The translations under genes and the position numbers were made by a program. 64,000 bases of DNA from positions 1 to 64,000 of the forward strand of contig CATQHI010000022.1 in assembly GCA_958295895.1 (NCBI GenBank). Direction: 5' to 3'. Numbering within the stretch: the stretch's first letter is position 1; the number at the start of each line of letters is the position of its first letter. The notes under the pieces are model-generated. The model was given only the letters and a program-made list of their open reading frames with translations. It was not told where the DNA came from and searched no databases. This DNA comes from Saprospiraceae bacterium. GTDB lineage: Bacteria > Bacteroidota > Bacteroidia > Chitinophagales > Saprospiraceae. This document shows, one piece after another, positions 1-64,000 of this stretch.

Positions 1-783
<783 letters not shown>

Positions 784-787
<4 letters not shown>

Positions 788-1386
788 ACTTCGGTGGTAG
801 TGGCGGTGCGCGCCTTTACGTAATTGAGGAGGTTACGAATCATGAGCCGCCCGTGCTCCGTCATGATGCTCTCGGGGTGAAACTGGACGCCAAAGATCGG
901 AAACTCCCGGTGACGCAGTGCCATAATGCCCCCGCCGGCGTCGGTAGCCGTTATCTCCAATTCGTCAGGTAGGGTAGCGGGGTCGATCACCCAGCTGTGG
1001 TAGCGGCCGGCGCGGAAGTCGCGGGGCACATTGGCAAAGAGCTCGTCGTCGTCCAGCGTCCGCTGCATATCGGTCTCGATACCGTGATGCACCTCGGCTA
1101 GGTTGTGCAGACTAGCCCCGAAGGCCTCGCCGATCGCCTGGTGACCCAGACACACCCCGAAAATTGTCTTCTCCCCCTTGTACCGCTGGATCAGCTCCGG
1201 CATGATACCGGCCTGGGCGGGTAGTCCGGGTCCGGGGCTAAGTACAATCAGGTCGTAAGCGGCCACCGCGTCGAGGTCGATCTCGTCGTTGCGGTATACG
1301 TCGATAGCGTGACCGAGCTCCTCCTCGATGTAGTGCACGAGGTTGTAGGTGAAGGAGTCGTAGTTGTCTAGGATTAGGATTTTCAC
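784..1386 (-). CDS. trpG: Anthranilate synthase component II (glutamine amidotransferase)
   Basis: Supplies ammonia from glutamine to TrpE for anthranilate synthesis. The 200-residue protein starts [19 protein letters not shown] and has the class I amidotransferase features: oxyanion segment SPGPGLP (about 50-56), nucleophile Cys79 in [12 protein letters not shown] and the His/Glu pair in FHPES near residue 170. Length is normal for the family. It could also serve folate synthesis (PabA), as this family is often dual use, but the position between trpE and trpB favours tryptophan. It lies 76 nt after trpE and overlaps trpB by 4 nt. Confidence 0.95.
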
Positions 1387-1421
1387 GGGGCAAGTAATTT
1401 AAATGAATTCTCAAAATGAAG

Positions 1422-1459
1422 GTCGGCGGACGAGCCGGCCAAGCCGGAACTCGGCCGAC
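1422..1459 (-). promoter_or_regulatory. Intercistronic hairpin between trpE and trpG
   Basis: Read on the minus strand, GTCGGC, CGAG and CCGGC arms pair with GCCGG, CTCG and GCCGAC, with a three-base bulge. This gives a long interrupted stem in the only gap of the operon. No clean T-run follows, so it is more likely an mRNA processing or stability element than a terminator. Function is inferred only. Confidence 0.4.
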
Positions 1460-1462
1460 GAC

Positions 1463-2893
1463 TCACAGCCCCTCCGCCTTCCCCAACGCCTTAGTCAGTG
1501 CCCCCAGTTTATGGTACACCTCCTGCAGCTCGCTCTCCTCATCACTGGCCGCCACCACCCCGGCACCGGCCTGGTAGTAGAGCGTATTGTCCTGACTGAA
1601 GAAGGAGCGGATAAGGATGGCCTGGTTCATCCCGCCGTCGAAGTCGATAAAGCCGATGGCCCCGCCGTAAAAGCCCCGCTGCTGGTTCTCGTACTGGTTG
1701 ATGAGCTCCAGGGCACGGTACTTCGGGGCCCCACTGAGGGTCCCGGCCGGGAAGGTGTCGCCAAAGATGCGCACCGCCTCATCCTCGCGTTCGAGGCGCC
1801 CATCGACGGTGCTGACCAGGTGGATGACGTGGCTGTAGTAGTGCACCTCCCGCAGACTGCGCACGGTCACCTCACGAGTATGCCGACTCAGGTCGTTGCG
1901 GGCCAGGTCCACGAGCATGACGTGCTCGGCGTTCTCCTTGGGATCAGCCAGCAGGCGTTCGGTGGCCAGGCGGTCACGCTCAGCATCTCCGGTGCGGCGG
2001 TAGGTTCCGGCGATGGGGTTGAGGCGGGCCTTGCCATCTCGGATCACCAGCTGGGCCTCCGGGCTGCTGCCCATAATGCGGTAGTCGCCGTAGTCGAAGT
2101 AGAAGAGGTAGGGCGAAGGATTGATACTACGCAGCGCCCGGTACACCTGAAACTCATCACCCGTGAAGTCCTGCTGAAACTGCCGGCTCAGTACGATCTG
2201 GAACACATCGCCGATGCGGCAGTGGTGCTTGCCCTTGCTCACCAGCTCACGGAACTGTGCGTCGGTCAGGTTGCTCCGCTCCGCCCCCACTCTCGTAAAG
2301 GGGTGCACGGTCCCCCCAGCCCGGATGGCCTGCTCCACCTCATCGAGTCTACTTTCCTGCCCCTCCGGCAGATTCTCCAGTAGGAGCAGCTCATCCCGGT
2401 AATGGTGAAACACCAGCACAAAGCGGTACAGGTGATACCTCAGGGCGGGGGAACGCAGGTGCAGAGGCTTATCGAACGACAGCGTATCGAAGTAGGCCAC
2501 CCCCTCGAAATTGGTGTGGCCGATCAGTCCGTTGAACTGCCGCACCAGGGGCGTCACCTCGCCGTAGTCTATTTGGAAGGATCGCAGGAACTCTCCCAGG
2601 TCCTTACTGACGGTATTGGCATCCGTCACGGTCCGCTCCGTAGCCGGCTCCCCTACCCTGCCGCGGGTGATGGTCTGGCCATCCACGCGGTAGGAAGCTA
2701 GGGTGTCCAGGCCGATGATGCTGAAGTAGTGCTCATTGTGGCGTGTCTCGTTGGATTCCAGCAGTACGGGGTCGGTAAAGCGGTCGCGCAGCGCCAGGTA
2801 AAGGGAGACCGGCGTCAGTTGATCGGCGGTGATCCGGCGGGTCATCACACGCAGCGTGGTGGTGGTGTCAATAAGAGTAATAGCGGTAGACAA
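1463..2893 (-). CDS. trpE: Anthranilate synthase component I
   Basis: Converts chorismate to anthranilate using ammonia from TrpG; the first committed step of tryptophan synthesis. The 476-residue protein has the full chorismate-binding C-terminal half: FYFDYGDYRIMGSSPE, LNPIAGTYRRTGDAERD, ARNDLSRH, STVDGRL, FPAGTLSGAPK and YYQAGAGVV near the end. The longest reading begins at TTG 2893; the alignment-relevant core begins around MTRRITADQLTPVSLYL, so ATG 2845 is a real alternative start. A copy of the dispersed motif (2443-2464) encodes a variable loop (KPLHLRSPALR). Expression is probably set by the upstream leader attenuator. Confidence 0.95.
   Translation of the reverse strand: MSTAITLIDTTTTLRVMTRRITADQLTPVSLYLALRDRFTDPVLLESNETRHNEHYFSIIGLDTLASYRVDGQTITRGRVGEPATERTVTDANTVSKDLGEFLRSFQIDYGEVTPLVRQFNGLIGHTNFEGVAYFDTLSFDKPLHLRSPALRYHLYRFVLVFHHYRDELLLLENLPEGQESRLDEVEQAIRAGGTVHPFTRVGAERSNLTDAQFRELVSKGKHHCRIGDVFQIVLSRQFQQDFTGDEFQVYRALRSINPSPYLFYFDYGDYRIMGSSPEAQLVIRDGKARLNPIAGTYRRTGDAERDRLATERLLADPKENAEHVMLVDLARNDLSRHTREVTVRSLREVHYYSHVIHLVSTVDGRLEREDEAVRIFGDTFPAGTLSGAPKYRALELINQYENQQRGFYGGAIGFIDFDGGMNQAILIRSFFSQDNTLYYQAGAGVVAASDEESELQEVYHKLGALTKALGKAEGL
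2443..2464 (-). repeat. Dispersed 20-bp motif, copy inside trpE
   Basis: On the minus strand this reads TGCACCTGCGTTCCCCCGCC, close to the consensus TTGCACCTGCGGCCCCGCCC. It is in the sense direction of trpE and encodes LHLRSPA in a loop of the N-terminal domain. Confidence 0.5.
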
Positions 2894-2931
2894 GGGGAAG
2901 TAAAGTTAGTATCGGCACCCAGCAGAACGGA

Positions 2932-2964
2932 AAAAGGCCCGCCGGAGCTACCGACGGGCCTTTT
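2932..2964 (-). terminator. trp operon attenuator terminator hairpin
   Basis: Arms AAAAGGCCCGTCGG and CCGGCGGGCCTTTT (minus strand) form a 14-bp stem with one wobble around a 5-base loop, followed by a T-run. It lies 26 nt after the leader peptide stop and about 40 nt before trpE. It can therefore only act on transcripts entering trpE, which is the position of an attenuator. Confidence 0.8.
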
Positions 2965-2989
2965 AGATTGACGTGCAGGACCTAGGTGC

Positions 2990-3037
2990 TCAGGGTTGAG
3001 TACGGGTAGGCCACCAGATGAGGTTTTGGGTCTGCAT
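2990..3037 (-). CDS. trpL: trp operon leader peptide (15 aa, tandem Trp codons)
   Basis: The minus strand from ATG 3037 reads MQTQNLIWWPTRTQP and then TGA. The two adjacent TGG codons are a ribosome-stalling sensor for charged tRNA-Trp, as in classical trp attenuation. It is followed by the terminator hairpin at 2932-2964 and then trpE. The promoter -7 element ends only 4 nt before the ATG, so the transcript is probably leaderless or nearly so. The alternative antiterminator fold was not worked out. The reading of this as a leader peptide rests on codon content and context. Confidence 0.8.
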   Translation of the reverse strand: MQTQNLIWWPTRTQP

Positions 3038-3041
3038 GGCA

Positions 3042-3072
3042 CAAATATAGCAGGCATTCGGTAGACCGGCAA
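3042..3072 (-). promoter_or_regulatory. Promoter of the trp leader/trpEGB operon
   Basis: On the minus strand TTG (3072-3070), exactly 20 bases, then TATATTTG (3049-3042) match the Bacteroidota housekeeping promoter TTG-N19-21-TAnnTTTG. The predicted start of transcription is at or within a base or two of the leader peptide ATG at 3037. Confidence 0.75.
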
Positions 3073-3098
3073 TCTTTTTGCACCTTACCCCTTTCTCC

Positions 3099-3117
3099 GC
3101 ACCTGCGGCCCCGCCCC
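3099..3117 (+). repeat. Dispersed 20-bp motif, upstream of 3140 gene
   Basis: GCACCTGCGGCCCCGCCCC matches the consensus without its first two bases. It is intergenic, sense-oriented, and lies 23 nt upstream of the start codon at 3140. Confidence 0.6.
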
Positions 3118-3139
3118 CTCATCCCTTGTCACCTACACT

Positions 3140-4200
3140 ATGGCAGACTTCCTCCTCTACGGCGCCTACGGCTATACCGGCCGCCTCATCACCCGCCTCT
3201 GCGCCGAACGCGGGCTCACCCCGCTGCTCAGTGGTCGCAACGCCGAAAAGTTGGAAGCTATGCACCGCGAGTTCGGCTTCCCGTACCGGGCGGTGGACCT
3301 GCGCAACACGACCGAACTACACGATCTACTGCAAGACCAAAAAGTTGTGCTTCACGCTGCCGGCCCCTTTGTCGAAACGGCCGAGCCAATGATGGAGGCC
3401 TGTCTGGCCACCGGTACCCACTACCTGGACATTACCGGGGAGATACCGGTCTTCGCGATGGGAGCGAAACGATCAGAGGCGGCGGTTAAGGCGGGGGTGA
3501 TGCTGATGTCGGGCGTAGGCTTCGATGTAGTACCGACCGACTGCATGGCCGCCTACCTGAAGGAGAAGATGCCGGAGGCAACCGAACTGGTGTTAGCCTT
3601 TGCCTGGAAGGGCGGCATGCTCAGTCATGGCACGGCCAAGACGATGCTGGGCGGACTGGGCACGGGTGGAGCCATCCGCGAGCACGGTAAGATCAAACCG
3701 GTCAAGGCCGCCTACGACACGCGCACCTTCCCCTTTACCGAGGAGGTGCCGCTGCGGGCGGTGACCATCCCCTGGGGCGATGTGTTTACGGCCTACTTTA
3801 CTACGGGTATCCCAAATATCAAAACCTACTTCGCTGTGCCACCTTCACAAATCAAGCAGATGGAGCGGAGCAACTGGCTGGGTCCACTGCTGCGGCTGGC
3901 CCGGTCAAGACCTACCTGCGCAAGAAGATCGAGGCGCGGCCCGCCGGTCCGGACGATGCACAACGAGAAAAGGCTGAGACCTACATATACGGTGAGGTGA
4001 GGGACGTGAGCGGCCGTACCGTCGCCGCCCGGCTGCGCACGCCGGAGGGCTATACACTGACCGCTATCACCGCGGTGATGATCGTGCAGCGGGTACTGGC
4101 CGGGCAGGTGGAGGCGGGGTACCGGACGCCGGCTGGGCTTTACGGGGCGGATCTGATTATGGAGGTGGAGGGGGTTACTCGGGAGGATCTTGTTTTGTAG
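3140..4200 (+). pseudogene. Saccharopine dehydrogenase-like NAD(P)-binding oxidoreductase, frameshifted
   Basis: The N-terminus (MADFLLYGAYGYTGRLITRL) is the Rossmann motif of the saccharopine dehydrogenase-like / trans-acting enoyl reductase family, followed by HAAGPFVETAEP and THYLDITGE. The frame beginning at 3140 runs into unrelated sequence after WLGPLLRLA (near 3897). The family sequence resumes in another frame as PVKTYLRKKIEARPAGPDD and continues to a normal C-terminus at 4200 (YGADLIMEVEGVTREDLVL). Restoring one C in the GGCCC at about 3897-3902 gives an intact protein of about 353 residues. It is either a recent one-base deletion or a sequencing error; substrate unknown. Confidence 0.8.
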
Positions 4201-4345
4201 GCGTTGCGTTGGAGGGCGCAACACAGGCGTCGGAGGGCGCAACACAGAGGACGCTGAGGGATGCACTGAGGTACACAGAGAAGTGGTGTTAGCCTCCGTG
4301 CCCTCTGTGATTACCTCCCTGTCCTCTGTGTTGAGCTACGCCGCC
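4201..4345. repeat. Tandem 21-bp repeat joined to an imperfect inverted repeat
   Basis: Two tandem 21-bp units (4206-4226 and 4227-4247) share GGAGGGCGCAACACAG and differ at one base. The second runs into CAACACAGAGGAC (4240-4252), perfectly inverted at 4321-4333, with an inner pair CACAGAG (4274-4280) / CTCTGTG (4303-4309). The result is a roughly 90-base hairpin rich in CTCTGTG units. Similar CTCTGTG-type intergenic repeats are scattered in many bacterial genomes. No ORF or terminator T-run lies inside. Confidence 0.7.
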
Positions 4346-4434
4346 AGGCGTAAAGATTGAGCATTAGTAACACCTTAACGGAAAGGAAACAATCTTCCCT
4401 TCCCCTCCAGGCGTTAACTGCCAAAGTACCTACC

Positions 4435-5169
4435 ATGCGCCGCACCCTACTCCTCGTTCTAACCCTCACCATATTCACCCTACCCGCCACCGCCCAGCTA
4501 GGCAAGCTCAGCAAACTAGCCGATAAGGCCGGCAGCGTCCTCAAGGGCGACTCCCCCCTCAGCAACGAAGAAGTAGGCAACGCCCTCAAGGAAGCCCTCG
4601 ACCAGGGCGTAGGCAAGGCCGTCACCTCGCTTTCGGCACAGGACGGCTACCTCATGAGCCCTTACAAAATCCTGCTGCCCGAGGAGGCGCAGGCCATCGT
4701 GAGTCGGGTAAGTGCGCTGCCGGGCTTCGGCAACGTAGAGCAGGACCTTACCCTACGCATCAACCGGGCGGCGGAGCTGGCGGCTCAGAAAGCTACCCCC
4801 ATCTTCGTCGGTGCCATCAAGGGCCTCACCTTTCAGGATGCCATGAATCTGCTCTTGGGCGAGGACGACGCAGCCACCCGCTACCTGGAGGGCAATACCT
4901 CCCAGGCCCTGACCGGCGAATTTCAGCCGGTGATCCGGGCGGCGCTAGACGAGGTTAACGCGAACGAGATTTGGAGTAAAGTGGTTACTGCCTACAATAA
5001 AATTCCCTTCGTACAGCCCACCGAGCCGGAGCTCGACATCTACGTCACCTCCCGCGCACTGGATGGAATGTTTGGCCTGATCGAGGTAAAGGAAACGGAA
5101 TTGCGTGACAACCCCGCCCTGCGCAATACCGAACTGCTGCGCAAGGTGTTCGCCCGGCAGGACAAGTAG
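4435..5169 (+). CDS. DUF4197 family exported protein
   Basis: A 244-residue secreted protein of unknown function. The start at ATG 4435 was chosen because it begins a clear signal peptide (MRRTLLLVLTLTIFTLPATA, with cleavage before or near QLGKL); the frame is open 78 nt further upstream but encodes no credible N-terminus. The mature part has the family pattern: SNEEVGNALKEALDQGVGKAV near the N-terminus, then KILLPEEAQ, RINRAAELAAQKATPIF and KVVTAYNKIPF, ending in ALDGMFGLIEVKETELRDNP. Mostly helical, likely periplasmic. Monocistronic by context, between a repeat and an Oar-type receptor gene. Confidence 0.85.
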   Translation: MRRTLLLVLTLTIFTLPATAQLGKLSKLADKAGSVLKGDSPLSNEEVGNALKEALDQGVGKAVTSLSAQDGYLMSPYKILLPEEAQAIVSRVSALPGFGNVEQDLTLRINRAAELAAQKATPIFVGAIKGLTFQDAMNLLLGEDDAATRYLEGNTSQALTGEFQPVIRAALDEVNANEIWSKVVTAYNKIPFVQPTEPELDIYVTSRALDGMFGLIEVKETELRDNPALRNTELLRKVFARQDK

Positions 5170-5174
5170 CTTTT

Positions 5175-5195
5175 GGGCCGCGGCCGCGGGTGCTA
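5175..5195 (-). repeat. Degenerate dispersed motif copy after the DUF4197 gene
   Basis: The minus strand reads TAGCACCCGCGGCCGCGGCC, a weak match to the consensus but close to the copy at 39636. Intergenic. Confidence 0.3.
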
Positions 5196-5312
5196 CGCGG
5201 GTCGAAAGGCAAAAGGTTAACAGTGAGTTAACGCAAGGGTCCGGGAATCTTCGGACCTTTGCGGCGACTTAGGGTCTCACACCCGAAACTTGATCAACCA
5301 AACCCTTTCCCG

Positions 5313-8300
5313 ATGCGAATTTCTAGCTCATTTTTTACGGTGTTGCTCGCGCTGCTGCTGCCCCTGGGGCTCGTGGCGCAGGGGGTTACTACGGCCAGTA
5401 TGACGGGCCAGTTGAACGACGCTGCTACCGGTGAAGCGCTCATCGGTGCGACCGTGCAGGCTGTCCACCAGCCCTCCGGCACGGTGTACGGTAACGTGAC
5501 GGACGAAGAGGGCTTCTTCCGCATTCCCGGAATGCGCGTTGGGGGGCCCTACACCGTTACGGCCACCTACGTGGGCTACGAGCCGGTGATCCGGGAGGGA
5601 ATTAGTCTGCAACTGGGACAGACCTATAATTTCTCCGTTGACCTCGGCACCTCTTCGGTAGACCTGGAAAGTGTAACTATCGTCGGGTCCAGGTCCGATG
5701 TATTCGATAGCGAGCGTACGGGGCAGGAGACGACAATCAATGAGCAACAGATCAACGTACTGCCCACAGTGAGCCGCTCTATAGCCGATTTCGCGCGCCT
5801 AAATCCCCTGGCAAAGATCGAAGAAGGCGACGACGGCTTTGCCATTCAGATTGCCGGACAGAACAACCGTTTTAACTCTATCTACATCGACGGGGCGGTC
5901 AACAATGATGCCTTCGGCCTGTCCGGTTCGGGCACCAACGGCGGACAGACGGGTGTTTCTCCCATTTCTCTGGACGCTGTAGAGCAGTTCGTGGTATCAG
6001 TAGCGCCCTTTGACATCCGGCAAAGTGGTTTTGCCGGGGGCTCCATCAGTGCCGTTACCCGCTCGGGAACCAACGACTTAGAAGGATCGGCCTACTACCT
6101 GTTCCGCAATCAGGGCTTGACCCGGGACCTGGGCTTCACCAACGATGTGGACTATACCTTCCCCAACCTCACTGACTTCACGGCTAAGACCTACGGCGCG
6201 CGGTTGGGCGGGCCCATCATCAAGGACAAGGTGTTCTTCTTCGTCAATGCCGAGCTACAGCGTGATGAGACGCCGCAGGTATTCGATCTGAATAACTACC
6301 GGGGCAACGCCACGGCGGACAGTCTCTCACAACTGCGCGATTTCGTTCAGGACCGTTTTGGCTACAACATCGGCAACTACGACAACAACACCGCTTACCT
6401 CAACAGCGACAAAATTATCGCTAAGCTGGACTTCAACCTGAGCCAAATCCACAAGCTCTCGATTCGGCACTCTTATGTGCGCGCAGAAAACCTAGAGGCC
6501 CGCGCATCCAATGCCGGAAACATTAACTTCCTCAATGGATCGGAGTTCTTCAACTCTAAGACTAATAGTTCCGCCATTGAGCTCAATAGCGTCTGGCAGG
6601 ACGTGGCCAATAATTTGACCATTGGGGCCACCTTCGTGCGCGATGACCGCGATCAATTCGGCTCCCCCTTTCCGGTAGTCAACATTCGCGACGGTGCCAA
6701 CGGGGGCATTCAGTTCGGCGGCGAACCCTTTAGCTCTGCCAACCTCCTTAACCAAGACGTAATTACGGTGCGTAATGACTTGAGCATCTACAGTGGCCGG
6801 CATAATGTGCTTTTCGGAGTCAACGCCGAGTTTTTTAAGGCCGGCAACCTCTTCATCCGGCAGAACTACGGCGACTACGACTTCAACGGTATCGGTGATA
6901 CAACTGGGCTACAGCAGTTCTACCTCGGCCTGCCGGCTACCCGATTCGAGCGTAGCTTTAGTCAGGTAGATAACGTAACTGGAGACGAAAGTGGAGCCAT
7001 TGCCAATATCAATCAGACGCTGCTTGGCTTCTACGTGCAGGATGAGTACAGCGTCAGTGATCAACTACGTATCACAGGTGGACTACGCATCGATCTACCC
7101 ATCTGGCCCAGTGACGTCCCCGAAAATGCTTCGTTCAACAATGAGGTGATTCCGCAATTGGAGGCCAATGGCTACAATCTTGAGGGAGCACGCACCGGTC
7201 AATTCATTAAAACCCAGGTGGCATTCAGTCCGCGTGTAGCCTTTAATTATGATGTGTTCGGTGACCAGCAGCTTCAGTTGCGCGGCGGTATCGGCATCTT
7301 CACCAGCCGCATTCCACTAGTGTGGCCCGGTGGCGCTTACAACAACTATGGATTCAACGTGGGAGGGGTACGCATCGATAGCACCGTTGTTTTCAGTCCG
7401 AACGTCAACAATCAGGTACCTGGAGAAGTCGATGTAAATAACCCCGCACCCTCCGGCCAGATCGATCTGTTTGCTGAAAACTTCAAACTACCCCAAACAA
7501 CTAAGATCAACTTGGCGGTAGACTACCAGCTGCCCCTTGGTATTGTCATGACCGTAGAGGGACTTTATACCAAGTTCAACAATTACGTGCGCTACCAGCG
7601 ACTGGACCTAAACCCCGAGAGCCAGCGCCGGCTTACCGGCACGCCCGATAATCGGGTGTACTATAGTGGCCGGTCCTTCCTGGATACGGACTACAACGGC
7701 ATCTACCTGGGTACCAATACCGACAAAGGGTACAGCTACAACGCTAGTATTGTGTTTCAGAAGCCCTACACCAACGGTTTACAGGCTACGGTGGGGTACT
7801 CCTACGGTGACTCCTATTCCCTGTTCGATGGCACTTCCAGCCAAAACAGCTCGCAGTGGCGCGGATACTACAACCCCGAGGGTCGTAACAATGACGGTCC
7901 GGTACAGCGCTCTGCTTTCGCCGGTGGTAGCCGAGTGTTCGGTAACATTGCCTATACCTTCACGCAAGAGCTTACCAACCAGACGTTTTCCCTGTTCATG
8001 AATGGCCAGAATGCCGGTCCCTTTACCTATGTAGTAGGCGCCCGCAACCAGAATTTCGTCAATGATGGTGGTTTTGACTTCAACGAAGTGGCATACATTC
8101 CAGCCAGTGTTAGTGAGATCAACTTGGTGGAAAGCAATGGCTTTTCTCCCGCTGAGCAGTACGAAATTCTCGACCAGTTTATCAGCAACGACAAGTACCT
8201 CAGCGACCATCGCGGAGAATACACGGAACGGAACTCCAATTGGACGCCCTTCAAGACTATCTTCGATGCCCGTTTCCTTCAGGAATTTAAGTTACAAACC

Positions 8301-8579
8301 GGTACTAAGTCCAATATCCTCCAGTTCTCCGTCGATGTCTTCAACCTGAATAACTTGCTCAATAAGGAGTGGGGACGGCAGACCAACCTTGGCTTCGGTA
8401 CCTACTCGTTAGTCAACCTGAATGAGATCAGCGACGATGGGGTGGCTACGTATTCGGTTAATCGTGACATCTTAAATGGTGTTCAGCCCGATGATATCTT
8501 TGATGACAGCCTAGAGGATTCCGGCCTCCGCAGCAGCCGGTGGACGATGCAGCTTGGAGTACGCTACATATTTAAGTAG
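5313..8579 (+). CDS. Oar-type TonB-dependent outer-membrane receptor
   Basis: A 1088-residue outer-membrane protein. ATG 5313 starts the signal peptide MRISSSFFTVLLALLLPLG; the frame is open slightly further upstream without a better start. Residues about 25-110 form a carboxypeptidase-regulatory-like beta-sandwich (TGQLNDAATGEALIGATVQA). The plug follows (SRSIADFARLNPLAKI, FNSIYIDGAVNNDAFGL, FDIRQSGFAGGSISAVTRSG), then a 22-strand-type barrel ending in LGVRYIFK with the terminal aromatic residue. The plug without a classical TonB box matches the Oar family. Substrate unknown; it may export or import large cargo. No SusD partner is adjacent. A strong terminator follows. Confidence 0.9.
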   Translation: MRISSSFFTVLLALLLPLGLVAQGVTTASMTGQLNDAATGEALIGATVQAVHQPSGTVYGNVTDEEGFFRIPGMRVGGPYTVTATYVGYEPVIREGISLQLGQTYNFSVDLGTSSVDLESVTIVGSRSDVFDSERTGQETTINEQQINVLPTVSRSIADFARLNPLAKIEEGDDGFAIQIAGQNNRFNSIYIDGAVNNDAFGLSGSGTNGGQTGVSPISLDAVEQFVVSVAPFDIRQSGFAGGSISAVTRSGTNDLEGSAYYLFRNQGLTRDLGFTNDVDYTFPNLTDFTAKTYGARLGGPIIKDKVFFFVNAELQRDETPQVFDLNNYRGNATADSLSQLRDFVQDRFGYNIGNYDNNTAYLNSDKIIAKLDFNLSQIHKLSIRHSYVRAENLEARASNAGNINFLNGSEFFNSKTNSSAIELNSVWQDVANNLTIGATFVRDDRDQFGSPFPVVNIRDGANGGIQFGGEPFSSANLLNQDVITVRNDLSIYSGRHNVLFGVNAEFFKAGNLFIRQNYGDYDFNGIGDTTGLQQFYLGLPATRFERSFSQVDNVTGDESGAIANINQTLLGFYVQDEYSVSDQLRITGGLRIDLPIWPSDVPENASFNNEVIPQLEANGYNLEGARTGQFIKTQVAFSPRVAFNYDVFGDQQLQLRGGIGIFTSRIPLVWPGGAYNNYGFNVGGVRIDSTVVFSPNVNNQVPGEVDVNNPAPSGQIDLFAENFKLPQTTKINLAVDYQLPLGIVMTVEGLYTKFNNYVRYQRLDLNPESQRRLTGTPDNRVYYSGRSFLDTDYNGIYLGTNTDKGYSYNASIVFQKPYTNGLQATVGYSYGDSYSLFDGTSSQNSSQWRGYYNPEGRNNDGPVQRSAFAGGSRVFGNIAYTFTQELTNQTFSLFMNGQNAGPFTYVVGARNQNFVNDGGFDFNEVAYIPASVSEINLVESNGFSPAEQYEILDQFISNDKYLSDHRGEYTERNSNWTPFKTIFDARFLQEFKLQTGTKSNILQFSVDVFNLNNLLNKEWGRQTNLGFGTYSLVNLNEISDDGVATYSVNRDILNGVQPDDIFDDSLEDSGLRSSRWTMQLGVRYIFK

Positions 8580-8620
8580 CAACGCCAGAAGTGAAGCCTC
8601 ACGGCTCCCTTAGCTAAATT

Positions 8621-8656
8621 AGCCCCCGACCGCCCCGGCAGTCGGGGGCTTTTTTC
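8621..8656 (+). terminator. Rho-independent terminator after the Oar-type gene
   Basis: Perfect 10-bp stem AGCCCCCGAC (8621-8630) / GTCGGGGGCT (8641-8650) with a 10-base loop, followed directly by a run of six T. Confidence 0.9.
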
Positions 8657-8701
8657 TTTCATTTCCGAACAAACCCCACTCGATCTAACATATAGTAGGT
8701 G

Positions 8702-9151
8702 ATGGCAGACCCTACGCAAGCGCAACCAGATCAGGTGGTTAACTCCGCCCTACCCACTGAGGAGGCCGTTATTCCGGTGATCAAAGAACAACTTCACCTC
8801 TCCACCCGCGAGATCGTGACCGGTGAGGTGCAGGTGCGCAAAGAGATTCACACCGAAACGGTCGCCATCCCCCTTAGTACCGTACATACCGCCTACCGCG
8901 AGGAGCGAGTACCCATCAACCGGGTGGTCGACCTTATGCCCCAACCCCGTTATGAAGGCAAGAACCTTATCGTCCCCGTCGTGCGGGAGGAACAGGTGGT
9001 AACGAAGCGACTGGTACTTGTAGAAGAGATTCACCTCATCCAGGAGACCCACAGCGAGGAGCATACCGAGCGCGTGGAACTCCACACGGAAGAAGCCATC
9101 ATCACCCGCGTACCCCACGACAAGCATTCAACCTCTCCCCTAGCTGACTAG
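8702..9151 (+). CDS. DUF2382 (YsnF/AvaK-type) stress protein
   Basis: A 149-residue soluble acidic protein starting at ATG 8702 (the GTG just before it is less likely). It consists of two DUF2382-like units: VIKEQLHLSTREIVTGEVQV with RKEIHTETV, and a second with RLVLVEEIHLIQETHSEEHTE. Such proteins are tied to general or envelope stress in other bacteria, but their biochemical role is not known. It is the first gene of a four-gene cluster with another DUF2382 protein and a PRC-barrel protein. Confidence 0.8.
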   Translation: MADPTQAQPDQVVNSALPTEEAVIPVIKEQLHLSTREIVTGEVQVRKEIHTETVAIPLSTVHTAYREERVPINRVVDLMPQPRYEGKNLIVPVVREEQVVTKRLVLVEEIHLIQETHSEEHTERVELHTEEAIITRVPHDKHSTSPLAD

Positions 9152-9202
9152 CCAAGAGAGACATCCATTCATTTTATTTTATCATCAAACTTAGCATTAG
9201 TA

Positions 9203-10057
9203 ATGAATAACCAGACAGTAATCGGCGTTTTTGACACCAAAGCACAGGCCAACAGCGCCAAGGAAGCCCTCACCAAGGAGGGATTCACCGGCAGCGACAT
9301 CGACGTATCCCAGTACGGAAGCCACGGTAGCCGCAGTGAGGAGTACCACGACGATCACGACAGTTCCATCGGCCGTTTCTTCGATAACTTGTTCGGAGAC
9401 GACGATGACGACTACGAGCGCCGTCGTACAGTAGGCCGTGAGGTCGCCAGCCGGGGTACCGTAGTCACCGTACATACCAGTGGGATGGAAAAAGCCAAGA
9501 AAGCTGCCAACATCCTGGACCGCTACGGTGCCATCGATATGGACGACCGTTACCAGCAGTACGAAAGCGACAGCTTCGATGCCAGCGCTAACCGCAACCG
9601 CCTCAATGAACGTTTCGGTGATATCGACACCGACGGTACCATTGAAGTCATCAAGGAAGACGTCAAGGTAGGTAAGCGCGAGGTAGAAACCGGAGGCGTC
9701 ACCGTACGTAGCCACATCGTCGAGCGCCCCGTAGAGGAGGATATCCGCCTGCGTACCGAGAAGGTAACCGTGACACGTACCCCCGTTGATCGGGCTGCCG
9801 ATAGCGCTGACTTCCGCGACCAGACCATCTCCATGAAGGAGACCGCTGAGGAGGCCGTCGTATCCAAAACCGCCCGTGTGGTGGAGGAGATCAACGTAAA
9901 GAAGGACGTCGATACCCGCACCGAAACCGTTCGGGAAACCGCCCGTGAAACCGAGGTGGACATTTCTCAGGACGGTGGCGAGACCCTCCGTGACACCGAC
10001 GGTACCGTTCGTACCGATACCGATCGCAACCGGACTACCGACCGCGACCTCGTCTAG
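9203..10057 (+). CDS. General stress protein: YflT/GSP17M-like N-terminus with DUF2382 C-terminus
   Basis: 284 residues. The first about 100 residues (NNQTVIGVFDTKAQANSAKE, TVVTVHTSGMEKAKKAANIL) resemble the heat-induced stress/GSP17M fold, interrupted by a very acidic stretch with a DDDDD run near residue 70. Residues about 140-245 form a DUF2382 domain (IEVIKEDVKVGKREVETGGV, RLRTEKVTVTRTPVDR). The tail is hydrophilic and rich in Thr, Asp and Arg. No signal peptide or membrane segment, so cytoplasmic. Its codons give a long open frame on the opposite strand, which is a shadow. Confidence 0.8.
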   Translation: MNNQTVIGVFDTKAQANSAKEALTKEGFTGSDIDVSQYGSHGSRSEEYHDDHDSSIGRFFDNLFGDDDDDYERRRTVGREVASRGTVVTVHTSGMEKAKKAANILDRYGAIDMDDRYQQYESDSFDASANRNRLNERFGDIDTDGTIEVIKEDVKVGKREVETGGVTVRSHIVERPVEEDIRLRTEKVTVTRTPVDRAADSADFRDQTISMKETAEEAVVSKTARVVEEINVKKDVDTRTETVRETARETEVDISQDGGETLRDTDGTVRTDTDRNRTTDRDLV

Positions 10058-10082
10058 TCCCCTCCCGACATCCACACCATCG

Positions 10083-10119
10083 GCAGCCTAGTCCACGCGG
10101 GCTAGGCTGCTGTTTTTTA
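10083..10119 (+). terminator. Terminator between the DUF2382 gene and the 10142 gene
   Basis: Stem GCAGCCTAG (10083-10091) / CTAGGCTGC (10102-10110), 10-base loop, then TGTTTTTT. It would separate expression of the two halves of the stress cluster. Confidence 0.8.
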
Positions 10120-10141
10120 CCTACTTAAATACAACCACACC

Positions 10142-10798
10142 ATGGCAGAAATACGCATTGAAGAAAAGAAAACCACGGGCAGCATCTGGCCCTGGATCAT
10201 TGGTCTCCTTCTTCTCGGACTCATCATCTGGGGAGTATCCGAAGCCTTCGACGAATCCGACGAAGTAGTCACGGAGGAAGTCATGGAAAACGACGAAGGG
10301 GTGGCACCCGTTGCTCAGGGCGTCGATGAGAATAACAACTACAACGATTACGAGGTCAACACCGATTACGCTAGCGCTAAGGAAGCCTACCTCGCCACTA
10401 CCGCTAATATGGAGGGCGAAATGGGCCTCGACCACGAGTTCACCCACAAGGCGCTTACCGAGTTAGCTGACGCTGCATCTGCCCTGGCCGTAAGTGCAGG
10501 AGTCGATGAGTCCGCAGATACGGGCGAAAAGGCTCAACGCGTGAAACAATTGGCCGAGGAGATCACTCGCGATCCCATGGCTAGCGATCACGCCGACAAG
10601 ATTAAAATGGCCTCCATGCTGATCGTCGAGATGCTAGAGGACGTCAGCCAGGCTAAGAATAACGAGGCCGGCGATGCTATCAGCAAACTGCGGCAGGAGG
10701 CTCAGGCGATGACCGCCGAGACCCTTACCCTCAATCAAAAAGAGAATGTGCGCAGCTTCTTTGGTCAGGCCCGTACCGTGCTCAATGAAATGAGCTAG
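10142..10798 (+). CDS. Membrane-anchored hypothetical protein of the stress cluster
   Basis: 218 residues; family not recognised. A short basic N-terminus (MAEIRIEEKKTTGS) precedes one membrane helix at about residues 15-35 (IWPWIIGLLLLGLIIWGV). A very acidic linker (DESDEVVTEEVMENDE) follows, then a helical domain of about 130 residues that begins near YASAKEAYLATTANMEG. Topology suggests a periplasmic helical bundle anchored in the inner membrane. It sits between a DUF2382 and a PRC-barrel gene on the same strand, which suggests an envelope stress role by context only. Confidence 0.75.
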   Translation: MAEIRIEEKKTTGSIWPWIIGLLLLGLIIWGVSEAFDESDEVVTEEVMENDEGVAPVAQGVDENNNYNDYEVNTDYASAKEAYLATTANMEGEMGLDHEFTHKALTELADAASALAVSAGVDESADTGEKAQRVKQLAEEITRDPMASDHADKIKMASMLIVEMLEDVSQAKNNEAGDAISKLRQEAQAMTAETLTLNQKENVRSFFGQARTVLNEMS

Positions 10799-10847
10799 GG
10801 CTTGACCCCCTCTCTTCGTTTCCTTTCATAACTAAAACTACATCCAT

Positions 10848-11381
10848 ATGAGTACCATCATTAACGACACCGAAAACACCCGCCTGAAGTTCCTAGAAGA
10901 TCTTTCCGGCTACAAGGTACACCACGACGACATCGACCCCCGGGGCTATACCGTAAAGCTCAGTTCTGGTGAGACCATCGGCGAGGTCGAAGGTCTGCTG
11001 GCCGATACCAGTGCAAATCTCGTCCGCTACATTGAGGTAGAGATAGATGACGATGTCATCGAGCGCCACACCTCAGGCCGGTATAGCGAGGAGGACCGCC
11101 ATGCGCTCATCCCCGTGGGCCTAGTGCACCTTAATAGTTCCAGCAACTCCGCCACGCTGCTCGGTTTGACCTTCGATCACTTAGTTGACTATCCCCGCTT
11201 TCAAAAAAATAAGGGCTACACCACCCGCTACGAGATCGATACCAACGATTACCTGTCCGACTTCCACGAGTACGGCACCAGCTACCAGCGCGACCGCTTC
11301 TCGACCAACGAGTACCGCAACGCCGATACGCTGCATGACGACTTCTATACCAGCGACTTCTACACGAAAACGCCCCGGTAG
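10848..11381 (+). CDS. PRC-barrel domain protein
   Basis: 177 residues, soluble. The first half is a PRC-barrel: FLEDLSGYKVHHDDIDPRGY, SGETIGEVEGLLADTSANLV, RYIEVEI and HALIPVGLVHLN match the strand order of that family. The C-terminal about 60 residues are rich in Tyr, Asp and Arg and look disordered. PRC-barrel proteins often accompany DUF2382 proteins in stress clusters, as here; the ligand is unknown. A terminator follows. Confidence 0.85.
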   Translation: MSTIINDTENTRLKFLEDLSGYKVHHDDIDPRGYTVKLSSGETIGEVEGLLADTSANLVRYIEVEIDDDVIERHTSGRYSEEDRHALIPVGLVHLNSSSNSATLLGLTFDHLVDYPRFQKNKGYTTRYEIDTNDYLSDFHEYGTSYQRDRFSTNEYRNADTLHDDFYTSDFYTKTPR

Positions 11382-11404
11382 CTCTTTAAAGATTACATTA
11401 TTAC

Positions 11405-11436
11405 ACCCGATCCGCCCCCGGCAGATCGGGTTTTTT
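11405..11436. terminator. Terminator between the PRC-barrel gene and lptD
   Basis: Stem ACCCGATC (11405-11412) / GATCGGGT (11424-11431) and a T-run on the plus strand. It ends the plus-strand stress cluster, directly before the convergent lptD stop at 11435. Confidence 0.85.
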
Positions 11437-14281
11437 ATCGCCCGAACTGCTGCTGTCCATCGTAGCGATTCTGGTTGATAGGCACCTCCAGAAAATCAAA
11501 GGTACCGGGCTTCACCGCAATGGTAAACTGGTAAGTGTTGCGCTGCGGCGCCCAGCTGAAGCGCATCTCCCAGCAGTGCAGGTCACGGGCGAAGCTGAGG
11601 TAGGGGTACGTGATGCGCCTGCTGGTGAAGTCGTAGCCGATCTGCCCGATGTTGACACTCCAGTTTTCGGTTACTTGTAGTGCACCGCGGAGCTCGATGC
11701 TATTGGCAGTAGTATTGAAGCGTAGCGTATCGCGGGCACCCTCCTCCAGGGCCACCTCCCGGTCGAGCCGAAAGTTGAGGGTATGGCGGATGCTGAAGTT
11801 CTCAAAGAGGCTTAGGAAGTCCGTTTCTTCGAACAAGGTCGCCTGTTCCTCCCGTCGCTGTCTACGCTCCTCGGCCACGTCGGTGACGAACTCCTCCTCC
11901 TGCCCCTGGAAGAGTTCCCGAAACTTGTCCACCGTTAGACTGGTAGATATCGTTGCGTTAAAATCGCTCAGTTGTACGGGTACCCCCCGCTCGCTCAGCG
12001 TGGTACGGTTTATGCGGCTTACCCGCCGGGTCTGCTCGTTGTACGTACTAACGTACGGATCGAACTGTGCACGCAGACTAACCTGGGAAAGGCCCTTGAA
12101 GAGTCGAGTGCTGCCGTTCACGTTGATCGGACTCCACTGCAGGCTATCCGCGCTCAACTGGTAGCGCCCCGTCACCCCGATATTTTGGAACAGTTTGATG
12201 ATCTGGTCGGCGCTATCCTTGCGGCTGTACACCTTGGCCTCGAAGAGGTTACTGAGACTGTAGTTGATGCCCAGGTTACCCTCCGTACGGGTGGGCTGGC
12301 CGAAAATTTGTCCTGCGAAGGGACTAACGAACCTGGTGGGATCGCCCCGCTGCGGATCGACCTCTGACTGAGCTACGAAGTACGGCAGTCCACTGATGAA
12401 GTCTACCGCATCACGGTTATCCGGCTGGTAACTCAGTGAGACGGTAGGCTTAAGCACGTGACGGATACCCTTTAGGCCAAACAGTCCCCCCCGCCCAAAC
12501 TGCACCTTACCGAAAAGCTGGGTGCTCACGCTCACGCCGGCATTGAAATTACGGAAGGAAGCTACGCCCGGCCTGAAACGCTCATCATTAATGGACGCAA
12601 AGCTGATGGTATCGGTAATGAGGTTCCCATCCTGGTCCAGTGCGTCCTCCGTCTCGATCGTAGAGGTATCGAGGAAGTAATCGAGCGTCTTGCCGTAGTA
12701 CACCTCCGAGTAGTTCACATTCGGGCTCACGTTGAAGAACTTGAGCACGTTCAGACTTAGGGAGGCGCTGGCATCCTGCTGAAAGCCGTAGCGGGCATCG
12801 GTCAACGTCTGGGGTGTGAAGAAGGTACTGTCAATGCCCGCAAATTCTGTACGGAGTTGGCTCCCGTAGCGAACGGCTAGTTTCTTGTACCACTTACGGG
12901 CACTTCCCGGCAAACTCCGCAGGGGGTAGATCGTCTGCGTCTGAAACTGGGCATCGGGGAAGTTGACGCTGATCTGCCGCGTCTGGTTATTTTGACTGTG
13001 GTTAAGTCCGGCCGTAAGAGTAGACTTTAGCTTCGGGAAGGTCTTGGTGATGTTCATCGACGAGCGGATCACGTTCGTGCTGGCCGCCTCGTAGGTATTG
13101 ATGAAACGCTGGTCGACCAGGTCGGTCTGAAAGTTGACACTGCCCCCGAAGGTAAAGGTAGGATGCGCCCGGGGGTCCTGCCGGTGCGTCCAGCCGATGG
13201 TGATGCCGCTCGCTACCACCTCGTTGAGCCCCTGCTCGATGGAGGATTCCGTGATTAACCGGCGGTAGCTGACGTTGGCATTTCCACTGTATTTATACCG
13301 CTTCCGGTAGCTGGTGGCCGTATTCACCGTGAAGGTTCCGTTGAGATAAATATCCGTAGTGGCCGTCAGATTCACGTGTTCCCCCAGCGGAAAGAACCAG
13401 CCAATGCCCTGAAAGCCGAACCCCCACTGCGGACTGTACTGGTAGTCGCTCGGAAAGAGCAGTCCGCTTGAGCGCCCGCTCTTCAGCGGAAAAAACCCGA
13501 AGGGTAGCCATAAGGGCGTCGGCACTCCCATAATCTCCAGGTTCGACGGACCGATGATGGCCAGCTTGTTCGGTACGATCTTGGCCCGCTGTGTACGGAT
13601 GCCATAGTGGGGATGCTCCAGCGAGCAACTGGTGAAGATGGCCCCCTCGGTGTAGATCACGTCCGAGCGCGTGGAATCGTTGGTCTGGATCGCCCCACTG
13701 ACGAACTTCGACTTGCCCCCACGAATAAAGACATCGTCCTGGGTGGTCACAGTCTCCTTGACGATGCCCTTTCGCGACTTGAAGTTATACTCCAGACTCT
13801 TGGCGCTAAATTCTTGTCCACCATCGCTGAAGATCGGGTCGCCTACCAGTACGCCTGCACTATCGGGGTACGGGGCGGCACGGACCAGGTTGGTGCCGTA
13901 GTCCAGGGTAATGAAGTCGGCCTTTAGGCTAATTTGCTGGTACTTCACCTCCGCCGCTCCGTAGAGGCGAATTTGTTGGTTGGCAAGATCGATGTCCATA
14001 CTGTCCCGCGCCTGGTAATCTACGGGGGCATCGAGGCTGTCCGGGCTCATCTGAAAGTCAGCCGTCGACCCGCGGAATGGCGCTTCCTGCGACACACTAT
14101 CCACCTGCGCACCCGCCCAGAAGGGTAGGCTCAGCAGACAAAACAGGAGGGCGGCGGCGCGCAGGTGCAAGGGCGGGTGGTTGGAAAACAGAGCTACGGA
14201 ATGGATACGAAAAACGAGTGACGCGTTGGGCGTGCGACGCCGAAACCGGGGCTTTAACGCTTCCTTAATACGGGCCGGCAA
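11435..14281 (-). CDS. lptD: LptD/OstA-like LPS-assembly outer-membrane protein
   Basis: Outer-membrane beta-barrel that inserts LPS into the outer leaflet. The N-terminal OstA-like region follows the signal peptide (DLANQQIRLYGAAEVKYQQI, then LKADFITLDYGTNLV). Next is the conserved barrel entry PTPLWLPFGFFPLKSGRSSG, then many barrel strands to about residue 948. The longest reading starts at TTG 14281, but that TTG lies inside a TACCTTTG -7 element (14286-14279). The first downstream start-like codon is TTG 14170, which gives the clean signal peptide MHLRAAALLFCLLSLPFWAG. The true start is therefore probably 14170, and that codon belongs to a copy of the dispersed motif. Confidence 0.85.
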   Translation of the reverse strand: MPARIKEALKPRFRRRTPNASLVFRIHSVALFSNHPPLHLRAAALLFCLLSLPFWAGAQVDSVSQEAPFRGSTADFQMSPDSLDAPVDYQARDSMDIDLANQQIRLYGAAEVKYQQISLKADFITLDYGTNLVRAAPYPDSAGVLVGDPIFSDGGQEFSAKSLEYNFKSRKGIVKETVTTQDDVFIRGGKSKFVSGAIQTNDSTRSDVIYTEGAIFTSCSLEHPHYGIRTQRAKIVPNKLAIIGPSNLEIMGVPTPLWLPFGFFPLKSGRSSGLLFPSDYQYSPQWGFGFQGIGWFFPLGEHVNLTATTDIYLNGTFTVNTATSYRKRYKYSGNANVSYRRLITESSIEQGLNEVVASGITIGWTHRQDPRAHPTFTFGGSVNFQTDLVDQRFINTYEAASTNVIRSSMNITKTFPKLKSTLTAGLNHSQNNQTRQISVNFPDAQFQTQTIYPLRSLPGSARKWYKKLAVRYGSQLRTEFAGIDSTFFTPQTLTDARYGFQQDASASLSLNVLKFFNVSPNVNYSEVYYGKTLDYFLDTSTIETEDALDQDGNLITDTISFASINDERFRPGVASFRNFNAGVSVSTQLFGKVQFGRGGLFGLKGIRHVLKPTVSLSYQPDNRDAVDFISGLPYFVAQSEVDPQRGDPTRFVSPFAGQIFGQPTRTEGNLGINYSLSNLFEAKVYSRKDSADQIIKLFQNIGVTGRYQLSADSLQWSPINVNGSTRLFKGLSQVSLRAQFDPYVSTYNEQTRRVSRINRTTLSERGVPVQLSDFNATISTSLTVDKFRELFQGQEEEFVTDVAEERRQRREEQATLFEETDFLSLFENFSIRHTLNFRLDREVALEEGARDTLRFNTTANSIELRGALQVTENWSVNIGQIGYDFTSRRITYPYLSFARDLHCWEMRFSWAPQRNTYQFTIAVKPGTFDFLEVPINQNRYDGQQQFGR
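14149..14170 (-). repeat. Dispersed 20-bp motif at the lptD start
   Basis: The minus strand reads TTGCACCTGCGCGCCGCCGC, with the last part diverged. Sense to lptD; its first three bases are the probable lptD start codon, and it encodes LHLRAAA. A weaker half-copy, CACCTGCGCACCCGCCC, lies on the opposite strand at 14103-14119. Confidence 0.5.
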
Positions 14282-14378
14282 AGGTACGACACCGGGGACG
14301 GCGAGGCCGGGTCGGTTGAATTTGGTATATTTCCCGGTAACGAAAATTTTATCTACCCCCTCATCAAGTATCTATGAT

Positions 14379-15776
14379 ATGCCCTCCAATTTCATCTTCG
14401 AGCTGCTCTGTATCGACCCCGAAGACATCAACGACCAGCGCGGCTTCATCCACGCCATCAGCTACTCCAATGACGTCTGGAACGGCCGCTCGCCCATCAT
14501 CACGAAGGACAAAAACGGCCTCGAATTTATCAAGGGCGAAAGTGGCCTTACGGTTAGTGTCATCAACGTAGACACCAGTAAAATCCTTACCGATCTAGTA
14601 GAAGCCGCCTTCGTGCTTCGCGTCGAAAGCCCCATGTTCGAACCCCTGGAGCCCTTTCGCCAGCGGCTGCTGCGGCACCTGAGCGACAAGCTGCGCTTTA
14701 ACCACCTGCGGGTGCTACAGGACGATATCAGCTCCGAGATCGCCAACCAGCTCTACCCTAAGATCAATGCCGTGGAGAACCTGCTGCGGCGCTACCTGAT
14801 CAAGTTTTTCTTCCAGCGCGTAGGGATGTCCTGGTGGGAGGTCACGGCCACGCCGAAGATGATCGAGAAGGTGAAGGCCCGGCAGCGCAACCGCTCCAAC
14901 CAGTTTAGCTACTTCATCAACTCCGACATCGAGTTTGCGGACTTTGATGACCTGGGGCTGCTGATTTACAAGCAGTCTACGGGCTTCAACGAGCCGGAAA
15001 AAGTACTCGAACGCCTGTCCCACATCGAAACCGTCGAGGAGCTGCGCGAGCTCAAGGAGAACCTGGAGGGCAACTACACGAAGTACTTCAAGACCTTCTT
15101 CCGCGACAAAAACTTCGAACGGCTCTGGAAGGAGATGTCCAAGATTCGCAACAAGGTGGCCCACCAGGCGACCTTCTTTCACTCCGAGCTGCGCAAGGGC
15201 ATCGACCTTTCCGCCGAGCTGACTAGCATCATCAAGGAGGCCGAAAGCCACATTGATGAGATCGTATTGTCCCTTAAGGAGAAGCAGGCCATCCACCAGG
15301 CCGCTGCTGAAGTGGTACGCGAGGAGCAGGAGGAGGCGGCCGTACACCAGGTGCACGATCTTAACGGTCAGCGCACCCAGCAGGCTGCTACCGAGGAGGC
15401 CGCCCTGGCCGCCACCAAGGGACCGGATGCCGGCAGCGACCACCGCGTCAAGCTCACCGGCCCCAAGGTCATCGGCAAGATCAAGCTGGAACATAAAACC
15501 AACAGCTACCGCGACACCGCCCCCCCGGGCTACCGCGTCATCACCGCCGAGGAGATCCTGGACGAACTGCACGATGCCCTGCACCTCAACTTCACTACCT
15601 ACGTGGGCCTGAAGTGGTTCGTGACCCAGTACCTGGCCAATAAGGGCTACGCTATTGGCACGACCTACTCCCTGGTCAACATCCTCATCGAGCAGGAGCA
15701 CATCGAGCTGTACGATTATGAGAGCTCGGAGGGGTATATGATCAAGGCGGTGCGGCTTCCGGCGGACGGGGACTAA
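14379..15776 (+). CDS. HEPN-domain protein of unknown function
   Basis: 465 residues starting at ATG 14379 (MPSNFIFELLCIDPEDINDQ); the open frame to 14181 overlaps the lptD start and is not used. The middle is helical and holds an R-x4-H motif (RNKVAH, Arg257-His262), the catalytic signature of HEPN ribonucleases and toxins, after LLRRYLIKFFFQRVG and WKEMSKI. A coiled, Glu/Gln/Ala-rich linker (about 305-365) leads to a C-terminal domain of about 100 residues (YRVITAEEILDELHDALHLN, LIEQEHIELYDYESSEG) that looks like a winged helix. No antitoxin-like gene is adjacent. It could be a defence or regulatory RNase; no function is assigned. Confidence 0.8.
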   Translation: MPSNFIFELLCIDPEDINDQRGFIHAISYSNDVWNGRSPIITKDKNGLEFIKGESGLTVSVINVDTSKILTDLVEAAFVLRVESPMFEPLEPFRQRLLRHLSDKLRFNHLRVLQDDISSEIANQLYPKINAVENLLRRYLIKFFFQRVGMSWWEVTATPKMIEKVKARQRNRSNQFSYFINSDIEFADFDDLGLLIYKQSTGFNEPEKVLERLSHIETVEELRELKENLEGNYTKYFKTFFRDKNFERLWKEMSKIRNKVAHQATFFHSELRKGIDLSAELTSIIKEAESHIDEIVLSLKEKQAIHQAAAEVVREEQEEAAVHQVHDLNGQRTQQAATEEAALAATKGPDAGSDHRVKLTGPKVIGKIKLEHKTNSYRDTAPPGYRVITAEEILDELHDALHLNFTTYVGLKWFVTQYLANKGYAIGTTYSLVNILIEQEHIELYDYESSEGYMIKAVRLPADGD

Positions 15777-17756
15777 CTATTCGAGGATCCGAAAGGTCGT
15801 CCGCCGGTTGCGCTGGTGCTCCTCCTCCGTGCAGCGTTCGCAGATACACGCGGCGACCGGCTGGGTCTCGCCGTAGCCCTTGGCGGACAGGCGATCGGCG
15901 CCGATGCCGGCCTGGACCAGGTAATCGACGGCGGCCTGGGCGCGGGCCTGGGAGAGGGTCTCGTTGTAGTCGTCGCGGCCGCGGCAGTCCGTGTGGCTAC
16001 CGAGCTCGATGCGGATGCCAGGGTTACGGGTCAGCAGGTCGGAGAGCTCATTGAGGGTGGGCTGGGCGTCCTCGCGGATGAAGCTCTCATCGTAGTCGTA
16101 GTAGATATTCTGCAGCACGATCTCCTGGTTACGGAAGATCTTTTCGATCTCGAGCTCCAGTTCGTAGCGCTGCTCGGGAGCGTCGGGGTCGCGGGGTAGG
16201 TTACGGCTGCTGAAACGGCCCTCGGCGGCCAGGTAGTCGGGGCGCTCGGCGCGGAACTCGTAGCGCTGGTCGTCGACTAGTACTAGGCTGAGCTGGCCCT
16301 CCTCGTTCGTGGTGACGGTGCGGCTCTGGTCACCTACCTGGGCAATGACCGTGGCGTTGGGGACGGGGCGTACGCCGAGCACGCGGCTGGAGGGGTTGCT
16401 GGGGTCCTCGCGGATTTTTTCTACCACCGTCACGTCGAGCACGTTGCGGTAGGCGATGGGCGTAGTGTCGGGCGGCGGCGGGGGCAGTTGCGTCTTGGTG
16501 TAGGCGTAGATATCGTCGCTGCCGGAACCGCCGGGGCGGGCGCTACTGAAGTAGCCGGTGGTGGTGGAGCCGATACCGGTACCGTTGCGGCGCACGATGG
16601 TGTAGGCGAAGTCGTCCGCGCCGCTGTTGATCGGTAGGCCCAGGTTTTTGGGCGCGTTGTAGCGCTCGTCGTCGAGCGGCCAGGTGCGGAAGATGTCGAG
16701 TCCGCCAAGGCTTTCGAGGCCATCGCTAGAAAAGTAGAGGGTATCACCGTCGAGGGTAGGAAATTGCTCGTTGCCGGCGGTGTTGATGGCGCGGTTCATC
16801 AGGTCGGGGGTACCCCAGGCCCCGTCTGGACCCTTAATCACCTTATACAGATCGTAACCGCCCCAGCCTTCTACCAGGTTAGCGGAGAATATTAGCGTGT
16901 TTCCATCGGGGCTGAGGGCAGGATGCATATAGTTCGCTTCCGGCGTAACGAAGGGCAGCTTCTCGGCTACCCCCCAACCATCGCCTACCCGCTCGCTGAC
17001 GTAGAGGCCGCAGTAGGCATCGGTGCGCTTGGCCGGCGGGCTACAGCGGGTGAAGATCATGGTATTGCCATCGGCGCTGAAGGCGGGTGTCCCCTCGTTA
17101 TCGTCGGTGTTGAGCGTGGCGGTGAAGCCCTCCACACTACTGGCCTCGGGGTTGGCCCGGAAGAGATCGCTGAAGTGACGGCCCGTCCAGTTGTAGGTCG
17201 CATCGCCCGTAGCGGCTCCCCGGTCGCTGGTAAAGACTAGCGCATTATCGAAGGATACGGCGGCGTAATCGGCCTGCGGGCTATTGAAGGCCACCGGGTT
17301 CACCTCATATTCCTGGCGGTCCTGCTTAGCCTCTCGCTCCCTTAGTTTCATGGCCAGCTCGGCCCCGGCGATGTCCTTGCGGAATTCGTAGCGGCTGCCG
17401 ATCTCGAAGCCCAGGTCGGTGTAGGTCTGGATGGCCTCCTCGTAGCGTTCCAGTCGCTTGAGGGCCGCGGCCTTTTCGCGTAGGGCATCGGGACCGACGC
17501 CGTTGTCGTAGGCCGTCTGGAACCACTCCACGGCCTCTTCGTCACGCCCGAGCTCCCGCAGACTGACGGCCAGGTTGTTGGCGATCTCCCCCTGCTGCCC
17601 CCGGCTCTTTGCCCGCTTGTACTCGCGCTCGAGCATGGGCACGGCGACGTTGTACTGTTTGCGGTCTACGGCGGTGGCGCCGTCAGTGATCTTGGCCGTG
17701 TAGGTACAGCCCGCCAACAGGACTAGAATGAAGGCGACAAAAAGGGCACGCAGCAT
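15777..17756 (-). CDS. PorE-like OmpA-family lipoprotein with TPR and beta-propeller (WD40-like) repeats
   Basis: 659 residues from ATG 17756 (the upstream start at 17795 places 13 residues before the signal peptide). Lipoprotein signal MLRALFVAFILVLLAGC with Cys17. Then TPR-like helices (about 25-125), a PD40/WD40-like propeller (VFTSDRG, PAFSADGNTMIFTR, HPALSPDGNTLIFSANL, FPTLDGDTLYFSSDG), a carboxypeptidase-regulatory-like domain (about 410-510) and a C-terminal OmpA peptidoglycan-binding domain (YYDYDESFI, ELGSHTDCRGRDDYN, RNRRTTFRIL). This order matches PorE of the type 9 secretion system, but many Bacteroidota carry paralogues, so the exact role is unsure. Confidence 0.85.
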   Translation of the reverse strand: MLRALFVAFILVLLAGCTYTAKITDGATAVDRKQYNVAVPMLEREYKRAKSRGQQGEIANNLAVSLRELGRDEEAVEWFQTAYDNGVGPDALREKAAALKRLERYEEAIQTYTDLGFEIGSRYEFRKDIAGAELAMKLREREAKQDRQEYEVNPVAFNSPQADYAAVSFDNALVFTSDRGAATGDATYNWTGRHFSDLFRANPEASSVEGFTATLNTDDNEGTPAFSADGNTMIFTRCSPPAKRTDAYCGLYVSERVGDGWGVAEKLPFVTPEANYMHPALSPDGNTLIFSANLVEGWGGYDLYKVIKGPDGAWGTPDLMNRAINTAGNEQFPTLDGDTLYFSSDGLESLGGLDIFRTWPLDDERYNAPKNLGLPINSGADDFAYTIVRRNGTGIGSTTTGYFSSARPGGSGSDDIYAYTKTQLPPPPPDTTPIAYRNVLDVTVVEKIREDPSNPSSRVLGVRPVPNATVIAQVGDQSRTVTTNEEGQLSLVLVDDQRYEFRAERPDYLAAEGRFSSRNLPRDPDAPEQRYELELEIEKIFRNQEIVLQNIYYDYDESFIREDAQPTLNELSDLLTRNPGIRIELGSHTDCRGRDDYNETLSQARAQAAVDYLVQAGIGADRLSAKGYGETQPVAACICERCTEEEHQRNRRTTFRILE

Positions 17757-17831
17757 AAAAGAGGGCTTTGCACGAAAACGACTGGGGGGGTCCATTGTTG
17801 GCCTTCCAGCGTCGGCTGTCCGTCGCCGGGG

Positions 17832-19523
17832 CTAGTCCGATGATGTCGGTACGATGGCGGAGGTATAGGAGGTCGTCACCCGCAGGTAGGGATGTCCGAA
17901 GTACGACTGGTAAGCGATCGGGATGAGCTGTACGGTGTGCTCGCCGGGATAGCCACCGTGGCGGTAGGTAGCCTGTAGACTGTTGGGCAGCGCGCCCGGC
18001 ACTACATTGGTGAGACTGACCTGATTGCCCCAGTCGGGCTCGGCTACAAAATCCTCCTGGTTGATGCCCATGAGGAAAGGACCGTAGGTTATGTAGCCCG
18101 TTGTGGGTTCCGCCGGAAGGTCGCCACCTGTAGTCCGTTCCTCCCCGGGGTGAAAGCGCAAGTCGTACCCTAGGCTGATCTCCCAGGTATCTCCTGCCGC
18201 CGGCAGCTGCGGCTCGACCGCGGCTACGCCATTAATTTCCATTGCGGTGACGCCCTCCGGTTGCAGTATACGCAGTGGGGTGTCCTCCCAGGCGGTCACC
18301 TGGAGCCGGTACAGTTGTCGCTCTCCGTTCGTACCGGCGTAGGTCAGGTCGAACGACTTTCCATCCCGCGTATACCGCTGACTGACCAGTAGCTGTAGGG
18401 TCGACACGCCCGCCGTTGTCACTACTGCTTCCCGTTCCTGCACCGTAAGCAGTGCCATCAGTCCGTGCATGGTACAGCACCACCAGGAGCGGCGGGGGTT
18501 GCTAGCGCTCATGCCGTCGGCGGTAAAGTAGTGATGGCCGAAGTCCCCGCTCGGATACTGGTTGTAGAACAGGGCGTTGAGCAGCGCCCGGTTAGCGACG
18601 CTTACGTACCGATCCTCGCCCGTCAGCCGCCCCAGGTGGTAGGCTAGGCGCACGAAGTCGGCCGAGGAGCAGCCTTCATCCCGGTCCCCGCGGCCCCCGA
18701 AGTACTCGTATACCGCACCGTGGCGGGTGTAGTCGGCCGAAGCCAGGAGGTCATCGAAGGTTGCTTTGGCGTAGGCCAGTTGCTCGGTATTTCCCGTTAG
18801 CTCATACAGCATCAGTACACCGCGCAGGGTGGTGAGATACCCGTGGGTATGCACCTCGCCCCGCTCCGGGAGCACGGTATAGGCATCGACCGCGGCCTGG
18901 GTGTACTGGGCCTCGCCGGTGGCCCGGGCCAGCAGCACCAGCCCCTCGATGTACTGAGTGAAGCAAATGATTCCCTTGGCCCCGAAGCCCCGCAGTCGCT
19001 CGGCGATTTCAGGGCTCCGGGAGGCCTCTGCCGTACCGATAAAAAAGTCGCCCAGTTTACGGGCGGCGGCGAGTGCCGCTGCGTTTCCCGTCCGCTCGTA
19101 GTAGGTCATCAGTCCCACCAGCAGGCGGCCGTTGCCCCAGAGTAGCGCCATATGCTCGCCACCGATCGCCTCGGCGGTGTACACCAGCGTGGGGTCGCCA
19201 AACCGCCCGTCCTCCTTTTGCTCCGCGATCAGTTTCGTGACCAGCACATCGAGGTCAACACTACCCCGCCGTTCGGGATCGACCAGGCTCATCACCTCGA
19301 TGTAGCGTCCCGAAAGGTCGCCGCTGAAGTTATAAAAGCGGCGTGGATCGTCGGGGTGTAGGTCCACGTCCGCCAGCAGAAAATCCTCGGTGTAGGCCGG
19401 CTGCATGTTCAAATCGGTCAGCCGCTTGATGCTCAGATCAATGCGGTGATCGAGCTCGTGCTCGGGAATGGACAGCTGCGCTTGCGCTAGGAGGGGTAGG
19501 AAGAGCAATAATAGGATACGCAT
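17832..19523 (-). CDS. GH127-like (DUF1680, beta-L-arabinofuranosidase family) exported glycosidase
   Basis: 563 residues with signal peptide MRILLLLFLPLLAQA. The central (alpha/alpha)6-type domain carries YTAEAIGGEHMALLWGNGRL, HTHGYLTTLRGVLMLYELTG and AVYEYFGGRGDRDEGCSSAD. SWWCCTMHG follows; in GH127 enzymes the Glu and the CC cysteines build the zinc-thiolate catalytic site. The C-terminal part is a beta-sandwich. Substrate specificity cannot be read from sequence. It follows an unknown exported protein on the same strand with a 26-nt gap. Confidence 0.75.
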   Translation of the reverse strand: MRILLLLFLPLLAQAQLSIPEHELDHRIDLSIKRLTDLNMQPAYTEDFLLADVDLHPDDPRRFYNFSGDLSGRYIEVMSLVDPERRGSVDLDVLVTKLIAEQKEDGRFGDPTLVYTAEAIGGEHMALLWGNGRLLVGLMTYYERTGNAAALAAARKLGDFFIGTAEASRSPEIAERLRGFGAKGIICFTQYIEGLVLLARATGEAQYTQAAVDAYTVLPERGEVHTHGYLTTLRGVLMLYELTGNTEQLAYAKATFDDLLASADYTRHGAVYEYFGGRGDRDEGCSSADFVRLAYHLGRLTGEDRYVSVANRALLNALFYNQYPSGDFGHHYFTADGMSASNPRRSWWCCTMHGLMALLTVQEREAVVTTAGVSTLQLLVSQRYTRDGKSFDLTYAGTNGERQLYRLQVTAWEDTPLRILQPEGVTAMEINGVAAVEPQLPAAGDTWEISLGYDLRFHPGEERTTGGDLPAEPTTGYITYGPFLMGINQEDFVAEPDWGNQVSLTNVVPGALPNSLQATYRHGGYPGEHTVQLIPIAYQSYFGHPYLRVTTSYTSAIVPTSSD

Positions 19524-19549
19524 GATTGGGTAGTTGGTGACGGAAGATA

Positions 19550-20464
19550 CTATTCTGTCTTCACTCCCACCACCGCAAAGGTGTGCGCACCCGTCCCTAA
19601 ATCACTCAACCTCAGCGTATAGTCGCCCGGCACCCAGGTACTTACATCCAACGAATCGATCACTCGACCTACGGGTATCCGGTCCATTACTACCCCATCG
19701 CGCAGTACGGTCAGTAATTTCTCCGGTCCGGGCAAATAGAGGCGTAAAGTTGGGCGGGACCGCAGGTGCACGGCAGGTTGTGGGGGCACCCGATCTTGAA
19801 AGTCGCTCAGATCTAGGTGGTAGCCCCCGAACGTCAGGGGCAGCACGAAGGCGGTGTCCTTACCGGTGTAGCTGCCCCGTACGGTCGTCCGCTCGGTGGC
19901 CGCGGTAAACCGGTAGGTGAAGGGCAGGGCCCTGCTTGCTTGCCCCGATAAGCTCACCGAATCGGCGATACCAAAGCCTAGCAGCGGAACGTGAAGGTAG
20001 GTGGTGACCGGCGCTCGGTCGAAGTTATTGACGGTGAGGGTATCGCGGAGCTCTTCGCCTACTCGACCGTAGTAGATCGTCCTGCCCTGGGATGCGTAAA
20101 TGTTGGTGGACAGATACCTCGCTCGTTCTTGTGCAGGCTTCCGTTCCTGCCGGCGCGCTGCATTTAGACTGTCGATCTGTGATTGATGCAGTGCTAGGAA
20201 GGTGACGTGAGGAATAATTTGTCCCGCCGTGTCCCGGACCTCTACGCTATCCACCATACGGATCAACTGGTCGGTTGCTCCTGGCACAATGCCGCGCTGA
20301 AATTGCTCGGCGCGTGACAGCTCCTCTACCGGTACCAGGCGGTAATTGCTTACCGTGACCAGACCAAGCTCAGGATAGTGCAACGTATCGGTTTGGATCG
20401 CCTGCGCGCAAAGCGCCCCACCGAAGAGAAGAATAAGCGTCGACCACCGGAGCTTCACCATCAT
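19550..20464 (-). CDS. Exported hypothetical protein
   Basis: 304 residues; family not recognised. A signal peptide (LRWSTLILLFGGALCAQA) precedes an all-beta-looking protein with a polar, Arg/Gln-rich middle (QSQIDSLNAARRQERKPAQE). The C-terminal about 100 residues (LRLYLPGPEKLLTVLRDGVV, WVPGDYTLRLSDLGTGAHTF) resemble an Ig-like or sorting-type sandwich, but no clear type 9 sorting motif is present. The dispersed motif at 19752-19770 encodes VHLRSRP just before that part. It precedes the GH127-like gene. Confidence 0.6.
   Translation of the reverse strand: MMVKLRWSTLILLFGGALCAQAIQTDTLHYPELGLVTVSNYRLVPVEELSRAEQFQRGIVPGATDQLIRMVDSVEVRDTAGQIIPHVTFLALHQSQIDSLNAARRQERKPAQERARYLSTNIYASQGRTIYYGRVGEELRDTLTVNNFDRAPVTTYLHVPLLGFGIADSVSLSGQASRALPFTYRFTAATERTTVRGSYTGKDTAFVLPLTFGGYHLDLSDFQDRVPPQPAVHLRSRPTLRLYLPGPEKLLTVLRDGVVMDRIPVGRVIDSLDVSTWVPGDYTLRLSDLGTGAHTFAVVGVKTE
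19752..19770 (-). repeat. Dispersed 20-bp motif inside the 19550 gene
   Basis: The minus strand reads TGCACCTGCGGTCCCGCCC, one mismatch to the consensus. Sense-oriented; encodes VHLRSRP at a probable domain boundary. Confidence 0.6.
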
Positions 20465-20513
20465 TACCTAATATAAGGACTTTTCCGTAGGTGTGGCTTT
20501 AGCCGCGCTAGCC

Positions 20514-20532
20514 TGCACCCGCGGCCCCGCCC
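20514..20532 (+). repeat. Dispersed 20-bp motif upstream of miaB
   Basis: TGCACCCGCGGCCCCGCCC, one mismatch to the consensus; intergenic and sense to miaB, about 80 nt upstream of its start. Confidence 0.6.
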
Positions 20533-20586
20533 GTATGTCCGTACAGAAAAGTCGAATAACACTGCCAATCTGTCAGCCCAGTAGCG

Positions 20587-20594
20587 TACCTTTG
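20587..20594 (+). promoter_or_regulatory. Probable -7 element of miaB
   Basis: TACCTTTG matches TAnnTTTG and lies about 20 nt before the start codon. No convincing TTG is found 19-21 nt upstream, so this is only half a promoter match. Confidence 0.45.
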
Positions 20595-20614
20595 TGGGCT
20601 AAAGTGGAGTGCAG

Positions 20615-22054
20615 ATGTACGACGACAATCCGACGCTACGGGGGATGGGAGATAAGGTGGTGAATGAGGCCCTACAGGGACAAGTTTACGGGGCACCGGA
20701 AGTACTGGATAGGCCCGCCGCCAGGCAGTTCTACATCGAGAGCTACGGCTGCCAGATGAACTTCAGCGACTCCGAGATCGTAGCCTCCATTCTGGGAGAG
20801 GCAGGCTATGGGCCTACACGCGATCTCGAGGCCGCCGACCTAATTCTGATCAATACCTGTTCGATCCGCGAAAAAGCGGAGGATACCGTGCGTAAGCGCC
20901 TGCGGGTGTTCGATAAGGTCAAGCGGCGGCGGCCGGGTACGCTAGTGGGTGTGCTGGGGTGTATGGCCGAACGACTGAAGGCTAAGTTTTTGGAGGAGGA
21001 AAAGCTGGTGGATTTAGTGGTGGGTCCCGATGCCTACCGCGACCTGCCGAACTTGGTGGCCGGAGCCGAGGAGGGGGACAAGGGCGTGAACGTCTTCCTG
21101 AGCCGCGAGGAGACCTACGCTGACATCAATCCGCTACGCTTACAGAGCAATGGGGTTACGGCCTTTATTTCCATTATGCGGGGCTGCGATAATATGTGCT
21201 CCTTCTGCGTAGTGCCGTACACGCGGGGGCGGGAGCGGAGCCGGAGTGCGTACAGTATCGTAGCCGAGGCGACGGACCTGTTCGACCGGGGCTTTCGGGA
21301 GGTGACGCTGCTGGGGCAGAACGTGGACAGCTACAAATGGGTCAATCCCGAAAGCGCAGGTGTATTGACCTTTGCGGAACTGCTGCGACTCACTGCGGCG
21401 GTCCACCCCGACCTGCGTATCCGCTTCAGTACCAGCCATCCGAAGGATATCACCGACGAGGTGCTCTATGCCATGCGCGACCACCGCAACATCTGTAAGT
21501 ACATTCACCTGCCCGTGCAGTCGGGTAATAGCCGCATCCTGGAGCTAATGAACCGGACCTACGACCGGGAGTGGTACCTGCGCAAGATCGACCGCATCTA
21601 CGAGATCCTGCCGGACTGCGCCATTAGCTCGGACGTGATCACGGGATTTTGTACGGAGACGGACGAGGAGCACCGGGAGACACTGAGTATGATCGACTAC
21701 GCCAGGTATAGCATGTCGTATATGTTCTACTACTCGGAGCGGCCGGGTACGCCGGCGGCACGTAAGCTCACCGACGACGTGCCCCTTGCGGTGAAAAAGC
21801 GGCGCCTACAGGAGATTATCGACCTACAAACCGGTATCAGTCACGAACTCAACCAGTGCGATATCGGTAAGACGTTTAGGGTGCTGATCGAGGGGGAAAG
21901 CAAACGCTCGGCCATGGACTGGAAAGGACGCAACAGCCAGAATAAGATGGTGATCTTCGCCAAGACCGGCCATCACCAGCCCGGCAATTACGTCAACGTG
22001 CGCATCACGGAGGCCACCTCGGCTACCCTACTCGGTGAACTGCTAGAAGCCTAA
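20615..22054 (+). CDS. miaB: tRNA-2-methylthio-N6-dimethylallyladenosine synthase
   Basis: Radical SAM methylthiotransferase that converts i6A37 to ms2i6A37 in tRNA. The N-terminal UPF0004 domain has its three cluster cysteines in [19 protein letters not shown] and [10 protein letters not shown]. The radical SAM CxxxCxxC is in [20 protein letters not shown], and the TRAM domain closes the protein ([10 protein letters not shown] onward). ATG 20615 is preferred; GTG 20609 is in frame two codons upstream. About 479 residues, normal for Bacteroidota. The next gene starts 6 nt later, so both are likely one transcript. Confidence 0.95.
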
Positions 22055-22060
22055 CTCAGT

Positions 22061-23329
<1,269 letters not shown>

Positions 23330-23413
23330 CAAACCTAACCAAAGCCCATCGCGTTACAGTCGCGTAGTTAATCAACCACTGCGTGCCTACACGCTCACCC
23401 AGCCTCCCCCCTT

Positions 23414-24457
23414 ATGCGCAACGAAGTAAAGATTGGAATCCTGGCCGTAGTAGCCATACTACTGGCCTTCTGGGGGTTCAAATTTATTCAGGGGAGCAAC
23501 CTATTTTCATCCGCACAGACCTACTACGTAGACTATAAAGACGTAGCGGGGTTAACCGTAGGTACTCCCGTGCAAATCTCCGGCGTGAACGTTGGCTCCG
23601 TCAACGAAATTCGCCTCGACCAGGTCAAGAAATTAGTCGTCGTCACTCTGGAGGTCCGCAAAAACGTCAACGTGCCGCCGGGTACCCGTGCCTACATCAG
23701 CACCGTAAGCCTGCTGGGCGAAAAGGCCGTGCAGCTCGAGTACGATAAACCCTGCTTCGGGGACGGCGACTGCGCCGAGAACGGAACCTATCTCGAAGGT
23801 TCCTCCAAGGGGATCCTGGCCTCCTTCCTCGGTACCGATCCGGATGCTGACCCCGCCGACGGCATCAAAACCCAGATCAGCGAGGGCCTCGATAGCCTCC
23901 AGTGGACGCTGTTCAGCGAGGAAAGTAATAACCCCATCGCCCGCTCGTCCCGCGACCTGGCCGCTACCATGGAAAACCTCCGCGCCGCCTCCCAGCGCTT
24001 CGAGACCCTGCTCGATGCCAACAGCCGTAGCATCAGTACCACCACCGAAAACCTGGCCAGCCTCACCACCTCGCTCAACGGTCAGGAGGAAAGTATCGCC
24101 CGCATTATCTCCAACGCCGATACCCTATCCGGCAACCTCAGTAAGCTCGAACTCGAGCAGACCGTCGATGAGGTCAACACCAGCATCGTGCAGCTACGCG
24201 GCACCCTCGATAATGCCGACCGTGCGCTTAACGGGGTCACCGACGTACTCGACGACGTCCAGCAGGGCAACGGCACCCTCGGTAAACTGCTCACCGACGA
24301 TGAGATATACAACCGCCTCAACCGCGCCAGCCTGGCGGCGGATACGCTGCTGACCGATCTCCAGGACCGTCCGTACCGCTACGTTCCCTTCAAGAGCCGC
24401 CGGCGGGTACTGAAGTTCGACCGTAAGGATGCGGCGGCGGAAGTAGAAAATAACTAA
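23414..24457 (+). CDS. MCE/MlaD-family lipid-transport protein
   Basis: 347 residues. One N-terminal membrane helix (VKIGILAVVAILLAFWGF), then the MCE domain: YYVDYKDVAGLTVGTPVQIS, GVNVGSVNEIRL and STVSLLGEKAVQLEY. A long helical C-terminal part with repeated NLAS/TLDNADRAL-like heptads is typical of MCE proteins that form periplasmic channels. Likely moves phospholipids between inner and outer membrane. The ABC-transporter partner genes (mlaE, mlaF) are not in this window. nnr begins one base after its stop. Confidence 0.85.
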   Translation: MRNEVKIGILAVVAILLAFWGFKFIQGSNLFSSAQTYYVDYKDVAGLTVGTPVQISGVNVGSVNEIRLDQVKKLVVVTLEVRKNVNVPPGTRAYISTVSLLGEKAVQLEYDKPCFGDGDCAENGTYLEGSSKGILASFLGTDPDADPADGIKTQISEGLDSLQWTLFSEESNNPIARSSRDLAATMENLRAASQRFETLLDANSRSISTTTENLASLTTSLNGQEESIARIISNADTLSGNLSKLELEQTVDEVNTSIVQLRGTLDNADRALNGVTDVLDDVQQGNGTLGKLLTDDEIYNRLNRASLAADTLLTDLQDRPYRYVPFKSRRRVLKFDRKDAAAEVENN

Positions 24458-24458
24458 G

Positions 24459-25976
24459 GTGGAAGTCCTGACGGCCGAGCAACACCGCGCCCTCGACGCG
24501 GCCACCCTCGCCGAACAGGGCATTACGAGCCTTCAGCTTATGGAGCGGGCGGCCACCGCCTGGGCTACGGCTTTTATGGTACACTTTCCTAAGAAGGATC
24601 GCGAAGTCGTGGTTCTGGCCGGCCCCGGTAATAATGGAGGCGACGGACTGGTCATTGCGCGGCTGCTTCGCTTTGAGGCCTATTCGGTGCGGATCGTGTA
24701 CGTCGATCTCGCGCCCGCTTCTCCCGATAACCTGGCCAACCAGCGGCGGGCCAGGGACGTTGGTGTCCCCCTGAGAAGCTGGGCACCCGGCGATCCCCTC
24801 CCCCAGCTTCCCCCTGGCAGCCTCCTCGTCGATGCGCTATTCGGCACCGGGCTGAGCCGTCCCCTCACGGGCAAGGTAGCGGAACTGATCGAGCAGATCA
24901 ACACGGACGAATCCCTCACACGGGTGGCCGTCGACCTACCCAGCGGCCTCTACACGGATGCTCCGGCGGAAGGTGCTGTCGTACGGGCCCACCGTACCCT
25001 AAGCCTAGGTTATCCTAAGCTGGCACTCTTCGCCGCGGCAAACGCCAAGTATCTGGGCAAGTGGGAACTGGTAAAATTCTCATTGTCAATAGACTACGCG
25101 GCGGCGGGTACGCAGGTGCAACACTGTATGCTAAGGGCAGCGGAAGTCGCCAGGCTGCTCCACCTGCGGAGTAGTAGCGACCATAAGGGTACGTTCGGAC
25201 ACGCGCTGCTGGTGGCCGGGGCCTACGGTAAGCTGGGGGCGGCGGTGATTTGTGCGCGTAGCGTGTTGCGGGGCGGGGCGGGACTTGTCACTACCCACAT
25301 TCCGCGGTCGGGCTACCAGATTATGCAGATCAGCTTTCCGGAGGCGATGTGTAGCGTAGACGTACACAAATACCACTTCACCTCCGTGGAGGTCTCGGAC
25401 CGCTACGCTACGGTAGGTGTCGGTCCCGGTCTGGGCCAGGATGAAGCTACCGCTAAGGGGCTGGCGAAGCTGCTGGCCGACTACCGTAAGTCGATGGTCA
25501 TCGACGCCGATGCCCTTAATTTGATCGCTGCGCAGGGCTGGCTCGAACGGATACCGACGGGTAGTATCCTTACGCCCCACCCTAAGGAGTTCGAGCGCCT
25601 ATTCGGGCAGACCTCCGACGACTTTGCCCGCTGGGAGGTGCAGCGGCAGCGGGCCGTTTCCCTGGGGCTGGTGATCCTCTGTAAGACGAACCATACGAGT
25701 ATCGCTACGCCTGACGGTAAGTTATACTTCAACACCACCGGCAACCCCGGTATGGGTACGGGGGGTACGGGGGATGCACTTACCGGACTACTTACGGGGC
25801 TACTTGCCCAGGGCTACGATCCGGGCACCGCGGCACAATTGGGCGTTTACCTCCACGGACTGGCTGGCGATCTGGCCGCCGAGCGACTCGAGCAGGAAAG
25901 TCTGCTAGCTGAAGACCTCGTAAGCCATCTGGGAGCTGCCTTTCGCCATCTGCACCGACTACGCTCCCCGGGCTGA
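24459..25976 (+). CDS. nnr: Bifunctional NAD(P)HX epimerase / ADP-dependent NAD(P)HX dehydratase
   Basis: Repairs hydrated NADH and NADPH. 505 residues from GTG 24459, one base after the mlaD-like stop; the next ATG would remove part of the epimerase domain. The N-terminal YjeF domain has VLAGPGNNGGDGLVIARLL and DALFGTGLSRPLTG. The C-terminal kinase-like domain starts near residue 220 and has VGPGLGQDEAT, DADALNLIAA, LTPHPKEFERLFG and GNPGMGTGGTGDALTG. A motif copy at 25102-25121 encodes GTQVQH in the linker between the two domains. Confidence 0.95.
   Translation: MEVLTAEQHRALDAATLAEQGITSLQLMERAATAWATAFMVHFPKKDREVVVLAGPGNNGGDGLVIARLLRFEAYSVRIVYVDLAPASPDNLANQRRARDVGVPLRSWAPGDPLPQLPPGSLLVDALFGTGLSRPLTGKVAELIEQINTDESLTRVAVDLPSGLYTDAPAEGAVVRAHRTLSLGYPKLALFAAANAKYLGKWELVKFSLSIDYAAAGTQVQHCMLRAAEVARLLHLRSSSDHKGTFGHALLVAGAYGKLGAAVICARSVLRGGAGLVTTHIPRSGYQIMQISFPEAMCSVDVHKYHFTSVEVSDRYATVGVGPGLGQDEATAKGLAKLLADYRKSMVIDADALNLIAAQGWLERIPTGSILTPHPKEFERLFGQTSDDFARWEVQRQRAVSLGLVILCKTNHTSIATPDGKLYFNTTGNPGMGTGGTGDALTGLLTGLLAQGYDPGTAAQLGVYLHGLAGDLAAERLEQESLLAEDLVSHLGAAFRHLHRLRSPG
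25102..25121 (-). repeat. Dispersed 20-bp motif in the nnr domain linker
   Basis: The minus strand reads TTGCACCTGCGTACCCGCCG. Antisense to nnr, so the gene reads it as GTQVQH between the epimerase and dehydratase domains. Confidence 0.45.
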
Positions 25977-25998
25977 ACAAAAGGAGCTACCCAACCTA

Positions 25999-28404
25999 TT
26001 GTACCGACGAAAAGCCCCCGACCACGTGGAAGAATACGCCCCGAACGATTCCGATGAGCTGATGACCGATGGTGCCATGCAACTCATCGACCCCAGCCTG
26101 CCCCAGCTGCTCACGATCCTACCCCTCTCGCAGCGGCCCATCTTCCCCGGTACGGCCCTGCCGATGACGTTTTCCGGTTCCGATAAGTTGATGGCCATCC
26201 GTATTGCGGTGGAGCAACACGACGGCTTCATTGGGGCGGTGTTGCAGCGGGAGGCCGACGCCGACGACTACCGCGAGTCGGACTACTACGAGGTCGGTAC
26301 CGTCTACCAGATCCTCAAGGTGATGCCCATGGGAAATGACGCCCTGCAGGTGCTGGGGCGTACCGTACGGCGGTTCCGGCTGCAGCGGGTCGTGCAGACT
26401 GAGCCCAGTCTGCGCTGGCGTGTGCAGTACGACGTGCAGCCCAATGCCAAACCCGATCCCGAGCTTAAGGCATACATGCTGGCGATTAGCTCCGACATCA
26501 AGAGTCTACTGGCACTTAACCCCCTGTTTCAGGAGCAGGTGAATATGGTCGTCACGCAACTCAACTACGAGAAGCCCGGCCAGACCATCGACGTGATCTC
26601 CAACCTGGTGAGCTCCGAAAAGGAAAAGCTGCAGGAGCTACTCGAAACCTGGGATATCTCGGAGCGCGCCAAGAAGCTACTGGAAATCATCAAGGATGAG
26701 CTGCAGGTCGCCAAGATTCAGTCGCGCATCAATAAGCAGATCGAGGAGGGCGTCAATGCCAAACAGAAGGAATACTTCCTGCGCGAGCAGCTCAGCGCGA
26801 TCCGCCGCGAGCTCGGCGAGGAGCAGGACGAGAGCGACTCCATTAAGGAGCGTATCCTCGGTATGCTGAAAGGTAAGGAACTGCCCGAGCAGGTCCGCGA
26901 AGTATTTGACCGGGAGATGAACAAGCTCGAATCTCTCAACACCCAGAGTCCCGAATTCAACGTCACCCGCACCTACCTGGAAACGCTGGCCGGACTACCC
27001 TGGGGCATATTTAACCAGGATACGAACGACATCGCCGAAGCCCGCCGCATCCTGGACGAGGACCACTACGGGCTGGTGGACGTTAAAGACAATATCCTGG
27101 AATTTCTGGCAACCATCATCAAGCGGGCCTCCGTGGCCGGTAGCATCATCTGCCTGGTGGGCCCGCCCGGTGTGGGTAAAACAAGTATCGGACAGAGTAT
27201 CGCCCGGGCCCTGGGTCGGAAGTTCTACCGCTTTAGCGTAGGGGGGATGCGCGACGAGGCCGAGATCAAGGGCCACCGGCGCACCTACATCGGTGCGCTG
27301 CCCGGTAAGCTTATTCAGGCACTGGACCGCTCCAAAACTAGTAATCCGGTCATCCTCATCGACGAGATTGACAAACTGGGTAGCGGCCAGGGCGATCCTG
27401 CCTCGGCGCTCCTGGAGGTCCTCGATCCGGAGCAGAACGAGACCTTCGTCGATCACTACCTAGACGTGCCCTTCGACCTGTCGAACGTGCTCTTCCTTAC
27501 TACGGCTAATCAACTCGACACCATCCCGGGTCCGCTGCTCGACCGGATGGAGGTGATCCGGCTGAGTGGCTACATCAAGGAAGAAAAAGTCAAGATCGCC
27601 CAGCAGTACCTCATTCCGAAGCAGCTCAAAGAACACGGCTTCGCGGCCGACGAGGTCACCTTTACGGATGGGGCGCTGGATTTTCTCGTAGACCGCTACG
27701 CCCGGGAGGCCGGGGTACGCAATCTGGAAAAGCAACTGCGTAAGATCATCCGCAAGCTTGTGCTCAAGCAGGCCGAATCCGATCAGCACACCTTCGAGGT
27801 CACCGCCGAATTAGTGGAAGAAATGCTGGGCCGGCCGCGCTTTACTACCGAAAAACTGTACGACAAGCCGCTACCGGGTGTGGTACTCGGACTGGCCTAT
27901 ACCTCCCTGGGTGGGGCTACCCTCTACATCGAAGCCCGGGGCGTACCGGCGGAGAACGGTGGGTTCCGACTTACCGGACAGCTCGGGGACGTTATGAAGG
28001 AGAGCGCTCAGATTGCCCTGAGCTTCGTCCGTAGCATCCTGCCACCCGATCGGTCTGACTACTTCGATAAGCACCAGGTGCACCTGCACGTCCCGGCCGG
28101 GGCCACGCCGAAGGATGGACCGAGTGCCGGTATCACGATGGCGTTGTCGCTCTACACCCTTGCCACCGATCAGACACCCATCGACAACTTAGCGATGACC
28201 GGCGAGCTGACGCTGACCGGACGGGTCCTACCCATCGGTGGGGTGAAGGAAAAAACCATCGGGGCCCGCCGCGTGGGCATCTCCACGCTGATCTTTCCCG
28301 AGGACAATAGGCAGGACTTCGAGGACCTCGATGAGTACATCAAGGAGGGAATCACGGCCCACTTTGCGCGCACCTTCAATGACGTATTGGCGATAGCAAT
28401 CTAG
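25999..28404 (+). CDS. lon: ATP-dependent Lon protease
   Basis: Cytoplasmic AAA+ protease for damaged and regulatory proteins. 801 residues: substrate-binding LON N-domain (ILPLSQRPIFPGTALPMTFS), coiled coil (about 180-270), AAA+ with Walker A GPPGVGKTS and Walker B LIDEIDKLG, and a C-terminal Ser-Lys protease. The catalytic Ser709 is in PKDGPSAG and the Lys is in GGVKEK about 40 residues on. The start shown is TTG 25999 with GGAG 13 nt before it; ATG 26062 is an alternative. The stop shares a CTAG palindrome with the stop of the convergent gene. Confidence 0.95.
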   Translation: MYRRKAPDHVEEYAPNDSDELMTDGAMQLIDPSLPQLLTILPLSQRPIFPGTALPMTFSGSDKLMAIRIAVEQHDGFIGAVLQREADADDYRESDYYEVGTVYQILKVMPMGNDALQVLGRTVRRFRLQRVVQTEPSLRWRVQYDVQPNAKPDPELKAYMLAISSDIKSLLALNPLFQEQVNMVVTQLNYEKPGQTIDVISNLVSSEKEKLQELLETWDISERAKKLLEIIKDELQVAKIQSRINKQIEEGVNAKQKEYFLREQLSAIRRELGEEQDESDSIKERILGMLKGKELPEQVREVFDREMNKLESLNTQSPEFNVTRTYLETLAGLPWGIFNQDTNDIAEARRILDEDHYGLVDVKDNILEFLATIIKRASVAGSIICLVGPPGVGKTSIGQSIARALGRKFYRFSVGGMRDEAEIKGHRRTYIGALPGKLIQALDRSKTSNPVILIDEIDKLGSGQGDPASALLEVLDPEQNETFVDHYLDVPFDLSNVLFLTTANQLDTIPGPLLDRMEVIRLSGYIKEEKVKIAQQYLIPKQLKEHGFAADEVTFTDGALDFLVDRYAREAGVRNLEKQLRKIIRKLVLKQAESDQHTFEVTAELVEEMLGRPRFTTEKLYDKPLPGVVLGLAYTSLGGATLYIEARGVPAENGGFRLTGQLGDVMKESAQIALSFVRSILPPDRSDYFDKHQVHLHVPAGATPKDGPSAGITMALSLYTLATDQTPIDNLAMTGELTLTGRVLPIGGVKEKTIGARRVGISTLIFPEDNRQDFEDLDEYIKEGITAHFARTFNDVLAIAI

Positions 28405-29807
28405 GCCTCAGCCGCCGACTTCCGTTTGCGGGGGGTTTTAAAGAATTCCTTTAACTGCTTGTCGTTCATGAAGCCGTAATCGGTCCAGGTAGCTACGGTG
28501 GTCTTCTTGAGGTCGCGGTAATCCTTGCCGCGTTTGTTGGTGTGCACCTTGATGAGCCGCTTCGTGTAGCGGATGGCCAGCCGGCGCAGTTCCTGGTTAA
28601 ACTGCTCGTTGGCAAACACCTTCATGTACACCGGAAAGAGCTTACCCGTGGTGGCAAACCATTCGTTGTAGTCATCGGTACCAAGGCTGGCGGCTAGCTC
28701 GTCGAAGTAGACCAGGATGGTACGGCGGATGTTTTCGTTGAAGTCACTGAGCCCGTCCTGCTTCAGCACTTCCTCCTGGATTGCTTCCTGCACCTCGGGG
28801 TTATCATAGCCCTCGCCGTGGATGCGGTCGGTAAGATTGAAGTAGGCCGTAAGATCGTCGGTGGGGCTGCGGTCTACGATTTGACCGAGTTTCGCCTCCT
28901 CCCCCTGTCCGAAAGTGACGCTGCTATCGTTCTTCAGCCGGAGGATGAAGGTCAGGATCTGCGAGGCTACCCGCTCCGGATTGGCCTGACGCTCCCGGTT
29001 CAGCACTTCGGTGAGGGCCTGCTGCGCCCCTTCCTCGATGGGCAGGTAGGCACTGTAGATGACCAGCGGCTCGATGAGTTCCTCCCGGCCGGCAAACTCT
29101 TCGGTGGTGACAAACTGGTAGAGTGGCCCGGGCAGGGCATCGTTATTCAGCTCCGGATTTGACACCCGGTAGAGCAGGAAATCTACGAAGTGCTTCGTGT
29201 GACTGATCAGTTCGGGCTCCGTCTGCGGGGCGGGTGCGTAGTGATAATTACGGCTTTTAAACTGCCGCTTGTAGCGATTGAAGATCGTCTGCCGTCCCTG
29301 CTGCGTACGTGCGTCGTCCGACTTCTGGGTAAGGAGGAATTGCCGCACCCGTTTAGTAGGAATTTCGTCGATCAATCCCGTCACGTAGATATCGCTACTC
29401 AGCGCAAACCCTACCTGCACGGCCTGCCCGATGCGGCTGCGCAGCTGGTCGAAGTTCATATTTCCGGCAATGTAGCCAAGTACGGTGCCGAAGTGATCGT
29501 TTTGCTGCCGGTAGTAGAACAGCTCATTAATCTCCGGCCGCAGTACACTATAGCCCAGCACACGGGGCAGAAAGAGCCCCTCGAAGCGGTCGTCGAGCAG
29601 GTAGCGCTCGAAGGACTCGATCTCGAAGGGGGAGTAATGGTTGATCTGCTCGTGGGCCGCCTCGATCTGAGGTTCGAATTCGGCCTTCAGGGCCTCGTAC
29701 TGCTCATCTTCCTCCTCCTCTAGGTACTGGGCCAGGTGGGGGCTGGCCTGAATAGCCTCGGCAATGGCATCGAGGTGGGCTTTGTAGGTATCGTTTAGTT
29801 CGTACAT
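28401..29807 (-). CDS. Hypothetical protein, 468 aa
   Basis: Family not recognised. Start ATG 29807 gives MYELNDTYKAHLDAIAEAIQ; upstream codons in the same frame lie in the intergenic region and look noncoding. The protein is soluble, mostly helical and acidic in its first third (YLEEEEDEQYEALKAEFEPQ), with a Lys/Arg-rich C-terminus (FFKTPRKRKSAAEA). Motif-like stretches: FDQLRSRIGQAVQVGFALSS, IPTKRVRQFLLTQKSDDART. No signal peptide or catalytic motif stands out. It converges on lon with a shared CTAG stop and diverges from the SPFH gene. Confidence 0.75.
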   Translation of the reverse strand: MYELNDTYKAHLDAIAEAIQASPHLAQYLEEEEDEQYEALKAEFEPQIEAAHEQINHYSPFEIESFERYLLDDRFEGLFLPRVLGYSVLRPEINELFYYRQQNDHFGTVLGYIAGNMNFDQLRSRIGQAVQVGFALSSDIYVTGLIDEIPTKRVRQFLLTQKSDDARTQQGRQTIFNRYKRQFKSRNYHYAPAPQTEPELISHTKHFVDFLLYRVSNPELNNDALPGPLYQFVTTEEFAGREELIEPLVIYSAYLPIEEGAQQALTEVLNRERQANPERVASQILTFILRLKNDSSVTFGQGEEAKLGQIVDRSPTDDLTAYFNLTDRIHGEGYDNPEVQEAIQEEVLKQDGLSDFNENIRRTILVYFDELAASLGTDDYNEWFATTGKLFPVYMKVFANEQFNQELRRLAIRYTKRLIKVHTNKRGKDYRDLKKTTVATWTDYGFMNDKQLKEFFKTPRKRKSAAEA

Positions 29808-29919
29808 GACGGCGGTCGTTTTTCCGGTAATAAAAGAAAACCCGGTAGTGCCAGTTAAGGCAGAACCAGGTAGGGCGGCTCCCGTGAGCGCGCGATTTCG
29901 GCGAAGATAGGTAATATAG

Positions 29920-29946
29920 TACAATGCTGCCTCCGGCAGCATTGTA
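29920..29946. promoter_or_regulatory. Perfect 12-bp inverted repeat in a divergent intergenic region
   Basis: TACAATGCTGCC (29920-29931), loop TCC, GGCAGCATTGTA (29935-29946). It lies between the starts of the 468-residue gene (29807, minus) and the SPFH gene (29996, plus), so no upstream gene needs a terminator here. It could be an operator for both, or a stem in either 5' UTR. Confidence 0.55.
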
Positions 29947-29995
29947 TTTACAACCGCCTGTGGTTTATTACGTTATCTTACCGTAAATTATATCC

Positions 29996-30952
29996 ATGGA
30001 ACTTGTCTTCATTCTTCCCCTTATCCTGCTGCTACTGGTCATCACCGGTAGCTTTTTTACCGTCAAGCAGCAGAGCTCCGCGGTGCTGGAGCGTTTGGGC
30101 CGCTTCCAGGCGATCCGGGGACCGGGTTTCCACTTCAAGGTGCCCTTCGTCGACAACGTGGCCGGTAAGGTGAGCCTGAAGGTGCAGCAGTTGGACGTCA
30201 ATGTAGAGACGAAGACGAAAGACAATGTGTTCGTCAAGCTAAAGGTCGGTGTGCAGTTTGCCGTTGGTGCCGACAGTGTCTACGACGCTTTTTACAAACT
30301 AGATAACCCCTACGAACAGATCAACTCCTACATCTTCGACGTGGTACGCGCCGAGGTGCCGAAGATGAAGCTCGACGACGTCTTCGAGCGCAAAGACGAC
30401 ATCGCCAACGCCATCAAGATCGAGCTGCAGGACGCGATGAAGAATTACGGCTTCAATATCGTGAAGGCGCTGGTGACCGACATCGACCCCGACGCTACGG
30501 TGAAAGTAGCCATGAACCGCATCAATGCCGCAGAGCGCGAAAAGCTGGCCGCCGAGTATGAAGGCGAGGCAGACCGCATTCGCATCGTAGCTAAGGCGCG
30601 GGCCGAGGCCGAGTCGAAGCGCCTCCAGGGTCAGGGCATTGCCGACCAGCGCCGCGAGATCGCTAAAGGACTTGAAGAATCGGTGGACATCCTTAATAGC
30701 GTAGGCATCAATAGCCAGGAGGCCTCGGCACTGATCGTAGTCACCCAGCATTACGATACGCTCCAGAGCATGGGCGAGAATGTGAACTCGAACCTGATTA
30801 TGCTACCTAATGCCCCTACTGCCGGCTCCGATATGCTCGCCAATATGACGGCCAGTTTCGTAGCCAGTCAGCAGATGGGCGAGGAAATGAAGGCCGCCAG
30901 CGATAAGCTCAAGGCGGAAAAGCAACGCGAGAAGATCAAGCTGGAGCGGTAG
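29996..30952 (+). CDS. SPFH/band 7 (stomatin-like, QmcA family) membrane protein
   Basis: 318 residues. N-terminal membrane helix (ELVFILPLILLLLVITGSFF), then the SPFH domain: VKQQSSAVLERLGRFQAIRG, PGFHFKVPFVD, LDVNVETKTKDNVFVKL and VRAEVPKMKLDDVFE. A coiled coil follows (AEREKLAAEYEGEADRIRIV, ESKRLQGQGIADQRREIAKG), ending in a charged tail. Such proteins form membrane microdomain scaffolds and often regulate membrane proteases. The next ORF starts immediately after its stop. Confidence 0.9.
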   Translation: MELVFILPLILLLLVITGSFFTVKQQSSAVLERLGRFQAIRGPGFHFKVPFVDNVAGKVSLKVQQLDVNVETKTKDNVFVKLKVGVQFAVGADSVYDAFYKLDNPYEQINSYIFDVVRAEVPKMKLDDVFERKDDIANAIKIELQDAMKNYGFNIVKALVTDIDPDATVKVAMNRINAAEREKLAAEYEGEADRIRIVAKARAEAESKRLQGQGIADQRREIAKGLEESVDILNSVGINSQEASALIVVTQHYDTLQSMGENVNSNLIMLPNAPTAGSDMLANMTASFVASQQMGEEMKAASDKLKAEKQREKIKLER

Positions 30953-31513
30953 TTGACGGTGCGGGTTACGGGGCCTGAGAGTAGCGGGAAGACCACACTG
31001 GCGCGGGCGCTTGCTTGGTGCCTCGATGGCCACTACGTAGAGGAACAAGCCAGACCTTATTTAGCAGGATTAAATAGACCATACCGGGAAGAAGACCTAC
31101 CGGAGATTTGGGCGGCGCAGCTACGTGCCGAGCAGTACGCGCGAGATAGCAGCGCCTCCTTTGTTATCTGTGACACCGGACCGGAGGTGATTCAAATTTG
31201 GTCGGAGGTTAAGTATGGGCAGTGTGCAGAGCGTGTGCTGGCAGCTTCTGCGGGGCGAGCGTACGATCTGACGCTGCTCTGTGCGCCGGATCTGCCCTGG
31301 ACGTATGATCCGCTGCGCGAGCATCCGAAAGAGGAAGCGAGGTGGGGGCTATTTGCGCGGTATCGCGAGCTGTTGCCAAATGCAGTGGTGGTGCGGGCCG
31401 AGGATCGAATCGAGCAAGCAATGATTCACGTAGGTAAATGGCCACTCGACCTTGGTCCGTTACCCAATTCGGACCACGAGGTCACCGGCCTCCACGAGCG
31501 TCTTTTCCTTTAG
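30953..31513 (+). CDS. NadR/Ttd14-like AAA_28 ATPase
   Basis: 186 residues from TTG 30953, immediately after the SPFH stop (GTG 30959 is possible). Walker A is GPESSGKTT near the N-terminus, then YVEEQARPYLAGLNRPYREE and SFVICDTGPEVIQIWSE, as in the kinase half of NadR. The adenylyltransferase half is missing, so it could phosphorylate nicotinamide riboside or another small molecule. Its last 54 bases overlap, in opposite orientation, the end of the pyruvate carboxylase gene. Confidence 0.75.
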   Translation: MTVRVTGPESSGKTTLARALAWCLDGHYVEEQARPYLAGLNRPYREEDLPEIWAAQLRAEQYARDSSASFVICDTGPEVIQIWSEVKYGQCAERVLAASAGRAYDLTLLCAPDLPWTYDPLREHPKEEARWGLFARYRELLPNAVVVRAEDRIEQAMIHVGKWPLDLGPLPNSDHEVTGLHERLFL

Positions 31514-34500
31514 GGGTAGCAGCGTCACCTCCCCGGCAACGGGACTGGTAATGGTAGATTCCATCTTCATGGCCTCAATGACAAATAGGGGATCACCGGC
31601 CGCGACCCGATCGCCCACCTTGACGAGGATGCGGCTTAGGTTGCCCTGTAGCGGACTACCCACCTCGTTCTCCCCGCCGGCCTTTACGTTAGCCTTGACC
31701 TTGCTGTCGATCTGCCGGTCGCGGACGGTCACGCTGCGCGTCTGTCCGTTGAGACTGAAAAAGACCAGCCGGTTGCCCAATTCGTCGGGCATGGTCATGT
31801 TGAGGTACTTGATGGTGATGCGCTTGCCGGCGCTGAGTCGGACCAGGATCTCCTCGTTGGGCTTGAGGCCGTAAAAGAAGGCCAGGGTGGGAATGTTGGC
31901 CACCTGCCCGTAGTCGTTCTGAAAGGACTTATAGTCGGCGAATACCCGGGGGTAAAGCTCGTAGCTCAGTACATCCATCATGGTGGGCTCCTCCCCAAAC
32001 TCCTCCTGGTAGCGGGCAGTGGCGGCGGCGAAGTCGATGGGGTCAAGGTGGGCATTGGGCCGGTCCGTATAGGGTGCCTCCCCCTTGAGCACCAGCTGCT
32101 GGACCTGCTGATCGAAACCACCCTCGATCTGTCCGAGGTCGCCCCGCATCAGACTTTTGACGCTGTCAGGGAAATCAAGCTTACCGCCCCGCTGCCGAAT
32201 GTCCTCCGCCGTGAGTCCATTGCTGGTCATAAACATAGCCATGTCACCGACGACCTTCGAGCTCGGGGTCACCTTGACGAGGTTACCGAAGAGCGCGTTG
32301 GCCGCGGCGTAATTTTTGCGGATGGTGCTAAACTGGTCCTCCAGCCCGAGTCCGCGGGCCTGGGGGCGGAGGTTGGAGTATTGTCCGCCGGGGATCTCAG
32401 TGTCATAGATCGTAGCGGTGCCGGCACGTAGTTCGGTCTCGAAGGGGTAGTAGTAGCTGCGTACGGTTTCCCAGTAGTCGGCGTACTCATTAAGTAGGGG
32501 CAGGTTGACGGGGTTCTCGCGCTCGTGGCCCTGCATCATGGCGGCGATGCTGTTGTAGCCGGGTTGGGAGGTGAGGCCGCTGAGGCTGTTGATGGCTACG
32601 TCCACGATGTCGACGCCGGCGTTGATCGCCTCCAGGTAGGTAGCACTCTGGATCCCACTGGTGTCGTGGGTGTGCAGGTGGATGGGCAAGTCCACGGTCT
32701 CGCGCAGCGCGGTGATGAGCTCGGTGGCTGCCAGAGGCTTAAGCAGGCCGGCCATATCCTTGATCGCGAGCAGGTGGGCACCGGCACTCTCCAGGCGCTT
32801 GGCTAGATCGAGGTAGTATTGTAGGGTGAATTTCGTCTCCCGGGGGTTCGTGAGGTCACCGGAGTAGCAGATGCAGGCTTCGGCGAGACTATCGGTGTTC
32901 TCGCGCACGGTGCGGATGCTGACCTCCATGTTCTTCACCCAGTTCAGGGAGTCGAAGATGCGGAAGAGGTCGATGCCCCCGGCGTAGCCCATTTCCTCTC
33001 CGTCGGCGTCATAGCGCATGGAGCCGCGGGCGGCCTCCTCAATGAACTTCACGATGAGATTGTCCGGGTAGGCCTTATATCCTACCGCATTGCTGCCGCG
33101 TAGCAGCATTTGGAAGATGGTGTTGGGAATAGCCGTACGCAACTTACGCAGTCGCCGCCAGGGATCTTCCTTCAGAAACCGCAGGGCTACGTCAAAGGTA
33201 GCTCCCCCCCAGACCTCCATGCTGAACAGATCGGCGGGCTGATTGACGGCGTAGCTGCGCGATACGTTGAGCATATCGATCATGCGCATGCGGGTAGCCA
33301 GCAGGCTCTGGTGGGCGTCGCGGTAGGTCGTGTCGGTGTACTGAATACGCTTTTCCTGCTTGAGCCAGTCTACGAAGTCGTCGCGGCCGAGCTCGCGGAG
33401 GCGGTCGCGGCTACCCTTGGGAATATCGGCGTAGACATCGTAGGCGGGCACGACGGGTTTGAGGAAGGTCCGGCTGGTGTCGACGTACTTCACGTCGGGG
33501 TTGGAGTTAACAATCACGTCAGCTACGTACCGTAGTAGGCGCGTGCCCCGGTCGCGGAAGCCACGCAGCTCCATCAGCTCCGGATGGTCCGGGATAAAGC
33601 GCACGGTAGCCCTCCCCTCCTGGAAGTCCTCATTTTCGAGCAGATTGAGCAGGAAGCCGATGTTAGTCTTGACGCCACGTACGCGAAACTCCCGCAGGGC
33701 ACGGTGGAGGCGCTCGGCCGCACCCTTGAGGGTACGCCCGGTGCCGGTGACCTTGACCAGCAGGCTATCGAAGTAGGGCGAGATGGTAGCCCCGGGGAAG
33801 GCCGAGCCGGCGTCGAGGCGGATGCCCATACCACTGGCCGAGCGGTAGGCAATGAGGGTGCCGTAGTCGGGCTTGAACTTGTTGGCCGGGTCCTCGGTGG
33901 TCACCCGGCACTGAATGGCAAAGCCGTTGGCCTGAATGTCAGCCTGGTTCTTGATGAAGATGGTGGGGTGATCGAGGGGATAGCCCATCGTGACCAAGAA
34001 CTGGGTGCGCACCAGGTCAATGCCCGTGATCTCCTCCGTGATCGTATGCTCGACCTGGATGCGGGGGTTGACCTCAATGAAGTAGATCGACTCGTCCTGA
34101 TCTACCAAAAACTCCACCGTGCCCGCGCAGTAATACTTGACGGCCTGGCCGAGCTGAAGGGCGTAGTGGTATAGTTTGTCCTTCGTCTCCTGGGAAAGAT
34201 TAGGGGCGGGGGCCACCTCCACCACCTTCTGGAACCGCCGCTGTACCGAGCAGTCCCGCTCGAAGAGGTGGACCAGGTTACCGTGCCGGTCGCCCAGTAG
34301 TTGTACCTCGATGTGGCGTGGATTCTCGATGAATTTTTCGAGGAAAATCGTACCGTTGCCGAAGGCTTTTTCGGCCTCGCTGCTGGCTTCTACCACCTCC
34401 GCGCGTAGCTGGGCCTCGTCACGAACGACGCGCATCCCGCGTCCCCCGCCCCCCGCCGCGGCCTTGATGATGACCGGGTAGCCGATACGGGCGGCCTCAC

Positions 34501-34960
34501 TGGCGGCCACGGCCGGGTCACTGATGTTTTTGTCACTATCCTGAATGAGGGGCACGCCCACCCGCTTGGCTAGCTCCTTGGCGGCCACCTTGTCGCCGAG
34601 TTGGTCCATGCTGTCCGGTGAGGGACCGACAAACTCGATGCCGGCGGCCAGACAGGCACGGGCAAAATCGACATTCTCCGACAAAAAGCCGTAACCCGGA
34701 TGGATGGCGTCGACCTTCTTGTCCTGCGCCAACTTAATGATGGCCTTGATGTCGATGTAGGGCCGCAGCGGCTCGTCGTCCGGCCCGATCTGGTAGCTCT
34801 CGTCGGCCTTGTAGCGGTGTAGGCTGTAGCGGTCTTCGTAGGTATAAATCGCCACCGTGCGCATCTGCAGTTCGCTGGCGGCGCGCAGTACGCGGATGGC
34901 GATTTCACCGCGATTGGCGACGAGGATTTTCTTAAAGCGTCTTTTGTCCTGGGCAAGCAT
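31460..34960 (-). CDS. pyc: Pyruvate carboxylase
   Basis: Biotin enzyme converting pyruvate and bicarbonate to oxaloacetate. 1166 residues in one chain. Biotin carboxylase: ILVANRGEIAIRVLRAA, HPGYGFLSEN, KAAAGGGGRGMRVV. Carboxyltransferase: TDTTYRDAHQSLLATRMRM, HTHDTSGIQSATYL, GLTSQPGYNS. C-terminal biotinyl domain with FVIEAMKMES; biotinylated Lys1132. Length and order match the single-chain alpha4 type. Monocistronic, convergent with the NadR-like gene, divergent from the iron operon. Confidence 0.97.
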   Translation of the reverse strand: MLAQDKRRFKKILVANRGEIAIRVLRAASELQMRTVAIYTYEDRYSLHRYKADESYQIGPDDEPLRPYIDIKAIIKLAQDKKVDAIHPGYGFLSENVDFARACLAAGIEFVGPSPDSMDQLGDKVAAKELAKRVGVPLIQDSDKNISDPAVAASEAARIGYPVIIKAAAGGGGRGMRVVRDEAQLRAEVVEASSEAEKAFGNGTIFLEKFIENPRHIEVQLLGDRHGNLVHLFERDCSVQRRFQKVVEVAPAPNLSQETKDKLYHYALQLGQAVKYYCAGTVEFLVDQDESIYFIEVNPRIQVEHTITEEITGIDLVRTQFLVTMGYPLDHPTIFIKNQADIQANGFAIQCRVTTEDPANKFKPDYGTLIAYRSASGMGIRLDAGSAFPGATISPYFDSLLVKVTGTGRTLKGAAERLHRALREFRVRGVKTNIGFLLNLLENEDFQEGRATVRFIPDHPELMELRGFRDRGTRLLRYVADVIVNSNPDVKYVDTSRTFLKPVVPAYDVYADIPKGSRDRLRELGRDDFVDWLKQEKRIQYTDTTYRDAHQSLLATRMRMIDMLNVSRSYAVNQPADLFSMEVWGGATFDVALRFLKEDPWRRLRKLRTAIPNTIFQMLLRGSNAVGYKAYPDNLIVKFIEEAARGSMRYDADGEEMGYAGGIDLFRIFDSLNWVKNMEVSIRTVRENTDSLAEACICYSGDLTNPRETKFTLQYYLDLAKRLESAGAHLLAIKDMAGLLKPLAATELITALRETVDLPIHLHTHDTSGIQSATYLEAINAGVDIVDVAINSLSGLTSQPGYNSIAAMMQGHERENPVNLPLLNEYADYWETVRSYYYPFETELRAGTATIYDTEIPGGQYSNLRPQARGLGLEDQFSTIRKNYAAANALFGNLVKVTPSSKVVGDMAMFMTSNGLTAEDIRQRGGKLDFPDSVKSLMRGDLGQIEGGFDQQVQQLVLKGEAPYTDRPNAHLDPIDFAAATARYQEEFGEEPTMMDVLSYELYPRVFADYKSFQNDYGQVANIPTLAFFYGLKPNEEILVRLSAGKRITIKYLNMTMPDELGNRLVFFSLNGQTRSVTVRDRQIDSKVKANVKAGGENEVGSPLQGNLSRILVKVGDRVAAGDPLFVIEAMKMESTITSPVAGEVTLLPLKEKTLVEAGDLVVRIG

Positions 34961-35007
34961 AGCGTGGGGGGAGGTTCGTGGGGTGGGCGGAAGATAATAC
35001 CCTCCGC

Positions 35008-35028
35008 TTGCACCCGCGACCCCGGCCC
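35008..35028 (+). repeat. Dispersed 20-bp motif upstream of the iron operon
   Basis: TTGCACCCGCGACCCCGGCC, three mismatches to the consensus. Intergenic between pyc and the DUF4856 gene, sense to the latter. Confidence 0.5.
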
Positions 35029-35048
35029 GTGTTAACCGTAGGTAAAGT

Positions 35049-35065
35049 TTATTTAGACAAAATAA
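35049..35065 (+). promoter_or_regulatory. Candidate operator: TTATTT-N5-AAATAA palindrome
   Basis: A perfect 6-bp inverted repeat with a 5-base spacer, AT-rich in a GC-rich genome. It lies 18 nt upstream of the -33 element of the DUF4856-imelysin operon. It could be a binding site for an iron regulator, but it is not a canonical Fur box. Confidence 0.4.
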
Positions 35066-35083
35066 GAATAAGTGGTTACCGGT

Positions 35084-35115
35084 TTGGATTGTCGCCGCAC
35101 CCTACCCTACATTTG
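35084..35115 (+). promoter_or_regulatory. Promoter of the DUF4856-imelysin-HTTM-TonB operon
   Basis: TTG (35084-35086), 21 bases, then TACATTTG (35108-35115) match the Bacteroidota housekeeping promoter. Transcription should begin near 35120, about 25 nt before the start codon. Confidence 0.7.
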
Positions 35116-35145
35116 CGCTTATTAAGATTTAGTATAGATAAGTGA

Positions 35146-36372
35146 ATGACCATGACCCGTTTCCCTGCCTTGTTCCTCCTATTTCCCATTCTATTCACCG
35201 GCTGTAAAGATGACGATGACGTGCCGGCTCCCATCGTGGAGGTGCCCGATAGCTATACCTTTAGCCGCGGCGGACAGTCGACCGTAGCCTTTGACGGGCA
35301 ATCCACGCGGATCGCGATGGCCGAAGAACTGGTGGCTGCACTCCGCGATACCTCCCGCACGGAGGCCGAGTTGCTGGCCATGTACCGCAATGAGGGACCA
35401 AACGGGGAGGACGTGGCGCCCTTTTCGACCGAGATGCTGAACGCCTCCGATAAGTCGATCCGTAGTAAGGTGGCAGCCGGCGCGGACTACTTCGCGGCTA
35501 ACGTTACGGATGCCGCCGCCATCCGCAGTACCCTCGAGAGCCACCTAAGCCGGCAGGTGACCGAGGTGTTTCCGGCCTGGAATACGCTGGCGCAGGCCGG
35601 ACAAGCCGGTCAGATCGCCGACGGCACCAGCACCCGCTACGTCAACGCCGGAGGGCTGGAGTACAACCAGGCCTTCGCTAAGTCACTGATCGGAGCGCTG
35701 ATGCTCGACCAGGCGATTAATAACTACCTAAGCCCTGCCGTACTCGACGGGGGCCAAAACCGCGAGGACCAGGTGGCCGGCACCCCGGAGGCCGGGCAGT
35801 CTTATACCACCATGGAGCACGAGTGGGATGAGGCCTATGGCTACGTGTTCGGAGCCGCGCCGGACGCGGCCAGTCCGCTGGCTACCGTAGGTGAGGACGA
35901 TAGATTCCTGAACGAGTACCTCGGGCAGGTAGATCGCGATGCCGACTTTGCCGGGATCGCCGAGACGGTCTTCCGGGCTTTCGTACGTGGCCGCGCCGCT
36001 ATCGTGGCTGGCGACTTCACCGAGCGCGATGCCCAGACCGACATTCTACAGGCGCAACTTAGCAAGGTGATTGCCGTGCGCGGCACATTTTACTTAGCAC
36101 GGGGTGCCGACGCCCTGGAGTCCCCAACCGGGCCGCAAGCTTCCTTTCATGCCCTGAGTGAGGCCTACGGCTTCGTGTACAGCTTACAGTTCACGCAGGA
36201 CCCCGCTACCGGTGCGCCCTACTTTACGCGACAGGAGGTACTCGGCCTGCTCGACCGGCTGTACACCGACTCCGCCGACGGTTTTTGGGGGGTCGATGCC
36301 GCCAGCGTCCGTGCACTAGGCGAGGAGATCGCCTCCCGCTTCGGTTTCTCCTTTTCCGCCGCCGCTAACTAG
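35146..36372 (+). CDS. DUF4856 family lipoprotein
   Basis: 408 residues. Lipoprotein signal with FTGC lipobox and an acidic +2 region (CKDDDDVP) typical of Bacteroidota surface-exported lipoproteins. Family pattern: SYTFSRGGQSTVAFDGQSTR near the N-terminus, GGLEYNQAFAKSLIGALMLD, and MEHEWDEAYGYVFG with a His/Glu pair. Two ATGs (35146, 35152) are possible starts. First gene of the putative iron operon; the imelysin gene follows after 8 nt. DUF4856 proteins co-occur with imelysins, which suggests a helper in metal acquisition. Confidence 0.85.
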   Translation: MTMTRFPALFLLFPILFTGCKDDDDVPAPIVEVPDSYTFSRGGQSTVAFDGQSTRIAMAEELVAALRDTSRTEAELLAMYRNEGPNGEDVAPFSTEMLNASDKSIRSKVAAGADYFAANVTDAAAIRSTLESHLSRQVTEVFPAWNTLAQAGQAGQIADGTSTRYVNAGGLEYNQAFAKSLIGALMLDQAINNYLSPAVLDGGQNREDQVAGTPEAGQSYTTMEHEWDEAYGYVFGAAPDAASPLATVGEDDRFLNEYLGQVDRDADFAGIAETVFRAFVRGRAAIVAGDFTERDAQTDILQAQLSKVIAVRGTFYLARGADALESPTGPQASFHALSEAYGFVYSLQFTQDPATGAPYFTRQEVLGLLDRLYTDSADGFWGVDAASVRALGEEIASRFGFSFSAAAN

Positions 36373-36380
36373 CCCCGCTT

Positions 36381-37409
36381 ATGTCCCGCCTGCTTTACCT
36401 CCTACCCTTCTTACTACTGGCCTGCACCAGCGACGAGCCCACGACGGAAGAAAAGGCCACCTTTGACCGTAGTGCGATGCTCGCCCACTGGGCCGATAAT
36501 CTCATCGTGCCTGCTTACCAGAACTTTACCGCTGCGGCCCGCGCGCTGGATGCTTCCGTTGCTGCCTACGCTGCGGCACCCTCTGCCACTACGCTGACCG
36601 TGGCACGGGGGGAGTTTGAAACTGCCTACCTGAGCTGGCAGCGGCTCAGCCCCTTCATGGTAGGCCCGGGGCAGGAGTTGCGACTACGCGAGCAGATTAA
36701 CGTTTATCCCACCGACACCGCGCGGCTGCTCGGGCAGGCAAATGACGACCTAACGCTACCCTCCAACATCGATGTCCAGGGCTTTCCGGCCCTCGACTAC
36801 TACCTGTACGGCACCGGCGACCCCGCCCGCTTTGCTACCGAGCTGTCCCGCCTGACCGCCCGCATCGTGGAGCTGTCCGCCGCCGCAGAGGCAGCCTGGA
36901 CCGGGGGCTACCGCGACACCTACGTAGCGAATAGTGGCAACAGTGCCACGGCCTCGGTGGACCGCACCGTCAACGTCTGGCTCGAGTGGTACGAACGCAA
37001 CCTACGCGCCGGCAAGGTGGGCATCCCCGCCGGCATTTTCGGCAGCACACCCCTACCCGACCGCGCGGAAGCGCCCTACCACGGTGGGCTGAGTAAAACC
37101 CTGTTCTTGGAGGCACTGGATGCTGCCGACGACTTTTTCTCCTCCGATCCCAGCCTGGCCGCCTACCTCGACGCGCTCGAGGTACGCCGCGACGGGGAGC
37201 TGCTGAGTAGCCGCATCCGCGCACAGTTTCGTACCGCTCGCGATCGGGCAGCTGGGCTCGCTACCGATTTCGCTACCCAGGTACGCACCGACAATACCGC
37301 CATGCTGCAACTGTACGACGCGCTGCAGGCCAACGTCGTTCTGATCAAGGTCGACATGCTCCAGGCACTAGGTATCAACGTAGACTTCGTGGATGCAGAC
37401 GGAGACTAG
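36381..37409 (+). CDS. Imelysin-family (M75) lipoprotein
   Basis: 342 residues. Lipoprotein signal MSRLLYLLPFLLLAC with Cys15. The family segment GFPALDYYLYG is present (imelysins have G-PALEYLLFG), with helical halves on each side (FDRSAMLAHWADNLIVPAYQ; DNTAMLQLYDALQANVVLIK). Imelysins (IrpA, EfeO-like) are iron-regulated periplasmic or surface proteins of uncertain chemistry. The classical GxHxxE motif was not seen. It overlaps the next gene by 17 nt. Confidence 0.85.
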   Translation: MSRLLYLLPFLLLACTSDEPTTEEKATFDRSAMLAHWADNLIVPAYQNFTAAARALDASVAAYAAAPSATTLTVARGEFETAYLSWQRLSPFMVGPGQELRLREQINVYPTDTARLLGQANDDLTLPSNIDVQGFPALDYYLYGTGDPARFATELSRLTARIVELSAAAEAAWTGGYRDTYVANSGNSATASVDRTVNVWLEWYERNLRAGKVGIPAGIFGSTPLPDRAEAPYHGGLSKTLFLEALDAADDFFSSDPSLAAYLDALEVRRDGELLSSRIRAQFRTARDRAAGLATDFATQVRTDNTAMLQLYDALQANVVLIKVDMLQALGINVDFVDADGD

Positions 37410-38703
37410 CGCCAGCCCCTTGGTCGTCTTCCGCACCGGCTTCGGCCTGATGATGCTTGTAGGCATCGTCCGCTTCTGGGCGTACGGCTGGATCGACAAG
37501 CTCTATATACAGCCCGATTTTCACTTTTCTTACCGCTACTTCGAGTGGGTACGTCCGCTGGGGCAATTTACCTACCTGCTCTTCCTGGTGGCGGGCCTGG
37601 CAGCATTGTGCATCATGATCGGCTACCGCTACCGGCTGGCAATGGTCGCCTTCTTCCTCAGCTTCACCTACATCGAGCTGATGGATAAGACCACTTATCT
37701 CAATCACTACTATTTCATTAGCCTGTTTTCCTTGCTACTCTGCTTTATCCCCATACCGGCAGGTTGGGCGGGGGCGCGGGGATGCAAGGTTGATCGTGGC
37801 TACATCCGTGTGCTACAGGTATTCGTAGCGGTCGTGTACTGCTACGCCGGCCTCGCGAAGCTGAATTCGGACTGGCTATTGGAAGCTCAGCCGCTGGCGA
37901 TCTGGCTACCGGCAAAGTATTCCGTGCCCCTACTGGGCGATCTGCTACAGCAACGCTGGGTGCACTACGCCTTTGCCTGGGGCGGAGCGGCCTACGATCT
38001 GGCGATCCCCTTTCTGCTCTGGTGGCGGCCTACGCGGGTGCTGGCCTTTGTACTCGTGGTCGTGTTCCACGTGCTGACGCGGGTACTGTTTCCTATTGGT
38101 ATGTTTCCCTACATCATGATCGTGAGTGCGTTGATCTTCTTTGGGCCGGAGGTGCACGATCGAATTTTGGGGGGGTTGGCGCAGATTGGGGGGGGATGGG
38201 ATCAGCGATTTAGGGATGGGGGACGGGGACCTACGCAAGGAGTAGGGGGCCGAGTGGCGATTACCGGCATACTAGCCTTTCATCTATTGTTTCCCCTTCG
38301 CCACCTGCTGCACTCCGGCGAGGTATTCTGGACCGAGGCAGGTTATCGTTTCTCCTGGCGGGTGATGCTGATGGAAAAGGCGGGGGTGGCCACCTTCACG
38401 GTCCGGGATCGGGCGAGCGAGCGGCGGGTGGTAGTCGATAATCGGGAGTTTCTGACCGTCTTTCAGGAGAAGCAGATGGCTACGCAGCCGGACTTTTTGC
38501 TGCAGTATGCTCACTACCTAGCAGACCACTTCCGGCAGCGGGGCTTCGCTGAGCCCGCGGTGTACGTAGATAGCTACGTGGCCCTGAACGGGAGGCTGAG
38601 TCAGCGGTACGTAAATCCGAAGATCGACCTAGCGGCCGTGGACACCGATACCCCCGTCACCCAGTGGCTCATGCCATTTAACGATACGATTTATGAACTG
38701 TAG
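37393..38703 (+). CDS. HTTM / vitamin K-dependent gamma-carboxylase-like membrane protein
   Basis: 436 residues. About eight membrane helices in the first 260 residues, then a soluble C-terminal half. It keeps the segments that are functional in animal gamma-glutamyl carboxylase: DKTTYLNHYY (His105, like His160), YAGLAKLNSDWL (Lys156, like catalytic Lys218) and FHVLTRVLFPIGMFPY (His226). These matches are made from memory of the animal enzyme, not from an alignment run. Substrate and cofactor in bacteria are unknown. It overlaps imelysin by 17 nt and the TonB receptor gene by 11 nt, so all are translationally coupled. The 38168-38258 stretch is unusually G-rich. Confidence 0.85.
   Translation: MQTETSASPLVVFRTGFGLMMLVGIVRFWAYGWIDKLYIQPDFHFSYRYFEWVRPLGQFTYLLFLVAGLAALCIMIGYRYRLAMVAFFLSFTYIELMDKTTYLNHYYFISLFSLLLCFIPIPAGWAGARGCKVDRGYIRVLQVFVAVVYCYAGLAKLNSDWLLEAQPLAIWLPAKYSVPLLGDLLQQRWVHYAFAWGGAAYDLAIPFLLWWRPTRVLAFVLVVVFHVLTRVLFPIGMFPYIMIVSALIFFGPEVHDRILGGLAQIGGGWDQRFRDGGRGPTQGVGGRVAITGILAFHLLFPLRHLLHSGEVFWTEAGYRFSWRVMLMEKAGVATFTVRDRASERRVVVDNREFLTVFQEKQMATQPDFLLQYAHYLADHFRQRGFAEPAVYVDSYVALNGRLSQRYVNPKIDLAAVDTDTPVTQWLMPFNDTIYEL
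37766..37787 (-). repeat. Degenerate dispersed motif inside the HTTM gene
   Basis: The minus strand reads TTGCATCCCCGCGCCCCCGC, with a small insertion relative to the consensus. Antisense to the gene; lies in the loop after the fourth helix (GWAGARGCK). Confidence 0.3.
38168..38258 (+). other. G-tract cluster with quadruplex potential
   Basis: Within 90 bases of the HTTM gene there are two G7 runs and G3, G3, G5, G4 and G5 runs separated by short spacers. The coding consequence is a low-complexity loop (GGLAQIGGGWDQRF, DGGRGPTQGVGG) between membrane and soluble halves. The G7 runs are also slippage-prone. Confidence 0.5.
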
Positions 38704-41182
38704 GAGCATAGGCGTAAGTTGGGGTACGGTAGCGTGGCTAGCGTTACTGACGGGCATACTTTCCGCCCAGTCGACCGTAACGCTAACGGTAGTGGACACG
38801 AGTGGCGCCCCACTTCCCGAAGCAGAACTCTTTGCTGCCGAAACCGCTAGGGTCACCACGACCGGTCCTACTGGAACGGCAACGCTGGGCTTTCCCACCG
38901 GGGTGGACACCCTTACCCTGACCGTCTTCGCCCCGGGCCTCAGCAGCGAGCAGTTGCGACTCGGCCGCGGGGAAGGTCCGCGCCGCATCACGCTTCGCCC
39001 CCTGAGTCTGGACCTTAGCTCCGTGCTCGTCACCGCCGAGGCCCGTCGCCGCGAGGCGCTGACCCGGTTACGTGCGGTAGAGGGCACGGCCATTTACGCT
39101 GGCCGCAAGACGGAGGTGGTCGCCCTCGACGCGCTCACCGTCAACCTAGCAACCAATCAGGCTAGACAGATCTACGGCGAGGTGTCCGGACTAAATATCT
39201 ACGAAAACGACGACGCCGGCCTGCAGCTCAATATCGGCGGCCGCGGCCTGGACCCCAACCGCACCGCCAGCTTCAACACCCGGCAGAACGGCTACGACAT
39301 CAGCGCCGATGTGCTGGGCTACCCCGAAAGTTACTACACCCCCCCGGCCGAGGCCCTGGCCCGCATCGAGGTGGTACGGGGGGCGGCTAGCCTACAGTAC
39401 GGTACGCAGTTTGGCGGCCTGGTCAACTTCGTGTTTCGTGAGCCGAATCGAGCGAAAAAGAGCGAGCTCGTAAGCCGGCAGACCGTAGGCTCCAACGCGC
39501 TATTCACCTCCTTCAATAGTCTCAGTGGACAGCTCGGACCCGTGGGCTACTACGGCTTCTATAACTACAAGCGGGGGGATGGCTTCCGACCGAACTCGGG
39601 CTTCGACTCGCATACGGCCTTTCTGCACCTGGACGTTGCACCCGCGTCCGCGGCCGGTACCAAGATTAGCCTGGAGTATACCTACCAGGACTATCTGGCA
39701 CAGCAGGCCGGCGGACTCACCGATGCGCAGTTCTACCGCGACCCTTACAGCAGCAACCGGGCCCGGAACTGGTTCGCGGTGAGCTGGCAGTTGTTCAGTC
39801 TGCGTCTGGACCACAAGGTCAGCGATCGGACTACGCTGAGTGTCAATGCCTTCGGATTAGACGCCTCCCGCCGGGCGGTGGGTTTTCGGACTAACCGGGT
39901 GAGTCAGGTGGATGATACCGAGGCCCCACGCGATCTGCTGATCGGTAAGTTTCGAAACTACGGCGTAGAGACACGCTTGCTAAAGCGCTATCAACTCGCT
40001 GGCCGTGAGGCGATTGCCCTGATCGGGATGAAGTATTACCGGGCCCAGAACTCGGCAGTACAGGGACCGGGGACGGCGGGCAGCGACGCAGATTTCAGCC
40101 TGGCGACCGACCGCTTCCCAAGTTACCCCAATCAGTCCGATTTTGTCTTTCCAAATCGCAACCTAGCCCTGTTTGGCGAGCACATATTCTACCTCAGTGA
40201 GCGGTTGAGCATCACGCCGGGGGCCCGATTCGAGTATATCCGCACGGCCTCCGAGGGCAGCTACCGCCGTTTTGATTTCGACTTGGCGGGCAACGCCATT
40301 CGCGACGAGCGTTTTACGGACGATCGGACATTCCGCCGCAATCTCTTGTTGCTCGGCGTAGGCCTGAGTTACCGCCGCAGCGAGCAACTGGAAGTTTTTG
40401 CCAACCTCAGCGAAAACTACCGCTCGGTGACCTTCAACGACATTCGTACCGTAAATCCCAGTTTTCAGGTAGACCCGAATATCCGCGACGAGCGGGGGTT
40501 CACCGCCGATGTAGGCGTGCGGGGTCGCAGGATGCGGTGGTCGTATAGTGCCAACGTGTTCGCCCTTCGTTACGGTAATCGCCTGGGCGAGGTCCTCACC
40601 CCGGAGGTACGCACCAGCGCAGACGGGGAGGAGGTGGAGACCGGACGCATCGTGCGACTGCGCGGCAATATCGGCGCCGCCTTGCTGTATGGTCTGGAGT
40701 CTTTAATCGAGTACCGGGCGCTCGATGCGGTATCCGACCGGGAGACACCCTATACCCTGACTGTATTTGCCAATACGAGTGTGACGGATTCGCGCTATAC
40801 GAGCTCGGCTACGCCGGGGGTAGCCGGCAATGCGGTGGAATTCATTTCCCGCCTGAACCTAAAGACCGGGCTGCGCTTTGGCTACGGCGACCTGCTGGGG
40901 TCGCTACAGTATAGCTATCTCTCGCGGCAGTTCACCGATGCCAGTAATGCGGTGCAGGACCGTAGCGATAATCAGAGTGGTATCGTGGGTAGTATCCCCG
41001 CCTACGGGGTGGCTGACTTGAGCCTAAGCTACCGGTACCGGCGGTGGACGGTGGAGGCGGGGGTGAATAACCTGCTGGATGCGGTGTACTTTACTAGGCG
41101 GGCTACGGGGTATCCGGGGCCGGGGATCATTCCTAGTGCGGGGCGGACGTTTTATTTGACGGTGGGAGTGAGGCTATTCTAG
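38693..41182 (+). CDS. TonB-dependent receptor, FecA-like, of the putative iron operon
   Basis: 829 residues. Signal peptide ends near LLTGILSAQ; a short carboxypeptidase-like domain follows (about 25-105), then the plug (RQIYGEVSGLNIYENDDAGL, LNIGGRGLDPNRTASF, RIEVVRGAASLQYGTQFGGL) and a 22-strand barrel ending in FYLTVGVRLF. The plug resembles FecA-type iron-chelate receptors. A motif copy at 39636-39655 encodes VAPASAAG in an extracellular loop. The ATG overlaps the HTTM stop. Likely imports a metal complex for the imelysin and HTTM proteins. Confidence 0.9.
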   Translation: MNCRSIGVSWGTVAWLALLTGILSAQSTVTLTVVDTSGAPLPEAELFAAETARVTTTGPTGTATLGFPTGVDTLTLTVFAPGLSSEQLRLGRGEGPRRITLRPLSLDLSSVLVTAEARRREALTRLRAVEGTAIYAGRKTEVVALDALTVNLATNQARQIYGEVSGLNIYENDDAGLQLNIGGRGLDPNRTASFNTRQNGYDISADVLGYPESYYTPPAEALARIEVVRGAASLQYGTQFGGLVNFVFREPNRAKKSELVSRQTVGSNALFTSFNSLSGQLGPVGYYGFYNYKRGDGFRPNSGFDSHTAFLHLDVAPASAAGTKISLEYTYQDYLAQQAGGLTDAQFYRDPYSSNRARNWFAVSWQLFSLRLDHKVSDRTTLSVNAFGLDASRRAVGFRTNRVSQVDDTEAPRDLLIGKFRNYGVETRLLKRYQLAGREAIALIGMKYYRAQNSAVQGPGTAGSDADFSLATDRFPSYPNQSDFVFPNRNLALFGEHIFYLSERLSITPGARFEYIRTASEGSYRRFDFDLAGNAIRDERFTDDRTFRRNLLLLGVGLSYRRSEQLEVFANLSENYRSVTFNDIRTVNPSFQVDPNIRDERGFTADVGVRGRRMRWSYSANVFALRYGNRLGEVLTPEVRTSADGEEVETGRIVRLRGNIGAALLYGLESLIEYRALDAVSDRETPYTLTVFANTSVTDSRYTSSATPGVAGNAVEFISRLNLKTGLRFGYGDLLGSLQYSYLSRQFTDASNAVQDRSDNQSGIVGSIPAYGVADLSLSYRYRRWTVEAGVNNLLDAVYFTRRATGYPGPGIIPSAGRTFYLTVGVRLF
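39636..39655 (+). repeat. Dispersed motif copy inside the FecA-like gene
   Basis: TTGCACCCGCGTCCGCGGCC, degenerate at the 3' part. Sense-oriented; encodes VAPASAA in a barrel loop. Confidence 0.4.
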
Positions 41183-41662
41183 TACCGCTACGTCCTGCTG
41201 GCCGAACTCAACGAGGATATTGTCGCCAATGGTGGTGGAGAGGACCATGCCGCTGTAGGTGACGTAGATCGGCCAGGCCTTGTGGCGGCGATCGACTAGC
41301 ACGGCGACCTCGATCTTCTTGGGGAGTACCTGCTGGAGGGGGCCCAGGGCGTAAAAGAGGGTACGGCCGGTGTTGGCTACATCGTCGACTAGTAGGATGG
41401 GTTTGCCGTCGAGCTCCAGCACATCGTGATCTAGTTTAGCACCGCTGCCGAGGGGGTCACGGGGGTCGATGCGCAGATTCCAGAGGTAGAGGGGCGAATC
41501 GGAAAGACCGGTCAACTCATCCATGAGGCGGCGGGCGAGCTCCATACCACGATTATTTATGCCGATGATATAGAGCTCGCGCTCTTCCGTGTTGTGCTCA
41601 AGAATTTCCATCGCCAGGCGGGTGACCTTGGCGTTGATCTGGGTATGGGTAAGTAGCTGCAT
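41174..41662 (-). CDS. Phosphoribosyltransferase, PyrR/type I family
   Basis: 162 residues. The PRPP-binding motif is ILLVDDVANTGRTL (about 90-103) and the flexible loop precedes it (RIDPRDPLGSGAKLD). A hood-like C-terminus (VDRRHKAWPIYVTYSGMVL) resembles PyrR and xanthine/hypoxanthine transferases. The length fits PyrR, but no pyrimidine genes are adjacent, so regulator versus salvage enzyme is undecided. It starts 6 nt after glgX and its end overlaps the convergent receptor gene by 9 nt. Confidence 0.85.
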   Translation of the reverse strand: MQLLTHTQINAKVTRLAMEILEHNTEERELYIIGINNRGMELARRLMDELTGLSDSPLYLWNLRIDPRDPLGSGAKLDHDVLELDGKPILLVDDVANTGRTLFYALGPLQQVLPKKIEVAVLVDRRHKAWPIYVTYSGMVLSTTIGDNILVEFGQQDVAVLE

Positions 41663-41668
41663 AGGGGC

Positions 41669-43945
41669 TTATTCCTGGATCATTTGCAGCAATTTACGCA
41701 CCTGGTCCACGATGGTGACCTTACGCTTGCCCTCCGGGGTCTGGTTGGCCTTACGCAGCTGGAGGCGGAAGAGGTACACGCTGCGCGCACCGAGGGAGAA
41801 GGTGTCATCGGCAAGAAATAACTTATCGACCGGAACCTCGCTGGTGTGGGTATCCATCAGCAGTTCCCAACGGGTATACTCCTTGACCCCCGGCAGAGTG
41901 AAGTCCACGCCCTCCCAGTAGCCGTTGAGGATAAGCAGGAAGATGTCGTCCTTGATACGGCGGCCGCGCTCGTCGTACTCGTCCATCCCCTCCCCGTTGA
42001 GGATCATACCGATACTGCGCTGATTGCCGTCGGCCCAGTTTTCGGCGGTCATCTCGTGGCCGGTGGGGTTTAGCCAGAGGATGTCGCCGATACTTTTCTC
42101 CGTTACCTTCTGTCCGTTGAAAAAACGGCGGCGGTGGAAGACGGGGTTCTCCCGGCGTAGCTCGATCAGGGTACGGGTAAACGCGTGTAGGGCGGTCTGT
42201 TCTTCGGTCCACTCCCAGTCGAACCAGCTGATCTCGTTGTCCTGGCAGTAGGCATTATTGTTGCCGCTCTGGGTGCGACCGTACTCATCGCCCATGGAGA
42301 GCATCGGTACGCCCTGACTGAGCAGTAGCGTAGCCAACTGGTTGCGCTGCATGCGCAGGCGTAGGCGATTGATTTCGGGGTCGTCGGTGGGTCCCTCCAC
42401 GCCGCAGTTCCAGCTGTTGTTGTGGGTCTCGCCGTCGCGGTTGTTTTCTCCGTTGGCCTCGTTATGCTTTTCGTTGTAGCTGTAGAGATCGCGTAGGGTG
42501 AAACCGTCGTGGGCCGTGACGAAGTTGATGCTGGCCATGGGCCGACGACCGCTCAATTCGTAGAGGTCGCTGCTGCCGGTGAGGCGGTAGGCCAGGTCGG
42601 CCACGCCGCTGCTATCGCCCTTCCAGAACTCACGTACGCTGTCGCGGTACTTGCCGTTCCATTCGCTCCAGAGCACCGGAAAGCCCCCCACCTGGTAGCC
42701 GCCCGGGCCGACGTCCCAGGGCTCGGCAATGAGTTTAACCTGGCTGATGATGGGGTCCTGGTGAATGGTATCGAGGAAGGTACTCAGCTTGCCCACTTCG
42801 TAGAGGCCACGCGCCAGCGCACTCGCTAAATCGAAGCGGAAGCCGTCGACGTGCATTTCCGTGACCCAGTAGCGGAGACTGTCCATCACCAACTGCAGGG
42901 GGCGAATATGGACCATGTTGACGGTGTTTCCCGTACCGGTGTAGTCCATGTAGAACTGCTTGTCGTCCTCGACCAAGCGGTAGTAGGCCTGATTATCCAG
43001 TCCCTTCATGCCCAGCATGGGGCCGTAATGATTGCCCTCAGCGGTGTGGTTGTACACTACGTCAAGGATAACCTCCAACCCGGCCTTGTGCAGCGCCTTG
43101 ACCATATCCTTGAACTCATTGACCTGGTTGCCGGCCCTTCCGGCGGCGGCGTAGTCCGCGTGGGGGGCAAAGAAGCTCTGAGAGTTGTAGCCCCAGTAGT
43201 TGCGTAGTCCCTTATCGACCAGGTGACTATCCTGCACGAAGTGGTGCACGGGCATCAGCTCCACGGCGGTGATACCAAGGTTCTTCAGGTACTCGATGGT
43301 GACCGGATGGGCCAGACCGGCGTAGGTACCGCGTAGCTCCTTAGGGATTTCCGGATGCTGCTCCGTGAGTCCCTTTACGTGCATTTCGTAGATGACCGTA
43401 TCGTGCATGGGGGTCTCCAGGAGCGTATCGCCCTCCCAGTCGTAGGAGGTGTCAATAATCACGCCCTTGGTGATGAAGGGGGCGGAGTCCGCCTCGTCCA
43501 TGGTAAGGTAACGTTCCGGGTCGCTGCTTTCGATGGGATACGGAAAGACGGCGGGGTCCCAGTCGATGGTGCCGTCGATGGCCTTGGTGTACGGATCGAT
43601 CAGCAGTTTGTTGGGGTTATAAAGGTTTCCAACGTGGGGGTTCCACTCCCCGTGGGCGCGGTAGCCGTAGCGCCAGCCGGTTTCTAGCTGGGGCACAAAG
43701 CAGTGCCAGACCTGGTCGGTCTGCTCCATGAGTTGAATTCGGTAAGCCTCCTTGTTGGGCGACTCGCGACGGAACAGGCACAGGTCGACCTGGGTGGCAT
43801 GCTCACTGAACACGGCGAAGTTTACGCCGGCGGGCGACCAGGTGGCGCCCAGGGGATAAGGCCGGCCGGGCCAGACCTCGATGTCCTTAAATTTACCGTA
43901 GGGTTTTGTCTGTTGCTGTTTAGTGATTAGTTGATCAGTTGTCAT
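41669..43945 (-). CDS. glgX: Glycogen debranching enzyme (isoamylase type)
   Basis: GH13 enzyme that cleaves alpha-1,6 branches of glycogen. 758 residues from ATG 43945 (MTTDQLITKQQQ); the frame is open upstream but nothing there is conserved. N-terminal CBM48 (GATWSPAGVNFAVFSEHATQ), then the GH13 regions: VILDVVYNHTAEGN, DGFRFDLASAL with the nucleophile Asp, LIAEPWDVG with the acid/base Glu, FVTAHDGFTL with the third Asp. Length and motifs match GlgX. A small CGTAGC-GATA-GCTACG hairpin (43958-43973) precedes the start. Confidence 0.93.
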   Translation of the reverse strand: MTTDQLITKQQQTKPYGKFKDIEVWPGRPYPLGATWSPAGVNFAVFSEHATQVDLCLFRRESPNKEAYRIQLMEQTDQVWHCFVPQLETGWRYGYRAHGEWNPHVGNLYNPNKLLIDPYTKAIDGTIDWDPAVFPYPIESSDPERYLTMDEADSAPFITKGVIIDTSYDWEGDTLLETPMHDTVIYEMHVKGLTEQHPEIPKELRGTYAGLAHPVTIEYLKNLGITAVELMPVHHFVQDSHLVDKGLRNYWGYNSQSFFAPHADYAAAGRAGNQVNEFKDMVKALHKAGLEVILDVVYNHTAEGNHYGPMLGMKGLDNQAYYRLVEDDKQFYMDYTGTGNTVNMVHIRPLQLVMDSLRYWVTEMHVDGFRFDLASALARGLYEVGKLSTFLDTIHQDPIISQVKLIAEPWDVGPGGYQVGGFPVLWSEWNGKYRDSVREFWKGDSSGVADLAYRLTGSSDLYELSGRRPMASINFVTAHDGFTLRDLYSYNEKHNEANGENNRDGETHNNSWNCGVEGPTDDPEINRLRLRMQRNQLATLLLSQGVPMLSMGDEYGRTQSGNNNAYCQDNEISWFDWEWTEEQTALHAFTRTLIELRRENPVFHRRRFFNGQKVTEKSIGDILWLNPTGHEMTAENWADGNQRSIGMILNGEGMDEYDERGRRIKDDIFLLILNGYWEGVDFTLPGVKEYTRWELLMDTHTSEVPVDKLFLADDTFSLGARSVYLFRLQLRKANQTPEGKRKVTIVDQVRKLLQMIQE

Positions 43946-44022
43946 AGGGCACGTTTCCGTAGCGATAGCTACGCGGTGAACTATCCTAACCAAGCCTGGC
44001 CCAAGCCGTTCAATAGCCTAAC

Positions 44023-44382
44023 CTAATAACTTCCTGCCGCCAGCATGACCAGCGTGCACCCGGCAACTACCTCGATGTCATGCTCACGGGCCAGCCGCAT
44101 CAACTCCACGTTCTCCGTACCGGGGTTAAAGATGATACGTCGGGGAGCTACCCGTAGTAGCCAGTCGTAGTATTCCGGCTGGTGCCGCGGCCCCACGTAA
44201 AGGGTGACGGTGTCTACCTCCGGCACGTCCGGCTTACCGTTCAGGATCGGTCTGCCCTGTACGCTACCCTGCTTGATTCCTACGGGGATGATCTCGTGTC
44301 CATGGCGAGTAAGCCGTTCGGCGGCTAGGTAGGCGTAGCGGTCTGGGTTGGTGGTTGCACCAAGGATAAGGGTGGTCTTCAT
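44023..44382 (-). CDS. CoA-binding domain protein (YccU-like)
   Basis: 119 residues, a single Rossmann-type CoA-binding domain. MKTTLILGATTNPDRYAYLA at the N-terminus, GHEIIPVGIKQGSVQGRPIL, TLYVGPRHQPEYYDWLL and RIIFNPGTENVELMRLAREH near the end follow the family. Small stand-alone members bind CoA but have no firm role. It lies 21 nt after the PSD1-type gene. Confidence 0.85.
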   Translation of the reverse strand: MKTTLILGATTNPDRYAYLAAERLTRHGHEIIPVGIKQGSVQGRPILNGKPDVPEVDTVTLYVGPRHQPEYYDWLLRVAPRRIIFNPGTENVELMRLAREHDIEVVAGCTLVMLAAGSY

Positions 44383-44403
44383 ATGGCGGGGCTAGAGCTA
44401 AAG

Positions 44404-47400
44404 TTAGTACTTCACGTAGGCGGCATCGGTGCTAAAGAGCATATTCGCCACCGAGGTAAGGGCCGCGGTATGAACCGGATCGAGCATCGTCGGCCGGGGG
44501 TACTCTCCCACGGTGAGGAGAGTGTCGACCGCTACCCGGTCGTCCCGAAAGCGCGTTAACTCCTCCCGGTAGAGAGAAGTGAGTACCTGAAGTTCGGCCT
44601 CCTCGGCGCGGCGCCCCGTCACCAGACGAAAGGCACGGCGCAGTTGCTCTTCCGCATCCTCACCCGCCTCAAGCTGCACGCGCTGGGCCAGTACCCGAGC
44701 GGCTTCCACAAACTGGGGGTCATTGAGCAGGTTCAGCGCCTGTAGGGGGGTGTTGGTCTCGGATCGCTTTACCAGGCAAACGTCCCGGCTACCGGCATCG
44801 AAGGTGGTCATGAAGGGCGGCGGCGAGGTGCGGCGGATGAAGGTGTACATGCTGCGGCGGTACAGCTTACTGCCGTGGTCGGCGGCATACTCGGTCAGGA
44901 CCTTGGAGAAGTTAGATTTCTCCCGCCAAAGTCCCCCCGGCTGGTAGGGAAATACGCTCGCCCCGCCGACCGTGTCATTGAGTAGCCCACTGGCGGCCAG
45001 GGCGTTGTCGCGGATCATTTCGGCCGGTAGGCGGTAGCGGGGCCCGCGGGCAAGCAGTAGGTTAGCGGGGTCGTCGGCCAGTTGTTCGTCGGTCGGCGAG
45101 GAGGTACGGCGGTAGGTTTCCGAAAGGACCATCATCCGGATCAGTTCCCGCACGTCCCAGTGCTCCCGAAAACGACTCGTCAGGTAGTCCAGCAGGCGCG
45201 GATGGGTCGGCAGTGAACCCTGGCTACCGAAGTCATGAGGGGTAGCCACGATGCCCTGCCCAAAGATTAACTGCCAGTAGCGATTGACCACTACCCGCCC
45301 GGTCAGTGGATTCTCCGGCGCTAGCATCCAGTCCACCAGGCCGGCGCGGTTCTGAGCGTACTCGGCCGACCACGGCAGTATGCGCTGTGGGGTACCCACC
45401 GGCACCACCTCACCGGGCGCATCGTAGGCGCCCCGCAGTAATAGGTGAGTTTCCCGGGGGCGCTCCATCTCCTGCATCACCATCAGCCTGGGTAGGCTGT
45501 CGGCGTAGGAAGCCCGCCGGGCCTGCACCGCACGCAGCTCGTCGGTAGCCTCCATATAGGTTTGGCTGTTACGCCGTAGGTGGGCGCGTACCATGGCCTC
45601 CTCCGGACTCGTCTTCGGATCGTAGCCCTTCCAGACCGCCAGCGGAGAAAGCTCCCGTTGGTAGTAGCATAGTTCATCCACCCGCCCCGAGAAGATGCCA
45701 TCATCGCCGGTGTACACCCGCCAGGCCCGGCCCATACGCATGCTCCGGAGCTTACAGCCTTCGTAATCGGCACAGGGCGGGGGCGAGAAGTTGCCCGTTA
45801 GCGCGTCATGATACACCGTGGTAGCGGGCACCCGCCCATCTACGTAAAGTTGTACGCCGCTAGCCAGGCCGGAGCCATCGTAGGTGAAGCCCACCTGATA
45901 CCACTGCCCCACCAGCAGGCTATCGTTCGTTTTTACCTCGATCTGATCGGCGGGTAGGGCATGGGTAAGCCGTAGGCTCAGCCGGTTAGCGTGGTCCAGG
46001 AACAGTTCCATACCCCGCCAGGCATCGTCCTTGCGGCCGGTGGTAGTGACTAGAGCCTGTACCGTGGTGGAGTCACGGGCGGTGGTCCGCATCCACAGCG
46101 TCATACTGATGGGCTGATCCAGCGGTGTCTGCGCCAAAGGTCCCAGTTCAACCAGGTCGTAAGCGTGGTCGAACACCCCTACCCTGCCCCGCTGCGGATC
46201 GTCCGCTACGGTAAAGCTTTCACTCGACCAGGCTTTACCATCCACTTCTGCTTTACTATCAAAATCAAGCGTGAAGTCTGGTTGGGCCTCCGTAAGGGTA
46301 CCGGCAAAACGAGCCAGCTCTTCCGGACTGATGGCCACCTCGGCCCGCCGTGCATCCAGCTCTCCCATCTGCCGCTGGTAATCCTGCAACAGCTGCTCGG
46401 TTTCCTCATCCGCCAGGGTGATCACCGGACCGAAGTCGCCATCATCACCCGTCATACCTAACTCCTCGATCGTATTGAAGAAGGCCGAGAAGCTATAGTA
46501 CTCCTTCTGACTCAGCGGATCGAATTTGTGGTCGTGGCAGCGCGCGCAGTCCATCGTCAGGCCCAGTAGACCGGTCGCCACGGTATTGACCCGATCGAAG
46601 ACGTAGCTCAGCCGGTATTCTTCATCGATAGCTCCCCCCTCGGCAGTCATGGGGTGCATGCGCAGGAAAGCGGTTGCGAGCCGAGATTCGCGGGTAGGGT
46701 CTTCGATCAGGTCGCCCGCCAGTTGGTAGCGGATGAAGTCGTCGTAGGGCAGGTTGCGCCGGAAGGCCGAGATCACCCAGTCGCGGTAGGGGTAACTCGT
46801 GCGGGCCCCATCGGCGTGCATACCGTGGGAGTCGGCGTAGCGGGCCACGTCCAGCCACTCCATGGTGAGGCGTTCGGCAAATGCATCGCGGTTCATCAGT
46901 TCATCTACCTTGGCGCGGTAGGCCGCATCGCTGGGATCAGCGAGCCAGGCATCGATCTCTGCAAGGGTGGGCGGCAGGCCGGTCAGGTCCTGGTATAAGC
47001 GACGAATCAGCGTCTCCGGGTCCGCCGGGGCCGCAGGTGCAATACGCTCGTCGTGCAGCCGCGCATTGACGAAGTTATCAACGGCCGTTTGTGCCTCCGG
47101 ATAGCCGTCGGGATTAGCCGGCAGGTCGGGGTCTTCGATGGGTAAAAAAGCCCAGTGATCTTTCCACTCGGCGCCGTCCTCGATCCAGCGCACCAGCAGG
47201 GCTTTTTCCCGGTCACTGAGGGTAAGATTACTTTCCGGGGTTGGCATCATCACCTCGTGTTCCTCACTGAGAATACGGCGTACGAGCTCACTACTACCCG
47301 GCTTGCCCGGTACGATCGCGGTGTGCCCCGTTTCAGTCAGGGTGGCGTAAGCGCCCTCCTCGGTGTCTAGCCGCAGACCGGCCTTGCGGGCGTTGGCATC

Positions 47401-47562
47401 GGGGCCGTGGCAGGACCAGCAGCGATCGCTAAGAATGGGCCGGATGTGCTGATTAAAATCGACGCGCTCGGGTAAACCGGCGAGCTCCACCGCAACAGCC
47501 CCGGGAACGTCCGGACCACAGGCCGTGAGCAGCAGCGCCAGGAAGGGAAGTAGGTGGCGCAT
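44404..47562 (-). CDS. PSD1-type cytochrome c lipoprotein with LamG-like insert (DUF1549/DUF1553)
   Basis: 1052 residues. Lipoprotein signal MRHLLPFLALLLTAC (Cys15). Planctomycete-type cytochrome c with CWSCHGP (heme Cys48-Cys51-His52), then PSCyt2/DUF1549 (RLYQDLTGLPPTLAEIDAWL, WLDVARYADSHGMHADGART, DCARCHDHKFDP). A concanavalin/LamG-like insert spans about 430-590, then DUF1553 (NPLTGRVVVNRYWQLIFGQG). It forms the standard pair with DUF1501, whose gene lies 2 nt upstream. Thought to act on surface polysaccharide or sulfated substrates, without biochemical proof. Confidence 0.9.
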   Translation of the reverse strand: MRHLLPFLALLLTACGPDVPGAVAVELAGLPERVDFNQHIRPILSDRCWSCHGPDANARKAGLRLDTEEGAYATLTETGHTAIVPGKPGSSELVRRILSEEHEVMMPTPESNLTLSDREKALLVRWIEDGAEWKDHWAFLPIEDPDLPANPDGYPEAQTAVDNFVNARLHDERIAPAAPADPETLIRRLYQDLTGLPPTLAEIDAWLADPSDAAYRAKVDELMNRDAFAERLTMEWLDVARYADSHGMHADGARTSYPYRDWVISAFRRNLPYDDFIRYQLAGDLIEDPTRESRLATAFLRMHPMTAEGGAIDEEYRLSYVFDRVNTVATGLLGLTMDCARCHDHKFDPLSQKEYYSFSAFFNTIEELGMTGDDGDFGPVITLADEETEQLLQDYQRQMGELDARRAEVAISPEELARFAGTLTEAQPDFTLDFDSKAEVDGKAWSSESFTVADDPQRGRVGVFDHAYDLVELGPLAQTPLDQPISMTLWMRTTARDSTTVQALVTTTGRKDDAWRGMELFLDHANRLSLRLTHALPADQIEVKTNDSLLVGQWYQVGFTYDGSGLASGVQLYVDGRVPATTVYHDALTGNFSPPPCADYEGCKLRSMRMGRAWRVYTGDDGIFSGRVDELCYYQRELSPLAVWKGYDPKTSPEEAMVRAHLRRNSQTYMEATDELRAVQARRASYADSLPRLMVMQEMERPRETHLLLRGAYDAPGEVVPVGTPQRILPWSAEYAQNRAGLVDWMLAPENPLTGRVVVNRYWQLIFGQGIVATPHDFGSQGSLPTHPRLLDYLTSRFREHWDVRELIRMMVLSETYRRTSSPTDEQLADDPANLLLARGPRYRLPAEMIRDNALAASGLLNDTVGGASVFPYQPGGLWREKSNFSKVLTEYAADHGSKLYRRSMYTFIRRTSPPPFMTTFDAGSRDVCLVKRSETNTPLQALNLLNDPQFVEAARVLAQRVQLEAGEDAEEQLRRAFRLVTGRRAEEAELQVLTSLYREELTRFRDDRVAVDTLLTVGEYPRPTMLDPVHTAALTSVANMLFSTDAAYVKY
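47022..47042 (-). repeat. Dispersed 20-bp motif inside the PSD1-type gene
   Basis: The minus strand reads TTGCACCTGCGGCCCCGGCG; only the last part differs from consensus. Sense-oriented; encodes APAAPADP in a linker. Confidence 0.65.
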
Positions 47563-47564
47563 AC

Positions 47565-49028
47565 TTAAGCGATTAGATCGTGCTTGACTTCCCCGTGCAC
47601 ATCGGTCAGGCGGTAGCGACGGCCTTGGTGCTTAAAGGTGAAAGCCTCGTGGTCGATGCCCAGCAGGTGCATCATGGTGGCCTGGAAGTCGTGGATGTGG
47701 ACCGGGTTCTCGGTGATGTTGTAGCTAAAGTCATCGGTAGCCCCGTACACCAGTCCGGCCTTAGCGCCCCCCCCGGCCATAAAGATGGTATAGCACTTGG
47801 GATGGTGATCGCGGCCGTAGTTGGTCGCCGTCAGTTGACCCTGGCTGTAGGCCGTGCGACCGAACTCACCGCCCCACACGACCAGGGTATCCTCCAGCAG
47901 TCCGCGCTGCTTCAGGTCGGTGATCAGGGCGGCGGTAGCCTGATCGGTGTCCTTCGCCTGATCGCTCACGATCTTCGGGGCATTGCCGTGGGCATCCCAG
48001 CCGCGGTGGTAGAGTTGAATAAAGCGGACGTCCTTTTCCGCCAACCGGCGGGCCAGCAGGCAGTTTGCGGCGTAGGTGCCGGGCACCCTGCTGTCCTCGC
48101 CGTACATATCGTAGATGTAGTCGGGCTCGCCGGCCGTGTCCATCAGTTCCGGCACCGAGGTCTGCATCCGGTAGGCCATCTCGTACTGGGCGATGCGGGC
48201 ATCGATCTCGGGGTCCTTGCTGCGCTCCAGCTGGATTTCCTGTAGTTGCTTGAGGTGGTCGAGCTGACTGCGGCGGGCCCCGGCCGTGATGCCGCCGGGG
48301 TTACTGAGGTAGAGTACCGGGTCGGCCCCGGAGCGGAACTGCACGCCCTGGTGCTGGGACTCCAGGAAGCCGGCCCCCCAGGCGCGGGGGTAGATGGGCT
48401 GGGCCCCGCCGTAAATGCCCTTACTGGTCAGCACCACGAAGCTCGGCAGGTTTTCGTTCTCCGAGCCTAGGCCGTAGCTCACCCAACTGCCGATGCTGGG
48501 CCGGCCGGGAAACTGGCTGCCGGTCTGGATAAACATCAGCGCCGGGTCGTGATTGATCGCGTCGGTGTGCATGGACTTGATCCAGCAGATATCGTCGACT
48601 ACCTTAGAGAGATACGGCAGCCGGTCGCTGAGCGTCATACCGCTATCCCCGTACTGCTGGAAGTTAAATACGGATCCGGCCAGCGGTAGCGTACCCTGTC
48701 CGGCACTCATGCCCGTTAGCCGCTGTCCTTGTCTTACGGAAGCAGGTAGTTCCTGCCCGTGCAGCTTACGCAGCATCGGCTTATCGTCGAACAGATCGGG
48801 CTGGGAGGGTGCACCGGACTGAAACAAATAAATCACCCGCTTGGCGCGCCGGGGACCACCGTGGAAGATGCTGGGGCCACCTCCCAAACCTTGCACCTGC
48901 GGCCCCGCCCCACTGCCTGCCTGTAACGGATTGATGAGACCGGCCAGACTGAGCGCACCCAGTCCCAGTCCGAACTTGGACAAAAAATCGCGGCGGCTGT
49001 GGAGGTTTTCGTAATCGTTACAGTGCAT
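47565..49028 (-). CDS. DUF1501 (sulfatase-like fold) Tat-exported protein
   Basis: 487 residues. N-terminal Tat-type signal: SRRDFLSKFGLGLGALSLAG. The body has the DUF1501 pattern: RAKRVIYLFQSGAPSQPDLF, DDICWIKSMHTDAINHDPAL, HRGWDAHGNAPK, VVWGGEFGRTAYSQG, GRDHHPKCY and a C-terminal HDFQATMMHLLGIDHEAFTF. These resemble alkaline-phosphatase-fold metal ligands. Paired with the PSD1-type cytochrome gene 2 nt downstream. A perfect motif copy (48891-48910) encodes GPQVQG after the signal peptide. Confidence 0.9.
   Translation of the reverse strand: MHCNDYENLHSRRDFLSKFGLGLGALSLAGLINPLQAGSGAGPQVQGLGGGPSIFHGGPRRAKRVIYLFQSGAPSQPDLFDDKPMLRKLHGQELPASVRQGQRLTGMSAGQGTLPLAGSVFNFQQYGDSGMTLSDRLPYLSKVVDDICWIKSMHTDAINHDPALMFIQTGSQFPGRPSIGSWVSYGLGSENENLPSFVVLTSKGIYGGAQPIYPRAWGAGFLESQHQGVQFRSGADPVLYLSNPGGITAGARRSQLDHLKQLQEIQLERSKDPEIDARIAQYEMAYRMQTSVPELMDTAGEPDYIYDMYGEDSRVPGTYAANCLLARRLAEKDVRFIQLYHRGWDAHGNAPKIVSDQAKDTDQATAALITDLKQRGLLEDTLVVWGGEFGRTAYSQGQLTATNYGRDHHPKCYTIFMAGGGAKAGLVYGATDDFSYNITENPVHIHDFQATMMHLLGIDHEAFTFKHQGRRYRLTDVHGEVKHDLIA
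48891..48910 (+). repeat. Dispersed 20-bp motif, perfect copy, inside the DUF1501 gene
   Basis: TTGCACCTGCGGCCCCGCCC, the consensus itself. Antisense to the gene; read as GAGPQVQG in the linker after the Tat signal. Confidence 0.7.
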
Positions 49029-49064
49029 GGATCGGCGGGACGTAAGGCACTGTAAGATACGACC

Positions 49065-49715
49065 TTACTTACGCATTAGTTCAACCTGGGGCCAAATGTC
49101 GCCGATGAGACTGACCAGTCCGTAGATGAGTAGCTGGATACCGATGGCCATGACCAGGAAGCCCATGATGCGACTGAGGGCGGAGAGGCCGGTACGCCCC
49201 AGAAGGCGAAATAGCAGGGGGGCAAAATGTAGGGTAACGAAAATAAGCAGGGCCATCACGGCCACTACCCCGACGATAAGCAGACTATTCGCCCAGCCGG
49301 TATTGGCCGCTGAGTAACCAATGAGGAGTGAGATGCTGCCCGGGCCGGAAAGCATTGGCATGGCCATGGGCGTGAAGCTGATATCGTCCTTCTGCTGGGC
49401 CTCCTGCTCCATCTTGCTGGTCATACGGCGGCGCTCGAATTTGGAGTTGAGCAGGCCGTAGCCGCTGTTGACGATGATGAGGCCGCCGGCGATGCGCAGG
49501 GCGTTGAGCGAGATGCCGAAGAAATTCAGGATCAGGGTGCCGGCGAAAAAGAAGACCACCAGAATGACCATGAAGTACAGCGAGGTACGGCGGGCGGTGG
49601 CGGCCCGTTCGCGGGAGTTATAGTCATTGGTCAGGGTCAGGTACATGGGTACCGCGCCGAGGGGGTTGACGACCGAAAACAGGGAGCCCAGGGTGGCAAA
49701 GAAGAAGGCAAGCAT
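49065..49715 (-). CDS. MarC-family integral membrane protein
   Basis: 216 residues with six membrane helices. The family segments are FSVVNPLGAVPMYLTLTNDY, with the conserved NP-G-PMF-like signature, and SGPGSISLLIGYSA in the second half. Function of MarC proteins is unknown; they are not efflux pumps. A motif copy ends one base before its ATG. It is the last gene of the fad region. Confidence 0.9.
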   Translation of the reverse strand: MLAFFFATLGSLFSVVNPLGAVPMYLTLTNDYNSRERAATARRTSLYFMVILVVFFFAGTLILNFFGISLNALRIAGGLIIVNSGYGLLNSKFERRRMTSKMEQEAQQKDDISFTPMAMPMLSGPGSISLLIGYSAANTGWANSLLIVGVVAVMALLIFVTLHFAPLLFRLLGRTGLSALSRIMGFLVMAIGIQLLIYGLVSLIGDIWPQVELMRK

Positions 49716-49716
49716 A

Positions 49717-49737
49717 GGGCGGGGAACGCGGGTGCAA
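49717..49737 (-). repeat. Dispersed 20-bp motif immediately before marC
   Basis: The minus strand reads TTGCACCCGCGTTCCCCGCC. It fills most of the 25-nt gap between the 102-residue gene and marC, sense-oriented, one base before the ATG. Confidence 0.55.
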
Positions 49738-49740
49738 CCA

Positions 49741-50049
49741 CTAGGTTGAGCGGGGCTTCCCGCGCCAGGCCAGGCTTCGCGCGTTCATGATTTCGCAAGT
49801 GGCGCGGTCGGCGATGACTTCGTTGCCCAGCGCGATGGCCCGGCGTAATTGCGTTTCGTCGAGCTGGTGGATGGCCGGCTTTTTGGCATCCAGTACCTCT
49901 TGCCACTTTCGCTCAAATAAATTGTCGTAGACCACCCGCAGGAAGCAATGGTTCATGACGATGGGATAGCCCTCCCGGCGGGCTACTGCGGGAAAGGTGT
50001 GGTTGGCTTGCTGGCGGAGCTGGTCCTTGAGTGCTTCGAGGTCAGCCAA
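49741..50049 (-). CDS. Small hypothetical protein, 102 aa
   Basis: Family not named with certainty. Conserved-looking segment REGYPIVMNHCFLRVVYDNL followed by WQEVLDAKKPAI and a C-terminal RSLAWRGKPRST; soluble and helical, no signal peptide. It overlaps the dehalogenase gene by 8 nt and precedes marC by 25 nt, so it is part of the fad-dehalogenase transcript. Confidence 0.7.
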   Translation of the reverse strand: MADLEALKDQLRQQANHTFPAVARREGYPIVMNHCFLRVVYDNLFERKWQEVLDAKKPAIHQLDETQLRRAIALGNEVIADRATCEIMNARSLAWRGKPRST

Positions 50050-50929
50050 GGAATCGGATTAGGTAGCGGGCAAGTTCTTCGCCTTTATCCTCCTGAATGA
50101 AGTGGCCACCGCCCTCAATACGAGCGTGGGACTGACCCTTAGCGCCCTGAATACGGTGCTGCATGACGGTATCCCCGCCGCGCGTGATGGGATCCTTGGT
50201 CCCAAAAAGCGTTAAGAAAGGCCGTTCAAACTGCTCCAGCGTACGCCAAGCACGGCGGTTGTTCTGCCCCTCGGGATCGTCGGGTGAGGTGGGTACAAGA
50301 CCGGGAAAGACACGAGCTCCAGCCTTGTAGCTCTCGTCGGGGAAGGGGGCGTCGTAAGCAGCTACTACTTCATCACTCAGCTCCGTGTAGGTGCCGAGTT
50401 GTACGACACCGCCGATGGGAAACTCTTCAGCTGTTTCCGCAAATTGCTTCCACTGCCGGAATACCTCCGGGGGGGTCTCCTCACCGGTCGGTAAGAAGGT
50501 GTTGGAAGCCGTAACGGTAGCGAAGCGGTCGGGCTCGGCGGCTACCATACGCAGGCCGAGTAGTCCGCCCCAGTCCTGACAGAACAGGTTGACGTCACGT
50601 AGCTCCAGCTCGTGCACCAGCTCCGTAAGCCACTCCAAGTGACGGGCGTAGGTGTAATCTTCCCGCCGGCGGGGCTTGTCGGAGCGGCCGAAGCCGATCA
50701 GATCCGGAGCGATGCAACGGAAACCAGCATCGACCAGCGGCGGGATCATGTGCCGGTACAGAAAGCACCAACTGGGCTCGCCGTGGAGCAATAGTACTAC
50801 GCGACCCTCCTGCGGCCCCTCGTCGAGGTAGTGCATGCGCAGGCCCTCCCCCACCTCCCGGTAATTTGGAGCAAAAGGGAACCCAGGTAGACCCACAAAG
50901 CGGTCGTCGGGGGTGCGGTGGGCGTCCAT
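50042..50929 (-). CDS. Haloalkane dehalogenase-like alpha/beta hydrolase
   Basis: 295 residues. The oxyanion segment is HGEPSWCFLYR (49-59), the nucleophile elbow FCQDWGG has Asp119 as nucleophile and Trp120 as halide ligand, Asp246 lies in GTKDP and the catalytic His276 in GGGHFIQED. Asp rather than Ser at the elbow, with the following Trp, is the haloalkane dehalogenase (subfamily I, DhlA/DhmA-like) signature. The second halide ligand was not assigned. Natural substrate unknown. It follows the thiolase by 9 nt. Confidence 0.85.
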   Translation of the reverse strand: MDAHRTPDDRFVGLPGFPFAPNYREVGEGLRMHYLDEGPQEGRVVLLLHGEPSWCFLYRHMIPPLVDAGFRCIAPDLIGFGRSDKPRRREDYTYARHLEWLTELVHELELRDVNLFCQDWGGLLGLRMVAAEPDRFATVTASNTFLPTGEETPPEVFRQWKQFAETAEEFPIGGVVQLGTYTELSDEVVAAYDAPFPDESYKAGARVFPGLVPTSPDDPEGQNNRRAWRTLEQFERPFLTLFGTKDPITRGGDTVMQHRIQGAKGQSHARIEGGGHFIQEDKGEELARYLIRFLG

Positions 50930-50938
50930 CAGTAAAGG

Positions 50939-52120
50939 CTACAATCGTTCGTAAATCCCGGCGATGCCCTGTCCGCCACCCACGCAGGCGGTGACCATGC
51001 CGTACTTGAGGTCGCGCTGTTTCATCTCGTCTAGGAGCTGGATGGAGAGCTTAGCACCGGTGCAGCCCAGGGGGTGACCGAGGGCGATGGCCCCACCGTT
51101 GACGTTGACGATCTCGGGGTCGAGTCCGACTTCCTTAATGACCGCCAGCGACTGGGTGGCGAAGGCCTCGTTGAGCTCCACGAGTTGGATATCGCTGAGC
51201 TGTAGTCCGGCTTGCTTCAGTGCTTTAGGTATTGCTACGCACGGACCGATCCCCATGTAGAGGGGATCTACGCCACCTACTGCGCAACTGACCAGGCGAG
51301 CTACGGGCTCCAAATTCAGTTGCTTGACCATTTCGCCGCTCATCACGATGACGAAGGCCACCCCGTCGCTGGTCTGGCTGGAGTTGCCGGCGGTGACGAC
51401 TCCATCCTGCTGAAAGACGGCGCGTAACTTACCCAGTGCCTCCATATTGGTGCCGCGGCGTACGCCCTCGTCTACAGCTACGGTGTGGGAGCTCGTCTGC
51501 CGCTTGCCGTCCTTCACGAATACCTCCTCTACCTCGATGGGCACGATCTGATCCGCAAAACGTCCTGCGTCGATGGCGGCGGCGGCGCGCTCGTGACTGC
51601 GTACGGCAAAGGCGTCGGCCTCCTCGCGGGTGACCTCGTATTTCTTGGCCACGGCTTCGGCGGTGATGCCCATACTGACGACGTAATCCGGCGTATTGCT
51701 GGCCACCTCGTAGCTGGGGGCAAGCTTGTAGCCCGTCATGGGGATATGACTCATGCTCTCGGCCCCACCGGCTACGTAACAGTGGCCCATGCCGGCCTTG
51801 ACCTTGGCTACGGCCATGGAGATGGTCTCGAGGCCGCTAGCACAGTAGCGGTTCACGGTCACGCCGGGTACGGACTTACCCAGTGCCCGCAGGCTGATCT
51901 GGCGACCTACCTGTAGGCCTTGCTCGCCCTCGGGGTTAGCGCAGCCTACGAGGACATCGTCTACGCTAGCGGGGTCGATGTCCGGGTTGCGCTCGAACAT
52001 GGCTTTGATGACACGTACGGCCAGATCGTCGGAGCGGAAGTTTTTGAATCCACCGCGGCCGGCTTTGCCAACAGCGGAGCGTAAGCCGGTGATGATGTAG
52101 GCGTCTTGGGAGGCAGTCAT
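50939..52120 (-). CDS. fadA: Acetyl-CoA C-acyltransferase (thiolase) of fatty-acid oxidation
   Basis: Last step of beta-oxidation, releasing acetyl-CoA. 393 residues; nucleophile Cys93 in VNRYCASGLETISMAVAKV, GGAESMSHIPM, then His in NGGAIALGHPLGCTGAK and the second Cys in TACVGGGQG near the C-terminus. Full length. Its ATG overlaps the hepT stop as ATGA, so a toxin-antitoxin gene is translationally coupled to it. Confidence 0.95.
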   Translation of the reverse strand: MTASQDAYIITGLRSAVGKAGRGGFKNFRSDDLAVRVIKAMFERNPDIDPASVDDVLVGCANPEGEQGLQVGRQISLRALGKSVPGVTVNRYCASGLETISMAVAKVKAGMGHCYVAGGAESMSHIPMTGYKLAPSYEVASNTPDYVVSMGITAEAVAKKYEVTREEADAFAVRSHERAAAAIDAGRFADQIVPIEVEEVFVKDGKRQTSSHTVAVDEGVRRGTNMEALGKLRAVFQQDGVVTAGNSSQTSDGVAFVIVMSGEMVKQLNLEPVARLVSCAVGGVDPLYMGIGPCVAIPKALKQAGLQLSDIQLVELNEAFATQSLAVIKEVGLDPEIVNVNGGAIALGHPLGCTGAKLSIQLLDEMKQRDLKYGMVTACVGGGQGIAGIYERL

Positions 52121-52545
52121 GTCGATGAAATTAAGTAGCGGATGTGTCGGTAGTACTCGGTGTCCAGTATTTTCCTTAGTTTTTCTTCGGGATAATCTGT
52201 GCGCTGTACCACCTTAATGAGGACCTCTTTAAGAGGGCCGAGATTAGTTTTAATAACGGTGAAGGGGACGATGGGATCTAGGCCCCGGTAGTCGTGAGCG
52301 ATGCGATTGCGCATTGCGGTGATGTTGCGCCATGGTATGTCAGGGAAGTTAGCCTTAATATTCTCCGATAGCTTACGGCACTCTTCTCCAAGGACCATTA
52401 GCAGGGTCACACAGGCGTTGTAGTTCAACTGGTCATTGCCCTGATAAAGTTCTTCGTTAGTTTCAAAATCATCGCTGTAGATGTATAGCTTCTCGATCGC
52501 CTCTAACATCGTGAGCAGCGAAGCCAGATTACCGGGCTCATACAT
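52117..52545 (-). CDS. hepT: HepT-like HEPN toxin of a MntA/HepT module
   Basis: 142 residues. The HEPN catalytic motif RNRIAHDY (Arg79-His84-Tyr86) matches the RNxxxHxY of HepT toxins. In this type II/VII module the toxin is an RNase that its MNT partner inactivates, in studied cases by AMPylation of the Tyr in this motif. Typical opening: LLTMLEAIEKLYIYSDDFET. It overlaps mntA by 8 nt and the thiolase by 4 nt. Confidence 0.9.
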   Translation of the reverse strand: MYEPGNLASLLTMLEAIEKLYIYSDDFETNEELYQGNDQLNYNACVTLLMVLGEECRKLSENIKANFPDIPWRNITAMRNRIAHDYRGLDPIVPFTVIKTNLGPLKEVLIKVVQRTDYPEEKLRKILDTEYYRHIRYLISST

Positions 52546-52858
52546 ACTGAATATCGTCTTGAATTTCCAGTTCGATGACGGGATTGACGTACTTCCGACT
52601 CACGAGATCCACCTTCGCAATTTGTATTAACTGCTGCAGATACTCGTCCAGACCGTTAAGCTCCGTAAGACCAAACAGCGCGTTCGGCACGGGCTCATAC
52701 AGTACATCCAGATCGCTTTCCGGACGCTGCTCATTGCGTGCATAACTTCCGAAAATGCCCACAATACGAGCCTTAAAACGTTCGATAATCTCGGGCTGCT
52801 TTTCCCTCAGTAACGTGAGTATTTCAGTGGCATTCACAGCAGATAATTTTACAGACAA
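52538..52858 (-). CDS. mntA: MntA-like minimal nucleotidyltransferase antitoxin
   Basis: About 99-106 residues. The nucleotidyltransferase motif GSYARNEQRPESDLD (Gly37-Ser38, Asp49, Asp51) is complete, so the enzyme should be able to AMPylate HepT. A third acidic residue is likely in KVDLV. The longest reading starts at TTG 52858; GTG 52837 gives a more usual N-terminus. It begins 17 nt after the fadB-like stop. Confidence 0.88.
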   Translation of the reverse strand: MSVKLSAVNATEILTLLREKQPEIIERFKARIVGIFGSYARNEQRPESDLDVLYEPVPNALFGLTELNGLDEYLQQLIQIAKVDLVSRKYVNPVIELEIQDDIQYV

Positions 52859-52875
52859 ACGGATGCCAGTATTAT

Positions 52876-55269
52876 TTAGTTACGCAGCGGCTTATTCGTC
52901 TGCAGCATGTGCTGTATCCGCTCCAGCGTCTTCTGCTCCCCACACAGGCTTAGGAAGGCCTCCCGCTCGATGTCCAGCAGGTACTGCTCGCTCACCTGCT
53001 GCGTACCGGTCAGGTCGCCGCCGCAGAGCACCCAGGCCACCTTGTGGGCGATCTTGATGTCGTGCGCACTGGCGAAGTGGCCCCGCTTGAGTTCATTGGC
53101 CGCGGCGTAAAGGGCGGCAAGACCACCCCGGCCTAGCACGGTAATGTCATCGCGGCGGCGCGGCATGGTGTAGCCCTCGTCGGCCAGCTTCAGTACCATG
53201 CGCTTGGCCTCAGCGATGTTGCGGTCTTTGTTGACCACCACTTTGTCGCGGCCCTCGATCATGTAACCAAGGCCGTAGGCTTCGTGGGCACTCGTCGATA
53301 CGCTAGCCATGGCGATGGCCTTGAAGCGGTCGATCAGGGTGGGAATCATCACGTCGCCCTCAAAGAAGCTATCGCTGGCCCGTAAAGCAAACTCCTTAGT
53401 ACCCGCCCCAGCCGGAATGACGCCGATACCGGCCTCGACCAGTCCGATATAGCTCTCGGCGGCCACTGCCCCGCCGTCGCAGTGCATAAGACTCTCGCAG
53501 CCCCCACCGAAGACGTAGCCCTGGGTAGCAGCAATGACCGGAATCGACGAATAGCGCAACCGCATGACACTCTGCTGAAACAGGTTCACAGCCATATTAA
53601 GCTCCTCGAACTCCTGTTGGTAAGCCAGTTGGGCGATCATCATCAGGTTAGCGCCGACGCTGAAGTTATCGGCGTTGTTACCTAGCACCATGCCACGCCA
53701 ACCCTCCTCTTCGAGCTTCGTGATGGCCTCCTGGTAGCCGCGCAGTACGCCCTCACCGATGCTGTTGTAGGCACTAGTGAATTCCAGGCAAGCTACCCCG
53801 TCGCCAATGTCGTGCAGGGTCACCTCGCTATTTTGGTACACCGGGGTGTTGTCGCGCAGGTTATCCAGGATGATGAACTGCTCGGTGCCGGGCTTGATCT
53901 TGTAAGACCTTGACTGGATGTCGTAGTACTTCAGCTTACCATCCTCGCGCTTATAGAACGACTCATTACCGGCAGACTGCATCTCGCGCACCCAGTCGGG
54001 GACGGTATTACCATCAGCCTCGGCGGCCTCGATGCCGGTCTGCAGCCCTACGGCGTCCCAGTACTCGAAGGGGCCCATCTTCCAGGCGTAGCCGGCGCGC
54101 ATAGCGTCGTCAATGCTGTACAGGTTGTCGCTGATCTCGGGGATGCGGTTGGCGGAGTAGGCGAATAGTCCGGCCAGACTACGACGAATGAGCTCGCCCC
54201 CCTTATCGTCTTCTTTAAACAGCGCCTGTACTCGCCGCTTCGGATTATCCACCTGCTTGGCGGTTTTGAGGCTATTGAGGTCGGCGCGCTGACTGGGCTC
54301 GTACTCGAGGGTCTTCAGGTTGAGGCCGAGGATTTGACGGTTACCCTCCTCGTCGAGGATCTTTTTATAAAATCCCTGCCCGGTCTTGTTACCCAGAAAG
54401 TTCTTGTCGATCAGAAACTCGTAGTAAGCCGGGATTTGCATTACGGCGGCGGCCTCATCGTCCGGTGCATTCTCGCGGATACCGGTCATGACGTGGGCGG
54501 CCGTATCGTGGCCCACCAGGTCGCCAAGGCGGAAGGTGCCGGTTTTGGGGCGACCGAGCGCAGGACCGGTCAGCCGGTCGACGGTATCGATGCTCAGGCC
54601 GAGCTCGTCGGTCAGACTATAGATCTTGGCCATGCTGTACACTCCGATGCGGTTGCCGATGAAGGCGGGTGTATCCTTAGCCAGTACGGTGGTCTTACCG
54701 AGGTAGAGGTCGCCGTAGTGCATAAAGAAGTCGATCACCTCTGGCTTCGTGTCCGGCCCGGGGATGATCTCGAACAGCCGTAGATACCGCGCGGGGTTGA
54801 AAAAGTGGGTGCCGCAAAAGTGCTGCCGGAAGTCCTCGCTCATTCCCTCCTGAATCATGCGAATGGGAATACCGGAGGTGTTAGTCGTCACCAGACTTCC
54901 CTTACGCCGCACTGCGTCGACCTGCTTGAGTACCTTTTGCTTGATGTCAAGGCGCTCCACCACCACCTCGATGATCCAGTCATACTCACCGAGCTTGTCC
55001 ATATCGTCGGTGAAGTTGCCCACCGTGATGCGCGCGGCGAAGTCCTTCTCGTAGAGCGGTGCCGGTTTGGACTTGATGGCTGCTTGTAGGGCCTTAGTCG
55101 CCACGGAGTTCCTTACGGCGGGCTTGGCTTCCGTAGCGTCTATATCACGGGGCAGGATATCGAGCATCAGCACGTCGAGGCCCACGTTGGCAAAGTGGCA
55201 GGCGATACCGGAGCCCATCACCCCGGATCCAAGTACGGCAACGCGGCGAATGTGGCGGGAGGGGGTCAT
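52876..55269 (-). CDS. fadB: 3-hydroxyacyl-CoA dehydrogenase / enoyl-CoA hydratase (FadB/FadN-like)
   Basis: 797 residues from ATG 55269 (MTPSRHIRRVAVLGSGVMGS); the upstream frame to 55335 is not part of the fold. The order is FadN-like, with the dehydrogenase first: NAD-binding GSGVMGSGIACHFANVGLDV, catalytic region FCGTHFFNPARYLRLFEIIP and FIGNRIGVYSM. A C-terminal half carries the crotonase domain (GMVLGNNADNFSVGANLMMI, YVFGGGCESLMHCD, EAGIGVIPAGAGTKEF). Performs hydration and oxidation of acyl-CoA together with fadA. Confidence 0.93.
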   Translation of the reverse strand: MTPSRHIRRVAVLGSGVMGSGIACHFANVGLDVLMLDILPRDIDATEAKPAVRNSVATKALQAAIKSKPAPLYEKDFAARITVGNFTDDMDKLGEYDWIIEVVVERLDIKQKVLKQVDAVRRKGSLVTTNTSGIPIRMIQEGMSEDFRQHFCGTHFFNPARYLRLFEIIPGPDTKPEVIDFFMHYGDLYLGKTTVLAKDTPAFIGNRIGVYSMAKIYSLTDELGLSIDTVDRLTGPALGRPKTGTFRLGDLVGHDTAAHVMTGIRENAPDDEAAAVMQIPAYYEFLIDKNFLGNKTGQGFYKKILDEEGNRQILGLNLKTLEYEPSQRADLNSLKTAKQVDNPKRRVQALFKEDDKGGELIRRSLAGLFAYSANRIPEISDNLYSIDDAMRAGYAWKMGPFEYWDAVGLQTGIEAAEADGNTVPDWVREMQSAGNESFYKREDGKLKYYDIQSRSYKIKPGTEQFIILDNLRDNTPVYQNSEVTLHDIGDGVACLEFTSAYNSIGEGVLRGYQEAITKLEEEGWRGMVLGNNADNFSVGANLMMIAQLAYQQEFEELNMAVNLFQQSVMRLRYSSIPVIAATQGYVFGGGCESLMHCDGGAVAAESYIGLVEAGIGVIPAGAGTKEFALRASDSFFEGDVMIPTLIDRFKAIAMASVSTSAHEAYGLGYMIEGRDKVVVNKDRNIAEAKRMVLKLADEGYTMPRRRDDITVLGRGGLAALYAAANELKRGHFASAHDIKIAHKVAWVLCGGDLTGTQQVSEQYLLDIEREAFLSLCGEQKTLERIQHMLQTNKPLRN

Positions 55270-55352
55270 AGCATGATCTTTTAGCGAAAATTCGCTGGCG
55301 AAGATAGGAAAAAGCACTCTAGGGGACAAAAGCACTGCAGCGTACAGTCTTT

Positions 55353-56807
55353 TTAATCCGGCAGTGGTCGCAACAACTGGCGTAGGCCTTCACTCTCTTC
55401 CGCGGTCAGCAGGCGGTAGCCCCCCGTAGTATCTACCTGAAAGTAGTCGGTTGGTAGCTCCGCAATGCGGACCCGCTGGAAATCGGAGCGGAAGTCCGTT
55501 ACCCCCGTTGCAACCTCCCCCTGTCCATCCACCACCTTTAAACTTATCGCGTTGCGATCGAGGAGCGCACTAGCCCACAGCGTTTCTAGTGGTAGGCCCC
55601 AGGTGATACCAAAGTAGGGTTGCCAGTCGGTGGACGGGTAGCTAATTGCCTTAGGGGTTTTCGAGTCGCGTAGGACCTCTGTCATGATCTCCAAATTTTG
55701 CGTACGAGCGTGATAGTAGCCGTAGCTAGCCCATAGCACCTGCGTCCGCGCCCCAAAACACATCAGCAGGATCGCTAGAGTCACGTACCGGGGAAGGCGG
55801 GGCAGCGTATACAGCACGAACGGCACCGCCAGAAGGAGTCCCAGCCCCATCCACTCGCTCTCGAAGTAGTACAACTGCTTACGCCCGAAGCTACCCGGAT
55901 AGGTCACACAGACCAGTACCGTATAGGCTACTCCCGCCAGTAAGGTGAGCACCGGCACCACGTAGGCCCGGGAACGGATCGCCGCATAGCAGCCCACCGC
56001 TACCACAGCTGCCAGCGGCCAGTACAGCTCCGCGTAGCTAAGCATTGTACGCAACTGCCCGGATCGAAAGCTGGCCGTAACTGCCGCCCAGTCCAGTCCA
56101 CGCACCCCCTTTAGTTTATACCCATCGTACCAGCTTGCGTGACTGAGGTAGTACCGTAGTCCGATGCCCAAACCGATCGCTAGGGTGTAAACAATGTCGC
56201 GCGGCAATAGGCCTTTCCATCCGCCGCTCCGTGCCCACAAAAAGGTTACCCACACGAAAGCCAGGGGCGCCGCCACCAGGGGGTGCGTACTGGTAGTGAT
56301 CAGCAGCAGGATCAGTAATACGATATGCTGCCACACACTCAGGGGGCGGGGCCGCAGGTGCAGATAATATCCCACGAAGAGCAACCCCCACCCTACCGCC
56401 TGGTGGATTTCGTTGTTGGGCCAGAAGTAGACGTCCGATACGATCAGGGTCAGGTACAGGGGCAGCAGCAGCGCCAACGCATACTCCCGCCAGCGCAGAC
56501 CGACCAGCAAGTAGACAGTTGTATAAAATAGATAAAAGCTGACGGAGTAAAGCCAGCATACTACAGCTAACGGAAGTCCCAATCGAAATCCTACGAGGGG
56601 AAACACCTGCGTCACCACCGCCCCGTAGCGGTGCTCGGAGATAATGGGCTGCCCCTCCAACAGCATGCGGAAGAGGATGAAGCTGGGATCGGTAAAAAGG
56701 ATGCGCTCCCGCCAGCAGACCGCCGCGCCGACCAGTAGGGCCAGCATGGCCACTCCGCCCAAGTAATAGGTCAGACGGCCCCGTCGGTCTGGCGTACCCG
56801 CGGGCAT
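55353..56807 (-). CDS. Polytopic membrane protein, glycosyltransferase-like topology
   Basis: 484 residues with about ten membrane helices. Family not recognised. Periplasmic loop features such as FTDPSFILFRMLLEGQPIIS and SEHRYGAVVTQ near the N-terminus and YFWPNNEIHQAVGW resemble GT-C-type or O-antigen-polymerase-like enzymes, without proof. The C-terminal about 90 residues are soluble. A motif copy at 56344-56362 encodes LHLRPRP in a loop. It is adjacent to the lipoprotein gene with no gap. Confidence 0.7.
   Translation of the reverse strand: MPAGTPDRRGRLTYYLGGVAMLALLVGAAVCWRERILFTDPSFILFRMLLEGQPIISEHRYGAVVTQVFPLVGFRLGLPLAVVCWLYSVSFYLFYTTVYLLVGLRWREYALALLLPLYLTLIVSDVYFWPNNEIHQAVGWGLLFVGYYLHLRPRPLSVWQHIVLLILLLITTSTHPLVAAPLAFVWVTFLWARSGGWKGLLPRDIVYTLAIGLGIGLRYYLSHASWYDGYKLKGVRGLDWAAVTASFRSGQLRTMLSYAELYWPLAAVVAVGCYAAIRSRAYVVPVLTLLAGVAYTVLVCVTYPGSFGRKQLYYFESEWMGLGLLLAVPFVLYTLPRLPRYVTLAILLMCFGARTQVLWASYGYYHARTQNLEIMTEVLRDSKTPKAISYPSTDWQPYFGITWGLPLETLWASALLDRNAISLKVVDGQGEVATGVTDFRSDFQRVRIAELPTDYFQVDTTGGYRLLTAEESEGLRQLLRPLPD
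56344..56362 (-). repeat. Dispersed 20-bp motif inside the 55353 gene
   Basis: The minus strand reads TGCACCTGCGGCCCCGCCC, 19 of 20 consensus bases. Sense-oriented; encodes LHLRPRP between two membrane helices. Confidence 0.7.
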
Positions 56808-57596
56808 CTAGTCGCGGCGGATCAGCTCCTCCCGAATGATATAACCCTTCTCGGCCTTCTCGTCCCAGGGAAGGGGACTACAGGCTTCCGTGTTTCTGTT
56901 ACAGCACGATACACATTGCGTGTGCCGCGCGTCGATGAATCGTTCGATCAGGCCTAGACCTGGAGCATAGCGCTCGTAGGCTATCCGTAGATCGATGAGA
57001 AGGTCTAGGATTTCCGCCTGAGTGACGGTCACCACACTATCGATCTCGGTACCTGCCCTAAGCGTATTCAGTCCATCTAGATCGGTGTACCGGTACTCCC
57101 AGCCCTGGTAGACGTCGAGGAATTCACCGCCCACGCGTACCGATCGCTTCTCATCGAAGGCCGCATTACCATCCCAGCTACTGCCCTCCCGGAACGGTGT
57201 GGTAAGTTTTGTAAACGTCAAATTGCCCTCACTCCGGGTAGCGGTGCGGGCATCCCGACTCACGGTAAAGGTGTGCTCGAAACGAAAGGGCTGGGTGTCA
57301 TCGCGCCGTACCCAGCGCTCGCCGCGGTATACGGTGGTACCGTCGGCGGCGGTGAAGGTCTCCACCAAGGTCTCACGGGCCTCGCTGCGGCTACTGTCGT
57401 AGGCAATGCCACCCACTACGGCCCGGAGCACCACGCTATCTACTTGGTAGTAGGCCGGACGATTAAGTTCGAGGGGGAAATACTGCTCGATAAGTGGACG
57501 CGCTTCGGGCGTAAAAACTTCCTCCTTACAGGAGGCAGCCAGGCAGAGCAGGGCGAGAACGGCGTATAGTGGGGAGTTCAGGGGGGCGAGCTTCAT
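56808..57596 (-). CDS. Hypothetical lipoprotein
   Basis: 262 residues; family not recognised. Lipoprotein signal ending AASC (Cys23) followed by KEEVFTPEARPLIEQYFPLE. Predominantly beta, with RPAYYQVDSVVLRAVVGGIA and TVYRGERWVRRDDTQPFRFE, and a Cys-rich tail (HTQCVSCCNRNTEAC) that may form disulfides. ATG overlaps the stop of the frameshifted yfhO gene by 4 nt, and the next gene follows directly, so the three form one unit. Confidence 0.75.
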   Translation of the reverse strand: MKLAPLNSPLYAVLALLCLAASCKEEVFTPEARPLIEQYFPLELNRPAYYQVDSVVLRAVVGGIAYDSSRSEARETLVETFTAADGTTVYRGERWVRRDDTQPFRFEHTFTVSRDARTATRSEGNLTFTKLTTPFREGSSWDGNAAFDEKRSVRVGGEFLDVYQGWEYRYTDLDGLNTLRAGTEIDSVVTVTQAEILDLLIDLRIAYERYAPGLGLIERFIDARHTQCVSCCNRNTEACSPLPWDEKAEKGYIIREELIRRD

Positions 57597-60050
57597 ACGG
57601 GGGCGTGCACGGGGGTTGCATACGGATAGAACAAGGCGAACAGCACTACCAGTAAGATCAGAACGCTACAGATGAGCGATATGGTACTACCCAGGGCGTA
57701 ACTGCGCGGGGCGAAGGTCATGCTGATGGTATGCTCGCCGGCCGGTACACGCAGGGCCCGTAGCGCGTAGTTGGTCCGGAGCAGCTCGGCCGGCTCGCCA
57801 TCGATGGTAGCTTCCCAGCCCAGATCGGGGCCGTACCAGATCTCGGAGAATACGACCAGTTGCTCACTGGGGGAGCTGAAGCGGTAGCTGAGGGCATTAG
57901 GGGCGTAGGAGGTGAGCTCGACGCTACCCTGTCCGCTGGGGTTAAGACCGGATACGGCGGAAGCGTAGTCGGGTCCGATGATGGCCGTGCCCTTTAGATC
58001 GGGGACGGTACCCAGAGCGGCAAACTCCTCGTTGGGGCCGTTTACGAGCTCGATATTATCGACCAGCCAGGCGTTCCCGAAGGCCTGGGGGTTGGACTGG
58101 GCGGTGAGAGTACCATCCTCGCCCGGTACGAGGAAGTACTTGGTGTTCAGCATGCTCAGCACGTCAATGTCACGCTGGGCGAGGTAGCCGTCGATGAGGT
58201 CCTGGTAACGGCGCAGCTTGACCGCCGAGTAGCCGCCGATACTCTTGTGGAAGTAGCTGGTGAGGGCATCCTGGTCGAGGGCACGGGAGAGGTTCAGCAC
58301 CCGATAATTAGGATCTGGGTCCTGGAGGATCTGCTGGTCGGCGGGACTGGGCTGCACGGTGTTGTTAACCACCCGAGTAGGCTTCCAGTCGCCACGACTA
58401 AGGTAACGGCCGTTGATGCCGGCGAAATCTGCAAAACCCAGTACGGTGAGGGCAGCAGCGGCTAGTAGTACGGAAAACGAACCCCTCCAGAGCAGATATA
58501 GTGCCCCGTAAGTAAGTCCCACGAAGAATAGGCTCCGAAAGGCATCATCGAAGTAGACTTCCGAACGGGTGGCGACCAGGGCGCCGACCAGGGCGCTGGT
58601 ATCTCCCTGCCCGCCGGTGAAGCGGGCGAGTTGAGCAGCGTCCTGCGGAGTATTAAAGTCGAGACCCAGGCCGAATAGTACGACGAGCACGCCTAGTGCG
58701 GCGCTGACCAGACCGGCATACTTCAGTTGCTTACCGGCGGCCGGGGCATCAATCGCACGCAGGGCCAGCCAGCGGTATACACCCAGAATGCCCAGAGCCG
58801 TCATCAAAAACGTGGCGATACTGAGCGCCGAGTTCGGCGTACGAAAGTTGTTCAGCAGGGGCAGCAGATCGAAGAGCGGCCGATTGATGAACTCCGCGTT
58901 TTTACCAAGGCTCAGGATAAAGATCAGCAGCGTACCCCCACCCAGCCAGATACGTGCCGGTGTGGAGGCCGCAAACAGCCCGAATACGAACAGCGCAAAG
59001 ACCACCGCGCCCAGGTAGATCGGCCCTTCCGTAAAGGGCAGACTACCATGATAGAGTGGAGCTGGAATGGTAGCCGGCACCCGGAAGCCGGCGCGTGTCA
59101 TGGCTTGCCCGAGGGCAGATTTATTACTGATCTCCTGTCCGCTTCCCCCCCCCCGCAGCCAGCGGAGCGTAGGTAGCCAGCATATCCTTAAAGCCATTAC
59201 TCCACTGCATGGCGTAGTCCCAGTCGAGCCCTCCCTCGCGGGTGCCCTCGTCGAGCGTCCGCTTGGCCTGCTGCCCGGTCAGGATGGCCCCACCGCGGAT
59301 CGACTGCGGTAGGTACTCGGTGGTAGTAAGCAGGTTACTGGCCCCGGCTCCCAGGGCCAGGCCCAAACCGACAAGCAAAGCGCCCATCGCCTTAGCAAAT
59401 ACCGGTAGCGTGCCCGCCCGCAGGTGACGCACCAACTCGGCAATCCCCAGCAACGGAAGCGTTAGGCCGAAGTAATACAGCATCTGGGGGTGGTTGGCAA
59501 GGATGGCCAGTCCCATTCCGAGGGCAAAGACCGCCCCGCCCACCAGGTAGCGGGCCCGGAAGGCCAACACCACGCCGGCGGCAATGAGCGGCAGGAACAT
59601 AATTACCCCCACCTTACTGACGTGCCCGGCCCCGTAGAGCACAATATTGTTGGTAGCGATCCCCGCCGTAACCGCCCCGGCAATCGCCAGCCAGGGGCTC
59701 ACACCCAGTAGCACCATCATCAGGTAGAAGGTGAGCATGCCGCAGAAGACGTAGCCGGCCGGACCGCTCATGAAGCCAAAAAAAGCACGACGGGCGATGG
59801 TCAGTTGATTGCCCGTGCCCACCGCAGAGATCTGGTAGGTGGGCATGCCGCCAAACATGCCGTTGGTCCAGTTGGTCCGCTCGCCGGTTTCCCTGGCGTA
59901 AGCACTGAGCTCTGCACTGGCCCCCCGGTACTGCACGATGTCGCCCTGCTGCAGGCTCTTACCCTGAAACTGGGGCAAAAACAGCACGATCACCGTGAGC
60001 AGGAAGAGACCGACGGCCAAAAGATGCGGGAGAAAGGTCTTCAGCTTCAT
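57593..60050 (-). pseudogene. YfhO-family membrane protein, frameshifted in a G10 tract
   Basis: The first part (60050 to about 59145; MKLKTFLPHLLAVGLFLLTV, GMFGGMPTYQISAVGTGNQL, NHPQMLYYFGLTLPLLG) runs to APLAAGGG. The second part continues in another frame from SGQEISNKSALGQAMT to the C-terminus at 57593, with further helices and a soluble domain (MLNTKYFLVPGEDG, GPDLGWEATIDGEPAELLRT). The break is a run of ten G on the coding strand (59145-59154); nine would restore one frame of 818 residues. This is a typical slippage or phase-variation tract, or a sequencing error. YfhO-type proteins affect lipid or teichoic acid glycosylation in Firmicutes; the role here is unknown. Confidence 0.8.
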
Positions 60051-60059
60051 GGGGCGAAC

Positions 60060-61109
60060 TTACAGGAAATCGACGTCGACCTCGTACGGATAGGTGATCA
60101 GGTAGTTCATCGCCTCGGCCACCGGGTACTGCTCGAAGACGATCTGGTAGAGCATCTCGGTGATCGGTACGCGTAGGCGCATACTGCGGGCCAGGTGGCG
60201 GGTAATCATTAGCGTACGCACGCCCTCGGCCAGTTCCTGACTCGTGGCGGTAACCTCCTCCAGACTCTCCCCGGAACCGATGCGGTACCCGAACATATAG
60301 TTGCGGCTCTTTTTAGAGGTCGCAGTAGCAATAAGATCACCGATCCCGGCCGTACCGAAGAACGCCCGCTTGTCACTCCCTAGTGCCTGCCCGAAGTGGA
60401 CCATTTCTACCAGCCCCCGGGTCACCAGCATGGCCTGGATGTTTTTCCCCAGACCTACCCCTTTAAGGATGCCGGAGCCTAGCGCGATGACGTTCTTCAA
60501 TACCCCGGCCAGCTCGGCCCCAAGCATATCGTGGGTGCCGAAGACGTGCAGCTGGCTCGACTTCAGCACCAGCTTCGCCCGGTCAATCACCTCGTCGAAC
60601 TTACTGGCGATGACGGAGGCCGAGGGCTGCCCGTCCAGCAACTCCCGCGCCAGGTTCGGACCGGTCAGCGCCCCCACCCGCACCACCACGCTCTCCTGGC
60701 GGATCACGTCGGTCATCGTATGCACATTCTTGCGCTCGATGCCTCGTTTAGGAATCTGCGCCTCGTCGATGCCGGTGATGTCCAGCCCCTTGGTGCCATG
60801 GATCAGCACGTGACTCGGCCGCAACTCGTCGGTGATGCTGCGCATCATCTCCCGAAAGTTATTCGAGGGCACGATGGGGAAGATCAGCTGACACCGCTCG
60901 GCCACCTGCGCAAAGTCGTGTACCACCGTCACCCGGTCGTGCAGCGGCACCCCGAAGCGAAAGCGGTCGCGGTTCAGCCGCTCGGCCAGCTCGGCGTTAC
61001 GGCTATACACCAGCACGTCCGTGTTGTAGGCCAGCAGGTTAGCCATGGCGGTGCCGAAGGTACCGGCTCCGATGACGCCGACGGGTTCTGCGGTGGACAA
61101 GGGTCTCAC
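60060..61109 (-). CDS. gpsA: NAD(P)H-dependent glycerol-3-phosphate dehydrogenase
   Basis: Makes sn-glycerol-3-phosphate for phospholipid synthesis. 349 residues from GTG 61109, which overlaps the stop of the S4 gene (GTGA) and has GGAGG directly before it. Rossmann motif GVIGAGTFGTAMANLLAY, HGTKGLDI, TGPNLARELL, then the catalytic-lysine region GAELAGVLKNVIALGSGILK and FFGTAGIGDLIATATSKKSR near the C-terminal third. yfhO begins 9 nt later. Confidence 0.95.
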   Translation of the reverse strand: MRPLSTAEPVGVIGAGTFGTAMANLLAYNTDVLVYSRNAELAERLNRDRFRFGVPLHDRVTVVHDFAQVAERCQLIFPIVPSNNFREMMRSITDELRPSHVLIHGTKGLDITGIDEAQIPKRGIERKNVHTMTDVIRQESVVVRVGALTGPNLARELLDGQPSASVIASKFDEVIDRAKLVLKSSQLHVFGTHDMLGAELAGVLKNVIALGSGILKGVGLGKNIQAMLVTRGLVEMVHFGQALGSDKRAFFGTAGIGDLIATATSKKSRNYMFGYRIGSGESLEEVTATSQELAEGVRTLMITRHLARSMRLRVPITEMLYQIVFEQYPVAEAMNYLITYPYEVDVDFL

Positions 61110-61492
61110 TCCTCACCCCCTTTAAACCCCTCCAAGTCCCGCCGCTCCCGCTTCGTAGGCCGGCCCAGCCCCTTTTCGCGGTGTTCGCCCTTAGCTTTTC
61201 CCACGAACCAATCCTTGAATTTATTCATTTCCTCCTCGGTGGTGTGGTCGACGTAGGCGGTGACGGCCAGGGGGGCACCGACGCGTTTGTTGAGGAGTTT
61301 GACGACTTCAAGGTCCAAGTTAAAGCCCTCCTTGAGCACGGTGAGGCGGTCGCCGACGGTGACGTTGCTGCTGGGTTTGACGGGCTCCCCGTTCAGGCGC
61401 ACCTTGCCCTTCTTGACGACGTCGGTCGCCAGCGTACGGCTCTTGAAGATGCGTACGGCCCAGAGCCACTTATCGATGCGGACCTTATCCAT
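61106..61492 (-). CDS. S4-domain RNA-binding protein (Hsp15/HslR-like)
   Basis: 128 residues from ATG 61492 (GTG 61495 is in frame). S4 domain at the N-terminus: VRIDKWLWAVRIFKSRTLAT, then KGKVRLNGEPVKPSSNVTVG. A basic C-terminal tail (EKGLGRPTKRERRDLEGF) fits Hsp15, which rescues stalled 50S subunits carrying nascent chains. TGATG overlap with the gene upstream and GTGA overlap with gpsA. Confidence 0.9.
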   Translation of the reverse strand: MDKVRIDKWLWAVRIFKSRTLATDVVKKGKVRLNGEPVKPSSNVTVGDRLTVLKEGFNLDLEVVKLLNKRVGAPLAVTAYVDHTTEEEMNKFKDWFVGKAKGEHREKGLGRPTKRERRDLEGFKGGEE

Positions 61493-61713
61493 CACTCGAC
61501 GAGTTCGTAGTCGATGTCGAGCTTGCGCAGGGCACGGTAGGCAGAGCTTTCGTTAAACGACACCTCGATCTCAACGGGCGAGCCGGCCAGCAGGATGTCG
61601 GTGTACTCGGTAGCCAGATTGCTATCCACATCGTCGGCGATGTCTTCAATGGTGCGCGATATGGCGCGTTTGTCAGGACGCATCGCGTCGCAGCTGAGTA
61701 GTTTGATCGTCAT
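61492..61713 (-). CDS. Small hypothetical protein, 73 aa
   Basis: Start ATG 61713 (MTIKLLSCDAMRPDKRAISR); the reading from 61740 adds nine unlikely residues. Family not recognised. Acidic, with a helix (TIEDIADDVDSNLA) and a strand-rich end (SPVEIEVSFNESSAYRALRK). First gene of the S4-gpsA-yfhO unit by TGATG overlap with the S4 gene. Confidence 0.65.
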   Translation of the reverse strand: MTIKLLSCDAMRPDKRAISRTIEDIADDVDSNLATEYTDILLAGSPVEIEVSFNESSAYRALRKLDIDYELVE

Positions 61714-61763
61714 AATGGTTGCAAGGTAGCAGTCGCCCAAATTGTATACAAATTGTTGGAATA

Positions 61764-62336
61764 CTATTTTTTATCCGCATCCTGCGTACGTCCGGCGGCC
61801 CACTCCCGGCGTAGGATGCGGTAAGACACCACGGTCTGCGGGGCCCCGTCCTTGATCACGTAGTCATCGAGGGTACCCTCCCGAGTCAGTCCATTAGCCA
61901 GCAGGGCTCTGCCGGAGGCATCGTTACCGAATTTATGGATGGCCTGGATGCGCGCCAGGTCGGGAAGATACTCAAAGCCCGCAGTGAGCAGTGCCCCCAC
62001 CGCCTCGGAGACGTAACCCCGCCGGCGGTAAGGCTCCCCGAGCCAGTACCCGAGCTCGGCGTGTCCGTATTTCTCGATCAGGTGCAGTCCGACGGCTCCC
62101 ATGAACGCCCGGTCGGTCGGCGAGCGAATGGCATAGATAAAGGCCGTAGCCGTTGAACGTCCCATGTGGACCAATTGCAAAAACTGCACCGCATTGACCT
62201 CCCCGTAGGGCGAGGGCACCGAAAGAGTCATCTCCGCAATCAACGGATCGTTGGCCAGTGTGATAATCGCAGCCGCATCGGCCAGTACCGGAGGACTCAG
62301 CAGCAGGCGCGCAGTAGTAAGTTGTTCGGGTAGCAT
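61764..62336 (-). CDS. GNAT-family N-acetyltransferase (RimJ/RimL-like)
   Basis: 190 residues, one GNAT domain. The family opening is TTARLLLSPPVLADAAAIIT. Then come FMGAVGLHL, HAELGYWLGEPYRRRGYVSE, with the acetyl-CoA-binding RRRGYVSEA loop, and IQAIHKFGNDASGRALLANG. Resembles acetyltransferases of ribosomal proteins or small amines; substrate unknown. ATG 62336 has the DUF3291 remnant 13 nt upstream. Confidence 0.88.
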   Translation of the reverse strand: MLPEQLTTARLLLSPPVLADAAAIITLANDPLIAEMTLSVPSPYGEVNAVQFLQLVHMGRSTATAFIYAIRSPTDRAFMGAVGLHLIEKYGHAELGYWLGEPYRRRGYVSEAVGALLTAGFEYLPDLARIQAIHKFGNDASGRALLANGLTREGTLDDYVIKDGAPQTVVSYRILRREWAAGRTQDADKK

Positions 62337-62348
62337 AACCGGACTAAC

Positions 62349-62594
62349 CTACTCATCCCACCCAATAGTTGCCCGCAAATCTGCCGGGGCCGCAGGTGCA
62401 AAGGTTGTAGCCAGAGAAAAAGCATGCTGCGTAGGCCCCTCAGCGTCGACCAGCTCTAGTCGTTCCTTTGCCTCCGCCAGCTGATTGATCGGCGCGATGA
62501 AGTTGTTGAACTCCTTGGTGTCCGGAGCGTCGAGCGGCGCGCGGAGGCGGGCAATGTTGATCTGGGCGAGCTGTATGGCTCCCCGAGGTAGCCC
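62349..62594 (-). pseudogene. Truncated DUF3291 remnant
   Basis: The minus strand right after the 62595 stop, in the same frame, encodes QLAQINIARLRAPLDAPDTK and FNNFIAPINQLAEAKE. These match the N-terminal part of DUF3291 (usual length about 150 residues). The WRLQ-type core is missing; an unrelated-looking stretch follows up to a stop at 62349, including FAPAAPADL encoded by a motif copy. No ATG, GTG or TTG starts the segment (the expected position reads ATA), so it is probably dead. Confidence 0.6.
62384..62401 (-). repeat. Dispersed 20-bp motif inside the DUF3291 remnant
   Basis: The minus strand reads TTGCACCTGCGGCCCCGG. The preceding ACCTTTG resembles a -7 element that could serve the GNAT gene 65 nt downstream. 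Confidence 0.65.
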
Positions 62595-63857
62595 CTAGAA
62601 TTTGTAGCGGCCACCCAGGCCCAGTCCGGGGACGATTTCGGTGCCTACGCTCAGGCGGTCGTTGAGGTGATAGTGGAGGGAGAGTTGGGGCAGGATGTCG
62701 AAATTGCTGATACCTACGCCCCGCCTTGAGGAGAAGATATCTTGCCGGTAATGCCTGTTGTCGGCTGTACTAAAGATGTAGTCATAGATAACCTCATTGG
62801 CCCGGTAGCGTGGCCCTAGCGTTAACCCGGGAGTAATCTGCAGCCGTCGACGTAGGCGGAAAGTATACCCAAGGCTCAGTAGCACCTGAAACTCGGTTTT
62901 GGTGGTTTTTTGGTAGAGGAAGTACTCCGCTCCGGCACCTTCGGCATCTAGTACACCTCTGGAGGGTCGACCGTCTGATGCTCTGGCTACAATCAGTCCC
63001 AACCCGATGCGTAAGCCACTGGAGAACTGACGGGCTAATTGAACATGTGTAGCTAGTAACCGTGGTCGAATTGGATTACTAACCTGGGTGCCGTCGATAC
63101 CGTACAGATCGACCTCTTCACCCGCTACGGTATAGGTTCCTCGGTCAAAGCCCTGCGTACTGTCTGCTCTGAGCAGTTCGACATTCCTAGTTCCACTGAT
63201 GAGTTGTGGGCGTAAATGCACCCCAAACTCCCACCGACCGGCGGGGCGCTGCGGGGGCGTCACTACAGTGAAATACCTCCACCCACCATCTGCCGGCACC
63301 GTATTTATGCTTCTTTGCGGTTCTACAGCTTTTACCGGAAGGACATTCAGGTGATTAAATTCGTACTGCCATTCCACGGGATTTATCGACCCCTCCCACA
63401 AAGTGGCGGTAGTTAGAATACTTCTAGGTGCCGCCAGATCTGCAATCATTGGAGCTGACAGCGGTCGGGGAGCGATCCAGGTTAACGGTAACGGCCTGGA
63501 GCGGGCTACCCACGCCGGCGGCTGATCATTAGCTACAGATGCATACCTGTCTACATACACCGTATCCACCCGCCAACGCACCACCGTATCCACTACAGCA
63601 CGCTCCACCTCGGCAGGCGTAACGGCAGGCACCACATCCGGGCGGCGGAGCGCAGGTGCAACCACCACAAACCACCCCCCCATACCCGCGAGGAGCATCC
63701 CTACTACCACTCCGGCTGCGAACCTCCACCACGGGGACGGCGGAGCGGATGGGGCCACGACCCCCTGCCGAATTCGCTCCCACTGACCCGGCGGCGGCGT
63801 GGCGGGGGGCGGAGTTTCAGACAGGCTACGGCGGAACAGGTCTTCGAGCTTAGCCAT
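62595..63857 (-). CDS. Anti-sigma-like N-terminus fused to an outer-membrane-type beta-barrel
   Basis: 420 residues. A cytoplasmic segment of about 43 residues ([20 protein letters not shown], then WERIRQGV) precedes one membrane helix (about 45-68). A Pro-rich periplasmic region follows, then about 200 residues of amphipathic strands ([49 protein letters not shown]) ending in LGLGGRYKF with the terminal Phe of outer-membrane barrels. Its ATG overlaps the stop of the ECF sigma gene by 8 nt, so it is the likely membrane partner of that sigma. A motif copy encodes VAPALRRPD just after the helix. Confidence 0.75.
63640..63661 (-). repeat. Dispersed 20-bp motif inside the 62595 gene
   Basis: The minus strand reads TTGCACCTGCGCTCCGCCGC. 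Sense-oriented; encodes VAPALRRP directly after the membrane helix. Confidence 0.5.
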
Positions 63858-64000
63858 GGTGGGTATCGGTTTCGAGTTGGAAGTAGGGGCCGGCTAGTTG
63901 ACGGAGGCGGCGCTTAGCTTTGGAAAGATTGGATTTCGAGGTGCCTACGGAAATGCCCAGCTTAGCGGCAATCTCCTCGTGTAGGTAGCCCTCGATGACG
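63850..64000 (-). CDS. ECF RNA polymerase sigma factor (partial, C-terminal region 4 only)
   Basis: Only the last 49 codons are in the window: [20 protein letters not shown] and [20 protein letters not shown], the sigma region 4 helix-turn-helix that reads the -35 element. The stop (TAA 63852-63850) lies 8 nt inside the downstream anti-sigma-like gene. Coupling to that gene suggests a sigma/membrane-partner pair. Confidence 0.85.

What the first reader, a model, noticed from the sequence alone, without database searches (positions are those of the whole stretch)
2443..63661. A dispersed, directional 20-bp motif scattered through genes and spacers
About 15 copies of a motif with consensus TTGCACCTGCGGCCCCGCCC occur in 64 kb. 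Clear copies: 3099, 19752, 20514, 47022, 48891 (perfect), 56344, 62384. Diverged copies: 2443, 14149, 25102, 35008, 39636, 49717, 63640; weak ones at 5175 and 37766. Inside genes it is read as LHLR(S/P)RP, APA(A/L) or PQVQ/TQVQ, so all frames and both strands are used and the conservation is of DNA rather than peptide. Copies sit at tolerant places: signal peptides, domain linkers, loops, spacers. About 12 of 16 have TTGCACC in the sense direction of the host or next gene. It is not palindromic and has no ORF. It could be a mobile mini-repeat, an uptake or segregation signal, or an RNA element. I know of no described family that fits.
Basis: seen in the sequence. Interest (0 to 1): 0.8.

Follow-up and report, generated by a model that had tools for sequence, protein, structure and literature searches.

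The report
Species-specific DNA uptake-like signal words
A 20-letter DNA word repeated hundreds of times in this bacterial genome looks like a species-specific 'self' tag of the kind some bacteria use to take up their own DNA, with related species carrying their own dialects of it, although no uptake experiment has been done.

Summary
The window holds 10 copies with <=3 mismatches (0.03 expected); the genome holds 792 (370/422 by strand) against 4 for the reversed word. Of 199 family genomes sampled, only the 4 of this genus are rich in it. Within the genus (21 genomes) species use different forms: 510 copies of TTGCTACTTTGNNAG in G206 and 1 in the other 20; 364 of CCTGCGCTCCGCCGC in G208, 48 in its sister. 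Comparable copies mostly arise by change in place, not insertion. They favour spacers, are more evenly spaced than chance, and close neighbours form head-to-head inverted pairs. A conjugative element in G208 lacks the G208 word, though it holds one copy of the G000 form. These properties match DNA uptake sequences (DUS/USS) of Neisseriaceae and Pasteurellaceae. No convincing pilus motor was found in the genus, so the importer would have to differ. Best reading: a dialect-forming uptake signal (0.62). Function is inferred. Against: some phage contigs carry the word too.

The parts
48891..48910 (+). perfect copy of the word, antisense in the gene 47565-49028
   Evidence: (0 mismatches)
56344..56363 (-). 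copy, 1 mismatch, sense in the gene 55353-56807
3097..3116 (+). copy, 2 mismatches, in a divergent spacer; the aligned G204 spacer lacks 10 bases here
19752..19771 (-). copy, 2 mismatches, sense in the gene 19550-20461
20513..20532 (+). copy, 2 mismatches, in a divergent spacer
47023..47042 (-). copy, 2 mismatches, sense in the gene 44404-47562; replaces homologous residues without a gap
62382..62401 (-). copy, 2 mismatches, in a tandem spacer, pointing with the genes
25102..25121 (-). copy, 3 mismatches, antisense in the gene 24459-25976
35008..35027 (+). copy, 3 mismatches, in a divergent spacer
14149..14170 (-). copy with a 6-base spacer at the start of an LptD-like gene; 22 of 22 bases identical in G204
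14099..14118 (+). copy, 4 mismatches, opposite in direction to the one at 14149-14170
39636..39655 (+). copy, 4 mismatches, sense in the gene 38693-41182; relatives carry their own versions at the same place
49717..49737 (-). copy with a 5-base spacer, between two tandem genes
2443..2464 (-). copy with a 6-base spacer, sense in an anthranilate synthase component I gene
63640..63661 (-). copy with a 6-base spacer; gene context not assigned
5176..5195 (-). weak copy, 4 mismatches, in a spacer
36809..36828 (+). weak match, 4 mismatches; may be chance
37766..37787 (-). decayed copy with a 6-base spacer (7 mismatches to the 20-mer), opposite an intact copy in G204

Best explanation
The word is a species-specific DNA uptake (self-recognition) signal. 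It is polar and two-part: TTGCACC(T/C)GCG, a spacer of 4 (sometimes 5 or 6) bases, then CGCCC, with a pyrimidine-rich lead in several species. Proposed working: a surface or periplasmic receptor binds the word on double-stranded DNA; DNA carrying it is imported through the ComEC/DprA/RecA route and recombined. Because favoured fragments carry better copies, biased uptake drives copies up in number by point changes in permissive places, spreads them evenly, and re-tunes hundreds of sites together when the receptor's preference shifts, which gives the dialects. Head-to-head close pairs suggest that processing runs one way from each site. Shown: abundance, dialects and their partial fit to kinship, origin mainly without insertion, spacing, pairing, absence of the own word from one conjugative element. 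Inferred: receptor, uptake, drive, directionality.
For: 792 copies, near-balanced strands, 4 in the reversed control; excess over a synonymous-codon null; genus restriction in the sample; dialects of hundreds of copies, near-private to a species or sister pair with the sister pairs joined in a tree; orthologous places carrying each species' own version; length-neutral origin in 69 of 96 comparisons and no gap in 14 protein alignments; permissive placement and even spacing; inverted pairs; no G208 word in 100 kb of a conjugative element against 8 exact copies in 60 kb of chromosome; ComEC in 21 of 21 and DprA in 20 of 21 genomes. Published analogues share dialects that follow phylogeny, permissive and inverted-pair placement (PMC3630211), and elements with atypical DUS content (PMC7371117 abstract). 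Riemerella columbina, also Bacteroidota, prefers its own DNA (PMC7965970 section 16).
Against: No uptake test and no receptor. ComEC and DprA also occur in control genomes that are not known as competent, so they are not diagnostic. No convincing type IV pilus motor in the genus; known DUS/USS systems use pili. Some phage contigs carry 3-4 copies in 9-15 kb. The conjugative element holds one good copy of the G000 form and one near copy of the G215-like form, and its GC is lower. Eight of the window's listed sites lie in the parts that do not align to G204 at the DNA level, so copies are not concentrated in conserved genes. G000 has an orientation bias in tandem spacers (12 to 1; 13 to 3). Density (about 1 per 4-5 kb) is lower than that of DUS as printed in PMC3630211 section 6.
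Confidence: 0.62

Rival explanations
1. Binding site of an internal DNA-binding protein that organises or segregates the chromosome (a polar nucleoid, condensin-loading or loop-anchor site), with sites spaced and paired in opposite directions for that purpose.
For: Even spacing, alternating orientation and head-to-head pairs independent of gene direction; presence in some phage contigs.
Against: Hundreds of sites would have to change together in each species with no known drive; no polarity along a contig.
Confidence: 0.17
2. Recombination or repair hotspot word (Chi-like).
For: Species-specific words are usual for Chi (recalled).
Against: Chi words are short and oriented with replication (recalled); here strands are near-balanced and most of the 20 positions are fixed (the copies were chosen by similarity to the word).
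Confidence: 0.07
3. Mobile mini-repeat that inserts (REP/MITE-like).
For: High copy number; intergenic preference; 6 of 96 comparisons gain >=10 bases, 4 of them at one G210 site; the aligned G204 spacer lacks 10 bases at 3097.
Against: 6 of 96 lose >=10 bases; 16 of 33 word-lacking relatives are length-neutral; no gap at the word in 14 protein alignments. Pairs with very large insertions could not be scored, because both flanks had to lie in one alignment.
Confidence: 0.06
4. Transcription signal (promoter part, regulator site or terminator).
For: G000 copies in tandem spacers lean with the genes and lie near starts; TAnnTTTG boxes show a diffuse excess 60-129 bases downstream of the word (16 seen, about 4.5 expected).
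Against: No box at a fixed distance; both directions inside genes; pairs ignore gene direction; other genomes lack the lean.
Confidence: 0.08

Closest known systems
DNA uptake sequence (DUS) of Neisseriaceae, with its dialects
   Same: Asymmetric word in hundreds to thousands of copies; species dialects that follow phylogeny; permissive sites; inverted pairs (PMC3630211 abstract, section 6 and passages); atypical DUS content of conjugative elements (PMC7371117 abstract).
   Different: Here about 20-22 bases in two parts with a variable spacer, lower density, another phylum, pairs up to hundreds of bases apart, no convincing pilus motor, and no uptake data.
Uptake signal sequence (USS) of Pasteurellaceae
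   Same: Dispersed asymmetric word on both strands, in genes and spacers (PMC2346458, first of three parts).
   Different: Unrelated and longer word; dialect turnover within one genus; no uptake data.
Self-DNA preference of Riemerella columbina (Bacteroidota)
   Same: Same phylum; own DNA competes better than foreign DNA (PMC7965970 section 16).
   Different: The candidates printed there are A-rich 7-10-mers, untested; nothing like this word. The Riemerella marker DUF5689 is in 1 of 21 genomes here.
REP/MITE-type mini-repeats
   Same: Short, dispersed, many copies.
   Different: Those are palindromic or insertion-born (recalled); this word is not palindromic and copies are mostly length-neutral.

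Membership tests
DUS/USS-type uptake signal | hundreds to thousands of copies far above chance, both strands | tested here: met
   792, 370/422, reversed control 4
DUS/USS-type uptake signal | species dialects consistent with kinship | tested here: met
with the tree (one protein, 20 genomes; the G208/G215 fork has 93/93 support).
DUS/USS-type uptake signal | copies arise by change in place | tested here: met
   69 of 96 comparisons length-neutral; 16 of 33 where the word is lacking
DUS/USS-type uptake signal | scarce in foreign conjugative elements | tested here: inconclusive
   one element: 0 copies of the G208 word in 100 kb, but 1 of the G000 form; some phage contigs carry the word
DUS/USS-type uptake signal | recognition by a type IV pilus system | tested here: not met
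   T2SSE: weak partial hits only; the one checked is ClpB-like. Pilins and secretins were not searched
DUS/USS-type uptake signal | the word raises uptake or transformation | not testable with these tools
   needs an experiment
Mobile mini-repeat | clean presence/absence insertions | tested here: not met
   gains and losses of >=10 bases equal, 6 and 6 of 96
KOPS-type segregation signal | orientation biased along the replichore | tested here: not met
   orientation alternates more than chance (z 3.2, 2.8; one G210 contig z 1.3); draft contigs, origin not placed

The most novel reading that the evidence does not exclude
An uptake-signal system evolved independently in Bacteroidota: a long, two-part, polar word with fast-diverging species dialects, read by a DNA importer that does not use type IV pili, with the direction of import set by the word and head-to-head pairs serving both flanks.
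Probability: 0.5. Interest if true: 0.92.

Novelty: new variant of a known kind. Interest (0 to 1): 0.82.

Why it matters
Confirmed uptake words are known to me only from Neisseriaceae and Pasteurellaceae, both pilus users. A third, unrelated case without a pilus motor would show that self-tagging of DNA evolves repeatedly. Its dialects would make the receptor findable, as a protein that changes with the word, and would make the unknown outer-membrane step of Bacteroidota transformation testable. It would also give a practical rule for genetics in these bacteria: put the right word on the DNA.

Tried and rejected
Mobile repeat, replichore polarity, promoter/terminator and RNA element were tested and disfavoured. 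Rfam: no match in the window at gathering scores. The Riemerella marker DUF5689: 1 of 21 genomes. Pilus motor: weak partial hits in 20 of 21 genomes, 11 at the cut-off; only the best G000 hit was identified (ClpB-like), the second group of hits was not. De novo search in five genomes of other genera (40-100 kb each): only G152 showed a strong repeat, and it is a longer one whose exact copies lie almost only in spacers; so no sign of the same system outside the genus in that small sample. The genome-contig scan named no member of the genus; Lewinella/Neolewinella-like is my guess from recall (Neolewinella was only looked up in the taxonomy). Literature listings for an uptake word in Bacteroidota or Lewinella. 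From titles, listed abstracts and the papers opened, only PMC7965970 lists putative, untested A-rich candidates; I did not read the other listed papers.

Weak points: genes were called by a home-made hexamer method. Dialect words were chosen after looking at the same stretches, though the counts are whole-genome with reversed controls. Logos rest on 3-11 sites for G006, G201, G202, G203, G207, G208, G209 and G210, and none was made for G211-G214. The tree is of one protein and lacks G214. The 96 comparisons repeat sites seen from several genomes, and sites without an alignment spanning both flanks were dropped, 4 of 13 window sites had no alignable relative. Pairing uses stretches of 11 genomes and of 8 for the spacer breakdown. 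One search used 12 of the 80 loci. The synonymous null used 20 shuffles per genome.
Full report
OBSERVATION. In the whole genome (4.77 Mb, 35 contigs) there are 370 forward and 422 reverse copies; the reversed word gives 1 and 3. Synonymous-codon shuffling inside genes, which keeps proteins and codon usage, gives 2-7 coding copies against 33 observed (G000, 407 kb of coding sequence) and 0-4 against 23 (G193, 248 kb; 20 shuffles each). Codon usage and peptides therefore do not explain it.

ANATOMY. In 45 copies nothing outside the 20 bases is strongly conserved. Over 464 kb of G000 and 300 kb of G193 the word reads as TTGCACC(T/C)GCG, a spacer, and CGCCC; the spacer is 4 bases in 68 of 87 and 75 of 78 sites, otherwise 3, 5 or 6. 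Several species add a pyrimidine-rich lead, and G193 an A-rich tail. The word is not palindromic.

WHERE IT SITS. Spacers hold 33 of 86 placed sites in G000 (12.5% of the DNA) and 48 of 78 in G193 (17.4%). In coding DNA both directions occur: 29 sense and 24 antisense in G000, 20 and 10 in G193. In tandem spacers G000 leans with the genes (12 to 1) but G193 does not (10 to 12). With looser criteria the counts are 13 to 3, 13 to 15, and 34 to 24 for six other genomes together. Around 330 sites no TAnnTTTG box stands at a fixed distance, but there is a diffuse excess 60-129 bases downstream (16 seen, about 4.5 expected).

SPACING AND ORIENTATION. Sites are more evenly spaced than random (CV 0.71, P 0.0002 in G193; 0.74, P 0.015 in G000) and orientations alternate more than random (z 3.2 and 2.8; one G210 contig, z 1.3, not significant). 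In stretches of 11 genomes, 46 of 52 neighbours <=350 bases apart are opposite: 36 with heads inward, 10 with heads outward. At 350-2000 bases 59 of 73 are opposite, beyond that 149 of 251. For close pairs within one spacer, in 8 genomes, 26 have heads inward, 3 heads outward and 5 the same direction; heads-inward pairs occur in tandem (16), divergent (8) and convergent (2) spacers. Within genes the few pairs go the other way (5 heads outward, 3 inward).

DISTRIBUTION AND DIALECTS. Of 199 genomes sampled from the family, four (all of this genus) hold 408-1278 copies; the other 195 hold 0-3. All 21 genomes of the genus have matches, 4 to 1278. G206 and G208 are near background for this form (6 and 4). 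De novo search of stretches suggested their own words. TTGCTACTTTGNNAG: 238+272 in G206, 1 in the other 20 genomes, reversed control 0 in G206. CCTGCGCTCCGCCGC: 182+182 in G208, 48 in its sister G215, 0-22 elsewhere. YCYGCGCYCCGGCGCC: 118+121 in G215, 45 in G116, 36 in G214, 0-29 in the others, so this form is not private to one clade. GCTCCCGCGNNCCCGCC: 110+130 in G210, 74 in its sister G006, 0-4 elsewhere. G205 uses GCACCYGCGGCAGCGCC in the stretch read (not counted genome-wide). The tree of one 1166-residue protein (20 genomes) joins G210 with G006 (99/98) and G208 with G215 (93/93) and puts G206 on the deepest branch under midpoint rooting. Orthologous places can hold each species' own version: at 39636 the G210 copy reads GCTCCCGCG where G000 reads GCACCCGCG and G207 GCACCTGCG, without length change.

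ORIGIN OF COPIES. In seven syntenic genomes, 96 site pairs could be compared: 69 have no net length change, 6 gain and 6 lose >=10 bases. Random places (2276): 89% no change, 0.5% each way. Word sites thus lie in indel-prone places, but gains equal losses; 4 of the 6 gains are one G210 site seen against four relatives. Of 33 pairs where the relative lacks the word, 16 are length-neutral, 5 gain and 5 lose >=10. In the gene 44404-47562 the word codes for IAPAAPAD where homologues read variants of L.P.PEAD, ungapped at the word in 14 alignments from 12 loci. At 3097 the G204 spacer lacks 10 bases. The pairs are not independent, and sites without an alignment spanning both flanks were dropped.

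MOBILE DNA. Contig C4 of G208 (100 of 111 kb read) encodes TraG, a relaxase, a coupling protein and an MmeI-type enzyme. It has 0 copies of the G208 word against 8 exact in 60 kb of chromosome; the genome average predicts 6.5 in 100 kb, P 0.0015. It does hold one good copy of the G000 form and one near copy of the G215-like form, and its GC is lower (0.51 against 0.60). In virus contigs, 32 stretches hold the G000/G193 form; by the two-part scan 25 of them show one or two copies and 7 show three or four. The two examined, L289 and L277, have phage genes (tape measure and tail; terminase, portal-like, integrase). Phages can thus carry the word at host-like density, which a simple 'absent from foreign DNA' rule does not predict.

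MACHINERY. ComEC is in 21 of 21 genomes, DprA in 20 of 21, the exception being G214 (55% complete); both families also ring in most control genomes. Type IV pilus/type II secretion motors: only weak partial hits in 20 of 21 genomes, 11 of them just over the cut-off; the best G000 hit is a ClpB-type ATPase; the others were not identified. Pilins and secretins were not searched. DUF5689 of the Riemerella system is in 1 of 21.

INTERPRETATION. Abundance, asymmetry, genus restriction, dialects that largely follow kinship, origin mostly by change in place, permissive placement and inverted pairs are the marks of DUS (PMC3630211: abstract, section 6 and found passages) and partly of USS (PMC2346458, first of three parts). 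Conjugative elements with atypical DUS content are known (PMC7371117, abstract). Bacteroidota can prefer their own DNA (PMC7965970, section 16 and passages) and use a machinery with unknown parts (PMC8459023, abstract and two sections). I therefore propose an uptake signal read by a non-pilus importer. The main rival, an internal chromosome-organising site, also explains even spacing and pairing; it explains the concerted dialect shifts less well, but nothing here excludes it.

LIMITS. No experiment is available. Gene calls are approximate. That no uptake word of this kind is in print for Bacteroidota rests on listings in one open-access library; PMC7965970 prints putative A-rich words for Riemerella and Flavobacterium, untested.

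Noticed in passing
L310-L314 (G152:C2:1000001-1100000): Another genus of the family has a much longer dispersed repeat around GCTCGGCCCT (45 copies with <=1 mismatch in 100 kb, reversed control 2); its exact copies lie almost only in spacers.
   Followed up: partly
L289, L277 and similar virus contigs (L274, L284, L285, L288, L303): Virus contigs carry three or four copies of the G000/G193 form in 9-15 kb; L289 and L277 have phage tail, terminase and integrase genes.
   Followed up: partly
L145-L149 (G208:C4): Conjugative element with TraG, relaxase, coupling protein and MmeI-type enzyme, without the host's own word but with one copy of another species' form near position 15761.
   Followed up: partly
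window 44404-49028: Gene pair (DUF1553-type; partner DUF1501-type by recall) absent at this place in the syntenic relatives, yet carrying two good copies of the word.
   Followed up: partly
L155-L159 (G215:C1:1000001-1100000), near 41900 and 64100 of the joined stretch: Two head-to-head pairs whose heads lie about 12 bases apart, so close that they form long inverted repeats.
   Followed up: no
L140-L144 (G206), joined positions 20190, 65070, 82513, 86793: A subset of G206 copies read TTGCTACTTTA with another tail containing GATCGTC: a second form of the word in one genome.
   Followed up: no
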